From Microbacterium sp. Root61 (GTDB lineage Bacteria > Actinomycetota > Actinomycetes > Actinomycetales > Microbacteriaceae), in assembly GCF_001427525.1 (NCBI RefSeq), contig NZ_LMGU01000001.1, positions 496,001 through 560,000 on the forward strand: a stretch of 64,000 nt of DNA. Direction: 5' to 3'. Shown here piece after piece: positions 1 to 64,000 of this stretch; within the stretch, counting starts at the first letter, position 1, and the number at the start of each line of letters is the position of its first letter. A program made the position numbers and the translations under genes. Under the pieces are notes generated by a model, which saw only the letters and a program-made list of their open reading frames with translations, was not told the origin of the DNA and searched no databases.

Positions 1-1368
1 TGCGTGAAGCGGTTTGCCAGCCAGTGCGAGGAACGCCTCGCCCAGTGCTTCGCTCTGTGTCGGGTGGGCGTGGATGAACGGTGCGATGTCTTCGGGGTGA
101 GCTTCCCACGCGACGGCCAGCTGGCCCTCGGTGATGAGCTCGCCGACGCGGTCGCCGACGAGATGCACGCCGATGACGGGGCCGTCCTTGACACGGACGA
201 CCTTCGCGATGCCGGTGGTGCCGATGATCTCGCTCTTGCCGTTGCCGGCGAGGCTGTACTCGTAGCTGACGACCGAGTCTGCGCCGTGCGCCTGCACGGC
301 CTGCTCCTCGGTCAGTCCGACTGAGGCGACTTCAGGGCTGCAGTAGGTGACCTTGGGGATCTGCACGTCGGGGACGAGTACGGGCTTCAATCCGGCGATC
401 TCCTCCGCCACGAAGATGCCCTGCTGGAATCCGCGGTGCGCGAGCTGCAGGCCGGGCACGATGTCGCCGACCGCCCAGACGTGCGCAGCGGAGGTGCGCA
501 GGCGCTCGTCGGTGGTGACGAAACCGCGGTCGAGGGTGACGCCGGCCTCTTCGTAGCCGAGGTCGGCCGTCGAAGGCCCGCGTCCCACGGCGACGAGCAG
601 GTAGTCCGCCTCGAAGGTCTTCCCGTCCTCCAGCGTGACGGTGACTGTGTCGGCGGTCTGGGTCGCACTCGCGAAGCGCACCCCGAGGGAGGATCCGATG
701 CCGCGCTTGCGGAACGCCCGCTCGAGCGCCTTGCTGGAGGCCAGGTCTTCATTGGGCACGAGGTGGGGGAGGGCCTCGACGATGGTCACATCGACGCCGA
801 ACGAGCGCCACACGCTGGCGAACTCGACGCCGATCACGCCGCCGCCCAGGATGACGACTTTTTTGGGGATTTCCGTCAGCGCGAGCGCATGCTCGCTCGT
901 GATGATCCGGCCGCCGATCTCGAGCCCGGGGAGCGAACGGCTGTACGAGCCGGTCGCGAGGACCACGTCGGTGCCGCGGTAGAGGTCGTCGCCCACGCGG
1001 ACGGCGGGGCCGGCCTCCAGGCGTCCCTCACCGGGGACGACCGTGATGCCGCGGGCTTTGATGAGGCCTTCGAGGCCCTTGAACTTCTTCGCGACGATGC
1101 CTTCGCGGTACGCGCGGACACCGTCGAGATCGATCCCCTCGAAGGTGGCGAGGATGCCGATGCTCGAGGCATCCCGTGCCGTATCGGCAACTTCGCCGGC
1201 ATGCAGGAGCGCCTTCGTCGGGATGCAGCCGCGGTGCAGGCAGGTGCCACCGAGCTTGTCCTTCTCGACCAGTGCCACGGACTTGCCGAGCTCCGCGGCG
1301 CGCAGTGCAGCCGCATATCCGCCGCTGCCACCGCCCAGGATCACGAGGTCGAACTGGTGCTCCGTCAT
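1..1368 (-). CDS. lpd: Dihydrolipoamide dehydrogenase (E3), 3' end at window edge
   Basis: FAD- and NAD-dependent oxidoreductase that reoxidises lipoyl groups of the 2-oxo acid dehydrogenase complexes in the cytoplasm. The reading frame opens with ATG at 1368 and stays open for 456 codons to base 1, so only the stop, or very few residues, lies outside. Visible motifs are the FAD-binding GGGSGG (residues 12-17), the redox disulfide GGTCLHRGC (Cys43/Cys48), a second Rossmann motif ILGGGVIG near residue 175, and the C-terminal HAHPTQSE catalytic His/Glu pair. Its ATG overlaps the pepA stop (ATGA), so the two genes are probably translationally coupled. In related bacteria an E2 gene (sucB) usually follows; that would be beyond the left edge and is inference. 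Confidence 0.96.
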   Translation of the reverse strand, partial: MTEHQFDLVILGGGSGGYAAALRAAELGKSVALVEKDKLGGTCLHRGCIPTKALLHAGEVADTARDASSIGILATFEGIDLDGVRAYREGIVAKKFKGLEGLIKARGITVVPGEGRLEAGPAVRVGDDLYRGTDVVLATGSYSRSLPGLEIGGRIITSEHALALTEIPKKVVILGGGVIGVEFASVWRSFGVDVTIVEALPHLVPNEDLASSKALERAFRKRGIGSSLGVRFASATQTADTVTVTLEDGKTFEADYLLVAVGRGPSTADLGYEEAGVTLDRGFVTTDERLRTSAAHVWAVGDIVPGLQLAHRGFQQGIFVAEEIAGLKPVLVPDVQIPKVTYCSPEVASVGLTEEQAVQAHGADSVVSYEYSLAGNGKSEIIGTTGIAKVVRVKDGPVIGVHLVGDRVGELITEGQLAVAWEAHPEDIAPFIHAHPTQSEALGEAFLALAGKPLHA

Positions 1369-2843
1369 GCCGTCTCCTCCGTGCTGATCAATTCGATGAG
1401 GGCGCGCACGGTGGCTCCCGTGGGGCCCTTGTCCGTGAAGCCGTAGCCGCCGCCCTTGTTCATGCCGACGCCCGCGATGTCCAGGTGCACCCACGGGATC
1501 CGCGGGGCGTCGGCGTCATCCGAGGTCCGCCCGACGAAGTGGCGCAGGAATAGTCCGGCGAACAGCGATCCACCGGCGGGGTCGCCGATCTTGGCGTTCT
1601 GCAGGTCTGCGATGGGCGAGTCCAGCTCGTCGACCATGTGCGCCGGGAGGGGCAGCTGCCAGGCGAGTTCGCCGACGCGGGCCGAGGCTTCCAGGTACCG
1701 CGTCACGGCGGCGTCCTCGCCCATGACCCCGGCGTAGCGGTTGCCCAGCGCGACGGTGATCGCGCCCGTCAGGGTGGCGATATCGACGATCAGGTCCGGG
1801 TGCTCGCGGCTGGCCGCGACCAGGCCGTCGGCGAGGACGAGGCGACCTTCGGCGTCGGTGTTGAGCACCTCGACGGTGGTGCCGTCGAGCATGCGCAGCA
1901 CGTCTCCCGGGCGCGTCGCGCGACCTGACGGCATGTTGTCGGCGATGCACAGCCAGCCCGTCATCCGCACCGGCAGTCCGAGTGTCGCGGCGGCGTGCAC
2001 GACGGCGAGCACGGTGGCCGCACCGCACATGTCGTACTTCATGCCCACCATGCCGCTGGGCGGCTTCAGCGAGAGCCCACCGGTGTCGAAAGTGATGCCC
2101 TTGCCCACGAGCGCCACGTGACGCTGGGCGCCCTCCGGCGTGTAGTCCAGTCGCACCATGCGCGGCGGGCGATCCGATCCCTGCCCGACGCCGAGGATGC
2201 CGCCGTACCCGCCGACCGCGAGTTCGGCCTCGTCCAGCACGGTGACGGTGACGGGAAGGCCGGCCACCGCCTCGATAGCCTTCTGGGCGAAGTCGGCGGG
2301 TCCGAGCCACTCCGCGGGGATCGCCACGAGGTCCTTGACCATCGCGGTCGCGGTGGCCGCGGCGGTGACCGCGGCGATGTCGTCGGAGGATGTCTCGGCG
2401 GTCGTGTGGATGACGACGTGCGCGGCACGGGACTTCGGTGCCTCCGTCTTGTAGCCCTCGAAGCGGTAGCCGCCGAGGGTGGCGCCTTCGGCCGCTGCGC
2501 GCCACAGGCCGGCATCGGCGAGCGGCGTCGCAACGGCGACGGTCTCGAAACCGGTCAGGAGACGGATGCCAGTGCCCACCGCGTCACGGATGGCGGCGGC
2601 ATCCGGAGTCGCGCCGGTGCCCACCACCGCGAGCGGTGTCGTGGTGCTCTCCGGGGCGTACACGCGGACGAAGTTCGACGCGGCACCAGTGAATCCGACA
2701 GCGACGAGCGCATCGCGCAGACCAGGCCAGCCGTCCAGTTCGGGGGAGTCCTCCCGGTCGAGCGGGGGGAGCGCCAGGAGCAGTGCGTCAGCCTCTGCAT
2801 CCTGAATCGGTGTCGGGCTGCAGGCGAGGTCGGGAAACGACAT
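1365..2843 (-). CDS. pepA: Leucyl aminopeptidase (M17 family)
   Basis: Cytosolic metallo-aminopeptidase that releases N-terminal residues from peptides. The 492-aa product has the M17 size and fold: an N-terminal domain of about 160 residues and a C-terminal catalytic domain containing GKGITFDTGG near residue 247 and the family signature NTDAEGR near residue 328. Two in-frame ATGs lie nine bases apart (2852 and 2843). The downstream one is preferred because AGGATGG sits six bases before it. The open frame continues far upstream but without motifs or a ribosome site. The stop overlaps the lpd start. The gene is divergent from the PAC2 gene, with 84 bp between them. Confidence 0.95.
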   Translation of the reverse strand: MSFPDLACSPTPIQDAEADALLLALPPLDREDSPELDGWPGLRDALVAVGFTGAASNFVRVYAPESTTTPLAVVGTGATPDAAAIRDAVGTGIRLLTGFETVAVATPLADAGLWRAAAEGATLGGYRFEGYKTEAPKSRAAHVVIHTTAETSSDDIAAVTAAATATAMVKDLVAIPAEWLGPADFAQKAIEAVAGLPVTVTVLDEAELAVGGYGGILGVGQGSDRPPRMVRLDYTPEGAQRHVALVGKGITFDTGGLSLKPPSGMVGMKYDMCGAATVLAVVHAAATLGLPVRMTGWLCIADNMPSGRATRPGDVLRMLDGTTVEVLNTDAEGRLVLADGLVAASREHPDLIVDIATLTGAITVALGNRYAGVMGEDAAVTRYLEASARVGELAWQLPLPAHMVDELDSPIADLQNAKIGDPAGGSLFAGLFLRHFVGRTSDDADAPRIPWVHLDIAGVGMNKGGGYGFTDKGPTGATVRALIELISTEETA

Positions 2844-2915
2844 GGTTTCCATCCTAGAGACAGGGGTGTTCGCTCTGAGCGGGACGCGCGCGGCGCCGCT
2901 GCCGATCACGGCTCG

Positions 2916-2921
2916 TAGAGT
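2916..2921 (+). promoter_or_regulatory. -10 box for the PAC2 gene (leaderless)
   Basis: TAGAGT lies six bases before the ATG at 2928, the spacing expected if transcription starts at the start codon. There is no Shine-Dalgarno sequence. No clear -35 element is visible. Confidence 0.6.
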
Positions 2922-2927
2922 GGATGT

Positions 2928-3851
2928 ATGGCTACGTCCACGCCCCTCTTCGAACGAGCAGTCTCGGCACCGCCCGTTCCCGCCGGGCTGCCGCTGGTGA
3001 TCGCGCTGACCGGATTCACCGACGCCGGCAACGCCGTATCGCGTCTTGTGGACTACTTCCGCGACGACCTGGAACCGACCCCGCTGGTGGTCTTCTCCAA
3101 CGATGTCCTGCTGGATTACCGCGCGCGTCGCCCGCTGGTGTCCTTCGACCAGGACCACCTCACCGACTACCGCCCGCCGCGGCTCGAGCTGTCGCTGGCG
3201 CATGACGCCCTCGGACAGCCGTTCGTGCTGCTCGCCGGGTACGAGCCAGATTTCGCATGGGATGCCTTCTCCCAGGCGGTCATCGAACTGTCCCACTCGC
3301 TCGGGATCGCCTCCATCACATGGGTGCACGCGATCCCGATGCCGGTGCCGCACACGCGCCCGATCGGCACGACCGTCAGCGGTACGCGCGCCGAACTGAC
3401 CGCGGCGCACTCGGTCTGGAAGCCCCACACACAGGTGCCCGCCACCGTCGGCCACCTGCTCGAGTACCGATTCGCGCAGGAGGGGGCCCGCGTCGCGGGA
3501 TTCGTCCTCCTGATTCCGCACTACCTGGGCGACACCGAGTACCCCGCCGCGACACTCGCGGCGCTGGACAGCGTGACGGTCGCGACGGGACTGGTTTTCG
3601 CGGGCGACGATCTGCGTGAAGAGAACCGCGACTACCTCGCCAAGGTCGAAGACCAGGTCGGCGGCAACGAAGAGCTCGGTCGGATGCTGAGGGGGCTCGA
3701 GGAGCGGTACGACGCCTACATGGCGGGCTCCACGCTCGCGACTCCGATCATCCACGCGGGCGACCTGCCGAGCGCCGACGAGCTCGCCGCAGAGCTCGAG
3801 CGCTTCCTCGCCAGCCGTCCCACCGGCGACGACGAGAAGCGCGGCAGCTGA
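2928..3851 (+). CDS. PAC2 family protein (proteasome assembly chaperone-like)
   Basis: 307-aa protein of the PAC2 family, related in fold to eukaryotic and archaeal proteasome assembly chaperones and common in Actinobacteria. The family opening is visible: GLPLVIALTGFTDAGNA (residues 23-39) followed by VVFSNDVLLDYRARRP. No signal peptide or membrane segment is seen, so it is probably cytoplasmic. The molecular role in bacteria is not established, and no proteasome gene lies nearby to support a proteasome link. The ATG at 2928 is chosen because a -10 box sits six bases upstream. It is divergent from pepA-lpd. Confidence 0.85.
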   Translation: MATSTPLFERAVSAPPVPAGLPLVIALTGFTDAGNAVSRLVDYFRDDLEPTPLVVFSNDVLLDYRARRPLVSFDQDHLTDYRPPRLELSLAHDALGQPFVLLAGYEPDFAWDAFSQAVIELSHSLGIASITWVHAIPMPVPHTRPIGTTVSGTRAELTAAHSVWKPHTQVPATVGHLLEYRFAQEGARVAGFVLLIPHYLGDTEYPAATLAALDSVTVATGLVFAGDDLREENRDYLAKVEDQVGGNEELGRMLRGLEERYDAYMAGSTLATPIIHAGDLPSADELAAELERFLASRPTGDDEKRGS

Positions 3852-3860
3852 CGTCTCCCG

Positions 3861-3888
3861 GGAATGCCACGCGCCCTGCCGGCGTTCC
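3861..3888 (+). terminator. Hairpin after the PAC2 gene
   Basis: GGAATGCC and GGCGTTCC form an 8-bp stem (one G-U pair) around a 12-nt loop, 10 bp after the stop codon. There is no U-tract. Confidence 0.45.
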
Positions 3889-3891
3889 ATG

Positions 3892-3930
3892 TAAAGTCGC
3901 GCGTTGCGAGTGCCATATGCTCGCGCAACG
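3892..3930 (+). promoter_or_regulatory. Candidate sigA promoter and inverted repeat
   Basis: TAAAGT at 3892-3897 resembles a -10 box. Immediately downstream CGTTGCG (3902-3908) and CGCAACG (3924-3930) form an inverted repeat around a CATATG centre. If transcription starts near 3904, the repeat is a hairpin at the 5' end of a leader of about 170 nt; otherwise it may be a protein-binding site. A TTGACA at 3999-4004 has no matching -10. Confidence 0.3.
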
Positions 3931-4073
3931 TATGAGACAATGAATACCCTGACCCGTTGTCAACCAGTTCCATGAGGCGATCTCACCGGACCTGGGACTT
4001 GACAAGGGTCTTACTAGTGTCCGAAACACGACCGGAGGGCGTCGACTCTCGCCCCGTCGGTGAAAGGCTAACC

Positions 4074-5440
<1,367 letters not shown>

Positions 5441-5444
<4 letters not shown>

Positions 5445-6139
5445 GTTCGGAAGCCAACGCCGGCAAGGCGCTCGTCGTCGACATCGGCGGCGAGTCCTTC
5501 GCGCGCATTCCGCTGCGAACGCGCGTGGTCATGCCCGGCGACGACCTCGACGCGTTCGTCCAGGAGTACGCGGCCTCCGCGCTGCGCCCCGATGACATCC
5601 TCTTCGTCACGGAGAAGATCGTCGCGATCACACAGGGCCGGTCCTACCCGATCGACTCGATCCAGCCGCGCAAGCTCGCGTTCTTCCTCTCGAAGTACGT
5701 GACGCGCACGCCGTACGGCATCGGACTCGGCATGCCCGAGACGATGGAGATGGCGCTGCGCGAGTGCGGCACGCTGCGGATCCTGTTCGCGGCCGGAGTC
5801 TCCGCGATCACGAAGGCGTTCGGACGCAAGGGCGACTTCTACCGCATCGCCGGCGACAAGGCGCGCGCGATCGACGGACCGACCAATGGCACGATCCCGC
5901 CGTACAACAAGGCGGTCGTCCTCGGCCCCGAGAAGCCGAACGAGGTCGCTGCGCGGCTCAAGTCGCTGCTCGGTGGCCAGGCCGAAGTCGCCGTCGTCGA
6001 CATCAACGACCTGGGTGGCAACATCCTCGGGTCGACGATGGACAAGGCCGCCGAGAAGCGCCTCGTCGCGATCCTCAAGGACAACCCGCTCGGCCAGGGA
6101 CACCAGTCCACGCCGCTCGGCATCATCCGCGCCGCGTAG
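5441..6139 (+). CDS. CofE-like (coenzyme F420-0:L-glutamate ligase family) protein
   Basis: 232-aa protein resembling the F420-0:gamma-glutamyl ligase (CofE) family, which adds glutamate to the F420 precursor. Support comes from the overall length and from the segments [17 protein letters not shown] and [14 protein letters not shown], which match the family's substrate-binding and metal-binding layout. No other F420 biosynthesis gene is visible here, so true F420 ligase activity is uncertain, and a related ligase activity is possible. GTG start overlaps the sigA stop, implying cotranscription with and coupling to sigA. A strong hairpin follows the stop. Confidence 0.7.
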
Positions 6140-6153
6140 ACGCACCTGACATG

Positions 6154-6188
6154 ACGAAGGGCCCGTGCCGATGGCACGGGCCCTTCGT
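6154..6188. terminator. Bidirectional terminator between convergent genes
   Basis: A perfect 16-bp stem (arms 6154-6169 and 6173-6188, ACGAAGGGCCCGTGCC and its complement) with a 3-nt loop. It serves the sigA operon on the plus strand and the ATP-grasp gene on the minus strand. Confidence 0.85.
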
Positions 6189-6202
6189 GGTGCGTGGGGG
6201 TG

Positions 6203-7225
6203 TTAGAAGCCGATCGCTGCGCGGTAGCGGGCCTTGTGGCCGGTGCGGATGCCGGTGACGCTGGGCTTGTTCTCGTACACGCCGGCGCCCCAGTTGCCCT
6301 CGACGAGCACGGGGCCGGTGGGGGTCACCACGATGTCCCAGCCGACGTACTGCACCTGCGGCACGACGCGGGCGACGCGGTCGATGAAGGCGCGCACCTC
6401 GTCCATCATCGGCAGCTGGAAGTCGGCGATGCGCACACCGGAGTCGGGGTGGTTCTCGTACACGTGACCGTGCGAGTCGTAGCCCGCCCCGATGGCGCGG
6501 CCGTCGTCGTCGAGCATCGTGTAGAAGCCGCCGAAGGTCATCTGGTCGCTGACCGCACCACGGCCGAACTTCTGCGCCACCGCGAGGATGTGCGCCTTCT
6601 CGCCGTCGAAGAACGCCGTCACGCGGGTCGTGTTCACGGTGCCGGGGCAGACGGCGGCGAGGGCCGCGTGCTGCACGATGACCTCTTCGACCAGCAGCTC
6701 TCCGCGGGAGAGGAGGTCGGCGTGGAAGGTGTCCCAATCCGCGACATCGGCCGCGTGGTAGCGGTGCACGCCGGTGCCGGCCTGGCCGACCGGCTCTTTC
6801 GTGACGATCGTGCCCAGACGCTCGGCAAAGGCTCGCAGCGCATCGGCGTTGCCGTGCTCGACGATCATCCAGTCGCGGTGCAGGTGCTCGGAGAAGACCT
6901 GGTCGAACTCGACCTTGTCCTGGAAGATGTGCCGGTAGTCGGGGTGATCGTACTTCTGCGACAGCTGGTTGGAGACCGGGTGCGTCATGTACGTCGCCCG
7001 CTCGGCGCGATTGAGGATCGCGAAGTCGTAGTCGATGTAGTCCTGGAACCCGACGTTGCGGAACCCTGCCTGCCACAGCATGTCGACGAGCACCGCCGGC
7101 ATCCACTTGTGATGGGAGACGGATGCCTCCTTGGCACGCTCGATGACCGAGCCCACATCGATTCGTCGTGCGCGGCCGGCGAGATAGCGAAGGCGGGGCG
7201 CGAGGCCGAGGCCTTTCGGAGGCAT
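6203..7225 (-). CDS. ATP-grasp protein, sugar-transfer-associated type
   Basis: 340-aa cytoplasmic protein with the layout of the sugar-transfer-associated ATP-grasp family (a carboxylate-amine ligase fold linked to surface polysaccharide loci). Visible ATP-grasp elements are GTIVTKEPVGQAGTGVH (phosphate and adenine loop, about residues 138-154), ELLVEEVIVQH, and the metal-binding end VLVEGNWGAG near residue 315. The N-terminus has the family's MLWQAGFRNVGFQDYIDYDF region. The ATG at 7225 has GGAG seven bases upstream. It is divergent from the alanine racemase genes. The substrate cannot be read from sequence, and no glycosyltransferase genes are adjacent. Confidence 0.75.
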   Translation of the reverse strand: MPPKGLGLAPRLRYLAGRARRIDVGSVIERAKEASVSHHKWMPAVLVDMLWQAGFRNVGFQDYIDYDFAILNRAERATYMTHPVSNQLSQKYDHPDYRHIFQDKVEFDQVFSEHLHRDWMIVEHGNADALRAFAERLGTIVTKEPVGQAGTGVHRYHAADVADWDTFHADLLSRGELLVEEVIVQHAALAAVCPGTVNTTRVTAFFDGEKAHILAVAQKFGRGAVSDQMTFGGFYTMLDDDGRAIGAGYDSHGHVYENHPDSGVRIADFQLPMMDEVRAFIDRVARVVPQVQYVGWDIVVTPTGPVLVEGNWGAGVYENKPSVTGIRTGHKARYRAAIGF

Positions 7226-7260
7226 GCAGAAGCTCCAGGATCGAGAACGGGGGACCCGGA

Positions 7261-7266
7261 TAGTCT
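7261..7266 (+). promoter_or_regulatory. -10 box for the split alanine racemase pair (leaderless)
   Basis: TAGTCT ends six bases before the GTG at 7273. No ribosome-binding site is present, so the transcript is probably leaderless. Confidence 0.6.
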
Positions 7267-7272
7267 AGATGG

Positions 7273-7941
7273 GTGACCTCTTCGCTCCCTGTGACCTCCG
7301 GCTCCGGCGGTCCGGACCAAGAGCCTCGAGGACTTCGCGCGATCGTGTCGGTCTCGGCGCTGCGAGCCAACGCCGCACTTCTGGATTCGCACGCGCCGGT
7401 CGTGCTCTCCCACGACGCGTGGGGCCATGGAGAGGCAGCGGTCGCTGGCGTGCTCCGCGCGAGCGGCCTCACCGTCGCTGAACCTGGATCCAGCTCCGAC
7501 TCCGACGCCCTGGCGACACTGTACGGCCTGCCCGGCTCCAACGGCGCTCCCGCGCTGCGCCTGGTCGGCACCGTGCTGAGCGTGAAGCCGCTCCTGGCGG
7601 GCGAGGGCGTCTCCTACGGCTACACGCACCGTGCCGACACCGACACCCGGGTCGCACTGGTCACGGGCGGCTACGCCCAAGGCATCGTCCGCGCCCTCGG
7701 CAACCACGCGGCGGTGGCGATCGCGGGCGCACGCCTACCCATCGTCGGGCGTGTCGCCATGGACGTATGCGTCGTCGACGTCGGCGACGTGCGTGTCGAA
7801 CGCGGCGACGAAGTGGTGTTCTTCGGCGATCCGGCATCCGACGAGCCGTCGATGGGCGAGTGGGTGCTGGCCACGGGGTTCACGGCTGCGGAGATCGTCA
7901 CAACCATCGGACAGCGAGCGACGCGGGAGTACACCGAGTGA
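7273..7941 (+). CDS. Alanine racemase C-terminal-domain protein (split half lacking the PLP lysine)
   Basis: 222-aa protein equivalent to an alanine racemase with most of its PLP barrel deleted. Residues 21-70 align with the start of the barrel, but the lysine motif is altered: LSHDAWGHG with His47 where KADAYGHG is expected. After about residue 83 an intact C-terminal beta domain follows, with GEGVSYG (Tyr115, the position of the catalytic tyrosine), GGYAQG and GRVAMD (Met163). The PLP-binding Lys is therefore missing while the partner-side catalytic residues remain. The downstream gene has the opposite pattern and overlaps by GTGA. The two products may form a composite enzyme (inference). 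Expression looks leaderless. Confidence 0.85.
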   Translation: MTSSLPVTSGSGGPDQEPRGLRAIVSVSALRANAALLDSHAPVVLSHDAWGHGEAAVAGVLRASGLTVAEPGSSSDSDALATLYGLPGSNGAPALRLVGTVLSVKPLLAGEGVSYGYTHRADTDTRVALVTGGYAQGIVRALGNHAAVAIAGARLPIVGRVAMDVCVVDVGDVRVERGDEVVFFGDPASDEPSMGEWVLATGFTAAEIVTTIGQRATREYTE

Positions 7942-8984
7942 CAGCCGAACTGCACGTCGACCTCGGCACACTGGCGGGCAACATCGCCCACGTGCGCGCC
8001 ACGGTGGCACCCGCCGAGCTCATGCTCGTGGTCAAGGACGACGCCTACGGACACGGCCTGGCAGCCGTCGTGCGCCGGGCCTGGAGCGAAGGCGTGCGCT
8101 GGTTCGGCGCGTTCGATGTGCGCACCGGCTGTGCCGTGCGGGAGGAGCTCGGGCCCGACGCCCGCATCTTCGTCTGGATCGCGGCCTCCGCCGCCGAGGT
8201 GGCCGCCGGTGTGGCGGCCGGGCTCGATCTGGGGATCGGGGACGCCGCGCTCCTGGAAGACGCCGCAGCCGCTGCCGCGGCATCCGATGTCCGCGTCCGC
8301 GTGCATCTGAAGATCGACACCGGTCTGCACCGCAACGGCGTGCGGCCCGACGAATGGCCCGCGTTCACGGCGCGGGCCGCGGCGCTCGAGACGGACGGCG
8401 CGATCGAGGTGATCGGCGTCTGGAGTCACATCGCCGAGGCATCCGACGCCGAAGACGACCTCGCGCGACACGCGTTCGACGATGCCGTCGAGACGGCCCG
8501 TCGCGCAGGACTGCGGCCCGTCGTGCGGCACCTGGCCGCGAGCGCGGCCGCGGTCGCCCGCTCCGAGTACCGATACGACATGGTGCGGATCGGGGCGTTC
8601 GCGTACGGGATCCGCTCCGCGGGCGGACCGGGGGAGTCCGAACTGGGCGTGCGCCCGATCGCGGCGCTGCGTGCCCCCGTGCTGTCGGTCGAGGAGGACG
8701 GCGTGCACGTCGGCGTCGGTGCGCTGCACGGGTTGCCGTCCATGCTCGCGGGGCGGATCCAAGCGGGAACGCCGGCCGGGCCGCGCGCGGTGCGCGCGAT
8801 CGCGGGTGCGGAGAGCGTGTTGGAGCCGTGGACGGATGCCGCCGCCGGTCAGTCGGTCGCGATCTACGGAGCGAACGACCAGGCGCCGCTCACCGCGACC
8901 GACCTCGGCGAGGCGATCGACACGATCGGCGAGGAGATCGCCGTGCGCGTGTCTCCGGAAGTGCTCCGGGTGTATTCCGCCTAG
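7938..8984 (+). CDS. alr: Alanine racemase with degenerate C-terminal domain
   Basis: 348-aa PLP-dependent racemase that would supply D-alanine for peptidoglycan. The N-terminal barrel is intact: VVKDDAYGHG with the Schiff-base Lys33, KIDTGLHRNG, SHIAEA and MVRIGAFAYGI. The C-terminal domain (from about residue 240) has lost the SYG catalytic tyrosine, GYADG and RVSMD motifs that the family needs, and instead reads through a diverged beta domain (RAPVLSVEEDGVHVGVGALHG). The preceding gene carries exactly those motifs but lacks the lysine. GTG start overlaps its stop. Activity alone is doubtful; a heteromer with the upstream product is the simplest explanation (inference). Confidence 0.85.
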   Translation: MTAELHVDLGTLAGNIAHVRATVAPAELMLVVKDDAYGHGLAAVVRRAWSEGVRWFGAFDVRTGCAVREELGPDARIFVWIAASAAEVAAGVAAGLDLGIGDAALLEDAAAAAAASDVRVRVHLKIDTGLHRNGVRPDEWPAFTARAAALETDGAIEVIGVWSHIAEASDAEDDLARHAFDDAVETARRAGLRPVVRHLAASAAAVARSEYRYDMVRIGAFAYGIRSAGGPGESELGVRPIAALRAPVLSVEEDGVHVGVGALHGLPSMLAGRIQAGTPAGPRAVRAIAGAESVLEPWTDAAAGQSVAIYGANDQAPLTATDLGEAIDTIGEEIAVRVSPEVLRVYSA

Positions 8985-9205
8985 ACGGACTCGGTGAGAC
9001 GCGAAGTCTCGTCGTGCCAGCTGGTGGCGATGCTGCGCAGCTTCTCTTCGTAGCGGCGACCGTGGTGGGCGCAGAACAGCAGCTCGCTGCCGTTCACTTC
9101 TGCGGCGATGTACGCCTGCGCACCGCAAGAGTCGCAGCGGTCTGCGGCGGTCAGACGGTACTCGAGGACATCGGCGGGCTCAGCGGCTGTCGTCAACGTG
9201 GTCAT
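8981..9205 (-). CDS. Small DUF7455-type zinc-ribbon-like protein
   Basis: 74-aa protein with one CxxC pair (CDSCGAQAY, about residues 24-32) and a downstream CAHHGR, a likely zinc-binding arrangement. It matches the short actinobacterial DUF7455 family often found next to type II topoisomerase and primary sigma genes. Function is unknown. ATG at 9205 is preceded by GAGGAGG, one of the strongest ribosome sites in the window. It is convergent with and overlaps the alanine racemase 3' end by 4 bp, and is divergent from parE. Confidence 0.8.
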   Translation of the reverse strand: MTTLTTAAEPADVLEYRLTAADRCDSCGAQAYIAAEVNGSELLFCAHHGRRYEEKLRSIATSWHDETSRLTESV

Positions 9206-9362
9206 TTCGGTGCCTCCTCGGTTGTGTAGCGTCCTGGTGCGGGGTCATCACATACAACCATGCGATGCCCGGGAGAATGCCGCGAACCGATCACATTTCG
9301 CTCACCGCGTACGTCGACCCGGCACGCCGAGCGAGAACGACCGCGACGTCGGATGCCCCGGA

Positions 9363-9368
9363 TATTCT
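9363..9368 (+). promoter_or_regulatory. -10 box for parE
   Basis: TATTCT lies eight bases before the GTG at 9377. The transcript would be leaderless or nearly so; GAGGA at 9370-9374 is too close to the start to act as a normal ribosome site. Confidence 0.5.
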
Positions 9369-9376
9369 TGAGGATT

Positions 9377-11458
9377 GTGACCTCTGAGTATTCCGCCCAT
9401 CATCTGCAGGTGCTCGAGGGCCTTGAAGCCGTTCGCAAGCGCCCCGGCATGTACATCGGGTCCACTGATTCCCGCGGTCTGATGCACTGCCTGTGGGAGA
9501 TCATCGACAACTCGGTCGACGAGGCTCTCGGTGGCTTCGGCAGTCGTATCGACATCGTCCTGCACGCCGACGGAAGCGTCGAGGTGCGCGACCGCGCCCG
9601 CGGCATCCCGGTCGACATCGAGCCGCGTACGGGGCTGTCCGGGGTCGAGGTCGTCTTCACGAAGCTGCACGCCGGCGGCAAGTTCGGCGGCGGTTCCTAC
9701 GGCTCGTCGGGCGGTCTGCACGGTGTCGGGGCATCCGTCGTCAATGCGCTGTCCGCGCGCCTCGACGTCGAGGTCGACCGCGGCGGCAAGACGTGGGCGA
9801 TGTCGTTCCACCGCGGTGAGCCCGGCAACTTCTCCGGCCCCACGCCCGACGCGACGTTCACCCCGTTCGAGAAGAGCTCCGAGCTGCGGGTCGCCGGCAA
9901 GGCGGCGAAGGGCGTCACGGGCACGCGCATCCGGTACTGGGCCGATCCGCAGATCTTCACCAAGGACGCGCACTTCCACCTCGACGAGCTGGAGCAGCGC
10001 GCGCGCCAGACGGCGTTCCTCGTGCCCGGTCTCGAGATCGTCATCCGCGACGAGCGGCGCATCGGCGCCGGCGAGGACGCCGTCGAGACCAGCTATCGCT
10101 TCGACGGCGGCATCTCCGAATTCGCCGACTTCCTGGCTCCGGATGCCGCGATCACCGACACCTGGCGCCTGACCGGCACCGGGACCTTCACCGAGACCGT
10201 GCCCGTGCTGCAGCCCACCGGCGCGATGATCCCGACCGAAGTCGAGCGCGAGTGCGTCGTCGACGTCGCGGTGCGATGGGGGACCGGCTACGACACGGTG
10301 ATGCGCTCGTTCGTCAACATCATCTCGACGCCGAAGGGCGGCACCCACCAGCAGGGCTTCGAGGCCGGGCTGATCAAGGTGATCCGTGCGCAGGTCGATC
10401 AGAACGCCCGCCGTCTGAAGGTAGGCAACGACAAGCTCGAGAAGGACGACATGCTCGCCGGACTCACGGTCGTGCTGACCGTGCGTCTGCCCGAGCCCCA
10501 GTTCGAGGGCCAGACGAAGGAGGTCCTCGGCACGCCGGCGGTCCGCCAGATCGTGTCGAACATCGTCAGCCGCGAGCTGGCCGCACGCTTCACCTCGGCC
10601 AAGCGCGACGACAAGGCGCAGACCTCGCTGCTGCTGGACAAGGTCGTCTCCGAGATGAAGGCGCGTATCTCCGCGCGCACGCACAAAGAGACGCAGCGCC
10701 GCAAGAACGCGCTGGAATCCTCGTCCTTGCCGGCGAAGCTCGTCGACTGCCGCTCCAGCGATGTGGCCGACTCCGAACTGTTCATCGTCGAGGGCGACTC
10801 GGCGCTGGGCACGGCGCGCGCCGCCCGCAGCAGCGAGTACCAGGCGCTGCTGCCGATCCGCGGCAAGATCCTCAACGTCCAGAAGGCGTCGATCAGCGAC
10901 ATGCTGGGCAATGCCGAATGCGCCTCGATCATCCAGGTGATCGGAGCCGGCTCGGGCCGCTCGTTCGACCTCAGCGCGGCCCGCTACGGCAAGGTGATCC
11001 TGATGAGTGACGCCGATGTCGACGGCGCGCACATCCGCACCCTGCTGCTGACGCTGTTCTTCCGCTACATGCGCCCGCTCATCGAAGAGGGTCGGGTCTA
11101 CGCGGCGGTACCGCCGCTGCACCGTGTCATCGTGATGAACCCGGGTTCCAAGCCCAACGAGACGATCTACACGTACTCCGAGCCCGAGCTGCACGCTCTG
11201 CTGGCCAAGCTGACCAAGTCGGGCAAGCGCTGGCATGAGCCGATCCAGCGGTACAAGGGTCTCGGCGAGATGGACGCCGATCAGCTCGCGACCACGACGA
11301 TGGACCGCGCCGGACGCACACTGCGTCGCGTCCGCGTGTCGGATGCCGAGCAGGCGATGTCGGTCTTCGAGCTCCTCATGGGCAGCGACGTCGCGCCGCG
11401 CAAGGAGTTCATCGTGGAGTCCTCCGCAGGCTTCTCCCGCGAGCGCATCGACGCGTAA
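9377..11458 (+). CDS. parE: DNA topoisomerase IV subunit B / type II topoisomerase ATPase subunit
   Basis: 693-aa ATPase subunit of a type IIA topoisomerase. The N-terminal GHKL ATPase shows RPGMYIGST, EIIDNSVDEALGG (ATP/Mg Asn-Glu motif, near residue 40) and GGLHGVGASVVNALS. The C-terminal TOPRIM part shows FIVEGDSALGTARAAR near residue 470 and ILMSDADVDGAHIRTLL near 541. The start is GTG at 9377; an upstream in-frame extension lacks coding features. It faces parC tail to tail rather than preceding it in an operon. Whether it is ParE or a second GyrB is decided by its parC partner, which suggests ParE. Confidence 0.93.
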   Translation: MTSEYSAHHLQVLEGLEAVRKRPGMYIGSTDSRGLMHCLWEIIDNSVDEALGGFGSRIDIVLHADGSVEVRDRARGIPVDIEPRTGLSGVEVVFTKLHAGGKFGGGSYGSSGGLHGVGASVVNALSARLDVEVDRGGKTWAMSFHRGEPGNFSGPTPDATFTPFEKSSELRVAGKAAKGVTGTRIRYWADPQIFTKDAHFHLDELEQRARQTAFLVPGLEIVIRDERRIGAGEDAVETSYRFDGGISEFADFLAPDAAITDTWRLTGTGTFTETVPVLQPTGAMIPTEVERECVVDVAVRWGTGYDTVMRSFVNIISTPKGGTHQQGFEAGLIKVIRAQVDQNARRLKVGNDKLEKDDMLAGLTVVLTVRLPEPQFEGQTKEVLGTPAVRQIVSNIVSRELAARFTSAKRDDKAQTSLLLDKVVSEMKARISARTHKETQRRKNALESSSLPAKLVDCRSSDVADSELFIVEGDSALGTARAARSSEYQALLPIRGKILNVQKASISDMLGNAECASIIQVIGAGSGRSFDLSAARYGKVILMSDADVDGAHIRTLLLTLFFRYMRPLIEEGRVYAAVPPLHRVIVMNPGSKPNETIYTYSEPELHALLAKLTKSGKRWHEPIQRYKGLGEMDADQLATTTMDRAGRTLRRVRVSDAEQAMSVFELLMGSDVAPRKEFIVESSAGFSRERIDA

Positions 11459-11472
11459 CCCGCCGCCGCACA

Positions 11473-11520
11473 GACGAAAGCCGGATCACCGCGGAGAACC
11501 GCAGCGATCCGGCTTTCGTC
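11473..11520. terminator. Bidirectional terminator between parE and parC
   Basis: 15-bp arms GACGAAAGCCGGATC (11473-11487) and GATCCGGCTTTCGTC (11506-11520), with a second inner GCGG/CCGC stem. Located between convergent stops. Confidence 0.85.
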
Positions 11521-11528
11521 GATGCGAG

Positions 11529-13997
11529 CTATTGGACCGCGGTGCCGATCGCGCCGATGACGCCGTCCAGCGGCTGGCCCGAGGCATCCCGCTTCGCGCC
11601 CACTTCAGGCAGATCGCGCACGGCGCCGTCCGGTCCGACGGCGCGCACGGGCGACTCACCGGCCCAGGCCAGCGTGATGGTGTCTTCGCCCTTCAGGAAG
11701 CGCTGGGCGCGCACCCCGCCGGTGGCCCGGCCCTTGGGCGGGAACTCCTCGAGCACCGAGACCTTGCCGGTTCCGGCATCCGCTCCCGGAAGCGCCTGCG
11801 ATGTGCCCGCGATCGTGACGACGACGGGATCGGATGCCTCGGGGCCGACGACGCCGAAGAACACGACGCTCTCGCCCGCAGTGATGCGGACTCCGGCCAT
11901 GCCGCCGGCAGACCGGCCCTGCGGGCGTACGGACGAGGCATCGAACCGCAGCAGCTGCGCGTCCGAGGTCACGAAGATCAGCTCCGCGTCATCCGGCGCG
12001 ACGGCGGCGCCGACCACGCGGTCGCCCGGCTTCAGCGCGATGATCTCGATGTCGTGCTTCGGACCGATCTCGCTCGCGGCGAGGCGCTTGACGACGCCCT
12101 GGAGCGTGCCGAAGGCCACGGGCGGGTTCTCGGCGAGCGGCACGAGCGCGATGGCGTGCTCGCCGCTCGCGAGCCCGAGGTACTGGTCGGCGCGGGTGCC
12201 CGCGGCCGGCTGCACCGAGTTGCCCGGGACAGACGGCAGGTCGACGGGGGAGAAGCGCACGAGGCGCCCGGCGGAGGTCACCGCACCCAGGTCGCCGCGC
12301 GTGGTGGTGTCCACGGCGGAGCGGATCGCGTCGTGCTTGGAGCGACGGGCCGGCGTCACGATCCCGCCGCCGGGGACGTCGGCCGCCATCTCGGCGCGCA
12401 CCATGCGACCGGTGGCCGACAGGTATACGCGGCAGGGCGCGTCCGCGATCTGGAGGTCGGCTGCCGCTGCCGCGCGCGAGCTGCGCGCTGCGACGGGGCC
12501 ACCGTTGAGCAGGAGGGTGCGGCGGGGCGTCCCGTAGGTCTCGGCCGCGGCATCCAGCTCGCGTGCGACGAGCGCGCGCAGCAGGATCTCGCTGCCGAGG
12601 AGCTCTTCGAGCTGTGCGATCTCGGCCAGCAACGCGTCGCGTTCGGTCTCGAGCTCGATGCGCGAGAACCGCGTCAGTCGACGCAGGCGCAGTTCGAGGA
12701 TGTACTCGGCCTGCACCTGGGAGAGGTCGAAGACACTGATCAGGCGGGTGCGGGCCTGTTCGCTGTCGTCCGAGGAGCGGATGACCTGGATGACCTCGTC
12801 GATGTCGAGGATCGCGACCAGGAGTCCCTCGACGAGGTGCAGGCGTTCGCGGCGGCGGTCGAGGCGGTACTGGCTGCGTCGAGTCACCACGCGGATCCGG
12901 TGGTCGACGTAGACGCGCAGCAGTTCGCGCAGACCCAGGGTCTGGGGCTGCCCGCCGACCAGGGCGACGTTGTTGATGCTGAACGAGTCCTCGAGCGGGG
13001 TCAGCCTGTAGAGCTGTTCGAGCACGGCGTTGGGATCGAAGCCGGTCTTGATCCCGATCACGAGACGGAGACCGTGGTGGCGATCGGACAGATCCGTGAC
13101 GTCCGCGATGCCGGTCAGCTTCTTGGAGTTGACCGCATCCTTGATCTTCTCGATGATCCGCTCGGGACCGACGAGGTACGGGAGCTCGGTGACGACCAGG
13201 CCGGTGCGACGCGGTCCGAGCGGTTCGATCGAGACCTTGGCGCGCGTCTTGAAGCTGCCGCGACCGACCGTGTAGGCATCTTTGATCCCGTCGAGGCCGA
13301 CGATGATGCCGCCCGACGGCAGGTCGGGGCCGGGCACGAACTCCATCAGCTCTTCGACGGTCGCGTCCGGGTTGTCCAGGAGATGGATGGCGGCGCCGAC
13401 GACCTCGATGAGGTTGTGCGGCGCCATGTTGGTCGCCATACCGACGGCGATGCCGGTCGCGCCGTTGACGAGCAGATTGGGGAACGCCGCAGGCAGGACC
13501 TCGGGCTGCTGGAATTGCCCGTCGTAGTTCGGGATGAAGTCGACGACGTCTTCGTCCAGGTCCGCGGTGAGCGCGAGCGCGGCAGGAGCGAGACGGGCCT
13601 CGGTGTACCGCGAGGCGGCGGGACCGTCATCCAAGGATCCGAAGTTGCCGTGTCCGTCGACGAGCGGCACGCGCAGCGAGAACGCCTGCGCGAGACGCAC
13701 CAGCGCGTCGTAGATCGGCGCGTCGCCGTGCGGGTGGAGCTTTCCCATGACCTCGCCCACGACGCGGGCGCTCTTGACATGTCCGCGTTCGGGACGCAGC
13801 CCCATCTCTGCCATCTGGTACAGGATGCGGCGCTGCACCGGCTTGAGTCCGTCCCGGGCATCCGGAAGGGCGCGGGAGTAGATCACCGAGTACGCGTACT
13901 CGAGGAAGGACCCCTGCATCTCGGTCGAGACATCGACGTCTTCGATGCGCTCCGGAGCTCGATCCTGGGCGGGGGACGGGGGCGGTGTTGCGGGCAT
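11529..13997 (-). CDS. parC: DNA topoisomerase IV subunit A
   Basis: 822-aa breakage-reunion subunit of topoisomerase IV. The catalytic tyrosine is Tyr131 in [10 protein letters not shown]. The quinolone-determining segment reads [13 protein letters not shown] (residues 88-100), with Ala93 at the position of E. coli GyrA Ser83 and Asp97 at Asp87. The winged-helix and tower domains are followed by a C-terminal beta-propeller region of about 300 residues. ATG at 13997; the opening 20 residues are Pro/Ala-rich. It is separated from parE by a strong hairpin and is divergent from the phosphodiesterase gene. Confidence 0.93.
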
Positions 13998-14071
13998 GTG
14001 GTTTCCGGGCCTCGGGTGAACGGTCGTACTGCACAGAGGGCCCGTCCCGCCGGTGTGCGAGACTGGCCCCG

Positions 14072-15202
14072 ATGTCCCTCAGCCTACCCGCGGACCACCC
14101 ACACGCCCGGAGCCTCACCGGTGTGCTCCCGCAGCTCCTGTCCTCCCTGCGGGGCGAATCCGACTGGTTCGCCCCGGCATCCAGCGCCATCGTCTTCGTC
14201 GTCGACGGCCTCGGTGCGCGCAATCTCGCGGTTCGCGCGGGTCATGCGCGATTCCTCGCCGCGGCCATGACGAAGAAGGACGTCGCCCGTACGGTGTTCC
14301 CGTCCACGACGGCGGCCGCGCTGACGAGTCTGCTGACCGGCACCTGGCCGGGGGAGCACGGCATCGTCGGCTACCGGGTGCGGGTGCCGGGCACGGACTC
14401 GGTTCCGAACCAGCTCAAGGGCTGGGAGACCGACCGTCTCTCGCCGACCACCTGGCAGCGTGCGCAGCCGCTGTTCGAACGCGAGTCCGATGCGGGGCGC
14501 CCGACGTTCGTCGTCTCGCGTGCCGAGTACGTCGGGTCGGGGTTCACCGAAGCCACCCTCCGCGGTGCACAGTTCGCGACCGCGGACGATGTGGGCGATC
14601 GCGCGCGGATCGCCGCGGACCTCGCGAACAGCAACCCGGGCAGTCTCGTGTACCTGTACGTGCCCGACCTGGACGGCCTCGGTCACAAGCTGGGCTGGGA
14701 GTCGGATGCGTGGGCGGCGGGCCTGGAGCGGGTCGACAGCGCCGCACGGACCCTGTCTACGGCCCTCGCACCGGGCGTCGGCGCGATCGTGACCGCCGAT
14801 CACGGCATGGTCGATGTCCCCCGGCACCGGCACCTGCTGCTGTCGGAGGGATCGGAGCTGCTCGACGGCGTGCGCCTCATCGGCGGCGAACCGCGGATGC
14901 TGCATCTTTACGCCGAGGACGGCGCCGCCGAGCGGGTCGCCGAGGTGTGGCGCGCGTCGGAATCGTCACGTTCCTGGGTCATCACGCGCGATGAGGCGAT
15001 CGCCGCCGGCCTGTTCGGCCCGGTCGTGGACATCGCCGTGCGCGATCGCATCGGAAACGTCCTGGTCGCGCCGCGTGCCGCCGTCGCGTACTACGACGAC
15101 CGCCTGTTCGACAAGGCCGCCCAGAAGATGATCGGACAGCACGGCTCGCTCACCGACGAGGAGCGGACCGTTCCGCTCGTGCGCCTGGGAGCGTTCGCCT
15201 GA
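14072..15202 (+). CDS. Alkaline-phosphatase-superfamily phosphodiesterase / nucleotide pyrophosphatase
   Basis: 376-aa metal-dependent phosphodiesterase of the nucleotide pyrophosphatase type. Metal ligand Asp45 sits in [12 protein letters not shown]. The nucleophile threonine is in [17 protein letters not shown] (Thr79/Thr80). Further metal ligands are in [13 protein letters not shown] and [11 protein letters not shown]. No signal peptide or transmembrane segment is visible, so it appears cytoplasmic. ATG at 14072 has no ribosome site; a degenerate GAGACT seven bases upstream would fit a leaderless start. The substrate is unknown. It is convergent with sepH, with 7 bp between the stops. Confidence 0.8.
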
Positions 15203-15209
15203 GAGCGGT

Positions 15210-16274
15210 CTAGTTCTCGTCCGTGCGGGCGCCGAACACGATCTCGTCCCACGACGGCATCGACGTGCGGCCCTTGCGCCGGCCCGCCGCCTCATTGGCG
15301 GCCGCTGTGCGCTCGATCTCGCTCTGCGCGGGTGCCTCGGGCTCGGTGTTCTCGCGCGGAGATTCGACGTAGCCCGGCTCGAGCGCGTCGAACAGTGCCA
15401 CGGGTGACTGCGAACGCGCGGAGGGTGCGCTGGTCGTCGTCTCGATGCCCGGGAGCGGCTCGCGCTGGCCACGACGGCGCCGCAGCGCCTCGAGCAGGTC
15501 TGCGGTCTCTGCCGAGGTCACCGTCGTGTCGGGAGCACGCTTGATGGCCGCCTGCTGCACCGCGCGGGTGACGGGGGACGGCACGTCCGGAGTCTCCATG
15601 TCGGCTTCCGGGTCCGGCATACGTCGCGGTCCGAATGCGGCGCTGTCGAAACGTGACTCGTCCTTCGCGAGCGGCACCTCGAGGGCGCGCAGCCGGGGGA
15701 TCAGCCCTTCCGGCAGCGATCCCTGACGCGAGAGCTGAATGGCGTCGGCGTTCTGGGGCGACAGCGTCGTGCGGCGCGGGTCGAAGCCCCAGCGCGCGTC
15801 GTGGTCGACCTCGTTCGCGGTGAACTCGAGCTTGACGACCCACCCGGTGGGCTCTTTCCAGCTCGTCCAGCGCTCACCGCTGGCACCGGCCTCGGCCAGC
15901 TTCGCGCGGACGGCCGCGCCGAAGGTCGGCAGGGCGTCCGGCTCGAGCTCCGCACCCAGCAGGACGGGGACGGACAGTGCCTGGCCGACGATGTGCTCGC
16001 GCTCGGCGATCACCGGCCCCTCGAAGCGAACGATGTCCTCGATGCGGGCATCGAGGAGCTTGGCGGTCTCCTCGGTCGAGAGCCCGGCGCGGATGTGCGC
16101 CTGGATCTCGCGGGGGCTGGGTCGACGGTGCGGGGCATCGCCTTCGTGCTCGCGACGTGCTCGGCGGAGCTCGCCGCGCAGCACGTCATCGATGGCGAGC
16201 GAAAATCGTTCGCCCGACTCGGTCGCGAGGACGAGCGCGTCGTCCTCGGTTCCGATGACTTTGAGCTGTTCCAT
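15210..16274 (-). CDS. sepH: Septation protein SepH
   Basis: 354-aa actinobacterial cell-division protein; SepH homologues promote FtsZ ring assembly through an N-terminal DUF3071 domain with a helix-turn-helix-like segment. Here that domain spans about residues 1-165 (PSPREIQAHIRAGLSTEETA). A disordered middle follows, then the conserved basic tail GRRKGRTSMPSWDEIVFG near the C-terminus. ATG at 16274 has GAGAGG eight bases upstream. It is divergent from the DUF4193 gene, a conserved actinobacterial arrangement. Confidence 0.92.
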   Translation of the reverse strand: MEQLKVIGTEDDALVLATESGERFSLAIDDVLRGELRRARREHEGDAPHRRPSPREIQAHIRAGLSTEETAKLLDARIEDIVRFEGPVIAEREHIVGQALSVPVLLGAELEPDALPTFGAAVRAKLAEAGASGERWTSWKEPTGWVVKLEFTANEVDHDARWGFDPRRTTLSPQNADAIQLSRQGSLPEGLIPRLRALEVPLAKDESRFDSAAFGPRRMPDPEADMETPDVPSPVTRAVQQAAIKRAPDTTVTSAETADLLEALRRRRGQREPLPGIETTTSAPSARSQSPVALFDALEPGYVESPRENTEPEAPAQSEIERTAAANEAAGRRKGRTSMPSWDEIVFGARTDEN

Positions 16275-16409
16275 GCGAAACGCCTCTCCGATCCGGCGGT
16301 GTGCTGGCCATGTTGTCACAGTGCGGCGCCGCGGCCGGGAATATCGCGGGCGTGCCGCGAGTTTCACGCTCGTGCCGGCCCCGGAATTCACTCGCGGTGA
16401 AAGTTGCAT

Positions 16410-16438
16410 TTGCGAAAAGGCGTGGGGTCGTGCAAACT
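16410..16438 (+). promoter_or_regulatory. Candidate promoter for the DUF4193 gene
   Basis: TTGCGA (16410-16415), a 17-bp spacer and CAAACT (16433-16438). The leader would be about 50 nt, with GGGAAG as a distant ribosome site. Confidence 0.4.
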
Positions 16439-16494
16439 ATGGCCGCCCGCAGGGGCAACGAACACAAGATTCTGGGAAGTAGAGACGCTAACGC

Positions 16495-16788
16495 ATGGCC
16501 ACGGATTACGACGCCCCCCGCAAGACCGAGGACGACAGTGAGTCGATTGAGGCCCTCAAGGAGCGTGTTCCCGACAAACTCTCAGGTTCGGTCGACGTCG
16601 AAGACGCCGACAACCCGTCCGGCTTCGAGCTGCCCGGCGCGGACCTGTCCGACCTCGAACTCGATGTCGTCGTCCTGCCCGCGCAGGAAGACGAATTCAC
16701 GTGTGCGAACTGCTTCCTCGTGAAGCACCGTTCGCAGCTCGATCACGAAGGCTCCGACGGCCCGATCTGCACGGAGTGTGCAGCGTAG
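16495..16788 (+). CDS. DUF4193 family zinc-ribbon protein
   Basis: 97-aa acidic actinobacterial protein of the DUF4193 family. The first 60 residues are rich in Asp/Glu and start MATDYDAPRKTEDD. The C-terminus carries two CxxC pairs (CANC about residue 63 and CTEC at residues 92-95) that should bind one zinc. Function is unknown. The gene lies between sepH and the DUF3093-dut cluster, as in many Actinobacteria. Its 3' end overlaps the end of the convergent DUF3093 gene by 46 bp. Confidence 0.9.
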   Translation: MATDYDAPRKTEDDSESIEALKERVPDKLSGSVDVEDADNPSGFELPGADLSDLELDVVVLPAQEDEFTCANCFLVKHRSQLDHEGSDGPICTECAA

Positions 16789-17255
16789 GACTGCTCGCGA
16801 CGGATGGCCGCGACCAATCGGTCCGGCGTCCGCGAGGAGATGACCCAGGACGGCGTCGGATCGTCCGGGTCGGTGATCTGAATCACCGCGATACCGTCGA
16901 TGCCCCCGCGCAGCATGTGCCACGAGCGGGGGTGGAGACCAGGACCGCGCGCCATCCGCGCGTCCTCACCGGTGTGCGTCTGAGCGTCACCGAGCCAGCG
17001 CACCTCGATGCGCGCGCGACCGACGCGCAGCCAGCCGTCGCGCACTTCGACGATGGGCGAACCCGCCACCATGAGCGCGACGATCGCGACGCCGACGACC
17101 GCGCCGATCACCAGCGCCAGGGTGGTGTCGATGCGCACGAACACGAGCGCGACCATCGGCGCCGCCACTGCGGCACTGATCATCAGCCAGAGCGACGGGC
17201 TCAGGCGTTCGCGGTACGTGACGCGCGATTCTCGTCGGATACTCCGCATTGCCAT
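16743..17255 (-). CDS. DUF3093 family membrane protein
   Basis: 170-aa protein with two adjacent transmembrane segments near the N-terminus (LWLMISAAVAAPMVALVFV and LALVIGAVVGVAIVALMVAG) and a cytoplasmic C-terminal domain with GWLRVGRARIEVRWLG and TPSWVISSRTPDRL, which match DUF3093. Function unknown. Three in-frame ATGs exist (17270, 17255, 17249); 17255 is chosen because GAGGG lies eight bases upstream. It is divergent from dut with only 18 bp between the starts, so the two promoters must overlap. The 3' end runs 46 bp into the DUF4193 gene. Confidence 0.82.
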   Translation of the reverse strand: MAMRSIRRESRVTYRERLSPSLWLMISAAVAAPMVALVFVRIDTTLALVIGAVVGVAIVALMVAGSPIVEVRDGWLRVGRARIEVRWLGDAQTHTGEDARMARGPGLHPRSWHMLRGGIDGIAVIQITDPDDPTPSWVISSRTPDRLVAAIRREQSYAAHSVQIGPSEPS

Positions 17256-17261
17256 CTGCAC

Positions 17262-17267
17262 TACCCT
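17262..17267 (+). promoter_or_regulatory. -10 box for dut (leaderless)
   Basis: TACCCT ends six bases before the GTG at 17274 and overlaps the 5' region of the divergent DUF3093 gene. Confidence 0.5.
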
Positions 17268-17273
17268 CATTGC

Positions 17274-17729
17274 GTGACCGAAACCGTGGATGTCCTCATT
17301 ATCGCCCCCCAGGTTCCGGCCTACGCGCACCCCGGTGACGCGGGGGCGGACCTCGTCTCGGCCGAAGCGCTCCGCCTCGAACCCGGACAGCGCGCGTTGG
17401 TGGGAACCGGAGTGCGCATCGCGCTGCCCGACGGCTACGTCGCCTTCGTGGTTCCCCGCAGCGGTCTGGCCACCAAGCACGGCATCACGATCGTCAACTC
17501 GCCCGGCACAGTGGACGCGGGCTATCGCGGCGAGCTCAAGGTCACGCTGCTGAACACCGACACCACCGAGGCCTACGACATCGCGGTCGGCGATCGCATC
17601 GCCCAGCTCATCGTGATGCCGGTCTCGCGTGCACAGTTCATCCCGGTCGAGGAACTCCCGGAGAGTCTCCGCGGAGCGGGGGGCTTCGGCTCCACCGGGT
17701 ACACCACCGATCGAGGAGTTCAAGCATGA
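17274..17729 (+). CDS. dut: dUTP diphosphatase
   Basis: Trimeric dUTPase that hydrolyses dUTP to dUMP and pyrophosphate, keeping uracil out of DNA and feeding dTMP synthesis. The 151-aa length is typical. The five family motifs are visible: AGADL (motif 1), PRSGLATKHG (motif 2), GTVDAGYRGELKVTLLN (motif 3, uracil pocket), GDRIAQLIV (motif 4) and the C-terminal RGAGGFGSTG arm (motif 5). GTG start with a leaderless -10. The stop overlaps the next ATG (ATGA). Confidence 0.97.
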   Translation: MTETVDVLIIAPQVPAYAHPGDAGADLVSAEALRLEPGQRALVGTGVRIALPDGYVAFVVPRSGLATKHGITIVNSPGTVDAGYRGELKVTLLNTDTTEAYDIAVGDRIAQLIVMPVSRAQFIPVEELPESLRGAGGFGSTGYTTDRGVQA

Positions 17730-18340
17730 CCGACGCAACAACCCCCGACGAATCGGGCGCCGAGAGCGCGCCCGCACCGACGTCGCTCAACCGCGCCGCC
17801 GACGGACCGTTCGACGAGTCCGAGGCCAACCCGGTCCGCCCGTACATCGACCTCGGCGGCATCAAGATCCTCCCGCGCGAGGGGCTGAATCTCCGCCTCG
17901 AGGTCGAGGAGCAGACCAAGCGCATCGTCGCGGTGGGTCTCGACTACGCCGACTCCACGTTGCAGGTCCAGCCGTTCGCGGCGCCGCGAACGAGCGGACT
18001 GTGGGAGGAGACGCGCGAGCAGATCCGCGCCCAGATCCGCCAGCAGGGCGGCCGTGTCGAGGAGCGCGAAGGTCCGCTCGGACCGGAGCTGCTCGCCGAG
18101 GTACCCGTCATCGCCGGAGCGGACGGCGTCGCAGGCAAGCGCCTTGCCCGCTTCATCGGCGTCGACGGACCGCGCTGGTTCCTGCGCGGTGTGATCGGCG
18201 GCGCGGCGGCCAGCGACGTGGATGCCGCAGCCAAGGTCGAGGATCTCTTCCGCTCGATCGTGGTCGTGCGCGGCGGCACCCCGATGCCTCCCCGCGACCT
18301 GATCCCGCTGCGCATGCCGGCGACCCCGGGCGTGGCGTGA
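17726..18340 (+). CDS. DUF3710 family protein
   Basis: 204-aa soluble actinobacterial protein of the DUF3710 family, regularly encoded after dut. Its N-terminus is disordered; the conserved part begins at PVRPYIDLGGIKILPREGLNLRLEVEE, and a second conserved block is RWFLRGVIGG. Function unknown. ATG overlaps the dut stop, and its own stop overlaps the next GTG, so it is translated in a coupled dut-DUF3710-DUF3159 unit. Confidence 0.9.
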   Translation: MTDATTPDESGAESAPAPTSLNRAADGPFDESEANPVRPYIDLGGIKILPREGLNLRLEVEEQTKRIVAVGLDYADSTLQVQPFAAPRTSGLWEETREQIRAQIRQQGGRVEEREGPLGPELLAEVPVIAGADGVAGKRLARFIGVDGPRWFLRGVIGGAAASDVDAAAKVEDLFRSIVVVRGGTPMPPRDLIPLRMPATPGVA

Positions 18341-19119
18341 GCGATCCCGACACCCGCGATCCGGACGACCGCGCCGCCGGCAGTGGCGACGCGCCCGGCC
18401 TGACGCCGCCGGCACCCGAGGCATCCGCATCCGAGCTCCTCGGAGCCGCCCTCGGCGGTGCCGCCCGGCGCGCCGGACTCGACCCCTCCGAGGGCAAGTC
18501 CACCGGGCATGTGGTGTGGAAGGCGATGGGCGGCTGGCGCGGCATGCTCGAATCCGTCCTGCCCGGCCTGATCTTCATCGTCGTCTACACGGTCACCATC
18601 GATCCGGCGACCGGCGACGGAAACCTCTGGCTGTCGCTGGGGCTCTCGCTCGGGATCGCCGCGGTGTTCACCGTGGTGCGCCTGATCATGCGCCAGCCGG
18701 TCACGGCGGCGCTGAGCGGCCTGATCGCGGCGGGCGTCGCTGCAGGGTTCGCCGTGTTCACCGGCGAGGCGAGCAACAACTTCATCCCCGGGTTCGTCAC
18801 CAACGTCATCTACGGCTCCGCGTTCCTGATCTCGGCGCTCATCGGGTGGTCGCTGATCGGCCTCGCTGTCGGGTTCCTGATGAACGAGGGCACCGCGTGG
18901 CGGCAGGACAAGCGCAAGAAGCGCGTGTTCTTCTGGCTCGCCATCGCCTGGGCGGGATTGTTCGCCGCGCGCCTGATCGTGCAGCTGCCGCTGTATTTCG
19001 CGGACAACGTCACCGCGCTCGGCACGTTGAAGCTCATCATGGGCCTGCCGCTGTTCGCGCCGCTCGTGGCAGTGACATGGCTCGCCGTGCGCGCGCTCTA
19101 CCCGCCGACCCCAAAGTGA
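18337..19119 (+). CDS. DUF3159 family membrane protein
   Basis: 260-aa integral membrane protein of the DUF3159 family. After a 50-residue acidic N-terminus there are about six hydrophobic segments, beginning with MLESVLPGLIFIVVYTVTI and ending with LKLIMGLPLFAPLVAVTWLA. The family is confined to Actinobacteria and sits downstream of DUF3710. A transport or envelope role is often assumed but not shown. GTG start overlaps the upstream stop. Confidence 0.88.
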   Translation: MSDPDTRDPDDRAAGSGDAPGLTPPAPEASASELLGAALGGAARRAGLDPSEGKSTGHVVWKAMGGWRGMLESVLPGLIFIVVYTVTIDPATGDGNLWLSLGLSLGIAAVFTVVRLIMRQPVTAALSGLIAAGVAAGFAVFTGEASNNFIPGFVTNVIYGSAFLISALIGWSLIGLAVGFLMNEGTAWRQDKRKKRVFFWLAIAWAGLFAARLIVQLPLYFADNVTALGTLKLIMGLPLFAPLVAVTWLAVRALYPPTPK

Positions 19120-19122
19120 TAC

Positions 19123-19146
19123 ATTTATCTTGACATCAAGATAAAT
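19123..19146. promoter_or_regulatory. Perfect A/T-rich palindrome upstream of acn
   Basis: Half-site ATTTATCTTGA is repeated in inverted form after a 2-nt CA centre: 11 bp + 2 + 11 bp without mismatch, in otherwise very GC-rich DNA. The centre contains TTGACA (19130-19135), so a bound regulator would cover the -35 region of the acn promoter. The regulator is not identifiable from sequence. Confidence 0.75.
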
Positions 19147-19162
19147 TTCTCTCCCTTCGTGG

Positions 19163-19181
19163 TTAGGTGAACCTCACTAGC
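19163..19181 (+). promoter_or_regulatory. DtxR/IdeR-like iron box upstream of acn
   Basis: TTAGGTGAACCTCACTAGC matches 12 of 19 positions of the DtxR/IdeR consensus, with a perfect left half (TTAGGT). Iron control of aconitase is known in other Actinobacteria. The right half is poor. Confidence 0.35.
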
Positions 19182-19256
19182 CGCCGCCGCAGATGGGGAG
19201 AAAGATAGGGATGCCGGGCCACACGCCCGTCCCCGCCGCCGACGAAGGAGACACAC

Positions 19257-22091
<2,835 letters not shown>

Positions 22092-22097
22092 GTGACC

Positions 22098-22133
22098 GAA
22101 TGGCCCCGGATGCCTGCATCCGGGGCCATTCGC
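22098..22133 (+). terminator. Terminator after acn
   Basis: Arms 22098-22114 and 22117-22133 (CGAATGGCCCCGGATGC and its complement) form a near-continuous 15-17 bp stem a few bases after the stop. Confidence 0.85.
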
Positions 22134-22191
22134 ATGTCTGCGGACAGAGAATCACAGCCTGACCGTCGAGGCGACGTGCAGGCTCGGTGGA

Positions 22192-22197
22192 TAGAAT
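22192..22197 (+). promoter_or_regulatory. -10 box for dxs
   Basis: TAGAAT, 27 bases before the ATG. The short leader contains a good GGAAGGGAG ribosome site. No convincing -35. Confidence 0.5.
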
Positions 22198-22224
22198 CGG
22201 AACACGACCGGGAAGGGAGCGCGG

Positions 22225-24171
22225 ATGACCCGGCTGACGTCGATCACAGGTCCTCGCGACCTCGATTCGCTCACCGTCGACGAGCTCCAGGAGCTGGCGG
22301 GAGAGATCCGCGAGTTCCTCATCGAGAACGTGGCGCGCACGGGGGGACACCTCGGGCCGAACCTCGGCGTGGTCGAGCTGACGCTCGCCATGCACCGCGT
22401 CTTCGACTCGCCGAACGACCCGTTCATCTTCGACACGGGCCACCAGTCGTACGTCCACAAGCTGCTCACCGGCCGCCAGGACTTCTCCGAACTGCGTTCC
22501 CGCGGGGGCCTCGCGGGCTATCCGCAGCGTTCCGAGAGCGCCCATGACGTCGTCGAGTCCTCGCACGCCTCCAGCTCGCTGAGCTGGGCCGATGGCGTGT
22601 CAAGGGCCCTGACCCGCACGGGCCGCAAGGATCGCCATGTCGTCGCCGTGGTCGGCGATGGCGCCCTCACCGGCGGCATGACCTGGGAAGCCCTGAACAA
22701 CATCTCGGACGACAACGATCGCAACCTGGTGATCATCGTCAACGACAACGGCCGCTCGTACGCGCCGACGATCGGCGGGATGGCGCGCTACCTCAACCGG
22801 GTGCGCACCGCCGAGACGTACCGCAACCTGCACCGCGGCTCCGAGGGCCTCTCGCGCAAGCTGGGGCCGGCGGCGCGCGCGATGTATCGCGGTCTGCGCG
22901 GCGGCACGCACGGGTTCCTGTCGCGGTTCACGAACAACGCGGCGCTGTACTCGAACCTCGACATCAAGTACCTCGGCCCGATCGACGGCCACGATCTGCC
23001 CACCCTGATCGAGACTCTCGAGCTCGCCAAGGAGTACGGCGCGCCCGTCATCGTGCACACGATCACGGAGAAGGGTCGTGGCTATCAGCCCGCCCTCGAC
23101 GACGAGGCCGACCAGTTCCACGCGGTGGGTCACATCGACCCCGTCACGGGAGAGGCGATCGGCGGCTCGAGCAGCACCGGCTGGACCGACGTGTTCGCGT
23201 CCGAGCTGCGCGCGATCGGCGAGGAGCGCGAGGATATCGTCGCGATCACCGCCGCGATGCTCCGCCCCACCGGACTGCTTCCGTTCGCCCAGCAGTTCCC
23301 CGATCGCGTCTACGACGTCGGCATCGCCGAGCAGCACGCCGTCGCCTCCGCCGCGGGCCTCGCCTTCGGTGGGCTTCATCCCGTCGTCGCGATGTACGCG
23401 ACGTTCATGAACCGGGCGTTCGACCAGGTCCTCATGGATGTCGCGCTGCACGATGCCGGCGTCACGTTCGTGCTGGATCGCGCGGGCGTCACCGGGCCCG
23501 ACGGCCCCAGTCATCACGGCATCTGGGACCTCGCGATGCTGCAGCTCGTGCCGCACATCCGCATTGCGGTCCCGCGCGACGCTGAGCGCCTCCAGGAAGA
23601 GCTGCGTGAGGCTGTCGCGGTCGATGACGCGCCCACCGTCATCCGCTTCCCCAAGGGCGGTGTGAGCGCGCCGCTGCCCGCCATCGAACGACTGACCGAC
23701 GGCGTGGACGTGCTCGTCCGCGACGGTGCCGAGGATGTTCTCATCGTCGGCATCGGGCCGTTCGCCCACCTCGCCGTCGAGGTGGCCACACGTCTGCGCG
23801 CGCAGGGCATCGGTGCCACCGTCGTCGACCCCCGGTGGGTCATCCCGGTGCAGCCGTCGATCATCGAGCTCGCGGCATCCCATCGGCTGGTCATCACTCT
23901 GGAGGACGGCATCCGCGTCGGCGGTATCGGCACGCGCGTGCGGCAGGTACTGCGCGAAGCCGGCGTCGACACCGCGGTGGATGAGCTGGGCGTGCCCGAT
24001 GAGTTCATCGCGCACGCGACGCGCGAGCAGATCCTGGATGACGCGGGCCTGACCGCGGCCAAGATCGCGCACGACGTCGTGGCCCAGGTGCTCGGCACCC
24101 GTATCCCGGTGGCGCGCCCCGCGACGAGCGAGATCACCCTCCCGGAGTTCTCCCACCGCCACGAGGCGTAG
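22225..24171 (+). CDS. dxs: 1-deoxy-D-xylulose-5-phosphate synthase
   Basis: Thiamine-diphosphate enzyme condensing pyruvate and glyceraldehyde 3-phosphate in the first step of the MEP isoprenoid pathway. The 648-aa length is slightly above the usual 620-640. Visible motifs are GGHLGPNLGVVEL, the substrate region FDTGHQSYVHK, the ThDP/Mg motif GDGALTGGMTWEALNN, GPIDGHD, and in the pyrimidine domain DVGIAEQHAVASAAGLA and DRAGVTGPDGPSHHG. ATG at 22225 has GGAAGGGAG five bases upstream. Monocistronic, convergent with a membrane-protein gene. Confidence 0.97.
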   Translation: MTRLTSITGPRDLDSLTVDELQELAGEIREFLIENVARTGGHLGPNLGVVELTLAMHRVFDSPNDPFIFDTGHQSYVHKLLTGRQDFSELRSRGGLAGYPQRSESAHDVVESSHASSSLSWADGVSRALTRTGRKDRHVVAVVGDGALTGGMTWEALNNISDDNDRNLVIIVNDNGRSYAPTIGGMARYLNRVRTAETYRNLHRGSEGLSRKLGPAARAMYRGLRGGTHGFLSRFTNNAALYSNLDIKYLGPIDGHDLPTLIETLELAKEYGAPVIVHTITEKGRGYQPALDDEADQFHAVGHIDPVTGEAIGGSSSTGWTDVFASELRAIGEEREDIVAITAAMLRPTGLLPFAQQFPDRVYDVGIAEQHAVASAAGLAFGGLHPVVAMYATFMNRAFDQVLMDVALHDAGVTFVLDRAGVTGPDGPSHHGIWDLAMLQLVPHIRIAVPRDAERLQEELREAVAVDDAPTVIRFPKGGVSAPLPAIERLTDGVDVLVRDGAEDVLIVGIGPFAHLAVEVATRLRAQGIGATVVDPRWVIPVQPSIIELAASHRLVITLEDGIRVGGIGTRVRQVLREAGVDTAVDELGVPDEFIAHATREQILDDAGLTAAKIAHDVVAQVLGTRIPVARPATSEITLPEFSHRHEA

Positions 24172-24191
24172 GACTCGCTACAGGGAGTCCT
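24170..24191. terminator. Hairpin between dxs and the convergent membrane gene
   Basis: AGGACTC (24170-24176) and GAGTCCT (24185-24191) with an 8-nt loop, overlapping both stop codons. Confidence 0.45.
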
Positions 24192-24768
24192 CGTACGCGG
24201 CGTCCGGGTCGATTCGACGTGGCTTGGCAGGCGGCGGAGGCGGCGGATTTTCGGTGCGGCGGATCCGTCGCAGGTTACGCCACCACCCGAGCGGGACGGC
24301 GACCACCGCGGGCATGGCGATGATGAGCCCCAGGAAGCTCGCGGGGGCGAGGAAAGTGCCCCATGCCGTGGCAGAGAGCAGCAGGAATGCGGTGGTTGCC
24401 ACCACTGTGCCGAGCACGGTGTAGGCGAGCAGGTGGATGCCGATCAGTGGCTCGCGCTGCAGTCCCCGCCCGATCAGCCATGCCAGCGGCAGTCCGATCA
24501 GCATGACCACGAAGGAGATGCAGCCACCGAAGAAGCCTGCCATGAACAGCACGAGTGGCAAGGCGAGCAGACTCTGGGGGAACGTGGTGCGATCGAACGC
24601 CGTGAAGCTCGCGACGATCATGGTGACCGTGAGTGCCACCAGCAGGAGGATGACGTAGGTCACCCAGACGCACAAACCCCCAGCGGTGAGCTCGTCCCTG
24701 GTGAACGCCATCGGCTCGTCTTCGGTCCGGGGCGACACGGTCGCCTCGCTCGCTTCCAGTGTGCTCAT
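24178..24768 (-). CDS. Four-helix membrane protein of unknown function
   Basis: 196-aa protein with four predicted transmembrane segments (starting at CVWVTYVILLLVALTVTMIV) and a Pro-rich cytoplasmic tail with NPPPPPPAKP. No family is recognised. Its ATG overlaps the TetR stop (ATGA), with the ribosome site GGAGGTGAG inside the TetR coding sequence, so it is cotranscribed with and probably repressed by that regulator. This arrangement is typical of a TetR repressor with its membrane-located target, but a transport function is not shown. Confidence 0.7.
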   Translation of the reverse strand: MSTLEASEATVSPRTEDEPMAFTRDELTAGGLCVWVTYVILLLVALTVTMIVASFTAFDRTTFPQSLLALPLVLFMAGFFGGCISFVVMLIGLPLAWLIGRGLQREPLIGIHLLAYTVLGTVVATTAFLLLSATAWGTFLAPASFLGLIIAMPAVVAVPLGWWRNLRRIRRTENPPPPPPAKPRRIDPDAAYEDSL

Positions 24769-25442
24769 GCTCTCACCTCCGCGACCAGGTCGAGCAGGCC
24801 GCGCAAGGGGCCGCGCAGCAGAGGAAGGCGCGTGAGCGGCAATGACAGCCGCAGGAGGGCGAGCCCACGATCGAGCAGGCTGTACGTGCGGGCCTGACCG
24901 GGAGACTTGTCGTAGACCCAGAACAGCGCGAGCAGCAGGTGTCCGAGGAAGAGCGCTCCGGGCAGGCGCTCCTCGAACTCATCGGGCAGCCCGTTCTTCG
25001 CGCCGGTGACAGCCTCGGTGAACAGGCCTTCGACGATGCTGCGGGCTGCGGTGGAGTCCTCCGAGAGCGGGTTGATCGGGGAGCGGGGCGACACGGCCGC
25101 GGACAGGAATCCCGGTGCGAACTCGTGGAACGGCGCGAGGCCGTCGATGCCGGTGCGGTAGACGATGCGCAGGCGTTCGATGAGATCGCTTTCGCCTGCC
25201 AGGAGAGGTTCGGCAGCTGCCCGGTGCGCCTGCTGCACATCGAGGTACAGCTCCTGGACCAAGTGGTTCTTGGTGGGGAAGTGGTAGTGGGTCGTCCCGA
25301 CCGACACGCCCGCTTCCTCGGCGATCAGTCGGATCGTCGTTTCCTCGTAGCCGCGCTCACGGAACGAACGGACGGCGATGGCGCTGAGCAGCGCCCGGGT
25401 CCGCTCGCTCTTCGACGATGGTTTCGCATCGGAACTGAACAT
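24765..25442 (-). CDS. TetR family transcriptional regulator
   Basis: 225-aa repressor with an N-terminal TetR DNA-binding domain: RTRALLSAIAVRSFRERGYEETTIRLIAEEAGVSVGTTHYHFPTKNHLV holds the helix-turn-helix (about residues 13-61). The ligand-binding domain has no recognised specificity. ATG at 25442 lies inside a perfect 14-bp palindrome and six bases after a TATCTT -10 box, so the transcript is likely leaderless and autorepressed. It forms an operon with the downstream membrane gene. Confidence 0.9.
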   Translation of the reverse strand: MFSSDAKPSSKSERTRALLSAIAVRSFRERGYEETTIRLIAEEAGVSVGTTHYHFPTKNHLVQELYLDVQQAHRAAAEPLLAGESDLIERLRIVYRTGIDGLAPFHEFAPGFLSAAVSPRSPINPLSEDSTAARSIVEGLFTEAVTGAKNGLPDEFEERLPGALFLGHLLLALFWVYDKSPGQARTYSLLDRGLALLRLSLPLTRLPLLRGPLRGLLDLVAEVRA

Positions 25443-25448
25443 GTTCAG
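25435..25448. promoter_or_regulatory. Putative TetR autoregulatory operator
   Basis: CTGAACATGTTCAG is a perfect 14-bp palindrome that spans the start codon of the TetR gene and directly adjoins its -10 box. Confidence 0.6.
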
Positions 25449-25454
25449 AAGATA
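25449..25454 (-). promoter_or_regulatory. -10 box for the TetR operon (leaderless)
   Basis: TATCTT on the minus strand, six bases before the ATG at 25442. Confidence 0.55.
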
Positions 25455-25474
25455 CCACGGGGGCGGTGAACGAA

Positions 25475-25504
25475 GAGGGGCGGATGCCGCAGCATCCGCC
25501 CCTC
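25475..25504 (-). terminator. Terminator after fadB
   Basis: 13-bp perfect arms GAGGGGCGGATGC and GCATCCGCCCCTC with a 4-nt loop, between the fadB stop and the TetR promoter. Confidence 0.8.
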
Positions 25505-25519
25505 TCATGTGCTCCGCGC

Positions 25520-27661
25520 TCAGCGCGAGGCGACACCCAGGATCTTGGGGTGATGGAACGTGTCGTTGAAGACCCGCTCGGACGCGCCCTCGCGGTCGAG
25601 GTAGGGGGAGGCCCCACCGTCGATGAAGGGCCAGCCGGCGCCGAGGATCAGGCAGAGGTCGATGTCCTCGACCTCGGGGACCACGCCCTCGTCGAGCATG
25701 ATCTTGATCTCCTGCGCGAGTCCGTCCTGCACGCGCTGCAGGATGGTGGCTTCGCTCGCCGGGGTGCTGCCCGCGACGAGGACCTTCTGTGCCGCCTTGG
25801 TCCAGCCGGTGACCTTGCCGTGCTTGTCCTTCTCGACGACCTCCGGCAGCTCGGCGAGCTGGTGGAAGTTCTCCGATGCGAAGAACCGCTCGGGGAACGC
25901 GTGCGCCATCGTGTCCTGCACGTGCGCGGCGACCTTCCAGCCGACCAGGTCGATGAGCTGGAACGGCGTCATCGGCAGGCCGAGGGGTGCGAACGCCTTC
26001 TCCACGGTCAGCAGCGGGGTGCCCTCGTAGACGGCACGCGCCGCTTCGCCCATGACCTTGGCCAGCAGGCGGTTCACGACGAAGCCGGGCGCATCCGCGG
26101 TCAGGACCGCGTTCTTGCCCAGGCCCTTGGCCACCACGAACGCCGTCGACAGCGCAGCCTCGTTCGTCTGCGGGGTCTTCACGATCTCGATCAGCGGCAT
26201 GACCGCGACCGGGTTGAAGAAGTGGAAGCCGACCAGACGCTCGGGGTGAGCCAGGTGGGCGCCGATCTCCTCGACCGACAGCGACGAGGTGTTCGTCGCG
26301 AGGATCGCGTCCTCGGCGATGATCGGCTCGATCTCCGCGAAGACCTGCTGCTTGACGCCGACCTCTTCGAACACGGCCTCGATGACGAAGTCGCAGTCCG
26401 CGTACTCGGACTTGTCGGTCGTGCCGTGCACGAGCGCGCGGAGCTTGTTGGCCTGGTCGCCGTCCAGGCGGCCCTTGGCCTCGAGCTTGCCGATCTCGTC
26501 GCGGATGTACGCGAGGCCCTTGTCCACGCGCGCCTGGTCGAGGTCGGTGATGAGCACGGGCACCTGCAGGCGACGCACGAACAGCAGCGCGAACTGGCTG
26601 GCCATCAGGCCCGCACCGATGATGCCGACCTTCGTCACGCGCTTGGCCAGTGCCTTGTCGGGTGCGCCGACCGGGCGCTTCGCGCGCTTCTGCACGAGAT
26701 CGAACGCGTACATGGATGCCGCGAACTGGTCGCCGACCACGAGCTCGGACAGCGCTTCGTCCTCACGGGCGAAACCGTCGGCCTTGGTGCCGCTCTTGGC
26801 CGCGTCGAGCAGGTCGAGCGCGGCGTAGGGCGACTTCGGCACAGATCCGATGCGGCTCTCGAGCATGCCGCGGGCCATCTTGATCGCGATGGGCCACTTG
26901 GTGAGCCGCTCGATCTTGCCGGGCTCGTTCTTGCGGACGACCTTGATCGCGCCGTCGAGCACGCCGTCGGCCCACTTCAGCGAGCTCTCCAGGTACGTCG
27001 AAGCCGGGAAGATGGCGTCCATGATCCCGTAGTCGAACGCCTGCTGCGGCTTGAGCATGCGGTTCTGCTTGAGCGGGTTGGACACCACGACCTCGAGCGC
27101 GTTCTCGATGCCGATGAGGTTCGGCAGCAAGTACGCGCCGCCCCATCCGGGGATGATGCCGAGGAAGACCTCGGGCAGCGCGATCGCGGCTGCCGAGGCA
27201 TCCACCGTGCGGTACGTCGAGTTCAGGGCGATCTCGAGTCCGCCGCCGAGTGCGAGGCCGTTCACGAACGCGAACGAGGGCACGCCGAGCTCGGAGAGCT
27301 TGCCGAGCACCTGGTGGCCGCGCTGTGCGATCTTGCGGGCGATGTCCTGGGAGGGCACCTTCGAGATATCGGAGAGGTCGGCTCCGGCCGCGAGGATGTA
27401 CTGCTTCCCCGTGATGCCGACCGCGTGGATCTCGCCGGCGGCCGCCCGGGTCTTGAGACCGTCGAGGGTCTCACCGAGCTCCTTGAGGGTCGCCGGGCCG
27501 AGCGTGTTCGGTCGGTTGTGATCGCGTCCGTTGTCGAGCGTGATCAGAGCGAGCACCTTGCCGGAGGCGAGGCGGATGTCGCGCACGGGGGAGTGCGTCA
27601 CCACTTCTCCCTCGGTGAGGGCGTCGAGCGCGGAGAAGTCGATGTCGTCGTAGTTCGTCAT
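25520..27661 (-). CDS. fadB: Bifunctional enoyl-CoA hydratase / 3-hydroxyacyl-CoA dehydrogenase
   Basis: 713-aa multifunctional fatty-acid beta-oxidation protein. The N-terminal crotonase domain (to about residue 300) has the oxyanion segments AAGADLSDI and NGLALGGGLEIAL and the acidic region ALPEVFLGIIPGWGG. The NAD-binding domain begins near residue 343 with VGIIGAGLMASQFA, and the dehydrogenase catalytic block FHFFNPVAVMPLIEIV lies near residue 480. Two C-terminal helical domains follow. It lies 10 bp after the thiolase gene and is cotranscribed with it. Confidence 0.93.
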   Translation of the reverse strand: MTNYDDIDFSALDALTEGEVVTHSPVRDIRLASGKVLALITLDNGRDHNRPNTLGPATLKELGETLDGLKTRAAAGEIHAVGITGKQYILAAGADLSDISKVPSQDIARKIAQRGHQVLGKLSELGVPSFAFVNGLALGGGLEIALNSTYRTVDASAAAIALPEVFLGIIPGWGGAYLLPNLIGIENALEVVVSNPLKQNRMLKPQQAFDYGIMDAIFPASTYLESSLKWADGVLDGAIKVVRKNEPGKIERLTKWPIAIKMARGMLESRIGSVPKSPYAALDLLDAAKSGTKADGFAREDEALSELVVGDQFAASMYAFDLVQKRAKRPVGAPDKALAKRVTKVGIIGAGLMASQFALLFVRRLQVPVLITDLDQARVDKGLAYIRDEIGKLEAKGRLDGDQANKLRALVHGTTDKSEYADCDFVIEAVFEEVGVKQQVFAEIEPIIAEDAILATNTSSLSVEEIGAHLAHPERLVGFHFFNPVAVMPLIEIVKTPQTNEAALSTAFVVAKGLGKNAVLTADAPGFVVNRLLAKVMGEAARAVYEGTPLLTVEKAFAPLGLPMTPFQLIDLVGWKVAAHVQDTMAHAFPERFFASENFHQLAELPEVVEKDKHGKVTGWTKAAQKVLVAGSTPASEATILQRVQDGLAQEIKIMLDEGVVPEVEDIDLCLILGAGWPFIDGGASPYLDREGASERVFNDTFHHPKILGVASR

Positions 27662-27671
27662 CCGGGTCGTC

Positions 27672-28877
27672 CTACTTCTTCTTGCCGTTGTAGTGCGGAT
27701 TCTCCCAGATCACGGAGCCGCCCTGCCCGAGGCCCACGCACATCGCGGTGAGGCCGTAGCGCACGTCGGGGCGCTCCTTGAACTGCGCTGCGAGCTGGAT
27801 CATCAGACGCACGCCGGATGCCGCCAGCGGGTGTCCGAGCGCGAGCGCGCCGCCCCACTGGTTCACGCGCGGGTCGTCGTCGGCGATGCCGAAGTGATCC
27901 AGCAGCGAGATCACCTGAATGGCGAAGGCCTCATTGAGCTCGAAGAGCCCGATGTCCTTGATCGTCAGACCGGCCTTCTTCAGCGCCTTCTCCGTGGAGG
28001 GGATCGGGCCGATGCCCATGACCTCGGGCTGGACGCCGGCGAAGGCGAAGGAGACGAGCTTCATCTTCGGCTCGAGACCGAATTCCTTGACGGCACCGCC
28101 GCCGGCCAGCAGGCTGACGGTCGCGCCGTCGGTCAGCGGCGAGGAGGTACCGGCGGTCACGCGACCGTGCGGGCGGAATGGGGTCTTCAGCGCGGCCAGA
28201 CCTTCCATCGTGGTCTGGGGGCGGCGTCCTTCGTCCTCGGTCGCGAGGCCCCAGGCGCCATCCGCGCCCTTGACGGCGACGGACACGAGGTCGGGCTGGA
28301 ACTTGCCCGCGTCGTACGCGGCCTGCGCCTTGTGCTGGCTCAGCATGCCGAACCGGTCGGCGCGCTCCTTCGTCAGCTCGGGGAACCGGTCGTGCAGCCG
28401 CTCGGCCGTCATGCCCATGTTCAGCGCGTCGGCGCTCACGAGCTTCTCGGTCACGAACCGCGGGTTCGGATCGATGTTGCTGCCGTCGAGCGGGTGGCGG
28501 CCCATGTGCTCGACGCCGCCCGCGAGGGCGAAGTCGTACATGCCGATGCCGATCGCGCCCGCCATGGTCGTGACGCTGGTCATCGCACCCGCGCACATGC
28601 GGTCGATCGCGAAGCCGGGGACGGTCTGCGGCAATCCGGAGAGGATGGCCACCGAGCGTCCGAGGGTGAGGCCCTGATCGCCGGTCTGCGACGTCGCGGC
28701 CAGCGCGAAGTCGTCGATGCGGTCGGCGGGGACCTTCGGGTTGCGCTCCATCAGACCGATGGTCGCCTTGACCGCCAGGTCGTCGGATCGGGTGTTCCAG
28801 TACTGGCCTTTTTCGCCGGCACGCCCGAAGGGCGTACGCATTCCATCGACGAAGAAGACGTCCGAGATCTCGGCCAC
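27672..28877 (-). CDS. fadA: Acetyl-CoA acyltransferase (thiolase)
   Basis: 401-aa thiolase that releases acetyl-CoA in the last step of beta-oxidation. The acyl-accepting cysteine is in AIDRMCAGAMTS (about Cys94). The catalytic His is in GGALALGHPLAASG, and the second Cys is in AMCVGLGQGG. GTG at 28877 is preceded by GGAGG. It forms a fadA-fadB pair, making a complete trifunctional beta-oxidation unit. Confidence 0.94.
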   Translation of the reverse strand: MAEISDVFFVDGMRTPFGRAGEKGQYWNTRSDDLAVKATIGLMERNPKVPADRIDDFALAATSQTGDQGLTLGRSVAILSGLPQTVPGFAIDRMCAGAMTSVTTMAGAIGIGMYDFALAGGVEHMGRHPLDGSNIDPNPRFVTEKLVSADALNMGMTAERLHDRFPELTKERADRFGMLSQHKAQAAYDAGKFQPDLVSVAVKGADGAWGLATEDEGRRPQTTMEGLAALKTPFRPHGRVTAGTSSPLTDGATVSLLAGGGAVKEFGLEPKMKLVSFAFAGVQPEVMGIGPIPSTEKALKKAGLTIKDIGLFELNEAFAIQVISLLDHFGIADDDPRVNQWGGALALGHPLAASGVRLMIQLAAQFKERPDVRYGLTAMCVGLGQGGSVIWENPHYNGKKK

Positions 28878-28904
28878 TCTGCCTCCAAAAATAGGGATGA
28901 CACC

Positions 28905-28910
28905 AGCCTA
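28905..28910 (-). promoter_or_regulatory. -10 box for fadA-fadB
   Basis: TAGGCT on the minus strand, 27 bases before the GTG, within the sequence GAATCTAGGCTGG, which is also present upstream of sseA. -35 not evident. Confidence 0.4.
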
Positions 28911-28949
28911 GATTCGCGTGGGAGCGGCCGGGAATCGGTTGGGGTGAAC

Positions 28950-30152
28950 CTACGAAGCCTCTTCCGCCGTCGTCGGAGGGGTTTGCACGGATCCCACAAA
29001 GGCATCAGCGATCAGCTGTGCAGTTTCTGCAATCTGCCAGCGACGAGCGCCCAGATCCGCCAACGCGTCGCCGATGGTCTCTGCCGAAATCTCGGCGGGC
29101 GGCGCCCACGCGACGCGACGCAGCAGCTCGGGGGTGAGCAGATTCTCCGTCGGCATGTTCATGGTCTCGGCATGCGCCTCCACCACGGGGCGTGCCGCCT
29201 TGAGCCGGGCATCCGCAGCGGGGTTGCGATCGACCCATGCCCGGGGCGGGGGGATGCTCTCGCCACTGCCCGGAGCGCGCTCAGGAGGCAGCTCGCTCGA
29301 GGCGCGGCCCGCTTCGATGGCGGCCCACCAGCGGTCCAGCTGAGTGCGACTCGCGCGACCGTTGAACTCCTTGATACGGGCCAGATCGGCCTTGGACTGC
29401 GGATCCGCCTGCACGGCGGCCACCAGCGCGCGGTCGGGGACGAGTCGGCCGGGGGAGACGTCCTGCTCCCGGGCGTACTCCTCGCGAGCGGTCCAGAGTG
29501 CACGGGCGATCGCGAGCGACCGGCGGCCACGGACGGTGTGCAGGCCGCTCAGCCGGCGCCACGGGTCCTCGCGCGGCGGGCGGGGCTCACGCACGCGCAC
29601 AGCCTCGAACTCCTCGGCGGCGAGTTCGGTCTTGCCCTGCTCGGCGAGTTCCTCGACGAGGACGTCGCGCACGTCGATGAGGTGCTCGACATCGAGTGCC
29701 GCGTATTCCAGCCACGACTGGGGGAGCGGCCGGGTCGACCAGTCCGACGCCGAGTGCTCCTTGGCGAGGGTGATGCCGAGCGTGTCCTCGACCACTGCGC
29801 CGAGCCCGACGCGCTCGTGGCCGAGCAGACGCGCTGCCAGCTCCGTGTCGAAGATCGTCGTGGGGACGAGGTCGAGTTCGCGGAGCGACGGGAGATCCTG
29901 ACTTGCCGCGTGCAGCACCCACTCGACATCCCCGACGGCGCGCTGCAAGGCGCTGACATCCCCGATGGCGGGCGGGTCGAACAGGAAGACGCCCGCGCCG
30001 CGCCGGAACATCTGGATCAGATAGGCACGCTGCGAGTAGCGGAATCCGGATGCCCGTTCCACGTCCACCGCCACGGGACCCGTCCCTGCGGCGAGCGCGC
30101 GGGCGGCTTCCTCGAGGGATGCGGCATCCTCGATGACGATGTAATCAACCAC
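28950..30152 (-). CDS. rnd: Ribonuclease D (HRDC domain)
   Basis: 400-aa 3'-5' exoribonuclease of the DEDD family used in RNA processing. Exonuclease motifs: GPVAVDVERASGFRYSQRAY (ExoI Asp/Glu), VLHAASQDLPSL (ExoII), and YAALDVEHL (ExoIII Tyr-Asp). An HRDC domain follows near residue 215 (ARALWTAREEYAREQD). The start is taken as GTG at 30152, eight bases inside the DUF3000 gene, with AAGG eight bases upstream; the longer open frame has no ribosome site. It is coupled to DUF3000, a frequent actinobacterial pair. Confidence 0.9.
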   Translation of the reverse strand: MVDYIVIEDAASLEEAARALAAGTGPVAVDVERASGFRYSQRAYLIQMFRRGAGVFLFDPPAIGDVSALQRAVGDVEWVLHAASQDLPSLRELDLVPTTIFDTELAARLLGHERVGLGAVVEDTLGITLAKEHSASDWSTRPLPQSWLEYAALDVEHLIDVRDVLVEELAEQGKTELAAEEFEAVRVREPRPPREDPWRRLSGLHTVRGRRSLAIARALWTAREEYAREQDVSPGRLVPDRALVAAVQADPQSKADLARIKEFNGRASRTQLDRWWAAIEAGRASSELPPERAPGSGESIPPPRAWVDRNPAADARLKAARPVVEAHAETMNMPTENLLTPELLRRVAWAPPAEISAETIGDALADLGARRWQIAETAQLIADAFVGSVQTPPTTAEEAS

Positions 30153-30735
30153 GCGGTGACCTTCGCGCTCCAAGCACGGCGATCCCTTCAGATCCGGGCG
30201 GGAGACCCGCCAGCATGCAGACGAGTTCGGCCCAGGCTTCGACGTGCGGCACGATGCTGCCCGAGGGGGACCAGGAGGCCCGCAACTCGATCTGTGCACC
30301 GTCGCCCTCGTCGGCCAGCGAGCCGAATCCTTTGGACAGAGTTTTCGTGGCTGTGCCCGACACCGAGTGATAGAGCGCGCCGCGCGAGTCCAGGGCATCC
30401 ATCAGCCAGGACCACGCGACATCCGCCAACAGGGGATCGGTGCCGATCTCGGACTCGAGCGGGGCCTGCGCGAAGCACACGATCCGCCACGCCCCCTCCC
30501 ACTGCGCGGGCTCTTCCGCGTCGTGCAGGAGGATGAACCGGCCCGATCCGTACGGAGAGTCGATGCCCTCCACCTCCGGGCGGATGTCGCCGGCGAGAGC
30601 GAGCGTGTCCGGGGCGAGCCCGGTCGGCGCAGGAATCTCGCGCACGACGATGTCATCGCGGAACGCCGTGTTCCGCACCTCGTGCTCCGCACGCGCGAAA
30701 GTCAGAGGAGTCATCGGTCGACGATGCTCAGCCAC
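30145..30735 (-). CDS. DUF3000 family protein
   Basis: 196-aa soluble protein of the actinobacterial DUF3000 family. Conserved stretches include PAPTGLAPDTLALAGDI, GRFILLHDAEEPAQWEG, ADVAWSWLMDAL and ELRASWSPSG. Function unknown; it is generally found directly before RNase D. GTG at 30735 follows a TAGTCT -10 box by six bases, indicating a leaderless transcript. Divergent from the esterase-like gene, with 25 bp between the starts. Confidence 0.85.
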   Translation of the reverse strand: MAEHRRPMTPLTFARAEHEVRNTAFRDDIVVREIPAPTGLAPDTLALAGDIRPEVEGIDSPYGSGRFILLHDAEEPAQWEGAWRIVCFAQAPLESEIGTDPLLADVAWSWLMDALDSRGALYHSVSGTATKTLSKGFGSLADEGDGAQIELRASWSPSGSIVPHVEAWAELVCMLAGLPPGSEGIAVLGARRSPRG

Positions 30736-30741
30736 GTCGAC

Positions 30742-30751
30742 AGACTAGGCT
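30742..30751. promoter_or_regulatory. Overlapping divergent -10 boxes
   Basis: AGACTAGGCT contains TAGTCT on the minus strand (DUF3000, spacer 6) and TAGGCT on the plus strand (esterase gene, spacer 9) sharing the central TA. Confidence 0.5.
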
Positions 30752-30760
30752 GATGCCTCG

Positions 30761-31984
30761 ATGCTCGCCCCCAGGCGCGCCGCAGGACGCGGCGCCACTC
30801 CCGTTGCAATAGCCGGCATAAAGGCCGCGCTCACCGTGCTCAGCACTGCTCTGGTCGCGGTGCTGGCCGTGCTCGGATTCGCGTCGCTGAAGATCGCCCG
30901 ACGCGTCGTCACCCCCGCGGTGCGCGAAGCAGACACCCGCATCCTCGGACTCGACACCGCCGCGCAGACGATCACTCTGGCGCGCTCCGCCGACACCGAG
31001 CTCCCGGGGCGCTACGGCCTGTTCACCAGCGGCACCGAGCAGTACGTCAAGCTCGGATCGGTGCTCGCCGAAGACGGCAAGAGCGTGAAGCGAAAGCTGC
31101 TCACCCACATCGCGGAGGGCTCTACGCTCGCACCCCAGGCTGCCTTCAGCGGCTGGTACTTCTCCCGCCCCGAAGAACTGCATCTGCCGTTCACGTCCGA
31201 GTTGATCGGCTCGACAGTCGGACCGTGTCCCGCCTGGCTGTTCCCGGCCCCCGAGGAGACGGACGTCTGGGTCATCCAGGTCCATGGGCGCGGCACCACC
31301 CGCTCCGAGTGCCTGCGCGCGGTCCCGGTGTTCCACGACCTGGGCATCACGTCGCTGGTGGTCTCCTACCGCAACGACGGCGAAGCGCCGCGCAGTCGCG
31401 CCGGCACCTACGCGCTCGGCGCGACGGAATGGCGCGATGTCGATGCTGCCGTCGGCTTCGCCCGCCGCCGGGGCGCCCGCCGGGTCATCCTGATGGGCTG
31501 GTCGATGGGCGGCGCGATCACGCTGCAGCTCGATCTCAACTCGCCGCACCGCGACATGATCGTCGGTCTCGTGCTGGATTCGCCGGTCGTGGACTGGCGC
31601 GTCGTGCTGGACTACCAGGCCAAGCAGCTGCACCTGCCACGTCCCGTGACGGGCCTGGCGATGGGCGCTCTGGACTCCGAGTGGGCCGGCACGGTGACCG
31701 GCGTCGGCGGACGCATTCCCTTCGACCGCCTGGATGTGGTGGCGCGCGCGGCCGAGCTGCAGCATCCGATCCTCATCCTGCACAGCGACGACGATGGATT
31801 CGTGCCGTCGGATGCCTCGCACGCGCTACTGCGGGAGCGCCCCGACCTCGTCGAGCTCGAAGTGTTCGACGTGGCGCGGCACACCAAGCTGTGGAACTAC
31901 GACCAGGAGCGGTGGAACTCCCGCATCCGCACGTGGGTGGCCGCACACGGCCTCGCCCCGGAGCGCACTGCTGCCGAAGGCTGA
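30761..31984 (+). CDS. Membrane-anchored alpha/beta hydrolase
   Basis: 407-aa protein with one N-terminal transmembrane segment (about residues 20-42) followed by an extracytoplasmic or anchored serine-hydrolase domain. The nucleophile elbow is GWSMGG, the oxyanion region VIQVHGRGTTRSE, and the likely acid and His are in HSDDDGFVP and VARHTKLW. It resembles actinobacterial esterases of the COG1073 type; the substrate is unknown. ATG at 30761. Convergent with sufE; CTGAG/CTCAG forms a small hairpin over both stops. Confidence 0.75.
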   Translation: MLAPRRAAGRGATPVAIAGIKAALTVLSTALVAVLAVLGFASLKIARRVVTPAVREADTRILGLDTAAQTITLARSADTELPGRYGLFTSGTEQYVKLGSVLAEDGKSVKRKLLTHIAEGSTLAPQAAFSGWYFSRPEELHLPFTSELIGSTVGPCPAWLFPAPEETDVWVIQVHGRGTTRSECLRAVPVFHDLGITSLVVSYRNDGEAPRSRAGTYALGATEWRDVDAAVGFARRRGARRVILMGWSMGGAITLQLDLNSPHRDMIVGLVLDSPVVDWRVVLDYQAKQLHLPRPVTGLAMGALDSEWAGTVTGVGGRIPFDRLDVVARAAELQHPILILHSDDDGFVPSDASHALLRERPDLVELEVFDVARHTKLWNYDQERWNSRIRTWVAAHGLAPERTAAEG

Positions 31985-31990
31985 GCGGAC

Positions 31991-32431
31991 TCAGACGGCG
32001 AGCTTGGCGCGCACCTGGCGTTTGGCGCGCATCAGCATGCCGGTCATGCCGGCGATGCGCATCGGGGAGACCGCGCGCGTGAGCCCGATGCTCTGCGGGT
32101 AGTCGTCGGGGATCGCGAGGACCTCGTCGGCCGTCAGTCCGCTGATGCCCTGGACCAGGATGCTGGCGAACCCGCGGGTGGTCGGAGCCTCCATCGGTGC
32201 GGTCGCGTGCATCGCGACGATGCCCTCCGCGTCGACCTCGACGATGATGTACACCGGCGACTGGCACTCCACGACGCGCTCCTGCAGCTCCGGATGCCCC
32301 TCGTACTCGGCGGGCACCGCGGGCAGCTCGTACGCGAACTCCAGCAGCAGCTGCAGCCGGTCGGCCTCCGGCAGCTCGAGGAAGTCCGCACGGATCTCGG
32401 CGAGCGTGTCGGGAAGAGTCGTCTCAGTCAT
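31991..32431 (-). CDS. sufE: SufE family sulfur acceptor
   Basis: 146-aa sulfur-acceptor protein that takes persulfide sulfur from a cysteine desulfurase for Fe-S cluster assembly. The acceptor cysteine is Cys56 in VVECQSPVY. The fold segments LPDTLAEIRADF and GFASILVQGISG match SufE. Two ATGs (32440 and 32431) are in frame; the second has GGGAG about ten bases upstream, while the first has it only one base away. It sits 48 bp after sseA on the same strand, a common pairing of sulfur-handling genes. Confidence 0.88.
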   Translation of the reverse strand: MTETTLPDTLAEIRADFLELPEADRLQLLLEFAYELPAVPAEYEGHPELQERVVECQSPVYIIVEVDAEGIVAMHATAPMEAPTTRGFASILVQGISGLTADEVLAIPDDYPQSIGLTRAVSPMRIAGMTGMLMRAKRQVRAKLAV

Positions 32432-32479
32432 CCCGACCATTCTCCCACGACCGCGTCGACCGCAGCCTGGATGGCGCTG

Positions 32480-33385
32480 CTATCGGCCCGTGGGCACCGC
32501 GCCCGGCTCGGTGCCCGTGACGATCGGCACGCGCACGGCGCTGCCCCATTCGGTCCAGGAGCCGTCGTAGTTGCGGACGTTCTCGAAGCCGAGCAGGTGC
32601 TGCAGCACGAACCAGGTGTGGCTGGAGCGCTCACCGATGCGGCAGTAGGCGACGATCTGGTCGCCGTCGCGCAGTCCGGCGCCGTCGCGGTAGATGGCGT
32701 CCAGCTCGGCGCGCGGCTTGAAGCCGCCGTCCTCGGCCACCGCACGGGCCCATGGCACGCTCTGCGCCGAGGGGATGTGCCCGGCGCGCAGTGCGCCCTC
32801 TTCGGGGTAGGCGGGAGCGGTCGTGCGCTCACCGGAGTACTCCTCGGGCGAGCGCACGTCGATCAGGGGATTGCCCAGGTGCGCGAGCACGTCGTCTTTG
32901 TACGCGCGCAGCACGGAGTCGTCGCGCTCGATGACCGGGTAATCGGTCGGCGTCACGGGCGTGGCATCCGTCGTCAGCGGACGGCCCTCGGCGATCCACT
33001 TGTCGCGTCCGCCGTCCAGCAGGCGCACGTCTTCGTGACCGAAGAGCGAGAAGACCCACAGGGCGTAGGCGGCCCACCAGTTGTTCTTGTCGCCGTAGAT
33101 GACGACCGTGTCGTCGCGGGAGATGCCCTTCCGGCTGAGCAGCTCGGCGAAGCCCGCGCCGTCGACGTAGTCGCGCACGACCGGGTCGTTCAGCTCGGTG
33201 TGCCAGTCGACCTTGACCGCGCCCGGAATGTGGCCGGTCTCGTAAAGCAGGACGTCCTCATCGGATTCGACGACGACGAGTCCGGGCTGGCCGAGACGAT
33301 CCTGCAGCCACTGTCCGGTGACCAGGCGACCCGGTTCGGCGTAGTCGGCGAACTTGGCGGATGAGGTGTCGAATTCGACGCTCAC
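32480..33385 (-). CDS. sseA: Thiosulfate / 3-mercaptopyruvate sulfurtransferase
   Basis: 301-aa two-domain rhodanese. The C-terminal domain has the active-site loop CRIGERSSH (Cys about residue 247); the N-terminal domain lacks a catalytic Cys, as expected for the structural half. The active loop matches actinobacterial enzymes that prefer thiosulfate, but 3-mercaptopyruvate use cannot be excluded. GTG at 33385 has GAGGAG upstream. Upstream of sufE, probably one transcript. Divergent from zapE. Confidence 0.92.
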
Positions 33386-33457
33386 GGGCGCTCCTCTGGT
33401 CTTGCCCCGGAATCAGGACACGGATCACGACGGCGTAGGGTGGACACCGTCCCCTCC

Positions 33458-33467
33458 AGCCTAGATT
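33458..33467. promoter_or_regulatory. Overlapping divergent -10 boxes (sseA / zapE)
   Basis: AGCCTAGATT contains TAGGCT on the minus strand and TAGATT on the plus strand. Leaders would be about 65 nt (sseA) and 45 nt (zapE). Confidence 0.4.
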
Positions 33468-33519
33468 CTGCGGGCGGGCCCCACTCCCTTTCCGTAAGAC
33501 ACCGACACAGGATGCCGCT

Positions 33520-34557
33520 ATGACCTCGACCTCGGTACGCTCCGGGATCGTCCACATCGGCGATCTCCTCCCACAGGTGTCCGGCGCCGAGATGGTCGCC
33601 GCACTCGTTCCGCCGCCGCAGTTCGACGGGGCGACGTTCGAGTCGTACCGCGTCGACTCCGCCTATCCGTCGCAGCAGGAGGCGAAGGAGACGCTGATGG
33701 CGTTCGCCGGGGCCTCTGCCGCACCGACGCGCGGTGGCGGGCTGTTCCGCCGGGCGAAGAAGACTCCCGAGCTCAAGCCCGGCGTGTACCTGGACGGCGG
33801 GTTCGGCGTGGGCAAGACCCACCTCCTGGCCTCGATCTACCACGCGATGCCGGCGCGACGGAAGTACTTCGGCTCGTTCATCGAGTACACGGCCCTGGTC
33901 GGCGCGCTCGGCTACCAGAAGACGGTCGAGCTGTTCCGCGGGTCGGACCTCATCTGCATCGACGAGTTCGAGCTGGACGACCCGGGCGACACGATGGTCA
34001 TGACCCGGCTGCTCGGCGAGCTGGTCGCCTCCGGCACCCGCCTGGCCGCGACATCCAACACCCCGCCCAACGCCCTCGGCGAGGGCCGGTTCGCCGCGCA
34101 GGACTTCCTCCGCGAGATCCACGCGATGAGCGCCAGCTTCGAGACGATCCGCATCGACGGCACGGACTACCGCCAGCGTGCGATCGACGGGCACGCCGCC
34201 GTGCTGACCGACGCCGAGTACGAGCGTGTGCTCTCGGAAGCCGCGACCACCGCGGTTGTGTCCGACGACGCCTTCCTCACCCTCGTCGAGCACCTCGCGA
34301 AGGTGCACCCGAGCCGCTACATCCGCTTGATCGAGGGCCTTGCCGTCATCGGCATCCGCGACGTGGTGCAGCTGGAGGACCAGTCCTCGGCGCTGCGCTT
34401 CGTGGCATTCATCGACCGTGCCTACGACGAGCAGATTCCGCTGCGTTCGACCGGCGTCTCGCTGGACCAGGTCTTCGGCGACGAGATGCTCTCCGGCGGA
34501 TACCGCAAGAAGTACCTCCGCGCCATCTCGCGATTGGTCGCCCTCACACACGAGTGA
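33520..34557 (+). CDS. zapE: Cell division ATPase ZapE (AFG1-like)
   Basis: 345-aa AFG1/ZapE-type P-loop ATPase. In proteobacteria ZapE acts at the division ring; the role in Actinobacteria is not defined. Walker A is GGFGVGKTH (about residues 93-101), Walker B LICIDEFELDD (about 144-154), and sensor region AATSNTPPN. ATG at 33520 with AGGA seven bases upstream. Monocistronic, ending before the GlnR-type box of amt. Confidence 0.88.
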   Translation: MTSTSVRSGIVHIGDLLPQVSGAEMVAALVPPPQFDGATFESYRVDSAYPSQQEAKETLMAFAGASAAPTRGGGLFRRAKKTPELKPGVYLDGGFGVGKTHLLASIYHAMPARRKYFGSFIEYTALVGALGYQKTVELFRGSDLICIDEFELDDPGDTMVMTRLLGELVASGTRLAATSNTPPNALGEGRFAAQDFLREIHAMSASFETIRIDGTDYRQRAIDGHAAVLTDAEYERVLSEAATTAVVSDDAFLTLVEHLAKVHPSRYIRLIEGLAVIGIRDVVQLEDQSSALRFVAFIDRAYDEQIPLRSTGVSLDQVFGDEMLSGGYRKKYLRAISRLVALTHE

Positions 34558-34621
34558 TGGAGCGAATCCACGCTCACTCCCCGGCATCCGGAAACGTGAT
34601 GTTTACCCGGGACGCCTCGAC

Positions 34622-34637
34622 GTAACCGGAGCGAAAC
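34622..34637 (+). promoter_or_regulatory. GlnR-type box upstream of amt
   Basis: GTAAC-n6-GAAAC matches the actinobacterial GlnR consensus (GTNAC-n6-GNAAC) exactly. A second, weaker element with GAAAC-n6-TTTAC begins at 34591. The site lies about 100 bases before a TAGTCA at 34724. Confidence 0.65.
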
Positions 34638-34753
34638 ACGACCTGCACGCCGCCGGTAATCCTCAGTCGCGAGACTGGCCTCGCCCGAACAAGCCGCCAC
34701 CCGAGTCGCGGCATCACGGGGTCTAGTCACACGACACATGGATGAGGATTCTC

Positions 34754-35980
34754 ATGGACAGCGGAAATCTCGCCTGGTCCGTCACAGCGACGGCTCTGGT
34801 TCTACTTATGACGCCGGGAGTGGCGTTCTTCTATGGCGGCCTCGTCAAGGCGAAGAGCGTCGTCAGCATGATGATGATGAGCTTCGGTGCGCTCGGGCTC
34901 GTCAGCGTTCTGTGGATCCTGTACGGATTCAACATGAGCGCGGTCGACAGCACGTGGGCGTTCGCCGGCAACCCGTTCTCTGACTTCGGCCTGGCCAACG
35001 CCGACAACGACACGCTCGTCGGCGCCACCTTCGGCGCCACCTTCGCGATCATCACCGTCGCCCTGATCTCCGGCGCCATCGCGGACCGCGCGAAGTTCGG
35101 CTCCTGGATGATCTTCGCGTTCGTGTGGTCGACGCTCGTCTACTTCCCCGTCGCGGCGTGGGTCTGGGGCGGCGGCTGGATCATGAGCCTGGGCGAGACC
35201 TTCGGCTTCTCGACCAACGTCATCGACTACGCCGGTGGCACCGCGGTGCACATCAACGCCGGTGCGGCGGCCCTGGCGCTCGCGCTGGTGCTCGGCAAGC
35301 GCATCGGCTTCCAGAAGGGCATCCAGAAGCCCCACAACGTGCCGCTGGTGATGCTCGGTGCGGCGCTGCTGTGGTTCGGTTGGTTCGGCTTCAACGCCGG
35401 CGCTGAGGGCACCTTCGGCCTACTGGGCACCGAGGACTCCTCGGTCGGCCTCATCATCGTCAACACGCTGGGTGCCACGGCTGCCGCCATCATCGGCTGG
35501 CTCGTCGTCGAGAAGCTCAAGGACGGCAAGGCCACGTCGGTCGGCGCCGCCACGGGTGCCGTCGCGGGCCTGGTCGCCATCACCCCGGCCTGCGCCAACC
35601 TGACGCCCGGCTGGGCCTTGCTGCTCGGTGTCGTCGCCGGTGTCGTCTGCGCCCTCGCGGTGGAGCTGAAGTGGAAGCTCGGCTTCGACGACTCGCTCGA
35701 CGTCGTCGGCGTCCACCTGGTCGGTGGTCTCATCGGAACGCTCTACCTCGGCTTCTTCGCCACCGAGACCGGCCTGTTCGTCGGCGGCAACGCGGAGCAG
35801 CTCATCCTCCAGGCGATCGCCGCCTTCGGCGTCCTGATCTACTCCTTCGTCCTGGCCTACGCCATCGGCTTCGCGATCGAGAAGACGATCGGATTCCGCA
35901 TCAAGAACGAGGACGAGATCGCCGGTGTCGACACCGTCGTCCACGGCGAAGAGGGCTACCTCCTCGCCGAGCGGGTCTGA
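34754..35980 (+). CDS. amt: Ammonium transporter
   Basis: 408-aa Amt/MEP/Rh channel that imports ammonium. Eleven transmembrane helices are expected from the hydrophobic profile, with the signature GGTAVHINAGAAALALALVLGKR in the middle and conserved DDSLDVVGVHLVGG near residue 315, including the pore histidines. Of two in-frame ATGs (34742, 34754), the second is used because GAGGA lies five bases upstream. No glnK follows; a strong terminator does. The GlnR-type box suggests nitrogen control. Confidence 0.96.
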   Translation: MDSGNLAWSVTATALVLLMTPGVAFFYGGLVKAKSVVSMMMMSFGALGLVSVLWILYGFNMSAVDSTWAFAGNPFSDFGLANADNDTLVGATFGATFAIITVALISGAIADRAKFGSWMIFAFVWSTLVYFPVAAWVWGGGWIMSLGETFGFSTNVIDYAGGTAVHINAGAAALALALVLGKRIGFQKGIQKPHNVPLVMLGAALLWFGWFGFNAGAEGTFGLLGTEDSSVGLIIVNTLGATAAAIIGWLVVEKLKDGKATSVGAATGAVAGLVAITPACANLTPGWALLLGVVAGVVCALAVELKWKLGFDDSLDVVGVHLVGGLIGTLYLGFFATETGLFVGGNAEQLILQAIAAFGVLIYSFVLAYAIGFAIEKTIGFRIKNEDEIAGVDTVVHGEEGYLLAERV

Positions 35981-35996
35981 CGACTCGCATTCCACC

Positions 35997-36034
35997 CCAC
36001 AGGGGCGTCACGGGAAACCGTGGCGCCCCTGTGG
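35997..36034 (+). terminator. Terminator after amt
   Basis: A stem of 17 pairs (one G-U) closed by a GAAA tetraloop; outer arms CCACAGGGGCG and CGCCCCTGTGG. Confidence 0.9.
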
Positions 36035-36046
36035 CGTGTGCGAGGT

Positions 36047-36052
36047 TAGTGT
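36047..36052 (+). promoter_or_regulatory. -10 box for the PemK/MazF-like gene (leaderless)
   Basis: TAGTGT, six bases before the GTG at 36059. Confidence 0.55.
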
Positions 36053-36058
36053 GACCCT

Positions 36059-36577
36059 GTGGCACAGACCTCCTCCTTCCTCGGCTTCGTGTCCCGGCTG
36101 TTCGGTTCGAAGCCCCGCGCGACGACGACGGTCGCGCCCGTGCACGCGCCGGGCCATGATGCCGGGACGGCGACGATCGAGATCGCCCCGCCCGGCCGGA
36201 ACGGCGTCACGATCACCTACGCGCCCGACAAAGACGGTGACCCGGATGCGGGGGAGATCGTGTGGACGTGGGTGCCCTACGCCGAGAACGACGGCCGCGG
36301 CAAGGACCGCCCGGTGCTGGTCATCGGTCGCGAGTCGGCCGAACGCGTCTTCGCGGTCCGTCTGACCAGCAAGGCGCACGACGGCGACCGCGACTTCCTG
36401 TCGATCGGCTCCGGTCCCTGGGACGTGCAGGGGCGACCGTCGTGGATCGACATCGAACAGGTTTACAGCGTGCACGTCGACGGCCTGCGGCGCGAGGCAT
36501 CCGCTCTGGATCTGGACCGCTTCGTGCGCGTCGCGGACGCGCTGCACAAGCGCTACGGGTGGGCCGTCGGGCGCTGA
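36059..36577 (+). CDS. PemK/MazF-like protein without antitoxin gene
   Basis: 172-aa protein whose residues 60-172 look like a PemK/MazF fold: GEIVWTWVPYAENDGRGKDRPVLVIGRE corresponds to the first strands and the conserved K-RPVLVI, and RPSWIDIEQVYSVH to the later beta hairpin. Residues 1-55 are an Arg/Thr/Ala-rich extension absent from classical MazF (about 110 aa). No small antitoxin gene precedes or follows: the upstream interval is a terminator plus -10 box and the downstream gene is a TOPRIM protein. It may be a domesticated housekeeping form rather than a toxin. Leaderless GTG. Confidence 0.7.
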   Translation: MAQTSSFLGFVSRLFGSKPRATTTVAPVHAPGHDAGTATIEIAPPGRNGVTITYAPDKDGDPDAGEIVWTWVPYAENDGRGKDRPVLVIGRESAERVFAVRLTSKAHDGDRDFLSIGSGPWDVQGRPSWIDIEQVYSVHVDGLRREASALDLDRFVRVADALHKRYGWAVGR

Positions 36578-36602
36578 GCCCCCTGACGCCGATGGAATCT
36601 CA

Positions 36603-37112
36603 ATGCCGGCACCGGTGATCCTGGTCGAGGGCGACAGCGATCGCGTGGCGGTCGAGACGCTCGCTGAACGGCTCGGGATGCCCGCACCGCGGGTCGTGGC
36701 GGTCGGCGGCTCCAAAGGTGCTCAGCGCGCCGTACGCGCACTGCCAGGGTTGCGCCTGCTCGGGCTGGTGGATCGCGCCGAACGCGGGGACTTCGCGCGG
36801 GTCCTCGACGAGGTGTTCGTCTGCGACCCCGATCTGGAGGCCGAGTTCGTGCGTGCGCTCGGACTGAAGGCCGTCGAGGCGCTGATCGATGGAGAATCCG
36901 AACTCGAATCGTTCCGCCGACTCCAGCAGCAACCCGCTCAACGCGGTCGTGCCCCGGAGCAGCAGCTCGCACGATTCTTCGGCGGTCGCAGTGGTAACAA
37001 ACTTCGTTACGCGCGCCTCATGGCGGCTGCGGTCCGATTGGATCGGATACCGGCACCGCTCGCCGCGCTGCTCGCGGCCACGGAGGAACGGGAAAACCCC
37101 GGGATCTCGTGA
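36603..37112 (+). CDS. TOPRIM-domain protein
   Basis: 169-aa protein with an N-terminal TOPRIM fold: ILVEGDSDRVAVETLAERLG has the catalytic Glu9, and LLGLVDRAERGDF supplies the acidic pair (Asp57, Glu60). A C-terminal helical region of about 80 residues resembles the tail found in OLD-like and related nucleotidyl transferase/hydrolase proteins. No ATPase domain is present, so it is a stand-alone TOPRIM protein of unknown action. ATG at 36603 with GGA six bases upstream. Confidence 0.65.
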   Translation: MPAPVILVEGDSDRVAVETLAERLGMPAPRVVAVGGSKGAQRAVRALPGLRLLGLVDRAERGDFARVLDEVFVCDPDLEAEFVRALGLKAVEALIDGESELESFRRLQQQPAQRGRAPEQQLARFFGGRSGNKLRYARLMAAAVRLDRIPAPLAALLAATEERENPGIS

Positions 37113-37124
37113 TTTCCCGGGGTT
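37095..37124. terminator. Bidirectional terminator (TOPRIM gene / tRNA-Val)
   Basis: AACCCCGGGA and TCCCGGGGTT arms with a 10-nt loop, overlapping the stop codon of the TOPRIM gene and lying directly 3' of the minus-strand tRNA. Confidence 0.75.
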
Positions 37125-37130
37125 CTGCGG

Positions 37131-37203
37131 TGGGCGATGCGGGACTCGAACCCACGACCTCTTCCGTGTGAAGGAAGCGCGCTACCAACTGCGCCAATCG
37201 CCC
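37131..37203 (-). tRNA. tRNA-Val (anticodon CAC)
   Basis: 73 nt. The acceptor stem is GGGCGAT/ATCGCCC with discriminator A. The anticodon loop TTCACAC gives anticodon CAC, and the T-loop TTCGAGT is normal. CCA is not encoded. Confidence 0.95.
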
Positions 37204-37226
37204 AATGGCCCGTGGGCCGGTTACCG

Positions 37227-37232
37227 ATATTA
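37227..37232 (-). promoter_or_regulatory. Candidate -10 box for tRNA-Val(CAC)
   Basis: TAATAT on the minus strand, 24 bases before the tRNA 5' end, within CCGGT...ACCGG inverted arms. Confidence 0.4.
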
Positions 37233-37291
37233 CCGGATGGAACTGGATGCCACGAACCAGGGTGGCGCGACACGCTCGGGCGTCCGCTGGT

Positions 37292-37320
37292 TTTGCACGT
37301 GGCCCAGGATCGGCTAAAGT
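37292..37320 (+). promoter_or_regulatory. Promoter for the plus-strand tRNA genes
   Basis: TTTGCA (37292-37297), a 17-bp spacer and TAAAGT (37315-37320), about 30 bases before tRNA-Gly. Confidence 0.6.
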
Positions 37321-37351
37321 CATTCAAGTGCCCGGAGCGATTCGGGAACAT

Positions 37352-37424
37352 GCGGATGTAGCGCAGTTGGTAGCGCACAACCTTGCCAAGGTTGGGGTCG
37401 CGAGTTCGAGTCTCGTCATCCGCT
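37352..37424 (+). tRNA. tRNA-Gly (anticodon GCC)
   Basis: 73 nt. The acceptor stem is GCGGATG/CATCCGC with discriminator T. The anticodon stem is CAACC/GGTTG around TTGCCAA, giving anticodon GCC. Confidence 0.95.
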
Positions 37425-37479
37425 CGAGTGCAGTATGTCTTCTCGGAGACATGAAAGCACGTGGGTTCCAAACACACGT

Positions 37480-37550
37480 GGTGGCGTGGCCGAGCGGCTA
37501 GGCACCGGCCTGCAAAGCCGTTTACACGGGTTCGAATCCCGTCGCCACCT
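37480..37550 (+). tRNA. tRNA-Cys (anticodon GCA)
   Basis: 71 nt. The acceptor stem is GGTGGCG/CGCCACC with discriminator T. The anticodon loop CTGCAAA gives anticodon GCA. Confidence 0.95.
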
Positions 37551-37591
37551 CCACTCCCGACTTAGGTTGGAAAAGTGAATAGCCCTTACGG

Positions 37592-37663
37592 GCGCGATTG
37601 GCGCAGCGGTAGCGCGCTTCCCTGACACGGAAGAGGTCACTGGTTCGATCCCAGTATCGCGCA
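37592..37663 (+). tRNA. tRNA-Val (anticodon GAC)
   Basis: 72 nt. The acceptor stem is GCGCGAT/ATCGCGC with discriminator A. The anticodon stem is CTTCC/GGAAG around CTGACAC, giving anticodon GAC. Together with the CAC isoacceptor it covers GTC/GTT and GTG. Confidence 0.95.
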
Positions 37664-37668
37664 CAGAC

Positions 37669-37694
37669 AAAACCCCCGGAATTCCGGGGGTTTT
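37669..37694 (+). terminator. Terminator of the tRNA operon
   Basis: A perfect palindrome with arms AAAACCCCCGGAA and TTCCGGGGGTTTT, ending in a T-run. Confidence 0.85.
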
Positions 37695-37793
37695 CTGCGT
37701 TTGTGGCCAGCAATCCCGCATATCTCGCCCGCTGGAACCGAGTTGGATCGAGACGGCGTGTTCAGTTTCGCCGAGGGTGTCCCCGGCGCCTGA

Positions 37794-37799
37794 TATCTT
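37794..37799 (+). promoter_or_regulatory. -10 box for the frameshifted lipoprotein gene (leaderless)
   Basis: TATCTT, seven bases before the GTG at 37807. Confidence 0.5.
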
Positions 37800-37806
37800 G
37801 ACGCTC

Positions 37807-38209
37807 GTGGCATCCCCCCCGATGGTTCCATGCGCTGGCAGCGCTGTGCGTTGCCGGTTTGCTGGCGTCGTGCAGCGCGACGCCGCCGCATCGGGAAGCA
37901 GCCGCACCGGCCATGAACGGCGGGGTCGCGGCGGCCGGGGTGCTCGGTGTGGACGAGGACGGGTTCATCGCGCAGATGAGGATACACGCGCCACGGCTGC
38001 TCGAGGAGCGCACGACGACCGTGCTCATCGACGACGGCTACGGCTACTGCGTGGCATTGGATGCCGGCGGGAACATCGTCAATCTCAGTCTCGACTACGA
38101 GACGGCTCACCCCGGTTTCGAGGATGAGACGGGCGCGCACGCTCTGCTGTCGGTGAAGTTCCTCTGCCCAGACCACATCACGACGATCGATGACCAGTTG
38201 CCTGACTGA
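37807..38209 (+). pseudogene. Small lipoprotein gene with a frameshift in a C7 run
   Basis: The GTG at 37807 follows a -10 box by seven bases, but its frame is wrong for the downstream protein. The continuing frame ends LLASC-SATPPHREAA, a perfect lipobox, and has no usable start before a TTG at 37859. Removing one C from the seven-C run at 37814-37820 joins the GTG to a complete signal peptide (MASPRWFHALAALCVAGLLASC) and a mature domain of about 112 residues with GYGYCVALDAGG and LLSVKFLCPDH. No known family is recognised. This is either a sequencing or assembly slip, a recent mutation, or a phase-variable tract. Confidence 0.65.
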
Positions 38210-38262
38210 GCCGGCTGCGTGCTGTTCGGCGAATCGGATCGTCGCCAGATGTGCGGGACCCG

Positions 38263-38268
38263 TAGCAT
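38263..38268 (+). promoter_or_regulatory. -10 box for the HAD gene (leaderless)
   Basis: TAGCAT, seven bases before the GTG at 38276. Confidence 0.5.
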
Positions 38269-38275
38269 CACACTT

Positions 38276-38956
38276 GTGACGGAGATTCGCGCGGTCGGAT
38301 TCGATCTCGATGGAACGCTCTTCGACCATCTGGGATCGGCCACCGATGGAGTGAACGTGTTCCTTCGGTATCTGGGGGTCGAGCCGTCGGACGCCGTGCG
38401 GGCGGTCTGGTTCGCGGCTGAGGAGACCGGCTTCGAGCGGTGGCGGACCGGTCAGATCAGTTTCCAGGAGCAGCGCCGGTATCGACTCGAGACGGTTCTG
38501 CCTGCTCTCGGCGTCGCACTCCCGGACGGTGCCGACGATCTCGATCGGCTCTTCGAGGAGTACCTGCGCGAGTATCGCGGGGCGTGGCGGGCATTCTCGG
38601 ATGCCGCGCGAGTGCTCACCGAGCTTCGCAGCAGAGGCGTGCAGGTGGGAATTCTGACCAATGGCCGTCAAGGACAGCAAGTCGCGAAGCTGCGGGCGAT
38701 CGGGTTATACGAGCAGATCGACTTCGTCCTCACCGCGGAGGCGCTGGGCGTGTGGAAGCCGGACCGCAGTGCTTTCGACGCGCTGGCCGGGCAGTTCGGA
38801 GCGGCTCCAGACGAGTGCCTGTTCGTCGGCGACCACCCCGAGCAGGACATCGCCGGTGCACTCGCGGCCGGGATGAGCGCCGTCCTCATCGATCACTACG
38901 CGGACGACACAGCGGGGCTGGAGCCCGTCCTCGACTACCTCGGCGTGGCGCGCTGA
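38276..38956 (+). CDS. HAD superfamily phosphatase
   Basis: 226-aa haloacid-dehalogenase-type hydrolase. Motif I is FDLDGTLFD (nucleophile Asp10, acid/base Asp12), motif II VGILTNG, motif III Lys in GVWKPDRS, and motif IV VGDHPEQDIAGA. A helical cap is inserted between motifs I and II (about residues 20-90), as in phosphoglycolate phosphatase or YjjG-like nucleotidases; the substrate is not determinable. GTG at 38276 follows a -10 box by seven bases, so the 57-base upstream in-frame extension is rejected. Confidence 0.85.
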   Translation: MTEIRAVGFDLDGTLFDHLGSATDGVNVFLRYLGVEPSDAVRAVWFAAEETGFERWRTGQISFQEQRRYRLETVLPALGVALPDGADDLDRLFEEYLREYRGAWRAFSDAARVLTELRSRGVQVGILTNGRQGQQVAKLRAIGLYEQIDFVLTAEALGVWKPDRSAFDALAGQFGAAPDECLFVGDHPEQDIAGALAAGMSAVLIDHYADDTAGLEPVLDYLGVAR

Positions 38957-39028
38957 GCGGGGAGGCCCACCTGCCGACCAAGGCTGGAGAGCGCAGCCAG
39001 AGGGATGCCGGAACCCCGGCGCGCTTGC

Positions 39029-39034
39029 TAGGCT
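39029..39034 (+). promoter_or_regulatory. Candidate -10 box for the leader ORF and hydrolase
   Basis: TAGGCT. Transcription from here would give a leader of about 130 nt that includes the 16-codon ORF and a hairpin. Confidence 0.35.
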
Positions 39035-39071
39035 CCACGGTGTCCGTGCGAGCGAAGTGGAGGTGGTCCCC

Positions 39072-39122
39072 GTGAACGAATCGACGTGGGTGCTCCTTCC
39101 TGGAGTCACGGTCGGACGGTAG
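39072..39122 (+). CDS. Possible 16-aa leader peptide
   Basis: MNESTWVLLPGVTVGR, GTG start with GGAGG eight bases upstream, a better ribosome site than most genes here. The stop codon lies in the loop of a hairpin with arms CGGACG (39113-39118) and CGTCCG (39125-39130). The hydrolase gene starts 46 bases further on. Peptide-dependent regulation is conjecture. Confidence 0.35.
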   Translation: MNESTWVLLPGVTVGR

Positions 39123-39168
39123 GTCGTCCGGGAGCGCCCCTCACAGAGCACTCCCGAAAGGCACGACC

Positions 39169-39891
39169 ATGTACGTCACCTCCGAACGACGCCTCGACGA
39201 CGACATTCTCGAGCGCGAATTCCTCCTCGGCGACATCCCAGGCATCCTCTGGACACCGGCATCCGCCCCTGCGCCGCTCATCCTCATGGGCCATCCCGGG
39301 GGGCTGCGTCGGATGTACGCCCGTCTGGCCGGCAGGGCCCGCAGCACGGTCGCGGAAGGCTTCGCCGCCGCCGCGATCGAACTCCCCGGCGGTGGTGAAC
39401 GGCCGCCACTGCCCGACGTCGAGCGTGCTCGTGCCGATCTGCAGCGGGCGCTGACCGCAGGCGAGCCGGTCGACGAGATCGTCGAGAGGCTGGTCCTGCC
39501 GCTGGTCAAGCAAGCAGTCCCCGAGGCGCAGGCCGCCCTCGACGCGCTCCTGGGACTGCCCGAGATCACGGGGCCGGTCGGGTACTCGGGCGGAGTCATC
39601 GCCATCGGGATCCGGCTGGCGGCGGTCGAACCCCGCATCGCCGCCGCGGGGCTGTTCGCGGGCAGCTACGTTCCACAAGCCACGTTCGACGACGCCCGCC
39701 GTGTCACCGTCCCAGTCCACGTTCTGCTGCAATGGGACGACGAGGGGAACGATCGCGGGATGGCGCTGGACCTGTTCGATGCGCTCGGCTCGCAGGAGAA
39801 GACGCTGCAGGCCAACATGGGCGGGCATACCGGCATCCCATCATTCGGAGCGGAGGACGCGGCACGGTTCTTCGCCCGACATTTGGGGTGA
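39169..39891 (+). CDS. Alpha/beta hydrolase (dienelactone-hydrolase-like)
   Basis: 240-aa soluble serine hydrolase. LILMGHPGGLRRMYARLAGR supplies the oxyanion HPGG, GPVGYSGGVIAIG the nucleophile elbow (Ser about 141, GYSGG), VHVLLQWDDEGNDR the acid, and NMGGHTGIP the histidine. All three triad members are therefore visible. The substrate is unknown. ATG at 39169 has GAAAGG seven bases upstream; the leader contains a small ORF with a hairpin. Confidence 0.78.
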   Translation: MYVTSERRLDDDILEREFLLGDIPGILWTPASAPAPLILMGHPGGLRRMYARLAGRARSTVAEGFAAAAIELPGGGERPPLPDVERARADLQRALTAGEPVDEIVERLVLPLVKQAVPEAQAALDALLGLPEITGPVGYSGGVIAIGIRLAAVEPRIAAAGLFAGSYVPQATFDDARRVTVPVHVLLQWDDEGNDRGMALDLFDALGSQEKTLQANMGGHTGIPSFGAEDAARFFARHLG

Positions 39892-39956
39892 CGGGGGAGT
39901 CACGGCGGCGGTGACGCAAGCACTTTTCGTTGCCGACCGAATACGGGGCGCTGACA

Positions 39957-39962
39957 TAGTGT
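39957..39962 (+). promoter_or_regulatory. Candidate -10 box for the small ORF / lipoprotein pair
   Basis: TAGTGT, 31 bases before the ATG at 39993. No good -35. Confidence 0.35.
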
Positions 39963-39992
39963 GAATCCGACACCTTGCATGGGGGATCCACG

Positions 39993-40121
39993 ATGGCTTC
40001 ACGACGGACGGTTGCGCGTCACGCGTCGCTCCCTGCGCGGGCGGCCTTGCTCCATGCAGCGCTGACCGCCGGGAGCCAGGAGAGCACGCCCGCGATGAGC
40101 GGCAACGGGCACGGCGGTTGA
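39993..40121 (+). CDS. Possible 42-aa Arg/Ala-rich small protein
   Basis: MASRRTVARHASLPARAALL begins a 42-residue frame that ends one base before the lipoprotein ATG at 40123. GGGGGA lies seven to eight bases before the ATG. No domain, membrane segment or conserved motif is recognised; composition (Ala, Arg, His, Ser) is not clearly different from chance in GC-rich DNA. It may be a translated leader that feeds ribosomes to the next gene. Confidence 0.35.
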   Translation: MASRRTVARHASLPARAALLHAALTAGSQESTPAMSGNGHGG

Positions 40122-40122
40122 G

Positions 40123-41139
40123 ATGAGGATTCCCCGATTCTTCGGCGTCGTTCTCGCATTGGGCGCTGTCCTGGCTCTGGCGGCGTGCGGCGGAATCCCT
40201 GGCGTTCCGGTACCGAGGCTCGAAGCGACGCCGGTGGACTCCATGATCTGCGGTGACCCGACGGATGCGACCGAAGCACCGGCACCTGGAGCGATTCCGG
40301 CGGGGTTCAATGCCGTGGCCGTGTATCGCTGCGATATCTGGGCGTCGCAGGAGCACCCGGACGGGACGATCTGGTCCGGCACGCTCCTGGAGAAGATGGA
40401 AGGCAACCTCGACGAGTTCACTGCCGCAATCAACGCGGACAATGATCCGACGTGGCCCGGTCCGTGCCCCGCGATGTTGGTCGTGGTTCCCGAGCTGTGG
40501 GCCGAAGGCGGCAGCGGCGACTTCATCCGGCTGTCATACCCCGCCACCGCGTGCGCACAGCCGAAGCCGGAGGCCGTCGCCGCAGCACTCGCGGGGCTCG
40601 ATGTCGTCGAGGCCGGGTTCACCCCGGTCTCGTTGGCGGATTCGCCCGTCGCGACTGCGGCCGGGTGCGCGACGCGCGCCACCGTCATGACGATCGCGGC
40701 CGTCACCCCGCGCGACGAATCTGCCAAGGGCTCGCCGGCGGGCATGATGCCGAACGAGACAGCGACCATCCCCTGGGAGCCGCCGCGACTGCCCGAGCCA
40801 ACGGATGTCGAGGGGCTGCGTGTGTGTGTCTACGCCGCGGAACCTGCGGACTCAACCTTGGGTCAGCTCACCGACGGGGGAGCGTTCACCCGAGTGTTCG
40901 AGCTCGATGCGGTGAGAGCCGCCGCGATTGTGGACCCGCTCCGGACGGCCTCTGCGGCAGACCCTGCCTGCAGCGCCAGCGCCACGCTGTTCGTCCAAGC
41001 CCATCCCGTCGTCGCGGGTGTGCCGACGGCTCCCTTCACCGTCGAGCTCGACGGTTGCCGCCGCGTCTTCGGGCCAGACTTCCGCGCTCTGTCGGTCGCG
41101 CCGGAGCTGATGGCCGACCTCACCCCTGCCGCCCCCTGA
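40123..41139 (+). CDS. Secreted lipoprotein of unknown function
   Basis: 338-aa protein with a lipoprotein signal peptide: MRIPRFFGVVLALGAVLALAAC gives a lipobox LAAC at Cys22. The mature part has many cysteines (for example SMICGDPTD, VYRCDIWAS, GPCPAML, ATACAQ, AGCATRAT, RVCVYAA, DPACSAS, DGCRR), suggesting several disulfides outside the membrane. No family is recognised. ATG one base after the small ORF. Convergent with a membrane-protein gene. Confidence 0.75.
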   Translation: MRIPRFFGVVLALGAVLALAACGGIPGVPVPRLEATPVDSMICGDPTDATEAPAPGAIPAGFNAVAVYRCDIWASQEHPDGTIWSGTLLEKMEGNLDEFTAAINADNDPTWPGPCPAMLVVVPELWAEGGSGDFIRLSYPATACAQPKPEAVAAALAGLDVVEAGFTPVSLADSPVATAAGCATRATVMTIAAVTPRDESAKGSPAGMMPNETATIPWEPPRLPEPTDVEGLRVCVYAAEPADSTLGQLTDGGAFTRVFELDAVRAAAIVDPLRTASAADPACSASATLFVQAHPVVAGVPTAPFTVELDGCRRVFGPDFRALSVAPELMADLTPAAP

Positions 41140-41168
41140 TCCGCACAGGAATTCGAGCGGGTGCTTTG

Positions 41169-41885
41169 TCACCAGTTCGGCGACGGACCCGGACTCCGCC
41201 TGAGTGGTTCGTACCTGCGCCAGGTCGAAAGGAATGTCGCGACGCTGTACCAGAAGCTGCCGCCGAAGAGGAGGACGCCGACGGCGGTGCCGACGGCGAT
41301 CGAAGCGGCGAGAGATCCTGTCGTCACGGCGGTGAGCGATCCGGCCGTGAGCCCGACGACCACAGCGTTCACGACCATCATCAGCGTGTTGGAGCTCCCG
41401 ATCAGATGGCTGGCGGATCGCCTGCGGAGAAATGAGTAGGTGCGTTCCATCCCCTCTCGATCATCCGAAGATGCGGCAAGGAAGTAGTGGGCCACCACCG
41501 GGTCGAGGTCGTTGTACGCCACACGCAACCGGTTCATCGCGACGACGTACATCATGTCTTCTTCGCCGACGTTCATCACGCGGATCTGGGTCAGGACCCC
41601 GATCAGGGAGAGGAACCCGAGGATCGAAAGCGCCGACGCCGCGAACCAGCCCTGGAATCCGGAGGCCTGCCCGAGAAGGCCGATCGTGACGAGTCCCGCG
41701 GACACGAGCGTGAGGTAGATCGTGATCCTGGTGAGCACCTCGCTCTGCGCGGTGCCGCGGGCGGCGAGCAATCCCCAATGCTCCGTCGCAAGGATCTGGG
41801 CGCGTCGAGCGAGCGCGGCATCCGATTCTTGCGGCTGCCGCCGAAACCGATCAGTCCACCGGGCGGACATGCACCGATTGTCCAC
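41169..41885 (-). CDS. Four-helix membrane protein of unknown function
   Basis: 238-aa protein with two pairs of transmembrane segments: ITIYLTLVSAGLVTIGLLG and ASALSILGFLSLIGVL, then NTLMMVVNAVVVGLTAG and IAVGTAVGVLLFGGSFWY, separated by a cytoplasmic loop of about 50 residues (NRLRVAYNDLDPVVAHYF). No family recognised. Start uncertain: GTG at 41885 or ATG at 41870, neither with a good ribosome site. It lies 33 bp after pucR on the same strand and may be read through from it, but nothing ties it functionally to the D-amino-acid genes. Confidence 0.65.
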   Translation of the reverse strand: MDNRCMSARWTDRFRRQPQESDAALARRAQILATEHWGLLAARGTAQSEVLTRITIYLTLVSAGLVTIGLLGQASGFQGWFAASALSILGFLSLIGVLTQIRVMNVGEEDMMYVVAMNRLRVAYNDLDPVVAHYFLAASSDDREGMERTYSFLRRRSASHLIGSSNTLMMVVNAVVVGLTAGSLTAVTTGSLAASIAVGTAVGVLLFGGSFWYSVATFLSTWRRYEPLRRSPGPSPNW

Positions 41886-41918
41886 CCGCGCGCTGCGGCC
41901 AGGAAGTGCCGCCGCCGA

Positions 41919-43580
41919 TCAGGTGCCGAACACCCGCATCTGCAGCATCAGCTCGAATCTCGTCTCGGGATCGTCGAGATCGATGCCGCCGACCTGGGAG
42001 ATGCGCTTCAGGCGGTAGCGGAGGGTGTTGGGGTGCACGTACATCTCGCCCGATGCCTTGGCGACGTCGCCGAAGGCGTCCAGCCAGGCGCGGAGCGTGG
42101 CGACCAGCTTGCCGTCGCCCTCGGCATCGTGCGCGGTGATCCGTGCGAGCGGACCGGAGAGTGAGCGGTTCTCGGCGACGATCAGGTCGCCGAGCTGATC
42201 GATGAGGGCAGCGGCCTGCACGTCCTCGATGAACGCCACGCGGGAATTCACACCCCGCGGGTCGCGCGCCCGCGCCACGCGCAGCGCGCGATCGGCGTCG
42301 GCTCGCGACGCGGCGAGCTGCGTCGGGTCGCTCACCGCGCTGCCGATGCCGACGATCACGTCGCTGCGGGTGCCGATGCGCGAGATGAACTCGCGCATGG
42401 AGGTCACGATCGTGCCGCGGGCGTCGGGTCCGGCGGGGGAGTCGGCCGGCGAGACGGGCAGCACGGCGTAGACCGTGTTGCCGAGCAGCGCGGTGACGGC
42501 ATGGGGATGCATCGCCCCGACGTGCAGCGCGAACGCGCTGGCGAGGCGGTGCATCTCGGAATGAGTGGCGGCGGAGGCCTCCGCCCCGCCGAGCATGGCG
42601 TCGCCGCTGCGGATCATGGTCGCCACGACGCTGGAGGCACCGCTGACGCGGCCGAATCGTGCGGCATGTTCGCGCGCCGGGATGCCGCCGGCCAGAAGTT
42701 TCTCGACAGTCTCGGTGCGTGCGCGATCCTGACCACGCACCAGGAACCGCGATCGGAGCATCAGCAGGGCGGCCGGCTTGGCGACATCCGTCAGCGCCTG
42801 CTCCCGCTCTGCCGTCAGCGGTTCCGAGATGCTCGCCCAGATCGTGCCGAGCAGCTCGCTGCCGGCACGGACGGCCATCACCGCACGGGGGGTCAGCTCG
42901 TCGCCGAGCCCGATGTCGGACGCGTTGACCATCACCGGGCGGTCGGATGCGTAGATACGGTCGAAGAGGCCGGCGCGCTTCAGCGACAGGGTGATGTCCT
43001 CCGGCACCTGCCGGCCGAGCACGGCGTTCTTGCGGTACTCATCGGCCTGACCCTGATCGGCCGAGAACGCCAGTACCCGCGAGTTGAGATCCTCGATCGT
43101 GACGGGTGCGTCGATGAGGGCGGCGATCGAGTTGGCGAGCGAGAAGAGATCCGTGCGGTCGTCGACCTCGACGAATGTGCCGCCCGGATTCTCGCCGATG
43201 CCCAGGGAGGACGCGAGCATCGCCGATACCCGCGACCACGATGCGCCGTGCGTCACGCCGAGCACGACGAGGCGGTGCTCTTCGGCGGCTCGGGCGAGTG
43301 CGTCATCCGCTTCCACCGGCTGCTTGAGCAGCAGCGCGACCCCGCCGGCGGCGCCGAGTGCGTGCGCGGTGGCGACGATCTGCTCGGGGTCGGCCAGACC
43401 GACCCCGAGCACGACGTCGCCGGGGCCGTACACCGGCGGATCGAGCGGATCGTGGATCACCACTGCCCGCACCTCGACGGCGGGATCGACCCTGCCGACG
43501 ACGACGTCCAACAGCGTCAGCCCTAGGTCGTCGAGCATCCGTCCCAAAGTGGAACGCGACAGCGGGGGCATGGCGAGCAT
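41919..43580 (-). CDS. PucR family transcriptional regulator
   Basis: 553-aa regulator with an N-terminal PucR-like sensor region (about residues 1-130, LDVVVGRVDPAVEVRAVVIHDP), a GAF-like middle (APVTIEDLNSRVLAFS), and a C-terminal helix-turn-helix of the PucR/CdaR type (MYVHPNTLRYRLKRISQVGGIDL). Such proteins activate small-molecule catabolic operons. The ATG at 43580 lies six bases after its own TAGCAT box, so the regulator has an independent leaderless promoter 26 bp after the racemase gene. It is the only regulator in the D-amino-acid block and the natural candidate to control it. Confidence 0.88.
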   Translation of the reverse strand: MLAMPPLSRSTLGRMLDDLGLTLLDVVVGRVDPAVEVRAVVIHDPLDPPVYGPGDVVLGVGLADPEQIVATAHALGAAGGVALLLKQPVEADDALARAAEEHRLVVLGVTHGASWSRVSAMLASSLGIGENPGGTFVEVDDRTDLFSLANSIAALIDAPVTIEDLNSRVLAFSADQGQADEYRKNAVLGRQVPEDITLSLKRAGLFDRIYASDRPVMVNASDIGLGDELTPRAVMAVRAGSELLGTIWASISEPLTAEREQALTDVAKPAALLMLRSRFLVRGQDRARTETVEKLLAGGIPAREHAARFGRVSGASSVVATMIRSGDAMLGGAEASAATHSEMHRLASAFALHVGAMHPHAVTALLGNTVYAVLPVSPADSPAGPDARGTIVTSMREFISRIGTRSDVIVGIGSAVSDPTQLAASRADADRALRVARARDPRGVNSRVAFIEDVQAAALIDQLGDLIVAENRSLSGPLARITAHDAEGDGKLVATLRAWLDAFGDVAKASGEMYVHPNTLRYRLKRISQVGGIDLDDPETRFELMLQMRVFGT

Positions 43581-43586
43581 TCTCTG

Positions 43587-43592
43587 ATGCTA
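43587..43592 (-). promoter_or_regulatory. -10 box for pucR (leaderless)
   Basis: TAGCAT on the minus strand, six bases before the ATG. Confidence 0.55.
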
Positions 43593-43606
43593 GACGTGGC
43601 GGTGGA

Positions 43607-44710
43607 TCAGCCGACGAGCGTGTCGACGTGCGCCGTCACCGCGGCCAGCAGCTCCGGGATGGGCTCCACGCCCAGGCCAGGTCCTGTAGGCACGCGGATG
43701 TAGCCGTCCTCGAGCACGAACGGCTCGGTGATGTCGCGCGCGTAGAAGCGGTCGGACGCGGAGATGTCGCCGGGCAGCGTGAAGCCCGGAAGGGCCGCGA
43801 GCGCGGCGTTGGCTGCGCGTCCCAGCCCGCTCTCCAGCATGCCGCCGCACCAGGCGCCGATGCCGTTCGCCTGAGCGATGTCGTGGATGCGGCGCGCCTC
43901 GAGATAGCCGCCGACGCGTCCCGGCTTGATGTTGACGATACTCATGGCTCGGAGCGCGATGGCGTCGGCCGCGGAGCGGGCTGAGACGATCGACTCGTCC
44001 AGGCAGATCGGGGTCGACATCATCTCGGCGAGCCGGCCGTGAAGGCGGATGTCGTCTTCGTAGAGGGGCTGCTCGATCAGGATGAGGCCGTACTCGTCGA
44101 GCTGACGCAGGTGTCCGGCATCCGCCAGCGTGTAGGCCGAGTTCGCGTCGACCTGCAGCGGCAGGCCGACGCCGAACCGCTCGCGCAGCGCGCGCACCGG
44201 CTCGATGTCCCAGCCGGGCTTGATCTTGATCTTGATCCGCACGTAGCCGGCCTCGACGAACTCCTCGACGATGTCGATCAACTCCGGGATGCTGTCCTGG
44301 ATCCCGACGGACACCCCGGAGGGCACGCGGTCCACCGTCGCCCCGAGATAGTGGGCGAGGCTTCGGCCGGTCTGGCGCAGCTGGGCATCCAGGATGGCGG
44401 TCTCCAGCGCGGCCTTCGCCATCCGGTGGCCGACGACCTTCTCCCACAGGGCCGCCACGCTCTCGGCCTGCACGTCGACACCCAGTGTGCGGGGGGCGAG
44501 GTACTCCGTCATGAGGGCGACCGCACCTGCCGAGTACTCCGAGGAGTAGTACGGATGCTCCATGGTCACGCACTCGCCCCAGCCCGAGACGCCGTCGGAG
44601 ACGACCTCGACGAGCATCGTGTCGCGCTCGGTCTGCGTGGCGAACGAGGTCGTGAACGGGGCCTTCAGCGGCAGCTTCACGTGGTGCAGTCGGATGAGAT
44701 CGATCTTCAT
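43607..44710 (-). CDS. N-acylamino-acid racemase / o-succinylbenzoate synthase family
   Basis: 367-aa enolase-superfamily enzyme of the NSAR/OSBS group. Catalytic residues line up well: the KxK base motif in RIKIKIKPGW (Lys162/Lys164), metal ligands in VDANSAY (Asp188), IEQPL (Glu about 213) and LDES (Asp about 238), and the opposite lysine in NIKPGRVGG (about 262). Lysines on both faces allow 1,1-proton transfer, that is, racemisation. No menaquinone genes are nearby; instead the gene follows a GNAT and an M20 gene, the partners of NSAR in D-to-L amino-acid conversion, so racemase activity is favoured. ATG overlaps the GNAT stop. Confidence 0.88.
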   Translation of the reverse strand: MKIDLIRLHHVKLPLKAPFTTSFATQTERDTMLVEVVSDGVSGWGECVTMEHPYYSSEYSAGAVALMTEYLAPRTLGVDVQAESVAALWEKVVGHRMAKAALETAILDAQLRQTGRSLAHYLGATVDRVPSGVSVGIQDSIPELIDIVEEFVEAGYVRIKIKIKPGWDIEPVRALRERFGVGLPLQVDANSAYTLADAGHLRQLDEYGLILIEQPLYEDDIRLHGRLAEMMSTPICLDESIVSARSAADAIALRAMSIVNIKPGRVGGYLEARRIHDIAQANGIGAWCGGMLESGLGRAANAALAALPGFTLPGDISASDRFYARDITEPFVLEDGYIRVPTGPGLGVEPIPELLAAVTAHVDTLVG

Positions 44711-45561
44711 GGGGAGCCGTCCTTCGTCGGTCGGGAGGGGGAATGAGGGGCCAGGGTGTAACCGACGCCGCGGACGAACCCGTCCACGACGAGGCCCTCC
44801 ACGTCGGCGCGGGCGAATGCGGCACGCACTTCGGCGCGCCAATCGGCTGCCACTGCGGGGTTGATCAGACGCAGCCCCTCGATGTCGACGGGTACTTCGA
44901 TGATCGCCGCGCCGCGGGTCTCGTCCGAGACGGGCACAGGTGCACCATCCGCGCCGGAGGTCAGGAGGCGTCGGTAGGGCGGCAGCGCACGCAGCGTTCG
45001 CGCGGGGACGTCGAATCGCCATCGCGCGAGCACGCGGTCGGTCGGGTCGTCTCGGTTGATCTGGTCGTCCATCTGCCCGTAGAAGTCGTCGAGGTACTCG
45101 GCGATGTCGGCGCCGAGCTTGACGATGTTGAAGTAGGCGTTGCGGGCGACCAGCGGATCGAAGGTCCAGGTCATCTCGCGTGCCCCGCGCGCGATGCACC
45201 ACTCGCGCTGGTGGAGCTTGAGTGCGTACCCGATGCCGCCCCGGTGGGCGGATGCCAGGACGCCCGTGATGTGCGAGTGCAGACTGCGCTGCTCGGGCGT
45301 CGAGAAGAAGCCGATGGAGGCCCCCAGCATCCGTCCGTCGTCGGCGTCGAAGGCACCGTGCACATACGATCCGGCGTGCTCGAGCGCACGCATGACGGCG
45401 ATCGGCATCGGGCCGGCCTGGGCGCTGTCGTCCCGCCAGATCTCGCGCAGCACGGCATCCGCCTGCTTGAGCTCGGCCATCGTGCTGAGACTCTCGATCC
45501 GCACGCGGGCGACCGACGCGGCCTTGGCCGCATCGACGAGGACGAAGGACGGCGTGGTCAT
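44707..45561 (-). CDS. GNAT-family acyltransferase (COG3375 type)
   Basis: 284-aa predicted acyl-CoA transferase. The acetyl-CoA-binding region is SHITGVLASAHRGGIGYALKLHQREW (about residues 95-120), followed by EMTWTFDPLVARNAYFNIVKLGA, which is characteristic of this GNAT subgroup. In Geobacillus a GNAT next to an N-succinylamino-acid racemase N-succinylates D-amino acids from succinyl-CoA; the same role is inferred here. The ATG shares a base with the M20 stop (TGATG), and the gene's stop overlaps the racemase ATG. Confidence 0.8.
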   Translation of the reverse strand: MTTPSFVLVDAAKAASVARVRIESLSTMAELKQADAVLREIWRDDSAQAGPMPIAVMRALEHAGSYVHGAFDADDGRMLGASIGFFSTPEQRSLHSHITGVLASAHRGGIGYALKLHQREWCIARGAREMTWTFDPLVARNAYFNIVKLGADIAEYLDDFYGQMDDQINRDDPTDRVLARWRFDVPARTLRALPPYRRLLTSGADGAPVPVSDETRGAAIIEVPVDIEGLRLINPAVAADWRAEVRAAFARADVEGLVVDGFVRGVGYTLAPHSPSRPTKDGSP

Positions 45562-46691
45562 CACACCTCGTCGCCGTCTGGTGCGCGATCTGTGAGGATG
45601 CCGCGGATCAGCTCCGCGGCCAGTGCCGCGCGCAGCGGCATCTCCTCGAGCACGACCCATTCGCCGGGCGCATGGGCGTTGCCGCCCACCGCCCCGAAAC
45701 CGTCGACGACGATGGAACCCATCGCTGCGGCGAGGTTGCCGTCCGAGGCGCCGCCGACATGGGCGGTCCCGGGAGCAGGAACTCCCAGCCGCCCCGCCGC
45801 TTCGACCAGCTCGGCATAGCCCTCGAGCGTCTGGGACTCTTCGAGGGGCGGATGCCGCGGCCCGCCGTCGATGCGAATGCCGGCGCCCGGGAGCGTGGGC
45901 CGCAGCGCCAGCATGCGCGCGTGAAGCTCCCGCTGCTGGTCCGCGGTCACGCAGCGGGCATCGACATCCACCCAGGCGTTCTGCGGCACGGTGTTGCTGC
46001 TCGAGCCCGCGGCAGCGAGCGTCGGCGTGACGGACGGTCCATCGGGGGACTGGTCGAACGCGGCGATGGCGGCCACCTGCGCCGCGAGCTCGACCGTCGC
46101 GTTGATCCCCGCCCATGGCTCGAGACCGGCGTGCGCCGCGCGACCCGTGACATGCACGCGGTACATCGAGACGCCACGCCGCGCGGTCTTGATGCGACCG
46201 CCGTCCGCGCTGCCCTCGAAGACCAGCGTGCGTCGGTGGGTGCCCGCCTCCGCGGCGATCCGCGTGCCGGAACTTGGCGCGCCGATCTCCTCGTCCGACG
46301 TGACCAGGACGGTGATGCCATCCCGGTCGCGGACGCTCGCCACGGCGTGCAGCGCCTGCACCAGCCCTGCCTTCATGTCGAAGCAGCCGGGCCCGTACGC
46401 ACGCCCGTCCTCGACCCGCCAGGGCTCCGCCGCGAGCGAGCCGACCGGCCACACCGTGTCGAGGTGGCCGAGGACCAGCACCGTGCGCGCCGTCGGCGCA
46501 CCGAAGCTCCACGAGACCTCGGGACGTCCGTCGTTGACGACGACGACCGGCGCCACGCCGAACAGCCTCGTGCCGATTTCGCTCACCGTCGCGGCTCCGC
46601 GCGCGAGTGCATCGAAGTCGCTCGACGGCGACTCCGTCTCGACGAGCGCCTTCAGGTCGCGCGTCATCTGCGCGAGGTCGAACTCCTGCAT
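45561..46691 (-). CDS. M20 family metallo-amidohydrolase (carboxypeptidase G2-like)
   Basis: 376-aa zinc hydrolase. Metal and catalytic residues: LGHLDTVWP (His76, Asp78), GCFDMKAG (bridging Asp105), TSDEEIG (Glu134 base, Glu135 ligand), and GRAAHAG in the dimerisation domain. It lacks a signal peptide. M20 enzymes of this type remove N-acyl groups or C-terminal residues; beside a GNAT and an N-acylamino-acid racemase, a role as N-acyl-L-amino-acid hydrolase is inferred. ATG lies 8 bp after the serine hydrolase gene; the stop overlaps the GNAT ATG. Confidence 0.85.
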   Translation of the reverse strand: MQEFDLAQMTRDLKALVETESPSSDFDALARGAATVSEIGTRLFGVAPVVVVNDGRPEVSWSFGAPTARTVLVLGHLDTVWPVGSLAAEPWRVEDGRAYGPGCFDMKAGLVQALHAVASVRDRDGITVLVTSDEEIGAPSSGTRIAAEAGTHRRTLVFEGSADGGRIKTARRGVSMYRVHVTGRAAHAGLEPWAGINATVELAAQVAAIAAFDQSPDGPSVTPTLAAAGSSSNTVPQNAWVDVDARCVTADQQRELHARMLALRPTLPGAGIRIDGGPRHPPLEESQTLEGYAELVEAAGRLGVPAPGTAHVGGASDGNLAAAMGSIVVDGFGAVGGNAHAPGEWVVLEEMPLRAALAAELIRGILTDRAPDGDEV

Positions 46692-46699
46692 GGCGTGAC

Positions 46700-48025
46700 T
46701 CACGCCGCCGCAGCGACGTACAGCCGGGTGCCGACCAGGATCGCCGACTTGCCGTTGCGCAGGGTGAACGGGAGCAGCAGCGTGGCGCCGGGGGAGCCCG
46801 GCGGGATGACCGTGAGGGTGCCGTCGGCGTCGGTGAGGAGGGGGAAGGTCGCGCGGTGCTCGCCGTCGCCGGTCTCCACCTCGCCCTCGATGAGCTCGAC
46901 TTCGGGACCATCGGCACCGGTGCGCAGCACGATCGAGGACCCGTAGCGGAGGTACTCCCCGAACGGTGCGTCGACGGCGGGGGTGACCCCGGGCGCACGG
47001 GGCCCCGCGGGCTGCAGTCCGAACAGCTCGGGCGCGATGGCGTTGTACACCTCGGAGGACAGTGCATCGGCGTTGCCGCCGTTGGTGAGGAGGGCGATCA
47101 CCGAGCCGCTGCCGGGGTGCACCACCACGAAGGCGTACTGGCCGATGGTGCCGCCGGTGTGGATGTAGACGGTGTCCTCGCCCCACTGGAATCGACCCCA
47201 TCCGATGCCCCAGCCCGTGAGTCCGGGGACGAGTTCCTCCGAGGCGATCACCTCGGTGCGCATGGCGACGAGGCCCTCCTCGGCCAGGACGTCGGAGGGG
47301 GCGAGGTGGAGGCGTCCGAAGGCAGCGAGGTCGCGCACGCTCGTGAAGACGCTGCCGGCGGGACCCACGGCGCGGGGGAAGAACCAGGCGTCGGCGGGCC
47401 GGTAGGGCTCGCCGAGCGCGTGCACGTGCCCGACCGCCGCGCTGTGCAGCAGCGCCTGCTCTGGCAGTGTGCCGGAGCGCTCCAGACCGAGCGGCGAGAT
47501 GATGCGCTCCTGCACGAGCTGATCCCATGTCTTGCCCGAGACGAGCTCGAGCGCGCGGCCCGCGATGATGAACCCGGTGTTGCAGTAGCTCCACAGTTCG
47601 CCCGGCTCGTGCATCAGCGGCTCATCGCGCACCTGCTCGACGTAGCGCTCCAGGACGTCGTCGCCGCGGCCGGTGTCCAGGAGCAGGTCGCACTCCAGGC
47701 CGCTCGTGTGCGAGAGCAGGTGCCGCATCGTGATCGCGGCGCCCGGCGCTCCGCCGACGGCGAGGGAGGGATCGATCTCGACGATCGGCTGGTCGATGTC
47801 GAGGAGTCCTTCGGCGGCCAGCTGCATCGCGATCGTCGAGGTCCACACCTTCGTGATCGACCCGATCTGGAACAGGGTGTCCTCCTGCACGGGCACACCG
47901 GTGCGGGCGTTGATGACGCCGGCCACGGCGACCTCGACGCCGTTCGGCGTGAGTACGGCCAAGGCAGCCCCGGGTACGCCGTTTCGGGCGATCCCGCTGT
48001 CGAGGAACTTCTGAAGATCGATCAC
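46700..48025 (-). CDS. Cytoplasmic S12 serine hydrolase (D-aminopeptidase / beta-lactamase family)
   Basis: 441-aa penicillin-binding-fold enzyme. The SxxK motif is GSITK (Ser56, Lys59), the YxN motif is WSYCNTG (Tyr147, Asn149), and the third motif is HTGG in YIHTGGTIGQ. A C-terminal beta domain of about 100 residues follows, as in D-aminopeptidase-type members. The protein starts directly at MIDLQKFLDSGIARNG with no signal peptide, so it works inside the cell and is unlikely to be a resistance beta-lactamase or a wall PBP. Inside a D-peptide transport operon it probably cleaves D-residue peptides. GTG overlaps the upstream ATPase stop. Confidence 0.82.
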   Translation of the reverse strand: MIDLQKFLDSGIARNGVPGAALAVLTPNGVEVAVAGVINARTGVPVQEDTLFQIGSITKVWTSTIAMQLAAEGLLDIDQPIVEIDPSLAVGGAPGAAITMRHLLSHTSGLECDLLLDTGRGDDVLERYVEQVRDEPLMHEPGELWSYCNTGFIIAGRALELVSGKTWDQLVQERIISPLGLERSGTLPEQALLHSAAVGHVHALGEPYRPADAWFFPRAVGPAGSVFTSVRDLAAFGRLHLAPSDVLAEEGLVAMRTEVIASEELVPGLTGWGIGWGRFQWGEDTVYIHTGGTIGQYAFVVVHPGSGSVIALLTNGGNADALSSEVYNAIAPELFGLQPAGPRAPGVTPAVDAPFGEYLRYGSSIVLRTGADGPEVELIEGEVETGDGEHRATFPLLTDADGTLTVIPPGSPGATLLLPFTLRNGKSAILVGTRLYVAAAA

Positions 48026-48840
48026 GATGACATTCCTTTCTGGGCGCCGCGCGCGATGCGCAGGCGCGGAACAGCGGCGAGCAGTTCTTGCGTGTACGGG
48101 TGGGATGCTGCGGTGAAGAGTTGTTCGGTGGAGGCGGTCTCCACGAGCCGGCCGTCCTGCATGACGGCGACCCGGTCGCACACCTGGCGCACGATGGCCA
48201 GGTTGTGGCTGATGAAGACCATCGACAGGTTCAGTCGGTCGCGGAGGTCCAGGAGCAGGTTCAGCACGCTGGCCTGTACCGAGGCGTCGAGGGCGGAGAC
48301 CACTTCGTCGGCGATCAGCAGCTCGGGTTCGAGGGCGAGTGCGCGCGCGATGTTGACGCGTTGACGCTGGCCACCGGAGAGGGCGCCGGGGTGGACGCCG
48401 ATGACGTCCGTGCCGAGCCCGACCCAGCTGAGCAGCTCCTCCGCGCGGCCGGGGGCCGTGCGCGTGGTCGCGAGCGAGTGCACCACGAGCAGCTCTTCGA
48501 GGATCTGCCCGACCTTGAGCGCGGGGTTGAGCGCGGCGTACGGGTCTTGGAAGACCATCTGCACGCGACGGCGCTGGGCCGGCTTCGGGCGGGCGGGGAG
48601 GCTCTCCCCGTCGATGCGGATGCTGCCCTCGCTCTTGTACACGCCCACGATGCAGCGCGCGAGCGTGGACTTGCCGCTGCCGGACTCACCGACCAGGCCG
48701 AGGATCTCCCCGCGCTCGACGACGAGCGACACGTCGTCCAGGACCGTGCGGGTCGGGCGCGGATGCCACGGCCACCGCGCGACGCCCTTGACCGGGAATC
48801 GCATGCTCAGGTGCTCGACCTCGAGTATGGGCAGGGTCAT
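48022..48840 (-). CDS. dppF: Dipeptide/oligopeptide ABC transporter ATP-binding protein (DppF/OppF type)
   Basis: 272-aa ATPase of the importer. Walker A GESGSGKST, Q-loop MVFQDPYAALNP, signature LSGGQRQR and Walker B LLIADEVVSALD are all present, and the conserved tail HPYTQELLAAVP identifies the Dpp/Opp/nickel subfamily. ATG overlaps the dppD stop, and the stop overlaps the serine hydrolase GTG, so transport and hydrolysis genes are translated as one coupled series. Confidence 0.93.
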   Translation of the reverse strand: MTLPILEVEHLSMRFPVKGVARWPWHPRPTRTVLDDVSLVVERGEILGLVGESGSGKSTLARCIVGVYKSEGSIRIDGESLPARPKPAQRRRVQMVFQDPYAALNPALKVGQILEELLVVHSLATTRTAPGRAEELLSWVGLGTDVIGVHPGALSGGQRQRVNIARALALEPELLIADEVVSALDASVQASVLNLLLDLRDRLNLSMVFISHNLAIVRQVCDRVAVMQDGRLVETASTEQLFTAASHPYTQELLAAVPRLRIARGAQKGMSS

Positions 48841-49895
48841 GATCGCCGTCCTCCCATCGCGGGTTCGGCGATCGCATCCGGGATCCCGAGGTCGTAGAAG
48901 CACGCGCTGCCGCGTTCGAGCGCGTCGTCCGCGCCGCGCCCGGGTGCGGCGGACAGGAGCGCGTCGACGCCGACCTGCCGGAGCGCGTAGTCCTCGTCTG
49001 GGCACACCTCGCCGGCGACGTTGCAGCGCAGGTGGAAGCGGCATCCGCTCGGACGCAGGAACCTGTCGGGCAGCTCACCCGGGATCGACACCGGCCGGCG
49101 CCGCTCCGCGTCGATGTCGGGAAGGGACCCGAGCAGCGCAGCGGTGTAGGCGTGCCGCGGGTCGGCGAAGACGTCGTCGATCGGTCCGCGTTCGACCAGC
49201 TGCCCCGCGTACATGACCTGGACGGACGAGCACAGCTGCGCGACGACGGCGAGGTCGTGGCTGACCAGGATCACGGCCGAGCCCATCGTGCGGGTCCGCT
49301 CGCCGATGAGATCCAGCACCTTGGCCTGCACTGTGACATCCAGCGCGGTCGTCGGCTCGTCGCACAGGATGAGCTCGGGCTCGCAGGCCATCGCCATGGC
49401 GATCACGACGCGCTGCCGCATCCCGCCGGAGAGCTCGTGCGGATACTGACGCAGGACGCGCTGCGGGTCGGGGATGCGGACGGACTCGAGCAGCTCGACG
49501 GCGTGACGGGCCGCTTCGCGACGGCTCCAGCCGAGAATGCGCTGCGGGCCTTCGACGAGCTGGGGGCCGATGCGACGGATCGGGTTGAGGGCCGTCATCG
49601 GGTCCTGGAACACCATGCCGATATGGCGACCGCGCAGGGCCTTCCACAGGCGCTCGGGTGCACCGATGTAGTCGACGCCGCGCCAGCGCACATGGCCGGT
49701 CACGCTCGCCTCGCGGGGGAGGAGCCCCATGATCGCGCGGAGGATGATGCTCTTGCCCGAGCCGGATTCGCCGACCAGGCCCATCATCTCGCCGGGCAGC
49801 ACATCGAAGCTGACGTTCTCGGCCGCGACCAGGTCGCCCTGCGGGGTATGCAGGGTGACGGTGAGGTTCTCGACCTGCAGAAGCGGCTCACTCAT
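48837..49895 (-). CDS. dppD: Dipeptide/oligopeptide ABC transporter ATP-binding protein (DppD/OppD type)
   Basis: 352-aa ATPase. Walker A GESGSGKSI, Q-loop MVFQDPMTALNP, signature LSGGMRQR and Walker B LILCDEPTTALD are present. The C-terminal extension CRFHLRCNVAGEVCPDED has the four-Cys pattern typical of OppD/DppD, where it binds an iron-sulfur cluster in some members. ATG overlaps the dppC stop. Confidence 0.93.
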   Translation of the reverse strand: MSEPLLQVENLTVTLHTPQGDLVAAENVSFDVLPGEMMGLVGESGSGKSIILRAIMGLLPREASVTGHVRWRGVDYIGAPERLWKALRGRHIGMVFQDPMTALNPIRRIGPQLVEGPQRILGWSRREAARHAVELLESVRIPDPQRVLRQYPHELSGGMRQRVVIAMAMACEPELILCDEPTTALDVTVQAKVLDLIGERTRTMGSAVILVSHDLAVVAQLCSSVQVMYAGQLVERGPIDDVFADPRHAYTAALLGSLPDIDAERRRPVSIPGELPDRFLRPSGCRFHLRCNVAGEVCPDEDYALRQVGVDALLSAAPGRGADDALERGSACFYDLGIPDAIAEPAMGGRRS

Positions 49896-50749
49896 CGTCG
49901 GCCTCCCGTCCGGTGTGTGAGGTTGTCCGAGATGAGCGCGAGTCCGAGTCCGAGGACGGCGACCACGATGCCCGGGATGACGGTCAGCCAAGGCGCCGAC
50001 TGCAGGTACGGTTGGCCGCCCGCGATCATCGCGCCCCACTCCGGGGTGGGCGGCTGGATGCCGATGCCGAGGTAGCCGAGGGCGGTGACCGCGCCGATCG
50101 CCAGGACGATGTCGGAGGTGAGGTAGACGACGGCCTGCAGCCAGACGTTGGGAAGCACGTGCCGCACGGCGACACGCATCGGGGAGAACCCCGCGAGGCG
50201 GGCGGCCAGGACGAAGTCCTGACCCTCGACGACGAACACCTCGGAGCGCACCAGGCGGGCGTACGCGACCCATCCGGTCACCGCGAGCGCGAAGATGATG
50301 CCGCCCGTGCCGGCCCCGAAGATCAGCAGCAGCATGATCAGGATGACGATGCCGGGGATGACCTGGACGAGATCCATCACGCGCGTGAGTACGACATCCG
50401 CCCAGCCCCGGGCATACCCGGCGGCGAGGCCGATTGAGCTGCCGATCACGAAGGCGAGGGATGCCGCGGTCAGGCCGATGAACAGATCGAGCTGGGCGGC
50501 GAACAGTACGCGGGAGAACGCGTCGCGACCGAGGTTGTCCGTGCCGAACAGGTGCGCGGCGCTGGGCGGGGAGAGGGCGGCGGGGATGTCCTGGGCGAGC
50601 GGATCGTACGGTGCCAGCCACGGGGCGCCGATCGCGGCGAGGACGTAGACGGCCGCGATGCCCACGCCGATCCAGAGCCCGGGGCCGCGTCGGTGGCCCC
50701 TGCGGCGGGCGGTGGGGGTGAGCACGGCGGGGCGTGTCAGCGCGGTCAT
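49892..50749 (-). CDS. dppC: Dipeptide/oligopeptide ABC transporter permease (DppC type)
   Basis: 285-aa inner-membrane permease. The N-terminal cytoplasmic segment is Arg-rich, the first helix is WIGVGIAAVYVLAAIGAPWL, and HLFGTDNLGRDAFSRVL is the OppC/DppC hallmark. The EAA loop that contacts the ATPases is ARLAGFSPMRVAVRHVLPNV. ATG overlaps the dppB stop (ATGA). Confidence 0.93.
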   Translation of the reverse strand: MTALTRPAVLTPTARRRGHRRGPGLWIGVGIAAVYVLAAIGAPWLAPYDPLAQDIPAALSPPSAAHLFGTDNLGRDAFSRVLFAAQLDLFIGLTAASLAFVIGSSIGLAAGYARGWADVVLTRVMDLVQVIPGIVILIMLLLIFGAGTGGIIFALAVTGWVAYARLVRSEVFVVEGQDFVLAARLAGFSPMRVAVRHVLPNVWLQAVVYLTSDIVLAIGAVTALGYLGIGIQPPTPEWGAMIAGGQPYLQSAPWLTVIPGIVVAVLGLGLALISDNLTHRTGGRR

Positions 50750-51687
50750 CGCAGGGCCACCCGAGGATCGATGAGGACGTACGCCAGGTCGGCGGCGACG
50801 TTGGCCACGAGCACGAACGCGGCGGTGATGAGCGCGATGCCCATGACCAGTGGCAGGTCGTGGGCTCGGAACCCGGCGATGATCAGCGACCCGAGGCCCG
50901 GGAGCGCGAACACCTGTTCGACCACGAGCGCGCCGCCGATGAGGCTTGCGAACACGAGGGTGAGCACGGTGATGGTCGGGATGGCCGCGTTCGGAAGCAC
51001 GTGCGAGATCATCAGGCGGAACCCGCTCATTCCCTTGGCCCGCGCGGTGAGGACGTGGTCGGATTCCAGGACGCCGATGAGGCCGAGGCGCAGGCTGCGG
51101 ATGAGGATGGCGGACACGGCGATGGTGATCGTCAGCGCGGGCAGGAACAAAGTGACCAGGTTGCCGGGGAACTCGGACACGTACCCGCCGACGGGGAACC
51201 ACCGCAGGGTGAGGGCGAAGATGAACAGCAGCATCGCGCCGATCCAGAACGACGGCATCCCGATCCCGATCAGGGGGATGGCGCGGATCATCTGGTCCAC
51301 CGCTCCGCCCCGGTTCGCTGCCGCGATCCAGGCCAGGGTCACCGTCGTGATGATGCTGAGCACCAGCACGTAGACGGTGAGCTGGATCGTGACCGGCAAT
51401 GCGCCGGCGATGACGTCCGACACGGGCTTGCGATAGAGCAGCGAGGTGCCGAGGTCTCCGCTGAACAGCCCGCCGATGTAGTCGGCGAGTTGAACCACGA
51501 CGGGCCGGTCGAGCCCGAGCGTGTGCTCGAACGCCGCGATCTGCTCGGGAGTCGCGGTGACGCCCAGCATCGCCCGTGCGGCGCTGCCGGGCATCAGCCG
51601 GATGAGGAAGAAGAGGAGGATGCCCACTCCGATCAGCGTGAGGAGTGCATACCCCAGCCGACGGAGAAGATAGGTCAGGCGTTCCAC
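50746..51687 (-). CDS. dppB: Dipeptide/oligopeptide ABC transporter permease (DppB type)
   Basis: 313-aa permease starting MERLTYLLRRLGYALLTLIGVGILLFFLIRLMPG, which is the DppB/OppB signature. The EAA loop is ARAKGMSGFRLMISHVLPNA, and six transmembrane helices are expected. GTG at 51687, 36 bp after the binding-protein gene; the stop overlaps dppC. Confidence 0.93.
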   Translation of the reverse strand: MERLTYLLRRLGYALLTLIGVGILLFFLIRLMPGSAARAMLGVTATPEQIAAFEHTLGLDRPVVVQLADYIGGLFSGDLGTSLLYRKPVSDVIAGALPVTIQLTVYVLVLSIITTVTLAWIAAANRGGAVDQMIRAIPLIGIGMPSFWIGAMLLFIFALTLRWFPVGGYVSEFPGNLVTLFLPALTITIAVSAILIRSLRLGLIGVLESDHVLTARAKGMSGFRLMISHVLPNAAIPTITVLTLVFASLIGGALVVEQVFALPGLGSLIIAGFRAHDLPLVMGIALITAAFVLVANVAADLAYVLIDPRVALR

Positions 51688-51723
51688 GAACCTGCCTCAC
51701 GACTCCCGAGCACGATCATCGGG

Positions 51724-53256
51724 TCACTTCGCGAGCGTGAGCCGCGTGAAGTCCAGAGCGCCGGTCGTGTTGAGGGCCTGAACATCGCTGACTGCGTCGG
51801 ACACGCCCCACAGACGGGCAGGATCCATGATCGAGACCTGCACGGCGGTGTCGGCGATGAGGTCGAGGGCGTCGGCGAAGATCGCGTTGCGGCCGTCCTG
51901 GCCACTGAAGTCCGCATCCGCCTGCGCGTTGTACGCCTCGATCTGGGCCATGATGTCCTGCTCACCGGCGTAGAAGCCGTTCGTGGCGCCGTAGTACTGC
52001 AGCACCTCACCCGCATCCGCTTCGCTGATGATGTTCACGACGTACGCGTCCCAGTCGTTGGCCTCGACCTTCGCCGCGATGGCGTCGTTGTCGAGTCCTG
52101 CGAGGGTGACGGTGATCCCGATCTCTGCGAGGTTCTGCTGCACGACCTGCAGCGCGGTCTCGACTGTCGGGTCGCCGCTCGTGTACATCAGCTCGAACGA
52201 GAACCCGCCCTCCAGGCCCGCCGCCGCCATCTCCTTCTTCGCGGCTGCGGGGTCGTACAGTGCGCCGAAAGCGGGAGCGAACCCGCCCACCGCGGTCGGG
52301 ACCACGAAGGATGCCCCGGGGACGCCGTGGCCGCCCAGTGCCGCCTCGACGACCGACTCGCGGTCGATACCGAGCGAGACGGCGCGCCGTGCCTCCGGCG
52401 AGGAGAACGGTTCACCCGTCGTGTTCATCGTGAAGAAGTAGTTCTGGCCCGCGGTGAACTCCTCGACGCTGAGTCCGTCGGTCTGCGTGATCTGATCGAT
52501 CTGCGCCGTCGTGACGGCGTCGATGATGTCCGCGGTTCCGTTCTGCAGCTGGAGCAGGCGGGTGTTCGCGTCCGGCACCGTCAGGAACTCGATGCGGTCG
52601 ATGCTCGCCGGCTCACCGAAGTACTCGTCGTTGCGGACGAGGGTGATGCCCACCCCCTGCTCCCAGTCCGCGACCTTGTACGGGCCGACCGCGACCGGCT
52701 CCTGCCAGAACTCGTCTTCGGTCTTGCCGCCGAAGTCCTCGGGGATGATCGCGACGGCATAGCTGGCCAGACTGAAGATCGCGGCGGATGACGGAGCCTC
52801 GAACGTGAGCTCGATCGTCTGGTCGTCGGGCGTCTCGATGTTCACGATGCGCTGGTAGAGCGCACCCTGGAGTTCGCCCTCTTTGGCGTTCTCGATCGTG
52901 AAGGCGACGTCCGCCGAGGTGACCGGCGTCCCGTCGGAGAAGGTGACGTCATCACGGAGGGTGACCGTCAGTACCGTGTTGTCGGCGTTGTACTCGAAGC
53001 CCTCGGCGATGCGCGGCTGGATGGTGCCCTCGGAGTCGAAGGCGAACAGCGAGTTGGCCACGAGCATCAGCGTCTCCCAGCCTTCTTTGCTCGAGGCCAC
53101 CGCGTCGGCGTTGAGGGTGGTCACATCACCGGCACGGGCGACGGTGACGATGCTCTCCGCGTCACCGGTCTCGGGGGTGCTCGCCGAGCAACCCGTGAAA
53201 ACGAGGGCGGTACTGAGGGCGATGACGACTGCGGTGGCTCTTCCTGTGCGCTTCAT
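51724..53256 (-). CDS. dppA-type SBP: Peptide ABC transporter substrate-binding lipoprotein (SBP family 5)
   Basis: 510-aa extracellular binding protein anchored by a lipid: the signal ends VFTGC (Cys23). The family-5 fold shows GLSVEEFTAGQNYFFTMNTTGEPF and NPxx-like helices such as EARRAVSLGIDRESVV. Neighbouring D-amino-acid enzymes suggest D-residue peptides or their fragments as ligand; this is inference. ATG at 53256 has GGGAG seven bases upstream. A hairpin and an inverted repeat upstream separate it from the M55 gene, so it may have a second promoter. The symbol is descriptive, because dppA also names the aminopeptidase. Confidence 0.9.
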   Translation of the reverse strand: MKRTGRATAVVIALSTALVFTGCSASTPETGDAESIVTVARAGDVTTLNADAVASSKEGWETLMLVANSLFAFDSEGTIQPRIAEGFEYNADNTVLTVTLRDDVTFSDGTPVTSADVAFTIENAKEGELQGALYQRIVNIETPDDQTIELTFEAPSSAAIFSLASYAVAIIPEDFGGKTEDEFWQEPVAVGPYKVADWEQGVGITLVRNDEYFGEPASIDRIEFLTVPDANTRLLQLQNGTADIIDAVTTAQIDQITQTDGLSVEEFTAGQNYFFTMNTTGEPFSSPEARRAVSLGIDRESVVEAALGGHGVPGASFVVPTAVGGFAPAFGALYDPAAAKKEMAAAGLEGGFSFELMYTSGDPTVETALQVVQQNLAEIGITVTLAGLDNDAIAAKVEANDWDAYVVNIISEADAGEVLQYYGATNGFYAGEQDIMAQIEAYNAQADADFSGQDGRNAIFADALDLIADTAVQVSIMDPARLWGVSDAVSDVQALNTTGALDFTRLTLAK

Positions 53257-53335
53257 GGGGTGCTCCCGGTCTCAGTGGTGCTGTGTGGGTGTGAGTGACG
53301 CTCGGTGTTCGGGTGGTGCCGTCGTTCGGGTCGAA

Positions 53336-53354
53336 GGTCACGGCCGGCGTGACC
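53336..53354. promoter_or_regulatory. Inverted repeat before the binding-protein gene
   Basis: GGTCACG (53336-53342) and CGTGACC (53348-53354) around a 5-nt centre, about 80 bases upstream of the start of the substrate-binding gene. Possible operator. Confidence 0.35.
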
Positions 53355-53361
53355 GCAGGAT

Positions 53362-53387
53362 GTCCGGCTGCGCGGGCGCAGCCGGAC
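53362..53387 (-). terminator. Hairpin after the M55 peptidase gene
   Basis: 11-bp arms GTCCGGCTGCG and CGCAGCCGGAC with a 4-nt loop, three bases after the stop of the M55 gene. It may partially terminate or stabilise the upstream transcript and so set a different expression level for the transporter. Confidence 0.55.
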
Positions 53388-53389
53388 CT

Positions 53390-54235
53390 TCACACGCGCG
53401 TGAGCACGGATGAAAGGGTGCGCTGGGCCGAGGAGGCGAGTTCGTAGCAGACCACGATCACGCCGATGACGTCGGCCGGGTCGGTGAGGTCGACGCCGAT
53501 GGCGCGACCGGACACCCGCTCCACGAGGGGCATCATCGCGGCCAGATCTGCGGCGAGCGGCGTGGGCATGTCGATCTCGAGGCGGAGGTTGGCCGGCAGT
53601 TCGACCGGGGTGAATTCCGCCGCCCGGGTGACGGCGCGGAAAGCGCCATCGCGGATCGCGTCGCGGGCCACCGAAGGCGCGACGGCGTCGGCGGCGGTCC
53701 AACCGTGCGCCACCTTGACCGAGACGACCTCGACGCCGGGCATCTCCTGCTCGGCGAGACCGCAGATGACGTCGTCCCCGGTGACCAGGCCGACGGGCAC
53801 GCCCATGGATGCGGCCCACAAGGCGTTGACGGTCATCTCCGAAGCCGGGCGACCGTTGATCCGGACCTGGGTGAAGAGGCCGGAGAAGGTGTGGGCGAGG
53901 ACGCCCTCGTGGCCGGCGGGTGCGTGATAGCCCACGAACAGGGCCACATCCACCGATTCGTCCAGGCCTTCGGCCATGCACTGGGCCTTGGGCGAGCCGA
54001 ACACCAATCGGACCCGCGGGTCCAGCTCCTCGTGCAGCAGATTGTCCATCGTGCCGTGGCTGTCGTTCACCGTGACACGGGTGGCGCCTGCGTCGTACGC
54101 GCCCTGCACCGCCGCGTTGGTCTCGAGGGTCATGAGCGTCTGGGCGCGTGGATAGCCTGAGTTGCCGCGAATGGTCTGGTTGAGAGTGGCGATTCCGCCA
54201 ATTCCCTCCATGTCCACCGAGATGTAAACGTGCAC
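53390..54235 (-). CDS. dppA: D-aminopeptidase DppA (M55 family)
   Basis: 281-aa zinc aminopeptidase specific for peptides with N-terminal D-residues in Bacillus DppA. The key residues fall at the same positions as in that enzyme: Asp8 and Glu10 (SVDMEG), His60 (NDSHG), His104 (GYHAP), His115 (AHTF) and Glu133 (ASEM). It has no signal peptide, so it acts on imported peptides. GTG at 54235 is preceded by GGAAGGAAG. It is the first gene of the minus-strand D-peptide operon and is divergent from the D-serine-type enzyme. Confidence 0.95.
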   Translation of the reverse strand: MHVYISVDMEGIGGIATLNQTIRGNSGYPRAQTLMTLETNAAVQGAYDAGATRVTVNDSHGTMDNLLHEELDPRVRLVFGSPKAQCMAEGLDESVDVALFVGYHAPAGHEGVLAHTFSGLFTQVRINGRPASEMTVNALWAASMGVPVGLVTGDDVICGLAEQEMPGVEVVSVKVAHGWTAADAVAPSVARDAIRDGAFRAVTRAAEFTPVELPANLRLEIDMPTPLAADLAAMMPLVERVSGRAIGVDLTDPADVIGVIVVCYELASSAQRTLSSVLTRV

Positions 54236-54291
54236 GTTGGGCTTCCTTCCGAGCGTTTCCCACAGACTGCCCTAGCCGAAGAGCGGTCTCT

Positions 54292-54307
54292 TTGTCCGAT
54301 CGGTCAA
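54292..54307. promoter_or_regulatory. Palindrome in the divergent dppA / D-amino-acid gene promoter region
   Basis: TTGTCCGATCGGTCAA is symmetric except for one base pair. It sits between the two divergent starts (57 and 95 bases away) and overlaps a TTGACC -35-like element on the minus strand. It is a candidate operator for the PucR or another regulator. Confidence 0.45.
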
Positions 54308-54401
54308 CACTCGGATGCCTGGTTCGTCTGCTCTGACTATACGACCGGAGATTCGGCTGAATACGCTGGTCGCGGTACCTGTCACGGAGGGAGCGTCGAG
54401 G

Positions 54402-55655
54402 ATGAACGGTCACGCAGACACGACCGATGACGTCGTCGGCTGGAGGGACAAATCCTTCCCCTCCGTGGCCGGTGTCACCGTCGATACCATCGCCGATCAG
54501 CAGTGGAACCTGCTGAACGGGGACTTCGCCTTCCCGGTGCTCGCCCTGCGTCGTTCGGCCCTGGAGCACAACCTGGCCGTGATGGCGGCATTCTGCCGCG
54601 ACGAGGGCGTCGAGCTGGCTCCGCACGGCAAGACGCACATGAGTCCTCAGCTGTGGGATCGCCAGCGCGCGAGCGGAGCCACTGCGGTGACAGTCGCGCA
54701 TGTCTCGCAGGCCCGCGTGTTCGCGGAGACCGGGGCCACCGCCATCCTGATCGCGAATGAAGTCATCGACCTGCACGATCTGGCTTGGATCCAGCGGACG
54801 CGGGCCGCCGGTGTCGTCATCACGATCGTGATCGACTCGTTCACCGGCATCGCCGTGGCGGAGGCGGCCGTCGCCGCCGACCCCGAGGCCGGACCGATCG
54901 ATGTGCTCATCGAGCTCGGCTATCCGGGCGGCCGCGCCGGGGTGCGCTCGGCCAGTCACGCGCTCGCTCTGGCGCGCAGCGCGCATGCCAGCCCCGGGGT
55001 GACCCTCCGCGGCGTCGAAGGGTTCGAGGGCGTCATGCCCGGCGAGGACGAGGAAATCCGTCGCGAGGCCGTGCGTCGCTACCTCGACGGTGCCGTGTCC
55101 ACGCTGGCGGCGTTCGTTCGCGACGGACTCGTCACCGAGTCGCCGATCGCGTCGTTCGGCGGGTCGATGTATCCCGACCTCGTGGTGGACGCCCTGCGGA
55201 TGAGCAGCGAGGTCCGCGGGCTGCCGCTGCGCATCCTGCTGCGCAGCGGGTGCTATCTGACCCACGACCACGGTCTGTACGCGGGCACCACGGCGGACCT
55301 CAACGGCGCCACGCTGGAGCCGGCCCTCGAACTGTGGGCGCGCGTCCTCTCGCGCCCCGAACCCAAACTCGCGATCCTGGGCGCCGGGAAGCGCGATGCA
55401 CCGCACGATTCCGGGTTCCCCGTCGCGCTGCGCCGGCGCGTGGACGGCGTCGAATCGCCGTTGACGGGCGTGCGGGTGACCGGCATGAACGACCAGCACT
55501 TGTATGCCGCACTCGACAGGGCAGAGGCACTGGACGTCGGCGACCTCGTCTGTCTCGGGATCTCGCATCCGTGTACGGCCTTCGACAAATGGCGCCTCAT
55601 CCCCGAGGTCGACGATCACTACCTCGTCGTCGGCGCCATCCGCACCTATTTCTAG
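54402..55655 (+). CDS. D-serine dehydratase / D-threonine aldolase-like PLP enzyme
   Basis: 417-aa fold-type III PLP enzyme. The Schiff-base lysine is Lys77 in LAPHGKTHMSPQ. The C-terminal zinc-binding HxC motif of eukaryotic-type D-serine dehydratases and low-specificity D-threonine aldolases is present as SHPCTAFDKW. ELGYPGGRAGVRS and GVEGFEGVMPG match the family's PLP-phosphate and substrate regions. It would deaminate D-serine or cleave D-threonine; the choice cannot be made from sequence. ATG at 54402 has GGGAG eight bases upstream, and the in-frame extension to 54315 is rejected. It is followed after 11 bp by the deacylase gene. Confidence 0.85.
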   Translation: MNGHADTTDDVVGWRDKSFPSVAGVTVDTIADQQWNLLNGDFAFPVLALRRSALEHNLAVMAAFCRDEGVELAPHGKTHMSPQLWDRQRASGATAVTVAHVSQARVFAETGATAILIANEVIDLHDLAWIQRTRAAGVVITIVIDSFTGIAVAEAAVAADPEAGPIDVLIELGYPGGRAGVRSASHALALARSAHASPGVTLRGVEGFEGVMPGEDEEIRREAVRRYLDGAVSTLAAFVRDGLVTESPIASFGGSMYPDLVVDALRMSSEVRGLPLRILLRSGCYLTHDHGLYAGTTADLNGATLEPALELWARVLSRPEPKLAILGAGKRDAPHDSGFPVALRRRVDGVESPLTGVRVTGMNDQHLYAALDRAEALDVGDLVCLGISHPCTAFDKWRLIPEVDDHYLVVGAIRTYF

Positions 55656-55666
55656 GGAAGATCACC

Positions 55667-57160
55667 ATGCCTCACGCCCGCGTCAACGTGCTCGGCGGGC
55701 GGGTCATCGACCCCGCCTCAGGACGCAACGAAGTCATCGCCCTGCGGTTCGAGGACGGGACGATCACCCACATCGGCCAGGTCCCCGACGACGCGGACCT
55801 GGTCGTGGACGCCACCGGCCTGGTCGTGGCGCCCGGCTTCATCGACCTGCACTCGCACGCGCAGACGCGTCTGGGGCTGCGGCTGCAGGCGCTGGACGGA
55901 GTGACGACCGCGCTCGATCTCGAGGCCGGCGCGCTGCCGGTGCGCCCGCTGCTCGCGAAGATGGCGGCGCACGGGATGCCACTGAACTTCGGCTTCTCGG
56001 CCTCGTGGTCGGCGGCGCGCATGCACGTGCTCGACGGCGCCCCACTGCGCGATGAGGCCCACCCCGCGGGCCCGGCGTCGGGTCTCAAGATGTTCAGCGA
56101 CCACCACACTGGCGAGCGCTGGGGGCAGGCGGCGACAGCCGAGCAGCATGCCCGGATCCTCGCGTTGCTGGAGGATGCGGTGGCTCACGGCGCGATCGGG
56201 ATCGGGATGCTGCTCGGCTATGCGCCGCAGACGCCGCCGGAGGAGGTACGCGCGGTGGCCGAACTCGCGGCGCGACTGCAGGTCCCCTTGTTCGTGCACT
56301 CCCGCTCCATGAGCCCCGAGACGCCGCCGACCATCCTCGATGCGGTGGACGAGCTGATCGGACTGGCCGAGGACACCGGCGTGCACGTGCATCTGTGCCA
56401 CCTGAACAGCACCTCGCACGCGCGCATCGCGCAGGTCATCGAGCGCATCCGGGTGGCTGCGGCCGCGGGGACCCGTGTCACGACCGAGGTCTATCCCTTC
56501 GGCTACGGCTGCACCGACATCGGGGCGGCGTTCCTCGCGCCCGAGGTGCTCGCCGATCAGGGCCTGCGCCCGGACTCGATCCATCACCTCGGACACGGCC
56601 GGAAGGTCCGCGACTTCGCCGACCTCGCCGCGCTGCGGGCCGAGGATCCGTCTGCGCTCTGCACCATCGACTTCCTCGATGAGGATCGACCCGAAGACCT
56701 CGCCGCGCTGATGCGCGCCGTCGCGGCGCCCGAGACGGCCATCGCCTCCGACTCGGACACGCTCGTCGGAGTCAGGGGAGTGCCCGACCCCGGCGGCGAC
56801 GAGTGGCCCGCTCCCGACGGCCTCAGCTCGCATCCGCGGGGTGCCGGATGCTTCGCCAAGGCCCAGCGGCTGCTCACGGCGGAGGACATCCCGCTCACGG
56901 AATTCGTCCGCAAGGCCAGTCTCCTTCCGGCACAGATCCTCGAGGGCAGCGTTCCGGCATTCCGTCGCAAGGGTCGGCTCGAGGTGGGCTCCGACGCGGA
57001 CATCGTCGTGTTCGACCCGGCACGGGTACGTGAGCGGGGGACCGTCCTTCAGCCCGCCGCCAGTGAGGGTGTCCAGCATCTCTTCGTCGGGGGAACAGCA
57101 GTCGTGCGCGACGGAGAGCTTCTCGTGGATGCTCTGCCGGGAGCGGCTGTACCGGGGTAG
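55667..57160 (+). CDS. N-acyl-D-amino-acid deacylase-like amidohydrolase
   Basis: 497-aa metal-dependent amidohydrolase of the D-aminoacylase/dihydroorotase group. The HxH metal site is GFIDLHSHAQ (His62, His64). Further candidate ligands are SGLKMFSDHH, VHLCHLNSTSH and the Asp in ASDSDT. The C-terminal return of the composite beta-domain is GRLEVGSDADIVVFDPARV. Release of D-amino acids from N-acyl-D-amino acids would complement the neighbouring racemase and dehydratase. ATG at 55667, in operon with the upstream PLP gene. Exact acyl and amino-acid specificity unknown. Confidence 0.8.
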   Translation: MPHARVNVLGGRVIDPASGRNEVIALRFEDGTITHIGQVPDDADLVVDATGLVVAPGFIDLHSHAQTRLGLRLQALDGVTTALDLEAGALPVRPLLAKMAAHGMPLNFGFSASWSAARMHVLDGAPLRDEAHPAGPASGLKMFSDHHTGERWGQAATAEQHARILALLEDAVAHGAIGIGMLLGYAPQTPPEEVRAVAELAARLQVPLFVHSRSMSPETPPTILDAVDELIGLAEDTGVHVHLCHLNSTSHARIAQVIERIRVAAAAGTRVTTEVYPFGYGCTDIGAAFLAPEVLADQGLRPDSIHHLGHGRKVRDFADLAALRAEDPSALCTIDFLDEDRPEDLAALMRAVAAPETAIASDSDTLVGVRGVPDPGGDEWPAPDGLSSHPRGAGCFAKAQRLLTAEDIPLTEFVRKASLLPAQILEGSVPAFRRKGRLEVGSDADIVVFDPARVRERGTVLQPAASEGVQHLFVGGTAVVRDGELLVDALPGAAVPG

Positions 57161-57194
57161 ACCGCGGGACGCCCGGCCGGAAATGAGCGGCCCC

Positions 57195-57213
57195 GGCACC
57201 CGTTCGTGGTGCC
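57195..57213 (+). terminator. Weak hairpin after the deacylase gene
   Basis: GGCACC and GGTGCC arms with a 7-nt loop, no T-run. Confidence 0.35.
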
Positions 57214-57269
57214 ATGATGTCGAGGACCGCCGGACGAGCGGGGATGCCTCGGATCAAGGGAGCGCGCCT

Positions 57270-58565
57270 GTGACACACGCAGAATCCTCGGACCGCGCCG
57301 CCGCGTACTATCGCCACGGTCTGCGCAGGATGACGGGCCGCACCATCGACGGGGACCACCGTGCCGCGACGCCCCTCGAACTGCTCTTCGACCTGACCTT
57401 CGTTGCGGCGTTCGGGGTGGCTGGCAGTGAGCTCGCGCACGGCATCGCGGTCGGGCATCCACTGGCCGCGACCGGCGGCTTCGCCTTCGCGATGGGTGCG
57501 ATCATCTGGGCGTGGATCAACTACTCGTGGTTCGCCTCGGCCTTCGACACGGACGACTGGCTCTTCCGGCTCCTGACGATGCTGCAGATGACGGGCGTGA
57601 TCGTCCTGGCGATCGGCATCCCTCCGATGTTCGCCTCGATCGATCGCGGCGAACCGCTGGACAACGGGCTGCTGGTCGCGGGCTACGTCGTCATGAGGCT
57701 GGCCATGGTCGCGCAGTGGCTGCGCGCGGCGTACAGCGATCCGCAGTACCGCTCCGTTGCGCTGACGTACGCCTTCTTCGTCAGCATCGCGCAGGCCGGG
57801 TGGATCCTCACCGCCGTCCTGCCGCTCGACGTGGGCTGGACCCTCCTGGCGGCGGTGTTCCTCTGGATCCTCGAACTCGCCGGTCCCGTCGTCGCGGAGG
57901 TCAAGGGCGCCACCCACGGCGGCGGCGGTATGACGCCGTGGCACCCGCATCACATCGCCGAGCGCTACGGCCTGCTGGCGATCATCGCGCTCGGCGAAAC
58001 CGTCCTGGGAACGCTGGCGGCCGCGCAGTCCATCTCGGCCGCCGAGGGCTGGACGATCGACACCGTCGTGGTCATCGGCGCGGGGATCGCGCTGACGTTC
58101 GCGCTGTGGTGGGCGTACTTCCTCGTTCCGTCGGCTCCGGTCCTCGCGGTGCGCCGCAACCGCTCCTTCCCGTGGGGCTACGGCCATTTTTTCGTCTTCG
58201 CCTCTATCGCCGCCGTCGGCGCGGGACTCCACGTCATCGGCTACGTCTATGACGATCACTACGAGGTGACGACGCTCACCGCGATCCTGGCGATCGCGAT
58301 CCCTGTGCTGATCTTCATGGTCTCGCTCTACCTCCTGCACGCCTGGCTCGTCGCGACGCTGCCGCGCAACAGCGTCATGCAGTTGGCCACCATGCTTCTG
58401 CCGGTCGTCGCGGTCGGTCTCGCCGCCGTCGGCGGTCCGCTGTGGGCCTGCCTGCTCGTGGTGCTGGCCTCACCGGTGTCGGTGGTGCTCTCGTACGAAC
58501 TCGGCGCGTGGCGCACTCTGTCCGCGCAGCTCGATCGCGTCCTCGCGCGGGCGTCGCGTGAGTGA
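57270..58565 (+). CDS. ltrA: Low-temperature-requirement A (LtrA) family membrane protein
   Basis: 431-aa multi-helix membrane protein of the LtrA family. The conserved N-terminal block TPLELLFDLTFVAAFGVAG and the central MTPWHPHHIAERYGLLAIIALGETVLG (with the His-His and GE residues) are diagnostic. About 12 transmembrane segments are expected. LtrA is needed for cold growth in Listeria; the biochemical role is unknown. GTG at 57270 has GGGAG seven bases upstream. Its 3' end overlaps the next gene by 8 bp. Confidence 0.88.
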   Translation: MTHAESSDRAAAYYRHGLRRMTGRTIDGDHRAATPLELLFDLTFVAAFGVAGSELAHGIAVGHPLAATGGFAFAMGAIIWAWINYSWFASAFDTDDWLFRLLTMLQMTGVIVLAIGIPPMFASIDRGEPLDNGLLVAGYVVMRLAMVAQWLRAAYSDPQYRSVALTYAFFVSIAQAGWILTAVLPLDVGWTLLAAVFLWILELAGPVVAEVKGATHGGGGMTPWHPHHIAERYGLLAIIALGETVLGTLAAAQSISAAEGWTIDTVVVIGAGIALTFALWWAYFLVPSAPVLAVRRNRSFPWGYGHFFVFASIAAVGAGLHVIGYVYDDHYEVTTLTAILAIAIPVLIFMVSLYLLHAWLVATLPRNSVMQLATMLLPVVAVGLAAVGGPLWACLLVVLASPVSVVLSYELGAWRTLSAQLDRVLARASRE

Positions 58566-59220
58566 CATCGTCGCCGCGGTCCACGCACAACTCCGCGCGG
58601 CCGCCGACCCCGCGCGCGCCGCCGGCCAGCAGGCGTACATGAAGTCGGAGATGCCTTTCCTCGGGGCGGCGGTGCCCGAGTCCCGACGGATCGCGCGGCA
58701 GGCGGCGAAGGGTGAGGTGGATGCCGCGACCCTGCTGGCGGCGGCCACGACGCTGTGGGACGAGGCATCCCATCGCGAAGAGCGCTACGCGGCGATGGCG
58801 CTTCTGCGCGTGCGGGGTCTGCGGGCCGATCCCGACGTCATCCCGCTCGTCGAGCACATGGTGCGGACGGGACGCTGGTGGGACTACGCCGACGAGCTGG
58901 CCCATCGCCTGGCGGAGGCGCTCGACGTGCGACCGGTGCCGACGGCGGACCTGCTGCGCGGGTGGGCGACGGACGCGGACATGTGGATGCGCCGAATCGC
59001 CATCATCGCCCAGCTCGGTCGCGGCATCCGTGTGGATCGCCGGCTGCTGACGTACGTGATCGAGGCCAACGCCTCGGACCCGGAGTTCTTCATCCGCAAG
59101 TCGATCGGCTGGGCGCTGCGCGAATACGCGCGTGTGGAACCGGACTGGGTGCGATCATTCGTCGCCGCCTGCGAGCTGAGCCCCTTGAGCCGTCGGGAGG
59201 CCCTCAAACACCTCGCCTGA
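58558..59220 (+). CDS. DNA alkylation repair protein (AlkD-like HEAT-repeat glycosylase)
   Basis: 220-aa all-helical protein of the AlkD/DNA_alkylation family, which excises bulky or cationic alkylated bases. Family segments visible are AYMKSEMPFLGAAVPESRRIA, a WWDYADELAHR block around residues 102-112, MWMRRIAIIAQL, and FFIRKSIGWALREYAR near residue 180; these contain the aromatic and acidic residues of the active cleft. GTG at 58558 overlaps the ltrA end, so it is cotranslated. Confidence 0.88.
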   Translation: MSDIVAAVHAQLRAAADPARAAGQQAYMKSEMPFLGAAVPESRRIARQAAKGEVDAATLLAAATTLWDEASHREERYAAMALLRVRGLRADPDVIPLVEHMVRTGRWWDYADELAHRLAEALDVRPVPTADLLRGWATDADMWMRRIAIIAQLGRGIRVDRRLLTYVIEANASDPEFFIRKSIGWALREYARVEPDWVRSFVAACELSPLSRREALKHLA

Positions 59221-59249
59221 GCGACGGTGGGGGCAGCGCGCGTGGGCGA

Positions 59250-59255
59250 TAGACT
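59250..59255 (+). promoter_or_regulatory. -10 box for the 27-codon ORF before thrS (leaderless)
   Basis: TAGACT, six bases before the ATG at 59262, the same spacing as at proven-size leaderless genes in this window. Confidence 0.55.
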
Positions 59256-59261
59256 GGCGCC

Positions 59262-59345
59262 ATGGAACTCGTCGTGCGCATCGAGCAGGCGACCCCGGCC
59301 GGGTCGTTCCTCGACGATGCCGGCACGCGAACGCCTCAGGCCTGA
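59262..59345 (+). CDS. Leaderless 27-aa ORF upstream of thrS
   Basis: The product starts MELVVRIEQATPAGSFLDDA and ends AGTRTPQA, containing three threonines, two of them near the end. It has a canonical leaderless start. Eight bases after its stop a hairpin with arms GGACGC (59353-59358) and GCGTCC (59364-59369) occurs, then TAGCCT at 59379 and thrS at 59416. It could be a leader peptide, a small protein or the remnant of a longer gene. Confidence 0.4.
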   Translation: MELVVRIEQATPAGSFLDDAGTRTPQA

Positions 59346-59378
59346 GCGGGCAGGACGCGGGCTGCGTCCGAAGCTGAG

Positions 59379-59384
59379 TAGCCT
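59379..59384 (+). promoter_or_regulatory. Candidate -10 box for thrS
   Basis: TAGCCT, 31 bases before the TTG start; -35 not evident. Confidence 0.35.
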
Positions 59385-59415
59385 TTGACCAGACCCACAC
59401 TCTTGGAGAGTTCCC

Positions 59416-61422
59416 TTGACTGACGTCATCCTTCCGTCGGACGTGTCGTACCCCGCCGACGGTTTCGCCCTGTTCCCCGATCGAACCGTCGTCGCGTTGC
59501 GCGTCAACGGCGAGTTGAAAGACCTCGCCACGACCGTGCAGGCGACGGATGCTGTCGAGCCGGTCACGATCGGCAGCCCGGACGGTCTCGCCATCCTGCG
59601 CCACTCGACGGCGCACGTGCTCGCGCAGGCCGTGCAGCGCATCAACCCGCAGGCCAACCTCGGCATCGGCCCGCCGATCACCGACGGCTTCTACTACGAC
59701 TTCGGCGTCGACGAGCCGTTCACCCCGGAGACGCTGAAGCTCATCAAGAAGGAGATGGAGCGCATCGTCCGCGAGGGCCAGCGCTTCACCCGCCGTGTCG
59801 TGACCGACGACGAAGCGCGCGTCGAACTTGCGGACGAGCCGTTCAAGCTCGAGCTCATCGGGCTCAAGGGCGGCAAGGAAGCAGCCGAAGGCGCCTCGGT
59901 CGAGGTCGGCGCGGGCGAGCTCACGATCTATGACAACGTCAACAAGGACGGCGAAACGGTCTGGAAGGACCTCTGCCGCGGCCCCCACGTGCCGAGCACC
60001 CGCATGATCGGCAACGGTTGGGACCTCACCCGCATCGCCGCCGCGTACTGGCGGGGGAGCGAGAAGAACCCCCAGCTGCAGCGCATCTACGGCACCGCGT
60101 GGCCCACGAAGGACGAGCTCCGCGCCTACCAGGAGCGTCTGGCCGAGGCGGCCAAGCGCGACCACCGCAAGCTCGGCAAGGAGCTGGACCTCTTCTCGTT
60201 CCCCGAGGAGATCGGTTCCGGCCTGTCGGTCTGGCACCCGCGCGGTGGCGTGGTGCGCCAGGAGATGGAGCAGCACGCGCTGCGGCGCCACAAGGCCGCC
60301 GGCTACACCTACGTGTACACGCCGCACATCTCGAAGGAGGACCTGTTCCTCACCTCGAACCACCTCGTCACGTACAAGGAGGGCATGTTCCCGCCGATCG
60401 TGATGGACGAGGAGCGCGACGAGCACGGCGAGATCACCAAGCACGGCCAGGACTACTACCTGAAGCCGATGAACTGCCCGATGCACATCCTCATCTACAA
60501 GGAGCGTGCGCGCAGCTACCGGGACCTGCCGATGCGTCTGGCCGAGAACGGCACCGTCTATCGCAATGAGCTCTCCGGTGCCCTGCACGGCCTCACCCGC
60601 GTGCGCGGTTTCACCCAGGACGACTCGCACCTGTTCGTCACGCCGGAGCAGCTCGAGCAGGAGGCGACCAACGTCCTCGAGTTCGTCATCTCGATGCTGC
60701 GCGACTTCGGCCTGAGCGACTTCGAGCTCGAGCTGTCGATGCGCGATGACGAGAAGGACAAGTGGATCGGCTCCGAGGAGTTCTGGGAGTACTCCACCAA
60801 CGCGCTGCGCAACGTCGCGGTCGCGAGCGGGCTGAAGCTCACCGAGGTTCCCGGCGAGGCCGCGTTCTACGGGCCGAAGATCGACCTCAAGACGAAGGAC
60901 GCGATCGGACGCGTCTGGCAGCTCTCCACGGTCCAGGTCGACCCCAACCTGCCCGAGCGGTTCGAGCTCGAGTACACCGACCGTGACGGCCAGAAGAAGC
61001 GGCCGATCATGATCCACCGTGCCCTCTTCGGCTCGATCGAGCGGTTCTTCGCGATCCTGCTCGAGCACTACGCCGGCGACTTCCCGGTCTGGCTCTCGCC
61101 CGTCCAGGTGATGGGCGTGCCGGTCGCCGAAGACTTCGGTGACTACCTCGACGAGGTCGTCGCGACGCTGCGCGCCGCCGACGTGCGCGCGGAGGTCGAC
61201 CACTCGGACGACCGGATGCAGAAGAAGATCCGCAACCACACCACCGGCAAGGTGCCGCTCATCCTCATCGCGGGGGAGCAGGACCGCAACGCCGGCACGG
61301 TCTCGTTCCGGTTCCGCGACGGCACCCAGGAGAACGGTGTGCCGATCGCCGACGCCGTGCGCCGCATCCGTGCCAGCATCGACACGCACGCGCTCGTGCA
61401 CACGGCCGAGGACTTCGACTGA
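59416..61422 (+). CDS. thrS: Threonyl-tRNA synthetase
   Basis: 668-aa class II aminoacyl-tRNA synthetase charging tRNA-Thr. The editing domain has [14 protein letters not shown] (HxxxH) near residue 60. The class II core has the zinc-site cysteine in MNCPMHIL, motif 2 [21 protein letters not shown] and motif 3 [16 protein letters not shown]. The anticodon-binding domain ends with [19 protein letters not shown]. The start is TTG at 59416 with GGAGAG five bases upstream. The stop overlaps the HIT gene (TGATG). Confidence 0.97.
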
Positions 61423-61964
61423 TGGATGCCGAGAACTCGTTGGAGGACGCCGCCACGCTGGCCGGCGTCCCCGACGAGTTCCAGCGGCTCTGGACGCCGC
61501 ACCGGATGGCGTACATCCAGGCCGGCCCAGAGCCGCTGCGCGAGGTGTGCCCGTTCTGCGCGGCGCCGGAGAAGTCGGACGAAGACGGACTCATCGTGGC
61601 GCGAGGCAAGACCGCCTATGTGCTGCTGAACCTGTTCCCGTACAACTCCGGCCACCTCCTGGTGTGCCCGTACCGCCACATCTCGACCTACGACGAGGCC
61701 ACGCCTGAGGAGGTCGCCGAGATCGGCGCCCTCACCCAGCAGGCGATGCGGGTGCTGCGCACGGTGTCACGGTGCGACGGCTTCAACCTGGGCATGAACC
61801 AGGGCGCGATCGCGGGAGCCGGGGTCGACGCACACCTGCACCAGCACATCGTGCCGCGCTGGGCGTCGGACGCGAACTTCTTCCCGATCATCGCCAAGAC
61901 CAAGGCCCTGCCGCAGCTGCTCGGCGACGTGCGCCGCGCCGTGGCCGACGCCTGGGGTCAGTAG
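61422..61964 (+). CDS. HIT family nucleotide hydrolase/transferase
   Basis: 180-aa histidine-triad protein. The HIT motif is HLHQHIVPR (about residues 139-147), and CPFC near residue 43 may bind zinc. It belongs to the AP4A phosphorylase-like or Fhit-like actinobacterial group regularly encoded directly after thrS, where it may act on Ap4A or aminoacyl-adenylates formed by the synthetase (inference). ATG shares a base with the thrS stop. Convergent with pdxY, with 6 bp between the stops. Confidence 0.88.
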   Translation: MDAENSLEDAATLAGVPDEFQRLWTPHRMAYIQAGPEPLREVCPFCAAPEKSDEDGLIVARGKTAYVLLNLFPYNSGHLLVCPYRHISTYDEATPEEVAEIGALTQQAMRVLRTVSRCDGFNLGMNQGAIAGAGVDAHLHQHIVPRWASDANFFPIIAKTKALPQLLGDVRRAVADAWGQ

Positions 61965-61970
61965 CTCGGC

Positions 61971-62822
61971 TCAGCGCACCTGGCGCGCGGTGAACTGCAT
62001 CCGCGGGTGCGCGTACGCCTCCTGCGACTCGATGAGCTGCAGTTCGCGCTCGCCCGACGCGTGGGTGCGGGTGAGCAGGTCGAACACGCTCGAGGTCGTG
62101 CGGGCCAGCGACTCCGCGAGGTCGCCGGTACTACGGTAGTGGGCCGTGAAGAGCGCGGCCGTCACGTCGCCGGAGCCGTTCGCCTTCATCGGGATGTATG
62201 GGGTCTGCACGATCCAGGCGCCGCTGTCGTCGACGGCGAGCATCTCGATCGAGTCGTCCTCGCGGTCGGGTCGCTCGACGCTCGTGACGAGGACCGTCTG
62301 CGGGCCGGTCGCGCGCACCAGATCGACCGAGGCCAGGGTGGATTCCAGGGTGTCGGGCTGTGTGTCCGTGAGGAACCCGAGCTCGAACTGGTTCGGCGTG
62401 ATGATGTCGGCGGCGGGCACGACCCGATCGCGCAGCAGCACGGGGATCGCGGGTGCCACGAAGCATCCGGACTTCGCATTTCCCATCACGGGATCGCACG
62501 AGTAGATCGCGGCGGGGTTCGCGGCCTTCACGCGCGCCACCGTCTCGAGGATCACGTCCGCGACGCCCTCACCGCCCTGGTAACCGGAGAGGATGACGTC
62601 GATCTGGGGGAAGACGCCGCGCTCCTCGATGCCGAGGATGACCTCCCGGACGTCGTCGGGGCTGATCAGGGGACCGCGCCACGCGCCGTACCCGGTGTGG
62701 TTGGAGAAGTTCACGGTGTACACCGGGAGGACCTCGACGCCGATGCGCTGGAGCGGGAACACGGCGGCGGAGTTGCCCACGTGTCCGTAGGCGACGGCGG
62801 ACTGGATCGAGAGGATCTTCAC
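61971..62822 (-). CDS. pdxY: Pyridoxal kinase
   Basis: 283-aa ribokinase-fold kinase phosphorylating pyridoxal to PLP in vitamin B6 salvage. Family features: SIQSAVAYGHVGNSAAVFPLQ at the start, SGYQGG, YSCDPVMGN, TPNQFELGFLT and the catalytic GSGDVTAALF (Asp near residue 219). GTG at 62822 starts 7 bp after the stop of the MocR-type gene, so the two form one transcript. Demand for PLP is high in this window (alanine racemase, D-serine-type enzyme). Confidence 0.93.
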   Translation of the reverse strand: MKILSIQSAVAYGHVGNSAAVFPLQRIGVEVLPVYTVNFSNHTGYGAWRGPLISPDDVREVILGIEERGVFPQIDVILSGYQGGEGVADVILETVARVKAANPAAIYSCDPVMGNAKSGCFVAPAIPVLLRDRVVPAADIITPNQFELGFLTDTQPDTLESTLASVDLVRATGPQTVLVTSVERPDREDDSIEMLAVDDSGAWIVQTPYIPMKANGSGDVTAALFTAHYRSTGDLAESLARTTSSVFDLLTRTHASGERELQLIESQEAYAHPRMQFTARQVR

Positions 62823-62829
62823 TTTTCGA

Positions 62830-64000
62830 TCATCCCACTTCCCGCACGGCGAGCCGTGCGCGCACGGTCTGCACCGCGGCGGCGATATCGACGGCGAGCT
62901 GCTCCGCATCCGTGTCGTCGAGATCGTGGACGGTGAGGCGAAGGCGCTGGGTGGAGTCCTCGTCGACGAGCAGGAAGTCCTCGCCGCTGCGCGCCAGCCA
63001 GCCGCGCCGCATCAGCTGCTCGGTCACGGGGCGGGCGGGCGCCGTCAGCGCGACCCAGAGACTGAGGCCGTCGCCGGCGGTGGCCGGGAGACCGTGTGCG
63101 GTGAGGCGCGCGGCGAACGCGGCATTGCGCGCGGCATAGTGTGCACCCGCCGCGGCGATGCCCGCCGTCACGTCCGGGTCGGTGACGAGGCTGAGAGTCA
63201 GACGCTGCAGCAGATGGCTGACCCACGTCGTCCCCGGCGTGAGGCGCATCGCGAGCCGGTCGGCGGTCTCGGGGTCGGAGGACGTGACCGCCAGGCACAT
63301 GTCGGGGCCGAGGAACTTCGACACGGAGCGGATGAGCGCCCAGCGGCGGTGGTCCGGGCCGATCAGCGAGTGGAACGGCGCCTGCGAGAGCATCGAGAAG
63401 TGATCGTCCTCGATCACGAGGACGTACGGATGCTCCGCCAACAGTGCGCGCAACTCGGCCGCGCGCGTCGCCGTGAGGCTCGCGCCCGTCGGATTCTGCG
63501 CGCGCGGCGTGCACACGACCGCCCGCACGCCCTGCTCGAGCGCGGCGCGGAGCCCGGCCACCGTCATCCCCTCGTCATCGACCGGTACCGCCACGGGGCG
63601 ATAGCCGCCCAGGCGCACGGTGTGGATGCTGGTGAGGAAGCAGGGGTCTTCGAGGGCGACGGCATCGCCGCGCGTCAGCACATCGGAGAACAGGCGCTCG
63701 ACCGCGTCGGCCGCACCGCTGGTGATGGTCAGGCGCATGGATGCGGCGGGAGCCAGGTCCCGGGCCATCCATTCGCGCGCCCAGGCCTCGAGCCCGGGAT
63801 CGATGACGGGCTCGCCGTACAGGACGGGCCTGCCCGCCATGCCCGCCAGGGCGCGCAGGGGATCGGGGATGAGATGGGGATCGGGATTGCCCGTTCCCAC
63901 GTCGCGCAGCACGCTGTCGATCGCGAAGCCCTCCTGAGCCACCGCGGCCCGGTCGGCGACATGCGTGCCGCCCCGGCCGCGCGTGACGACCATCCCGACG
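62830..64000 (-). CDS. MocR-type transcriptional regulator, 5' end beyond window
   Basis: Open frame of 390 codons reaching the right edge. Residues from GNPDPHLIPDPLRAL onward are a fold-type I aminotransferase domain with the PLP lysine in SVSKFLGPD, substrate region YGEPVIDPGLEAWARE and TPRAQNPTGASL. The segment at the edge, VTRGRGGTHVA, is the wing end of a GntR-type helix-turn-helix, so the missing N-terminus should be the DNA-binding domain. MocR proteins such as PdxR sense PLP; being in operon with pdxY supports control of B6 salvage. Confidence 0.82.
   Translation of the reverse strand, partial: VGMVVTRGRGGTHVADRAAVAQEGFAIDSVLRDVGTGNPDPHLIPDPLRALAGMAGRPVLYGEPVIDPGLEAWAREWMARDLAPAASMRLTITSGAADAVERLFSDVLTRGDAVALEDPCFLTSIHTVRLGGYRPVAVPVDDEGMTVAGLRAALEQGVRAVVCTPRAQNPTGASLTATRAAELRALLAEHPYVLVIEDDHFSMLSQAPFHSLIGPDHRRWALIRSVSKFLGPDMCLAVTSSDPETADRLAMRLTPGTTWVSHLLQRLTLSLVTDPDVTAGIAAAGAHYAARNAAFAARLTAHGLPATAGDGLSLWVALTAPARPVTEQLMRRGWLARSGEDFLLVDEDSTQRLRLTVHDLDDTDAEQLAVDIAAAVQTVRARLAVREVG

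What the first reader, a model, noticed from the sequence alone, without database searches (positions are those of the whole stretch)
41919..57160. Fifteen-kb block for import and use of D-amino-acid peptides
M55 D-aminopeptidase, a complete Dpp/Opp importer, a cytoplasmic S12 hydrolase, M20 amidohydrolase, GNAT, N-acylamino-acid racemase, PucR regulator, a D-serine/D-threonine-type enzyme and an N-acyl-D-amino-acid deacylase lie together. Nearly every enzyme points to D-stereochemistry. The combination suggests scavenging of peptidoglycan-derived or other D-peptides and conversion to L-amino acids or keto acids. The parts are known singly; the assembled system appears undescribed to me.
Basis: partly seen in the sequence, partly recalled or inferred. 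Interest (0 to 1): 0.8.

Follow-up and report, generated by a model that had tools for sequence, protein, structure and literature searches.

The report
Operon for importing and using D-peptides
A bacterium carries an eleven-gene operon that probably imports peptides containing mirror-image (D) amino acids, cuts them inside the cell and flips the D-amino acids to the usable L form, and similar gene sets have come together separately in distant bacteria.

Summary
Every named enzyme is present; eleven minus-strand genes (54235 down to 41919) lie close together: M55–SBP–DppBCDF–S12–M20–GNAT–NSAR–PucR. A divergent pair (D-serine-dehydratase-like, amidohydrolase) follows at 54315–57160.
Best reading: import of D-amino-acid peptides, cytoplasmic release of D-residues by M55 and S12, then N-acylation (GNAT), racemisation (NSAR) and deacylation (M20) to L-amino acids. 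This is inferred from homology and neighbourhood; no activity is shown.
GNAT–NSAR is a widespread two-gene module (NSAR in 39 of 40 phylum GNAT loci). M55 usually sits elsewhere, but M55 linked to GNAT and/or NSAR recurs in at least four M55 clades; 5 linked genomes against 0.37 expected. Two enterobacterial plasmids carry another known acylate–racemise pair, DgcN–DgcA, beside Dpp–M55. The window operon looks composite: importer sister to M55-type operons, catabolic half as in NSAR-type operons.
Pieces are in print: B. subtilis dpp/ykf, GNAT–NSAR–M20, P. abyssi Pab87. The divergent pair has no shown tie to the operon.
Verdict: real, new variant of a known kind; substrate unproven.

The parts
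53390..54235 (-). M55 D-aminopeptidase (DppA-like), first gene of the operon
   Evidence: Pfam PF04951 302.5 bits; D8, E10, H60, H104, E133 at the same positions as in B. subtilis DppA (their role as zinc ligands is recalled)
51724..53256 (-). Family-5 solute-binding lipoprotein (DppE/OppA-like)
   Evidence: PF00496 298 bits; hydrophobic start with FTGC, lipobox-like
50746..51687 (-). DppB permease
   Evidence: BPD_transp_1 and its N-terminal domain; tree
49892..50749 (-). DppC permease
   Evidence: BPD_transp_1 and OppC_N; tree
48837..49895 (-). DppD ATPase
   Evidence: ABC_tran and oligo_HPY; tree
48022..48840 (-). DppF ATPase
   Evidence: ABC_tran and oligo_HPY; tree
46700..48031 (-). S12 serine hydrolase with a C-terminal beta-rich part, no signal peptide seen
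   Evidence: PF00144 204 bits; S58xxK61, Y149xN151, H291xG; model pLDDT 88 matching SurE, Pab87, alkaline D-peptidase, but best an esterase
45561..46691 (-). M20 metallohydrolase, proposed N-acyl-L-amino-acid deacylase
   Evidence: PF01546 and M20_dimer; carboxypeptidase G2-like; next to GNAT in NSAR-type operons
44707..45561 (-). GNAT-type acyltransferase, proposed D-amino-acid N-acyltransferase
   Evidence: sub-threshold Pfam GNAT; relatives named GNAT; NSAR in 39 of 40 phylum loci
43607..44710 (-). N-succinyl/N-acylamino-acid racemase (NSAR/OSBS, enolase superfamily)
   Evidence: TIGR01928 321 bits, cut-off 201; 485 bits to an N-acylamino acid racemase structure, 1sja; K160, K162, D188, E213, D238, K262, R265 kept
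41919..43580 (-). PucR-type regulator, last gene
   Evidence: HTH_30 above cut-off, PucR domain below it; same place in L131, L132
54236..54401 (.). Shared divergent upstream region
   Evidence: gene coordinates; no sigma-70-like promoter found
54402..55655 (+). PLP D-serine-dehydratase-like enzyme (upstream start 54315 possible)
   Evidence: PF14031 and PF01168; 232 bits to 3gwq D-serine deaminase; PHGKTH and HPC motifs
55667..57160 (+). Amidohydrolase of the PRK09061 subfamily, possible N-acyl-D-amino-acid deacylase
   Evidence: 505.6 bits, cut-off 340

Best explanation
The 11-gene minus-strand operon is a D-peptide assimilation system. The lipoprotein SBP and DppBCDF import short peptides that carry D-residues. 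In the cytoplasm M55 removes N-terminal D-residues, and S12 cleaves other bonds next to D-residues (amino- or carboxypeptidase). Free D-amino acids are N-acylated by GNAT (succinyl-CoA the likely donor), racemised as N-acyl-amino acids by NSAR, and only the N-acyl-L form is deacylated by M20, which makes the D-to-L conversion irreversible. PucR regulates. The divergent pair may add D-serine deamination and N-acyl-D-amino-acid hydrolysis, but belongs only by adjacency. Shown: gene content, order, conserved residues, neighbourhood recurrence, importer phylogeny. Inferred: substrates, acyl group, direction, regulation, cytoplasmic location.
For: Metal-site and catalytic residues kept in M55 and NSAR. 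A separate menC above its cut-off lies elsewhere in the genome (470 bits, C1:1630833), so the window copy is not needed for menaquinone. NSAR with GNAT in 39 of 40 phylum loci. DppBCDF–S9S12–M20–GNAT–NSAR in 4 other family genomes (L131-L134), with PucR next to it in two. M55 near GNAT and NSAR in L179, L277, L288, L051; near GNAT alone in L188 and Embleya L259; near NSAR alone in L276. M55 trees: these fall in at least four separate clades. 5 linked genomes against 0.37 expected. Plasmid parallels: dgcN–dgcA–Dpp–P1–M55; D-amino-acid transaminase with Dpp, M55 and a MurR/RpiR regulator. Deinococcus QL22 has NSAR–GNAT–permeases–SBP–S12–D-aminoacylase–MurR/RpiR. The S12 model resembles D-specific S12 enzymes among others.
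Confidence: 0.7

Rival explanations
1. A general peptide or nonribosomal-peptide scavenging operon in which D-stereochemistry is incidental: Dpp imports L-peptides, S12 and M20 are an esterase/carboxypeptidase pair, and only M55 and NSAR touch D-residues.
Against: M55 and NSAR here, and in relatives M19, D-aminoacylase and DgcN-DgcA, join such loci.
Confidence: 0.2
2. Peptidoglycan-stem recycling like B. subtilis dpp-ykf: uptake of L-Ala-gamma-D-Glu-type muropeptides.
For: MurR/RpiR regulators beside M55-Dpp or NSAR-GNAT loci elsewhere; ykfA-D next to the dpp transporter in B. subtilis.
Against: No LD-carboxypeptidase or NlpC/P60 endopeptidase in the block; the racemase is NSAR-type and far below the dipeptide-epimerase cut-offs; the regulator is PucR.
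Confidence: 0.15
3. Detoxification: the operon removes D-amino-acid peptides (antibiotics, cell-wall-active D-residues) rather than feeding on them.
For: S12 shares its fold with beta-lactamases; M55 beside a D-Ala-D-Ala ligase gene on a Nonomuraea plasmid.
Against: A dedicated importer would worsen the exposure; the full D-to-L route recovers amino acids (inference).
Confidence: 0.07

Closest known systems
B. subtilis dpp transporter with DppA and neighbouring ykfABCD
   Same: M55 DppA and a Dpp importer; an enolase-superfamily enzyme (YkfB) beside it; cytoplasmic processing (passages of PMC2954226, PMC3305447)
   Different: YkfB is an L-Ala-D/L-Glu epimerase; YkfA and YkfC have no counterpart here; here S12, M20, GNAT, NSAR and PucR
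Geobacillus kaustophilus NSAR D-to-L pathway (Sakai 2006, Biochemistry 45:4455)
   Same: acylate, racemise, deacylate logic with GNAT, NSAR and a desuccinylase (content recalled; only the title was seen, in a reference list)
   Different: here the module sits in a peptide-import operon with D-peptidases; homology of the two GNATs not tested
DgcN-DgcA irreversible D-Glu racemisation
   Same: N-acetylate, then racemise; also found beside Dpp-P1-M55 on two plasmids (pathway in passages of PMC12363236, PMC10845958)
   Different: window racemase scores 99 bits against the DgcA cut-off of 400
Pyrococcus abyssi Pab87 (CubicO S12) locus
   Same: S12 D-peptidase near a D-aminoacylase and a dipeptide ABC transporter, proposed for environmental D-peptides (passages of PMC2651629)
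   Different: CubicO-specific motifs absent in the window S12; the passages seen name no M55, GNAT or NSAR at that locus, though four of seven CubicO organisms have a DppA
DppBCDF-S9S12-M20-GNAT-NSAR operons of the same family (L131-L134)
   Same: catabolic half in the same order
   Different: no M55 seen; S12 fused to an S9 peptidase; another importer clade

Membership tests
M55 / DppA D-aminopeptidase | five metal-site residues of DppA (D8, E10, H60, H104, E133; role recalled) | tested here: met
   alignment to 1hi9 and positions
M55 / DppA D-aminopeptidase | NCBIfam DppA equivalog cut-off | tested here: not met
   193 bits against 430; the Pfam M55 cut-off is met, so M55 member but not a called DppA equivalog
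NSAR/OSBS | KxK, D-E-D metal ligands, second catalytic Lys, Arg three residues on (roles recalled) | tested here: met
   K160, K162, D188, E213, D238, K262, R265, kept in all 10 proteins aligned
NSAR/OSBS | N-succinylamino-acid racemase activity | not testable with these tools
   only indirect: separate menC in the genome
GNAT-NSAR-M20 D-to-L pathway | the three genes adjacent | tested here: met
   43607-46691, contiguous
GNAT-NSAR-M20 D-to-L pathway | GNAT homologous to the G. kaustophilus enzyme | not tested
   that sequence was not fetched
DgcN-DgcA | DgcA equivalog score | tested here: not met
   99 bits against 400
CubicO S12 (Pab87) | SxxK, YxN, HxG motifs | tested here: met
CubicO S12 (Pab87) | YAEAF/L, FFYLN and C-terminal ERY motifs (listed) | tested here: not met
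   none present; window reads WSYCNTGF and ends RLYVAAAA
CubicO S12 (Pab87) | C-terminal lipocalin domain and octamer | tested here: inconclusive
   strands at 358-440; alignment to 2qmi ends at 343
B. subtilis ykf muropeptide pathway | LD-carboxypeptidase and NlpC/P60 endopeptidase in the cluster | tested here: not met
   neither among the 13 genes of 41919-57160
D-aminoacylase | metal-bridging cysteine (recalled) | tested here: not met
   GNCG of 3gip aligns with LEAG
PRK09061 amidohydrolase subfamily | score above cut-off | tested here: met
   505.6 against 340 bits

The most novel reading that the evidence does not exclude
D-peptide import operons are built on one plan in several phyla: a Dpp importer plus a D-peptidase (M55, S12, M19) plus an interchangeable 'D-amino-acid disposal' cassette, which may be GNAT-NSAR(-M20), DgcN-DgcA or a D-amino-acid transaminase. 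The physiological role of the catalytically promiscuous NSAR/OSBS family, at least where it is linked to M55 or S12, would then be salvage of D-amino acids released from imported D-peptides, and the window is a composite of two such operon types.
Probability: 0.4. Interest if true: 0.68.

Novelty: new variant of a known kind. Interest (0 to 1): 0.52.

Why it matters
D-amino acids from cell walls and nonribosomal peptides are a large, slowly used pool of nitrogen. If this reading is right, it gives the widespread GNAT-NSAR pair a physiological source of substrate and joins three separately published ideas (M55-Dpp, acylate-racemise-deacylate, S12 D-peptidases) into one testable operon. It also suggests that the D-amino-acid disposal step is a swappable cassette, which would help to annotate unassigned peptidases and GNAT proteins.

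Tried and rejected
Filing the S12 as CubicO: its three specific motifs are absent. Filing the racemase as menaquinone OSBS: a separate menC exists. Treating the D-serine-dehydratase-like/amidohydrolase pair as part of the conserved system: relatives of the first gene occur in 127 of 299 family genomes, an amidohydrolase relative is adjacent in 4 of 19 other loci examined, and neither follows M55 or GNAT. Deriving the window M55 from the family's M55-Dpp operons: it groups instead with a same-genus copy and, in the larger tree, with Embleya too. Against a strict GNAT-NSAR link: 29 Brevibacterium loci (L002-L028, L030, L031) show GNAT without NSAR in the 10.8-20.8 kb held, and 19 of 22 Acidobacteriota loci show GNAT with none of the partner queries. 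Promoter and terminator scan gave nothing above chance. GNAT structure prediction was never accepted by the busy machine, nor a Foldseek search with the S12 model. VIA-align rows for S12 mostly end near residue 342; nothing is concluded about the C-terminal part.

Controls and limits. One search took GNAT matches of 150 bits or more and left M55 fragments out; one search took the match columns, fragments included. The place list was cut, so weak GNAT matches could be missed. Related genomes make both figures optimistic. The GNAT loci of G334 and G480, which are M55-linked, were not among the 40 (they are L188, L179), so M55 in 0 of those 40 is partly my choice. Contig ends hide neighbours. The window genome and L051's are left out of the count of 5. 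Both M55 trees are quick trees with one support value; fewest changes of the linked state were 8 for 9 linked rows among 93. L179 was missing from the M55 residue check.
Full report
What is there. The window's minus strand from 54235 to 41919 holds eleven genes in one direction: M55, SBP, DppB, DppC, DppD, DppF, S12, M20, GNAT, NSAR, PucR. From DppB to NSAR neighbouring genes overlap by 1-10 bases, except for 8 bases between S12 and M20; the larger gaps are 26 (NSAR-PucR), 36 (DppB-SBP) and 133 bases (SBP-M55). Starts are my choice. Two plus-strand genes diverge from M55: a D-serine-dehydratase-like PLP enzyme and an amidohydrolase.

Host. Two family genomes have contigs of the same length as named Cryobacterium contigs (899593 and 170709 bases), so the family is probably that of Cryobacterium (Microbacteriaceae, recalled). 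The genus was not told. G000 has 4,022,601 bases.

Neighbourhoods in the family. Of 299 family genomes, 52 have a GNAT relative and 20 have M55. Among 30 short GNAT loci, the window included, 26 show NSAR; among 21 long ones, two of them the host's own paralogues, 18 do. Among 19 other M55 loci, 15 carry DppB, C, D and F beside M55, and none carries GNAT or NSAR. Four genomes (L131-L134) carry DppBCDF, an S9-S12 fusion protein, M20, GNAT and NSAR in the window's order, two of them with PucR next to it (Pfam on the fusions of L131, L132, L133, L137 and L188). The window's own genome has a second such operon with the fusion and GNAT but no NSAR or M20 found (L137), and a third GNAT without these enzymes (L136; a Dpp/SBP set lies 6 kb away).

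A composite operon. In a tree of concatenated DppBCDF the window is sister to the M55-type importers (support 98/98); holding it with the NSAR-type importers is rejected (AU p = 0.016). The window row is long and only one row stands outside both types, so this is moderate evidence. The M55 gene itself groups with a same-genus copy that has no such neighbours (L125) and with Embleya, not with the M55-type operons. The catabolic genes are those of NSAR-type operons. The simplest account is a recombined operon with parts of at least two sources (inference).

Recurrence elsewhere. In Actinomycetota outside the family, 40 GNAT loci gave NSAR in 39, M20 in 4, S12 in 3 and M55 in none (two M55-linked genomes were held separately, see limits). 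Forty M55 loci gave GNAT in two: L179 (SBP-DppBCDF-GNAT-NSAR-M55-M20) and L188 (GNAT, S9-S12, S12, M19, M55, S12; no NSAR found). In the class of L051's genome, 20 M55 loci gave GNAT and NSAR in two (L277, L288) and NSAR alone in one (L276), and G797 has GNAT 1.7 kb from an M55 fragment. L051, found through GNAT, has two amidohydrolases, M55, GNAT, M19, S12 and NSAR in a row. Embleya sp. NBC_00888 has PucR-GNAT-Dpp-S12 opposite an M55 that is 54% identical to the window's; a P1 peptidase follows, and no NSAR was found. A second Embleya has S12 opposite M55 without the rest (L258). On the M55 trees the linked rows fall in at least four separate clades. Leaving out the window genome and L051's, five genomes (G334, G480, G697, G786, G797) have M55 and GNAT within 10 kb against 0.37 expected.

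Parallel cassettes. Pantoea ananatis and Enterobacter hormaechei plasmids carry dgcN-dgcA-Dpp-P1-M55. Skermanella, Paracoccus and Azospirillum plasmids carry a D-amino-acid transaminase, a MurR/RpiR regulator, Dpp and M55. Of nine annotated plasmid M55 loci read, two have DgcN-DgcA, three the transaminase and four neither. Alicyclobacillus has Dpp-S9-M55. DgcN is described as the key of an irreversible racemisation pathway for acidic D-amino acids (passage of PMC12363236). On the NSAR side, Deinococcus sp. QL22 has NSAR-GNAT-permeases-SBP-S12-D-aminoacylase-MurR/RpiR, Sulfitobacter has MurR/RpiR, an amino-acid ABC transporter and NSAR-GNAT, D. radiodurans MP1 has NSAR, SBP pieces and GNAT (this NSAR is a relative of, not identical to, the solved one), and an Arthrobacter plasmid has M19, a PucR-like regulator, M20, S12, GNAT and NSAR.

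Mechanism. Import, then D-residue release by M55 and S12, N-acylation, racemisation and L-selective deacylation form a closed route from D-peptide to L-amino acid. Steps after release follow the published NSAR pathway (Sakai 2006; I saw the title in a reference list; the content is recalled). The substrate is unproven. Absence of LD-carboxypeptidase and NlpC/P60 genes argues against intact muropeptide stems and for D-Ala-type or nonribosomal D-peptides (inference).

Divergent pair. The D-serine-dehydratase-like gene is common (127 of 299 genomes) and has an amidohydrolase neighbour in 4 of 19 other loci. It is plausible company, but not a demonstrated part of the system.

Literature. Ten searches were made. 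I saw passages of PMC2651629 (and its section 5), PMC2954226, PMC3305447, PMC8762209, PMC8142540, PMC12363236 and PMC10845958. None of these passages describes M55 with GNAT-NSAR in one operon. Most subscription papers are not held, so this is weak evidence of absence.

Noticed in passing
L131:5500-8865, L132:4066-7533, L133:11495-14845, L134:11339-14674, L137:10427-13789, L188:1558-4857: A protein of about 1100 residues joins an S9 prolyl-oligopeptidase-type half to an S12 half, mostly in NSAR-type operons; the window has only the S12 half.
   Followed up: partly
G000:C1:1434001-1454000 (L137) and C1:3065307 (L136): The host has a second importer-S9S12-GNAT operon without NSAR beside a hydantoinase-like amidohydrolase, and a third GNAT.
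   Followed up: partly
L002-L028, L030, L031: Brevibacterium keeps a GNAT relative (37-42% identity) with no NSAR found in the stretch held; its role there is unknown.
   Followed up: no
L276:8393-9394: A threonine ammonia-lyase-like gene sits between NSAR and M55 in an Acidobacteriota locus that also has a MurR/RpiR-type regulator.
   Followed up: no
L269: M55 beside D-alanine--D-alanine ligase and threonine/serine dehydratase genes on a Nonomuraea plasmid.
   Followed up: no
L257, L267: dgcN-dgcA-Dpp-P1-M55 cluster on Pantoea and Enterobacter plasmids; M55 is not named with DgcN-DgcA in the passages read.
   Followed up: partly
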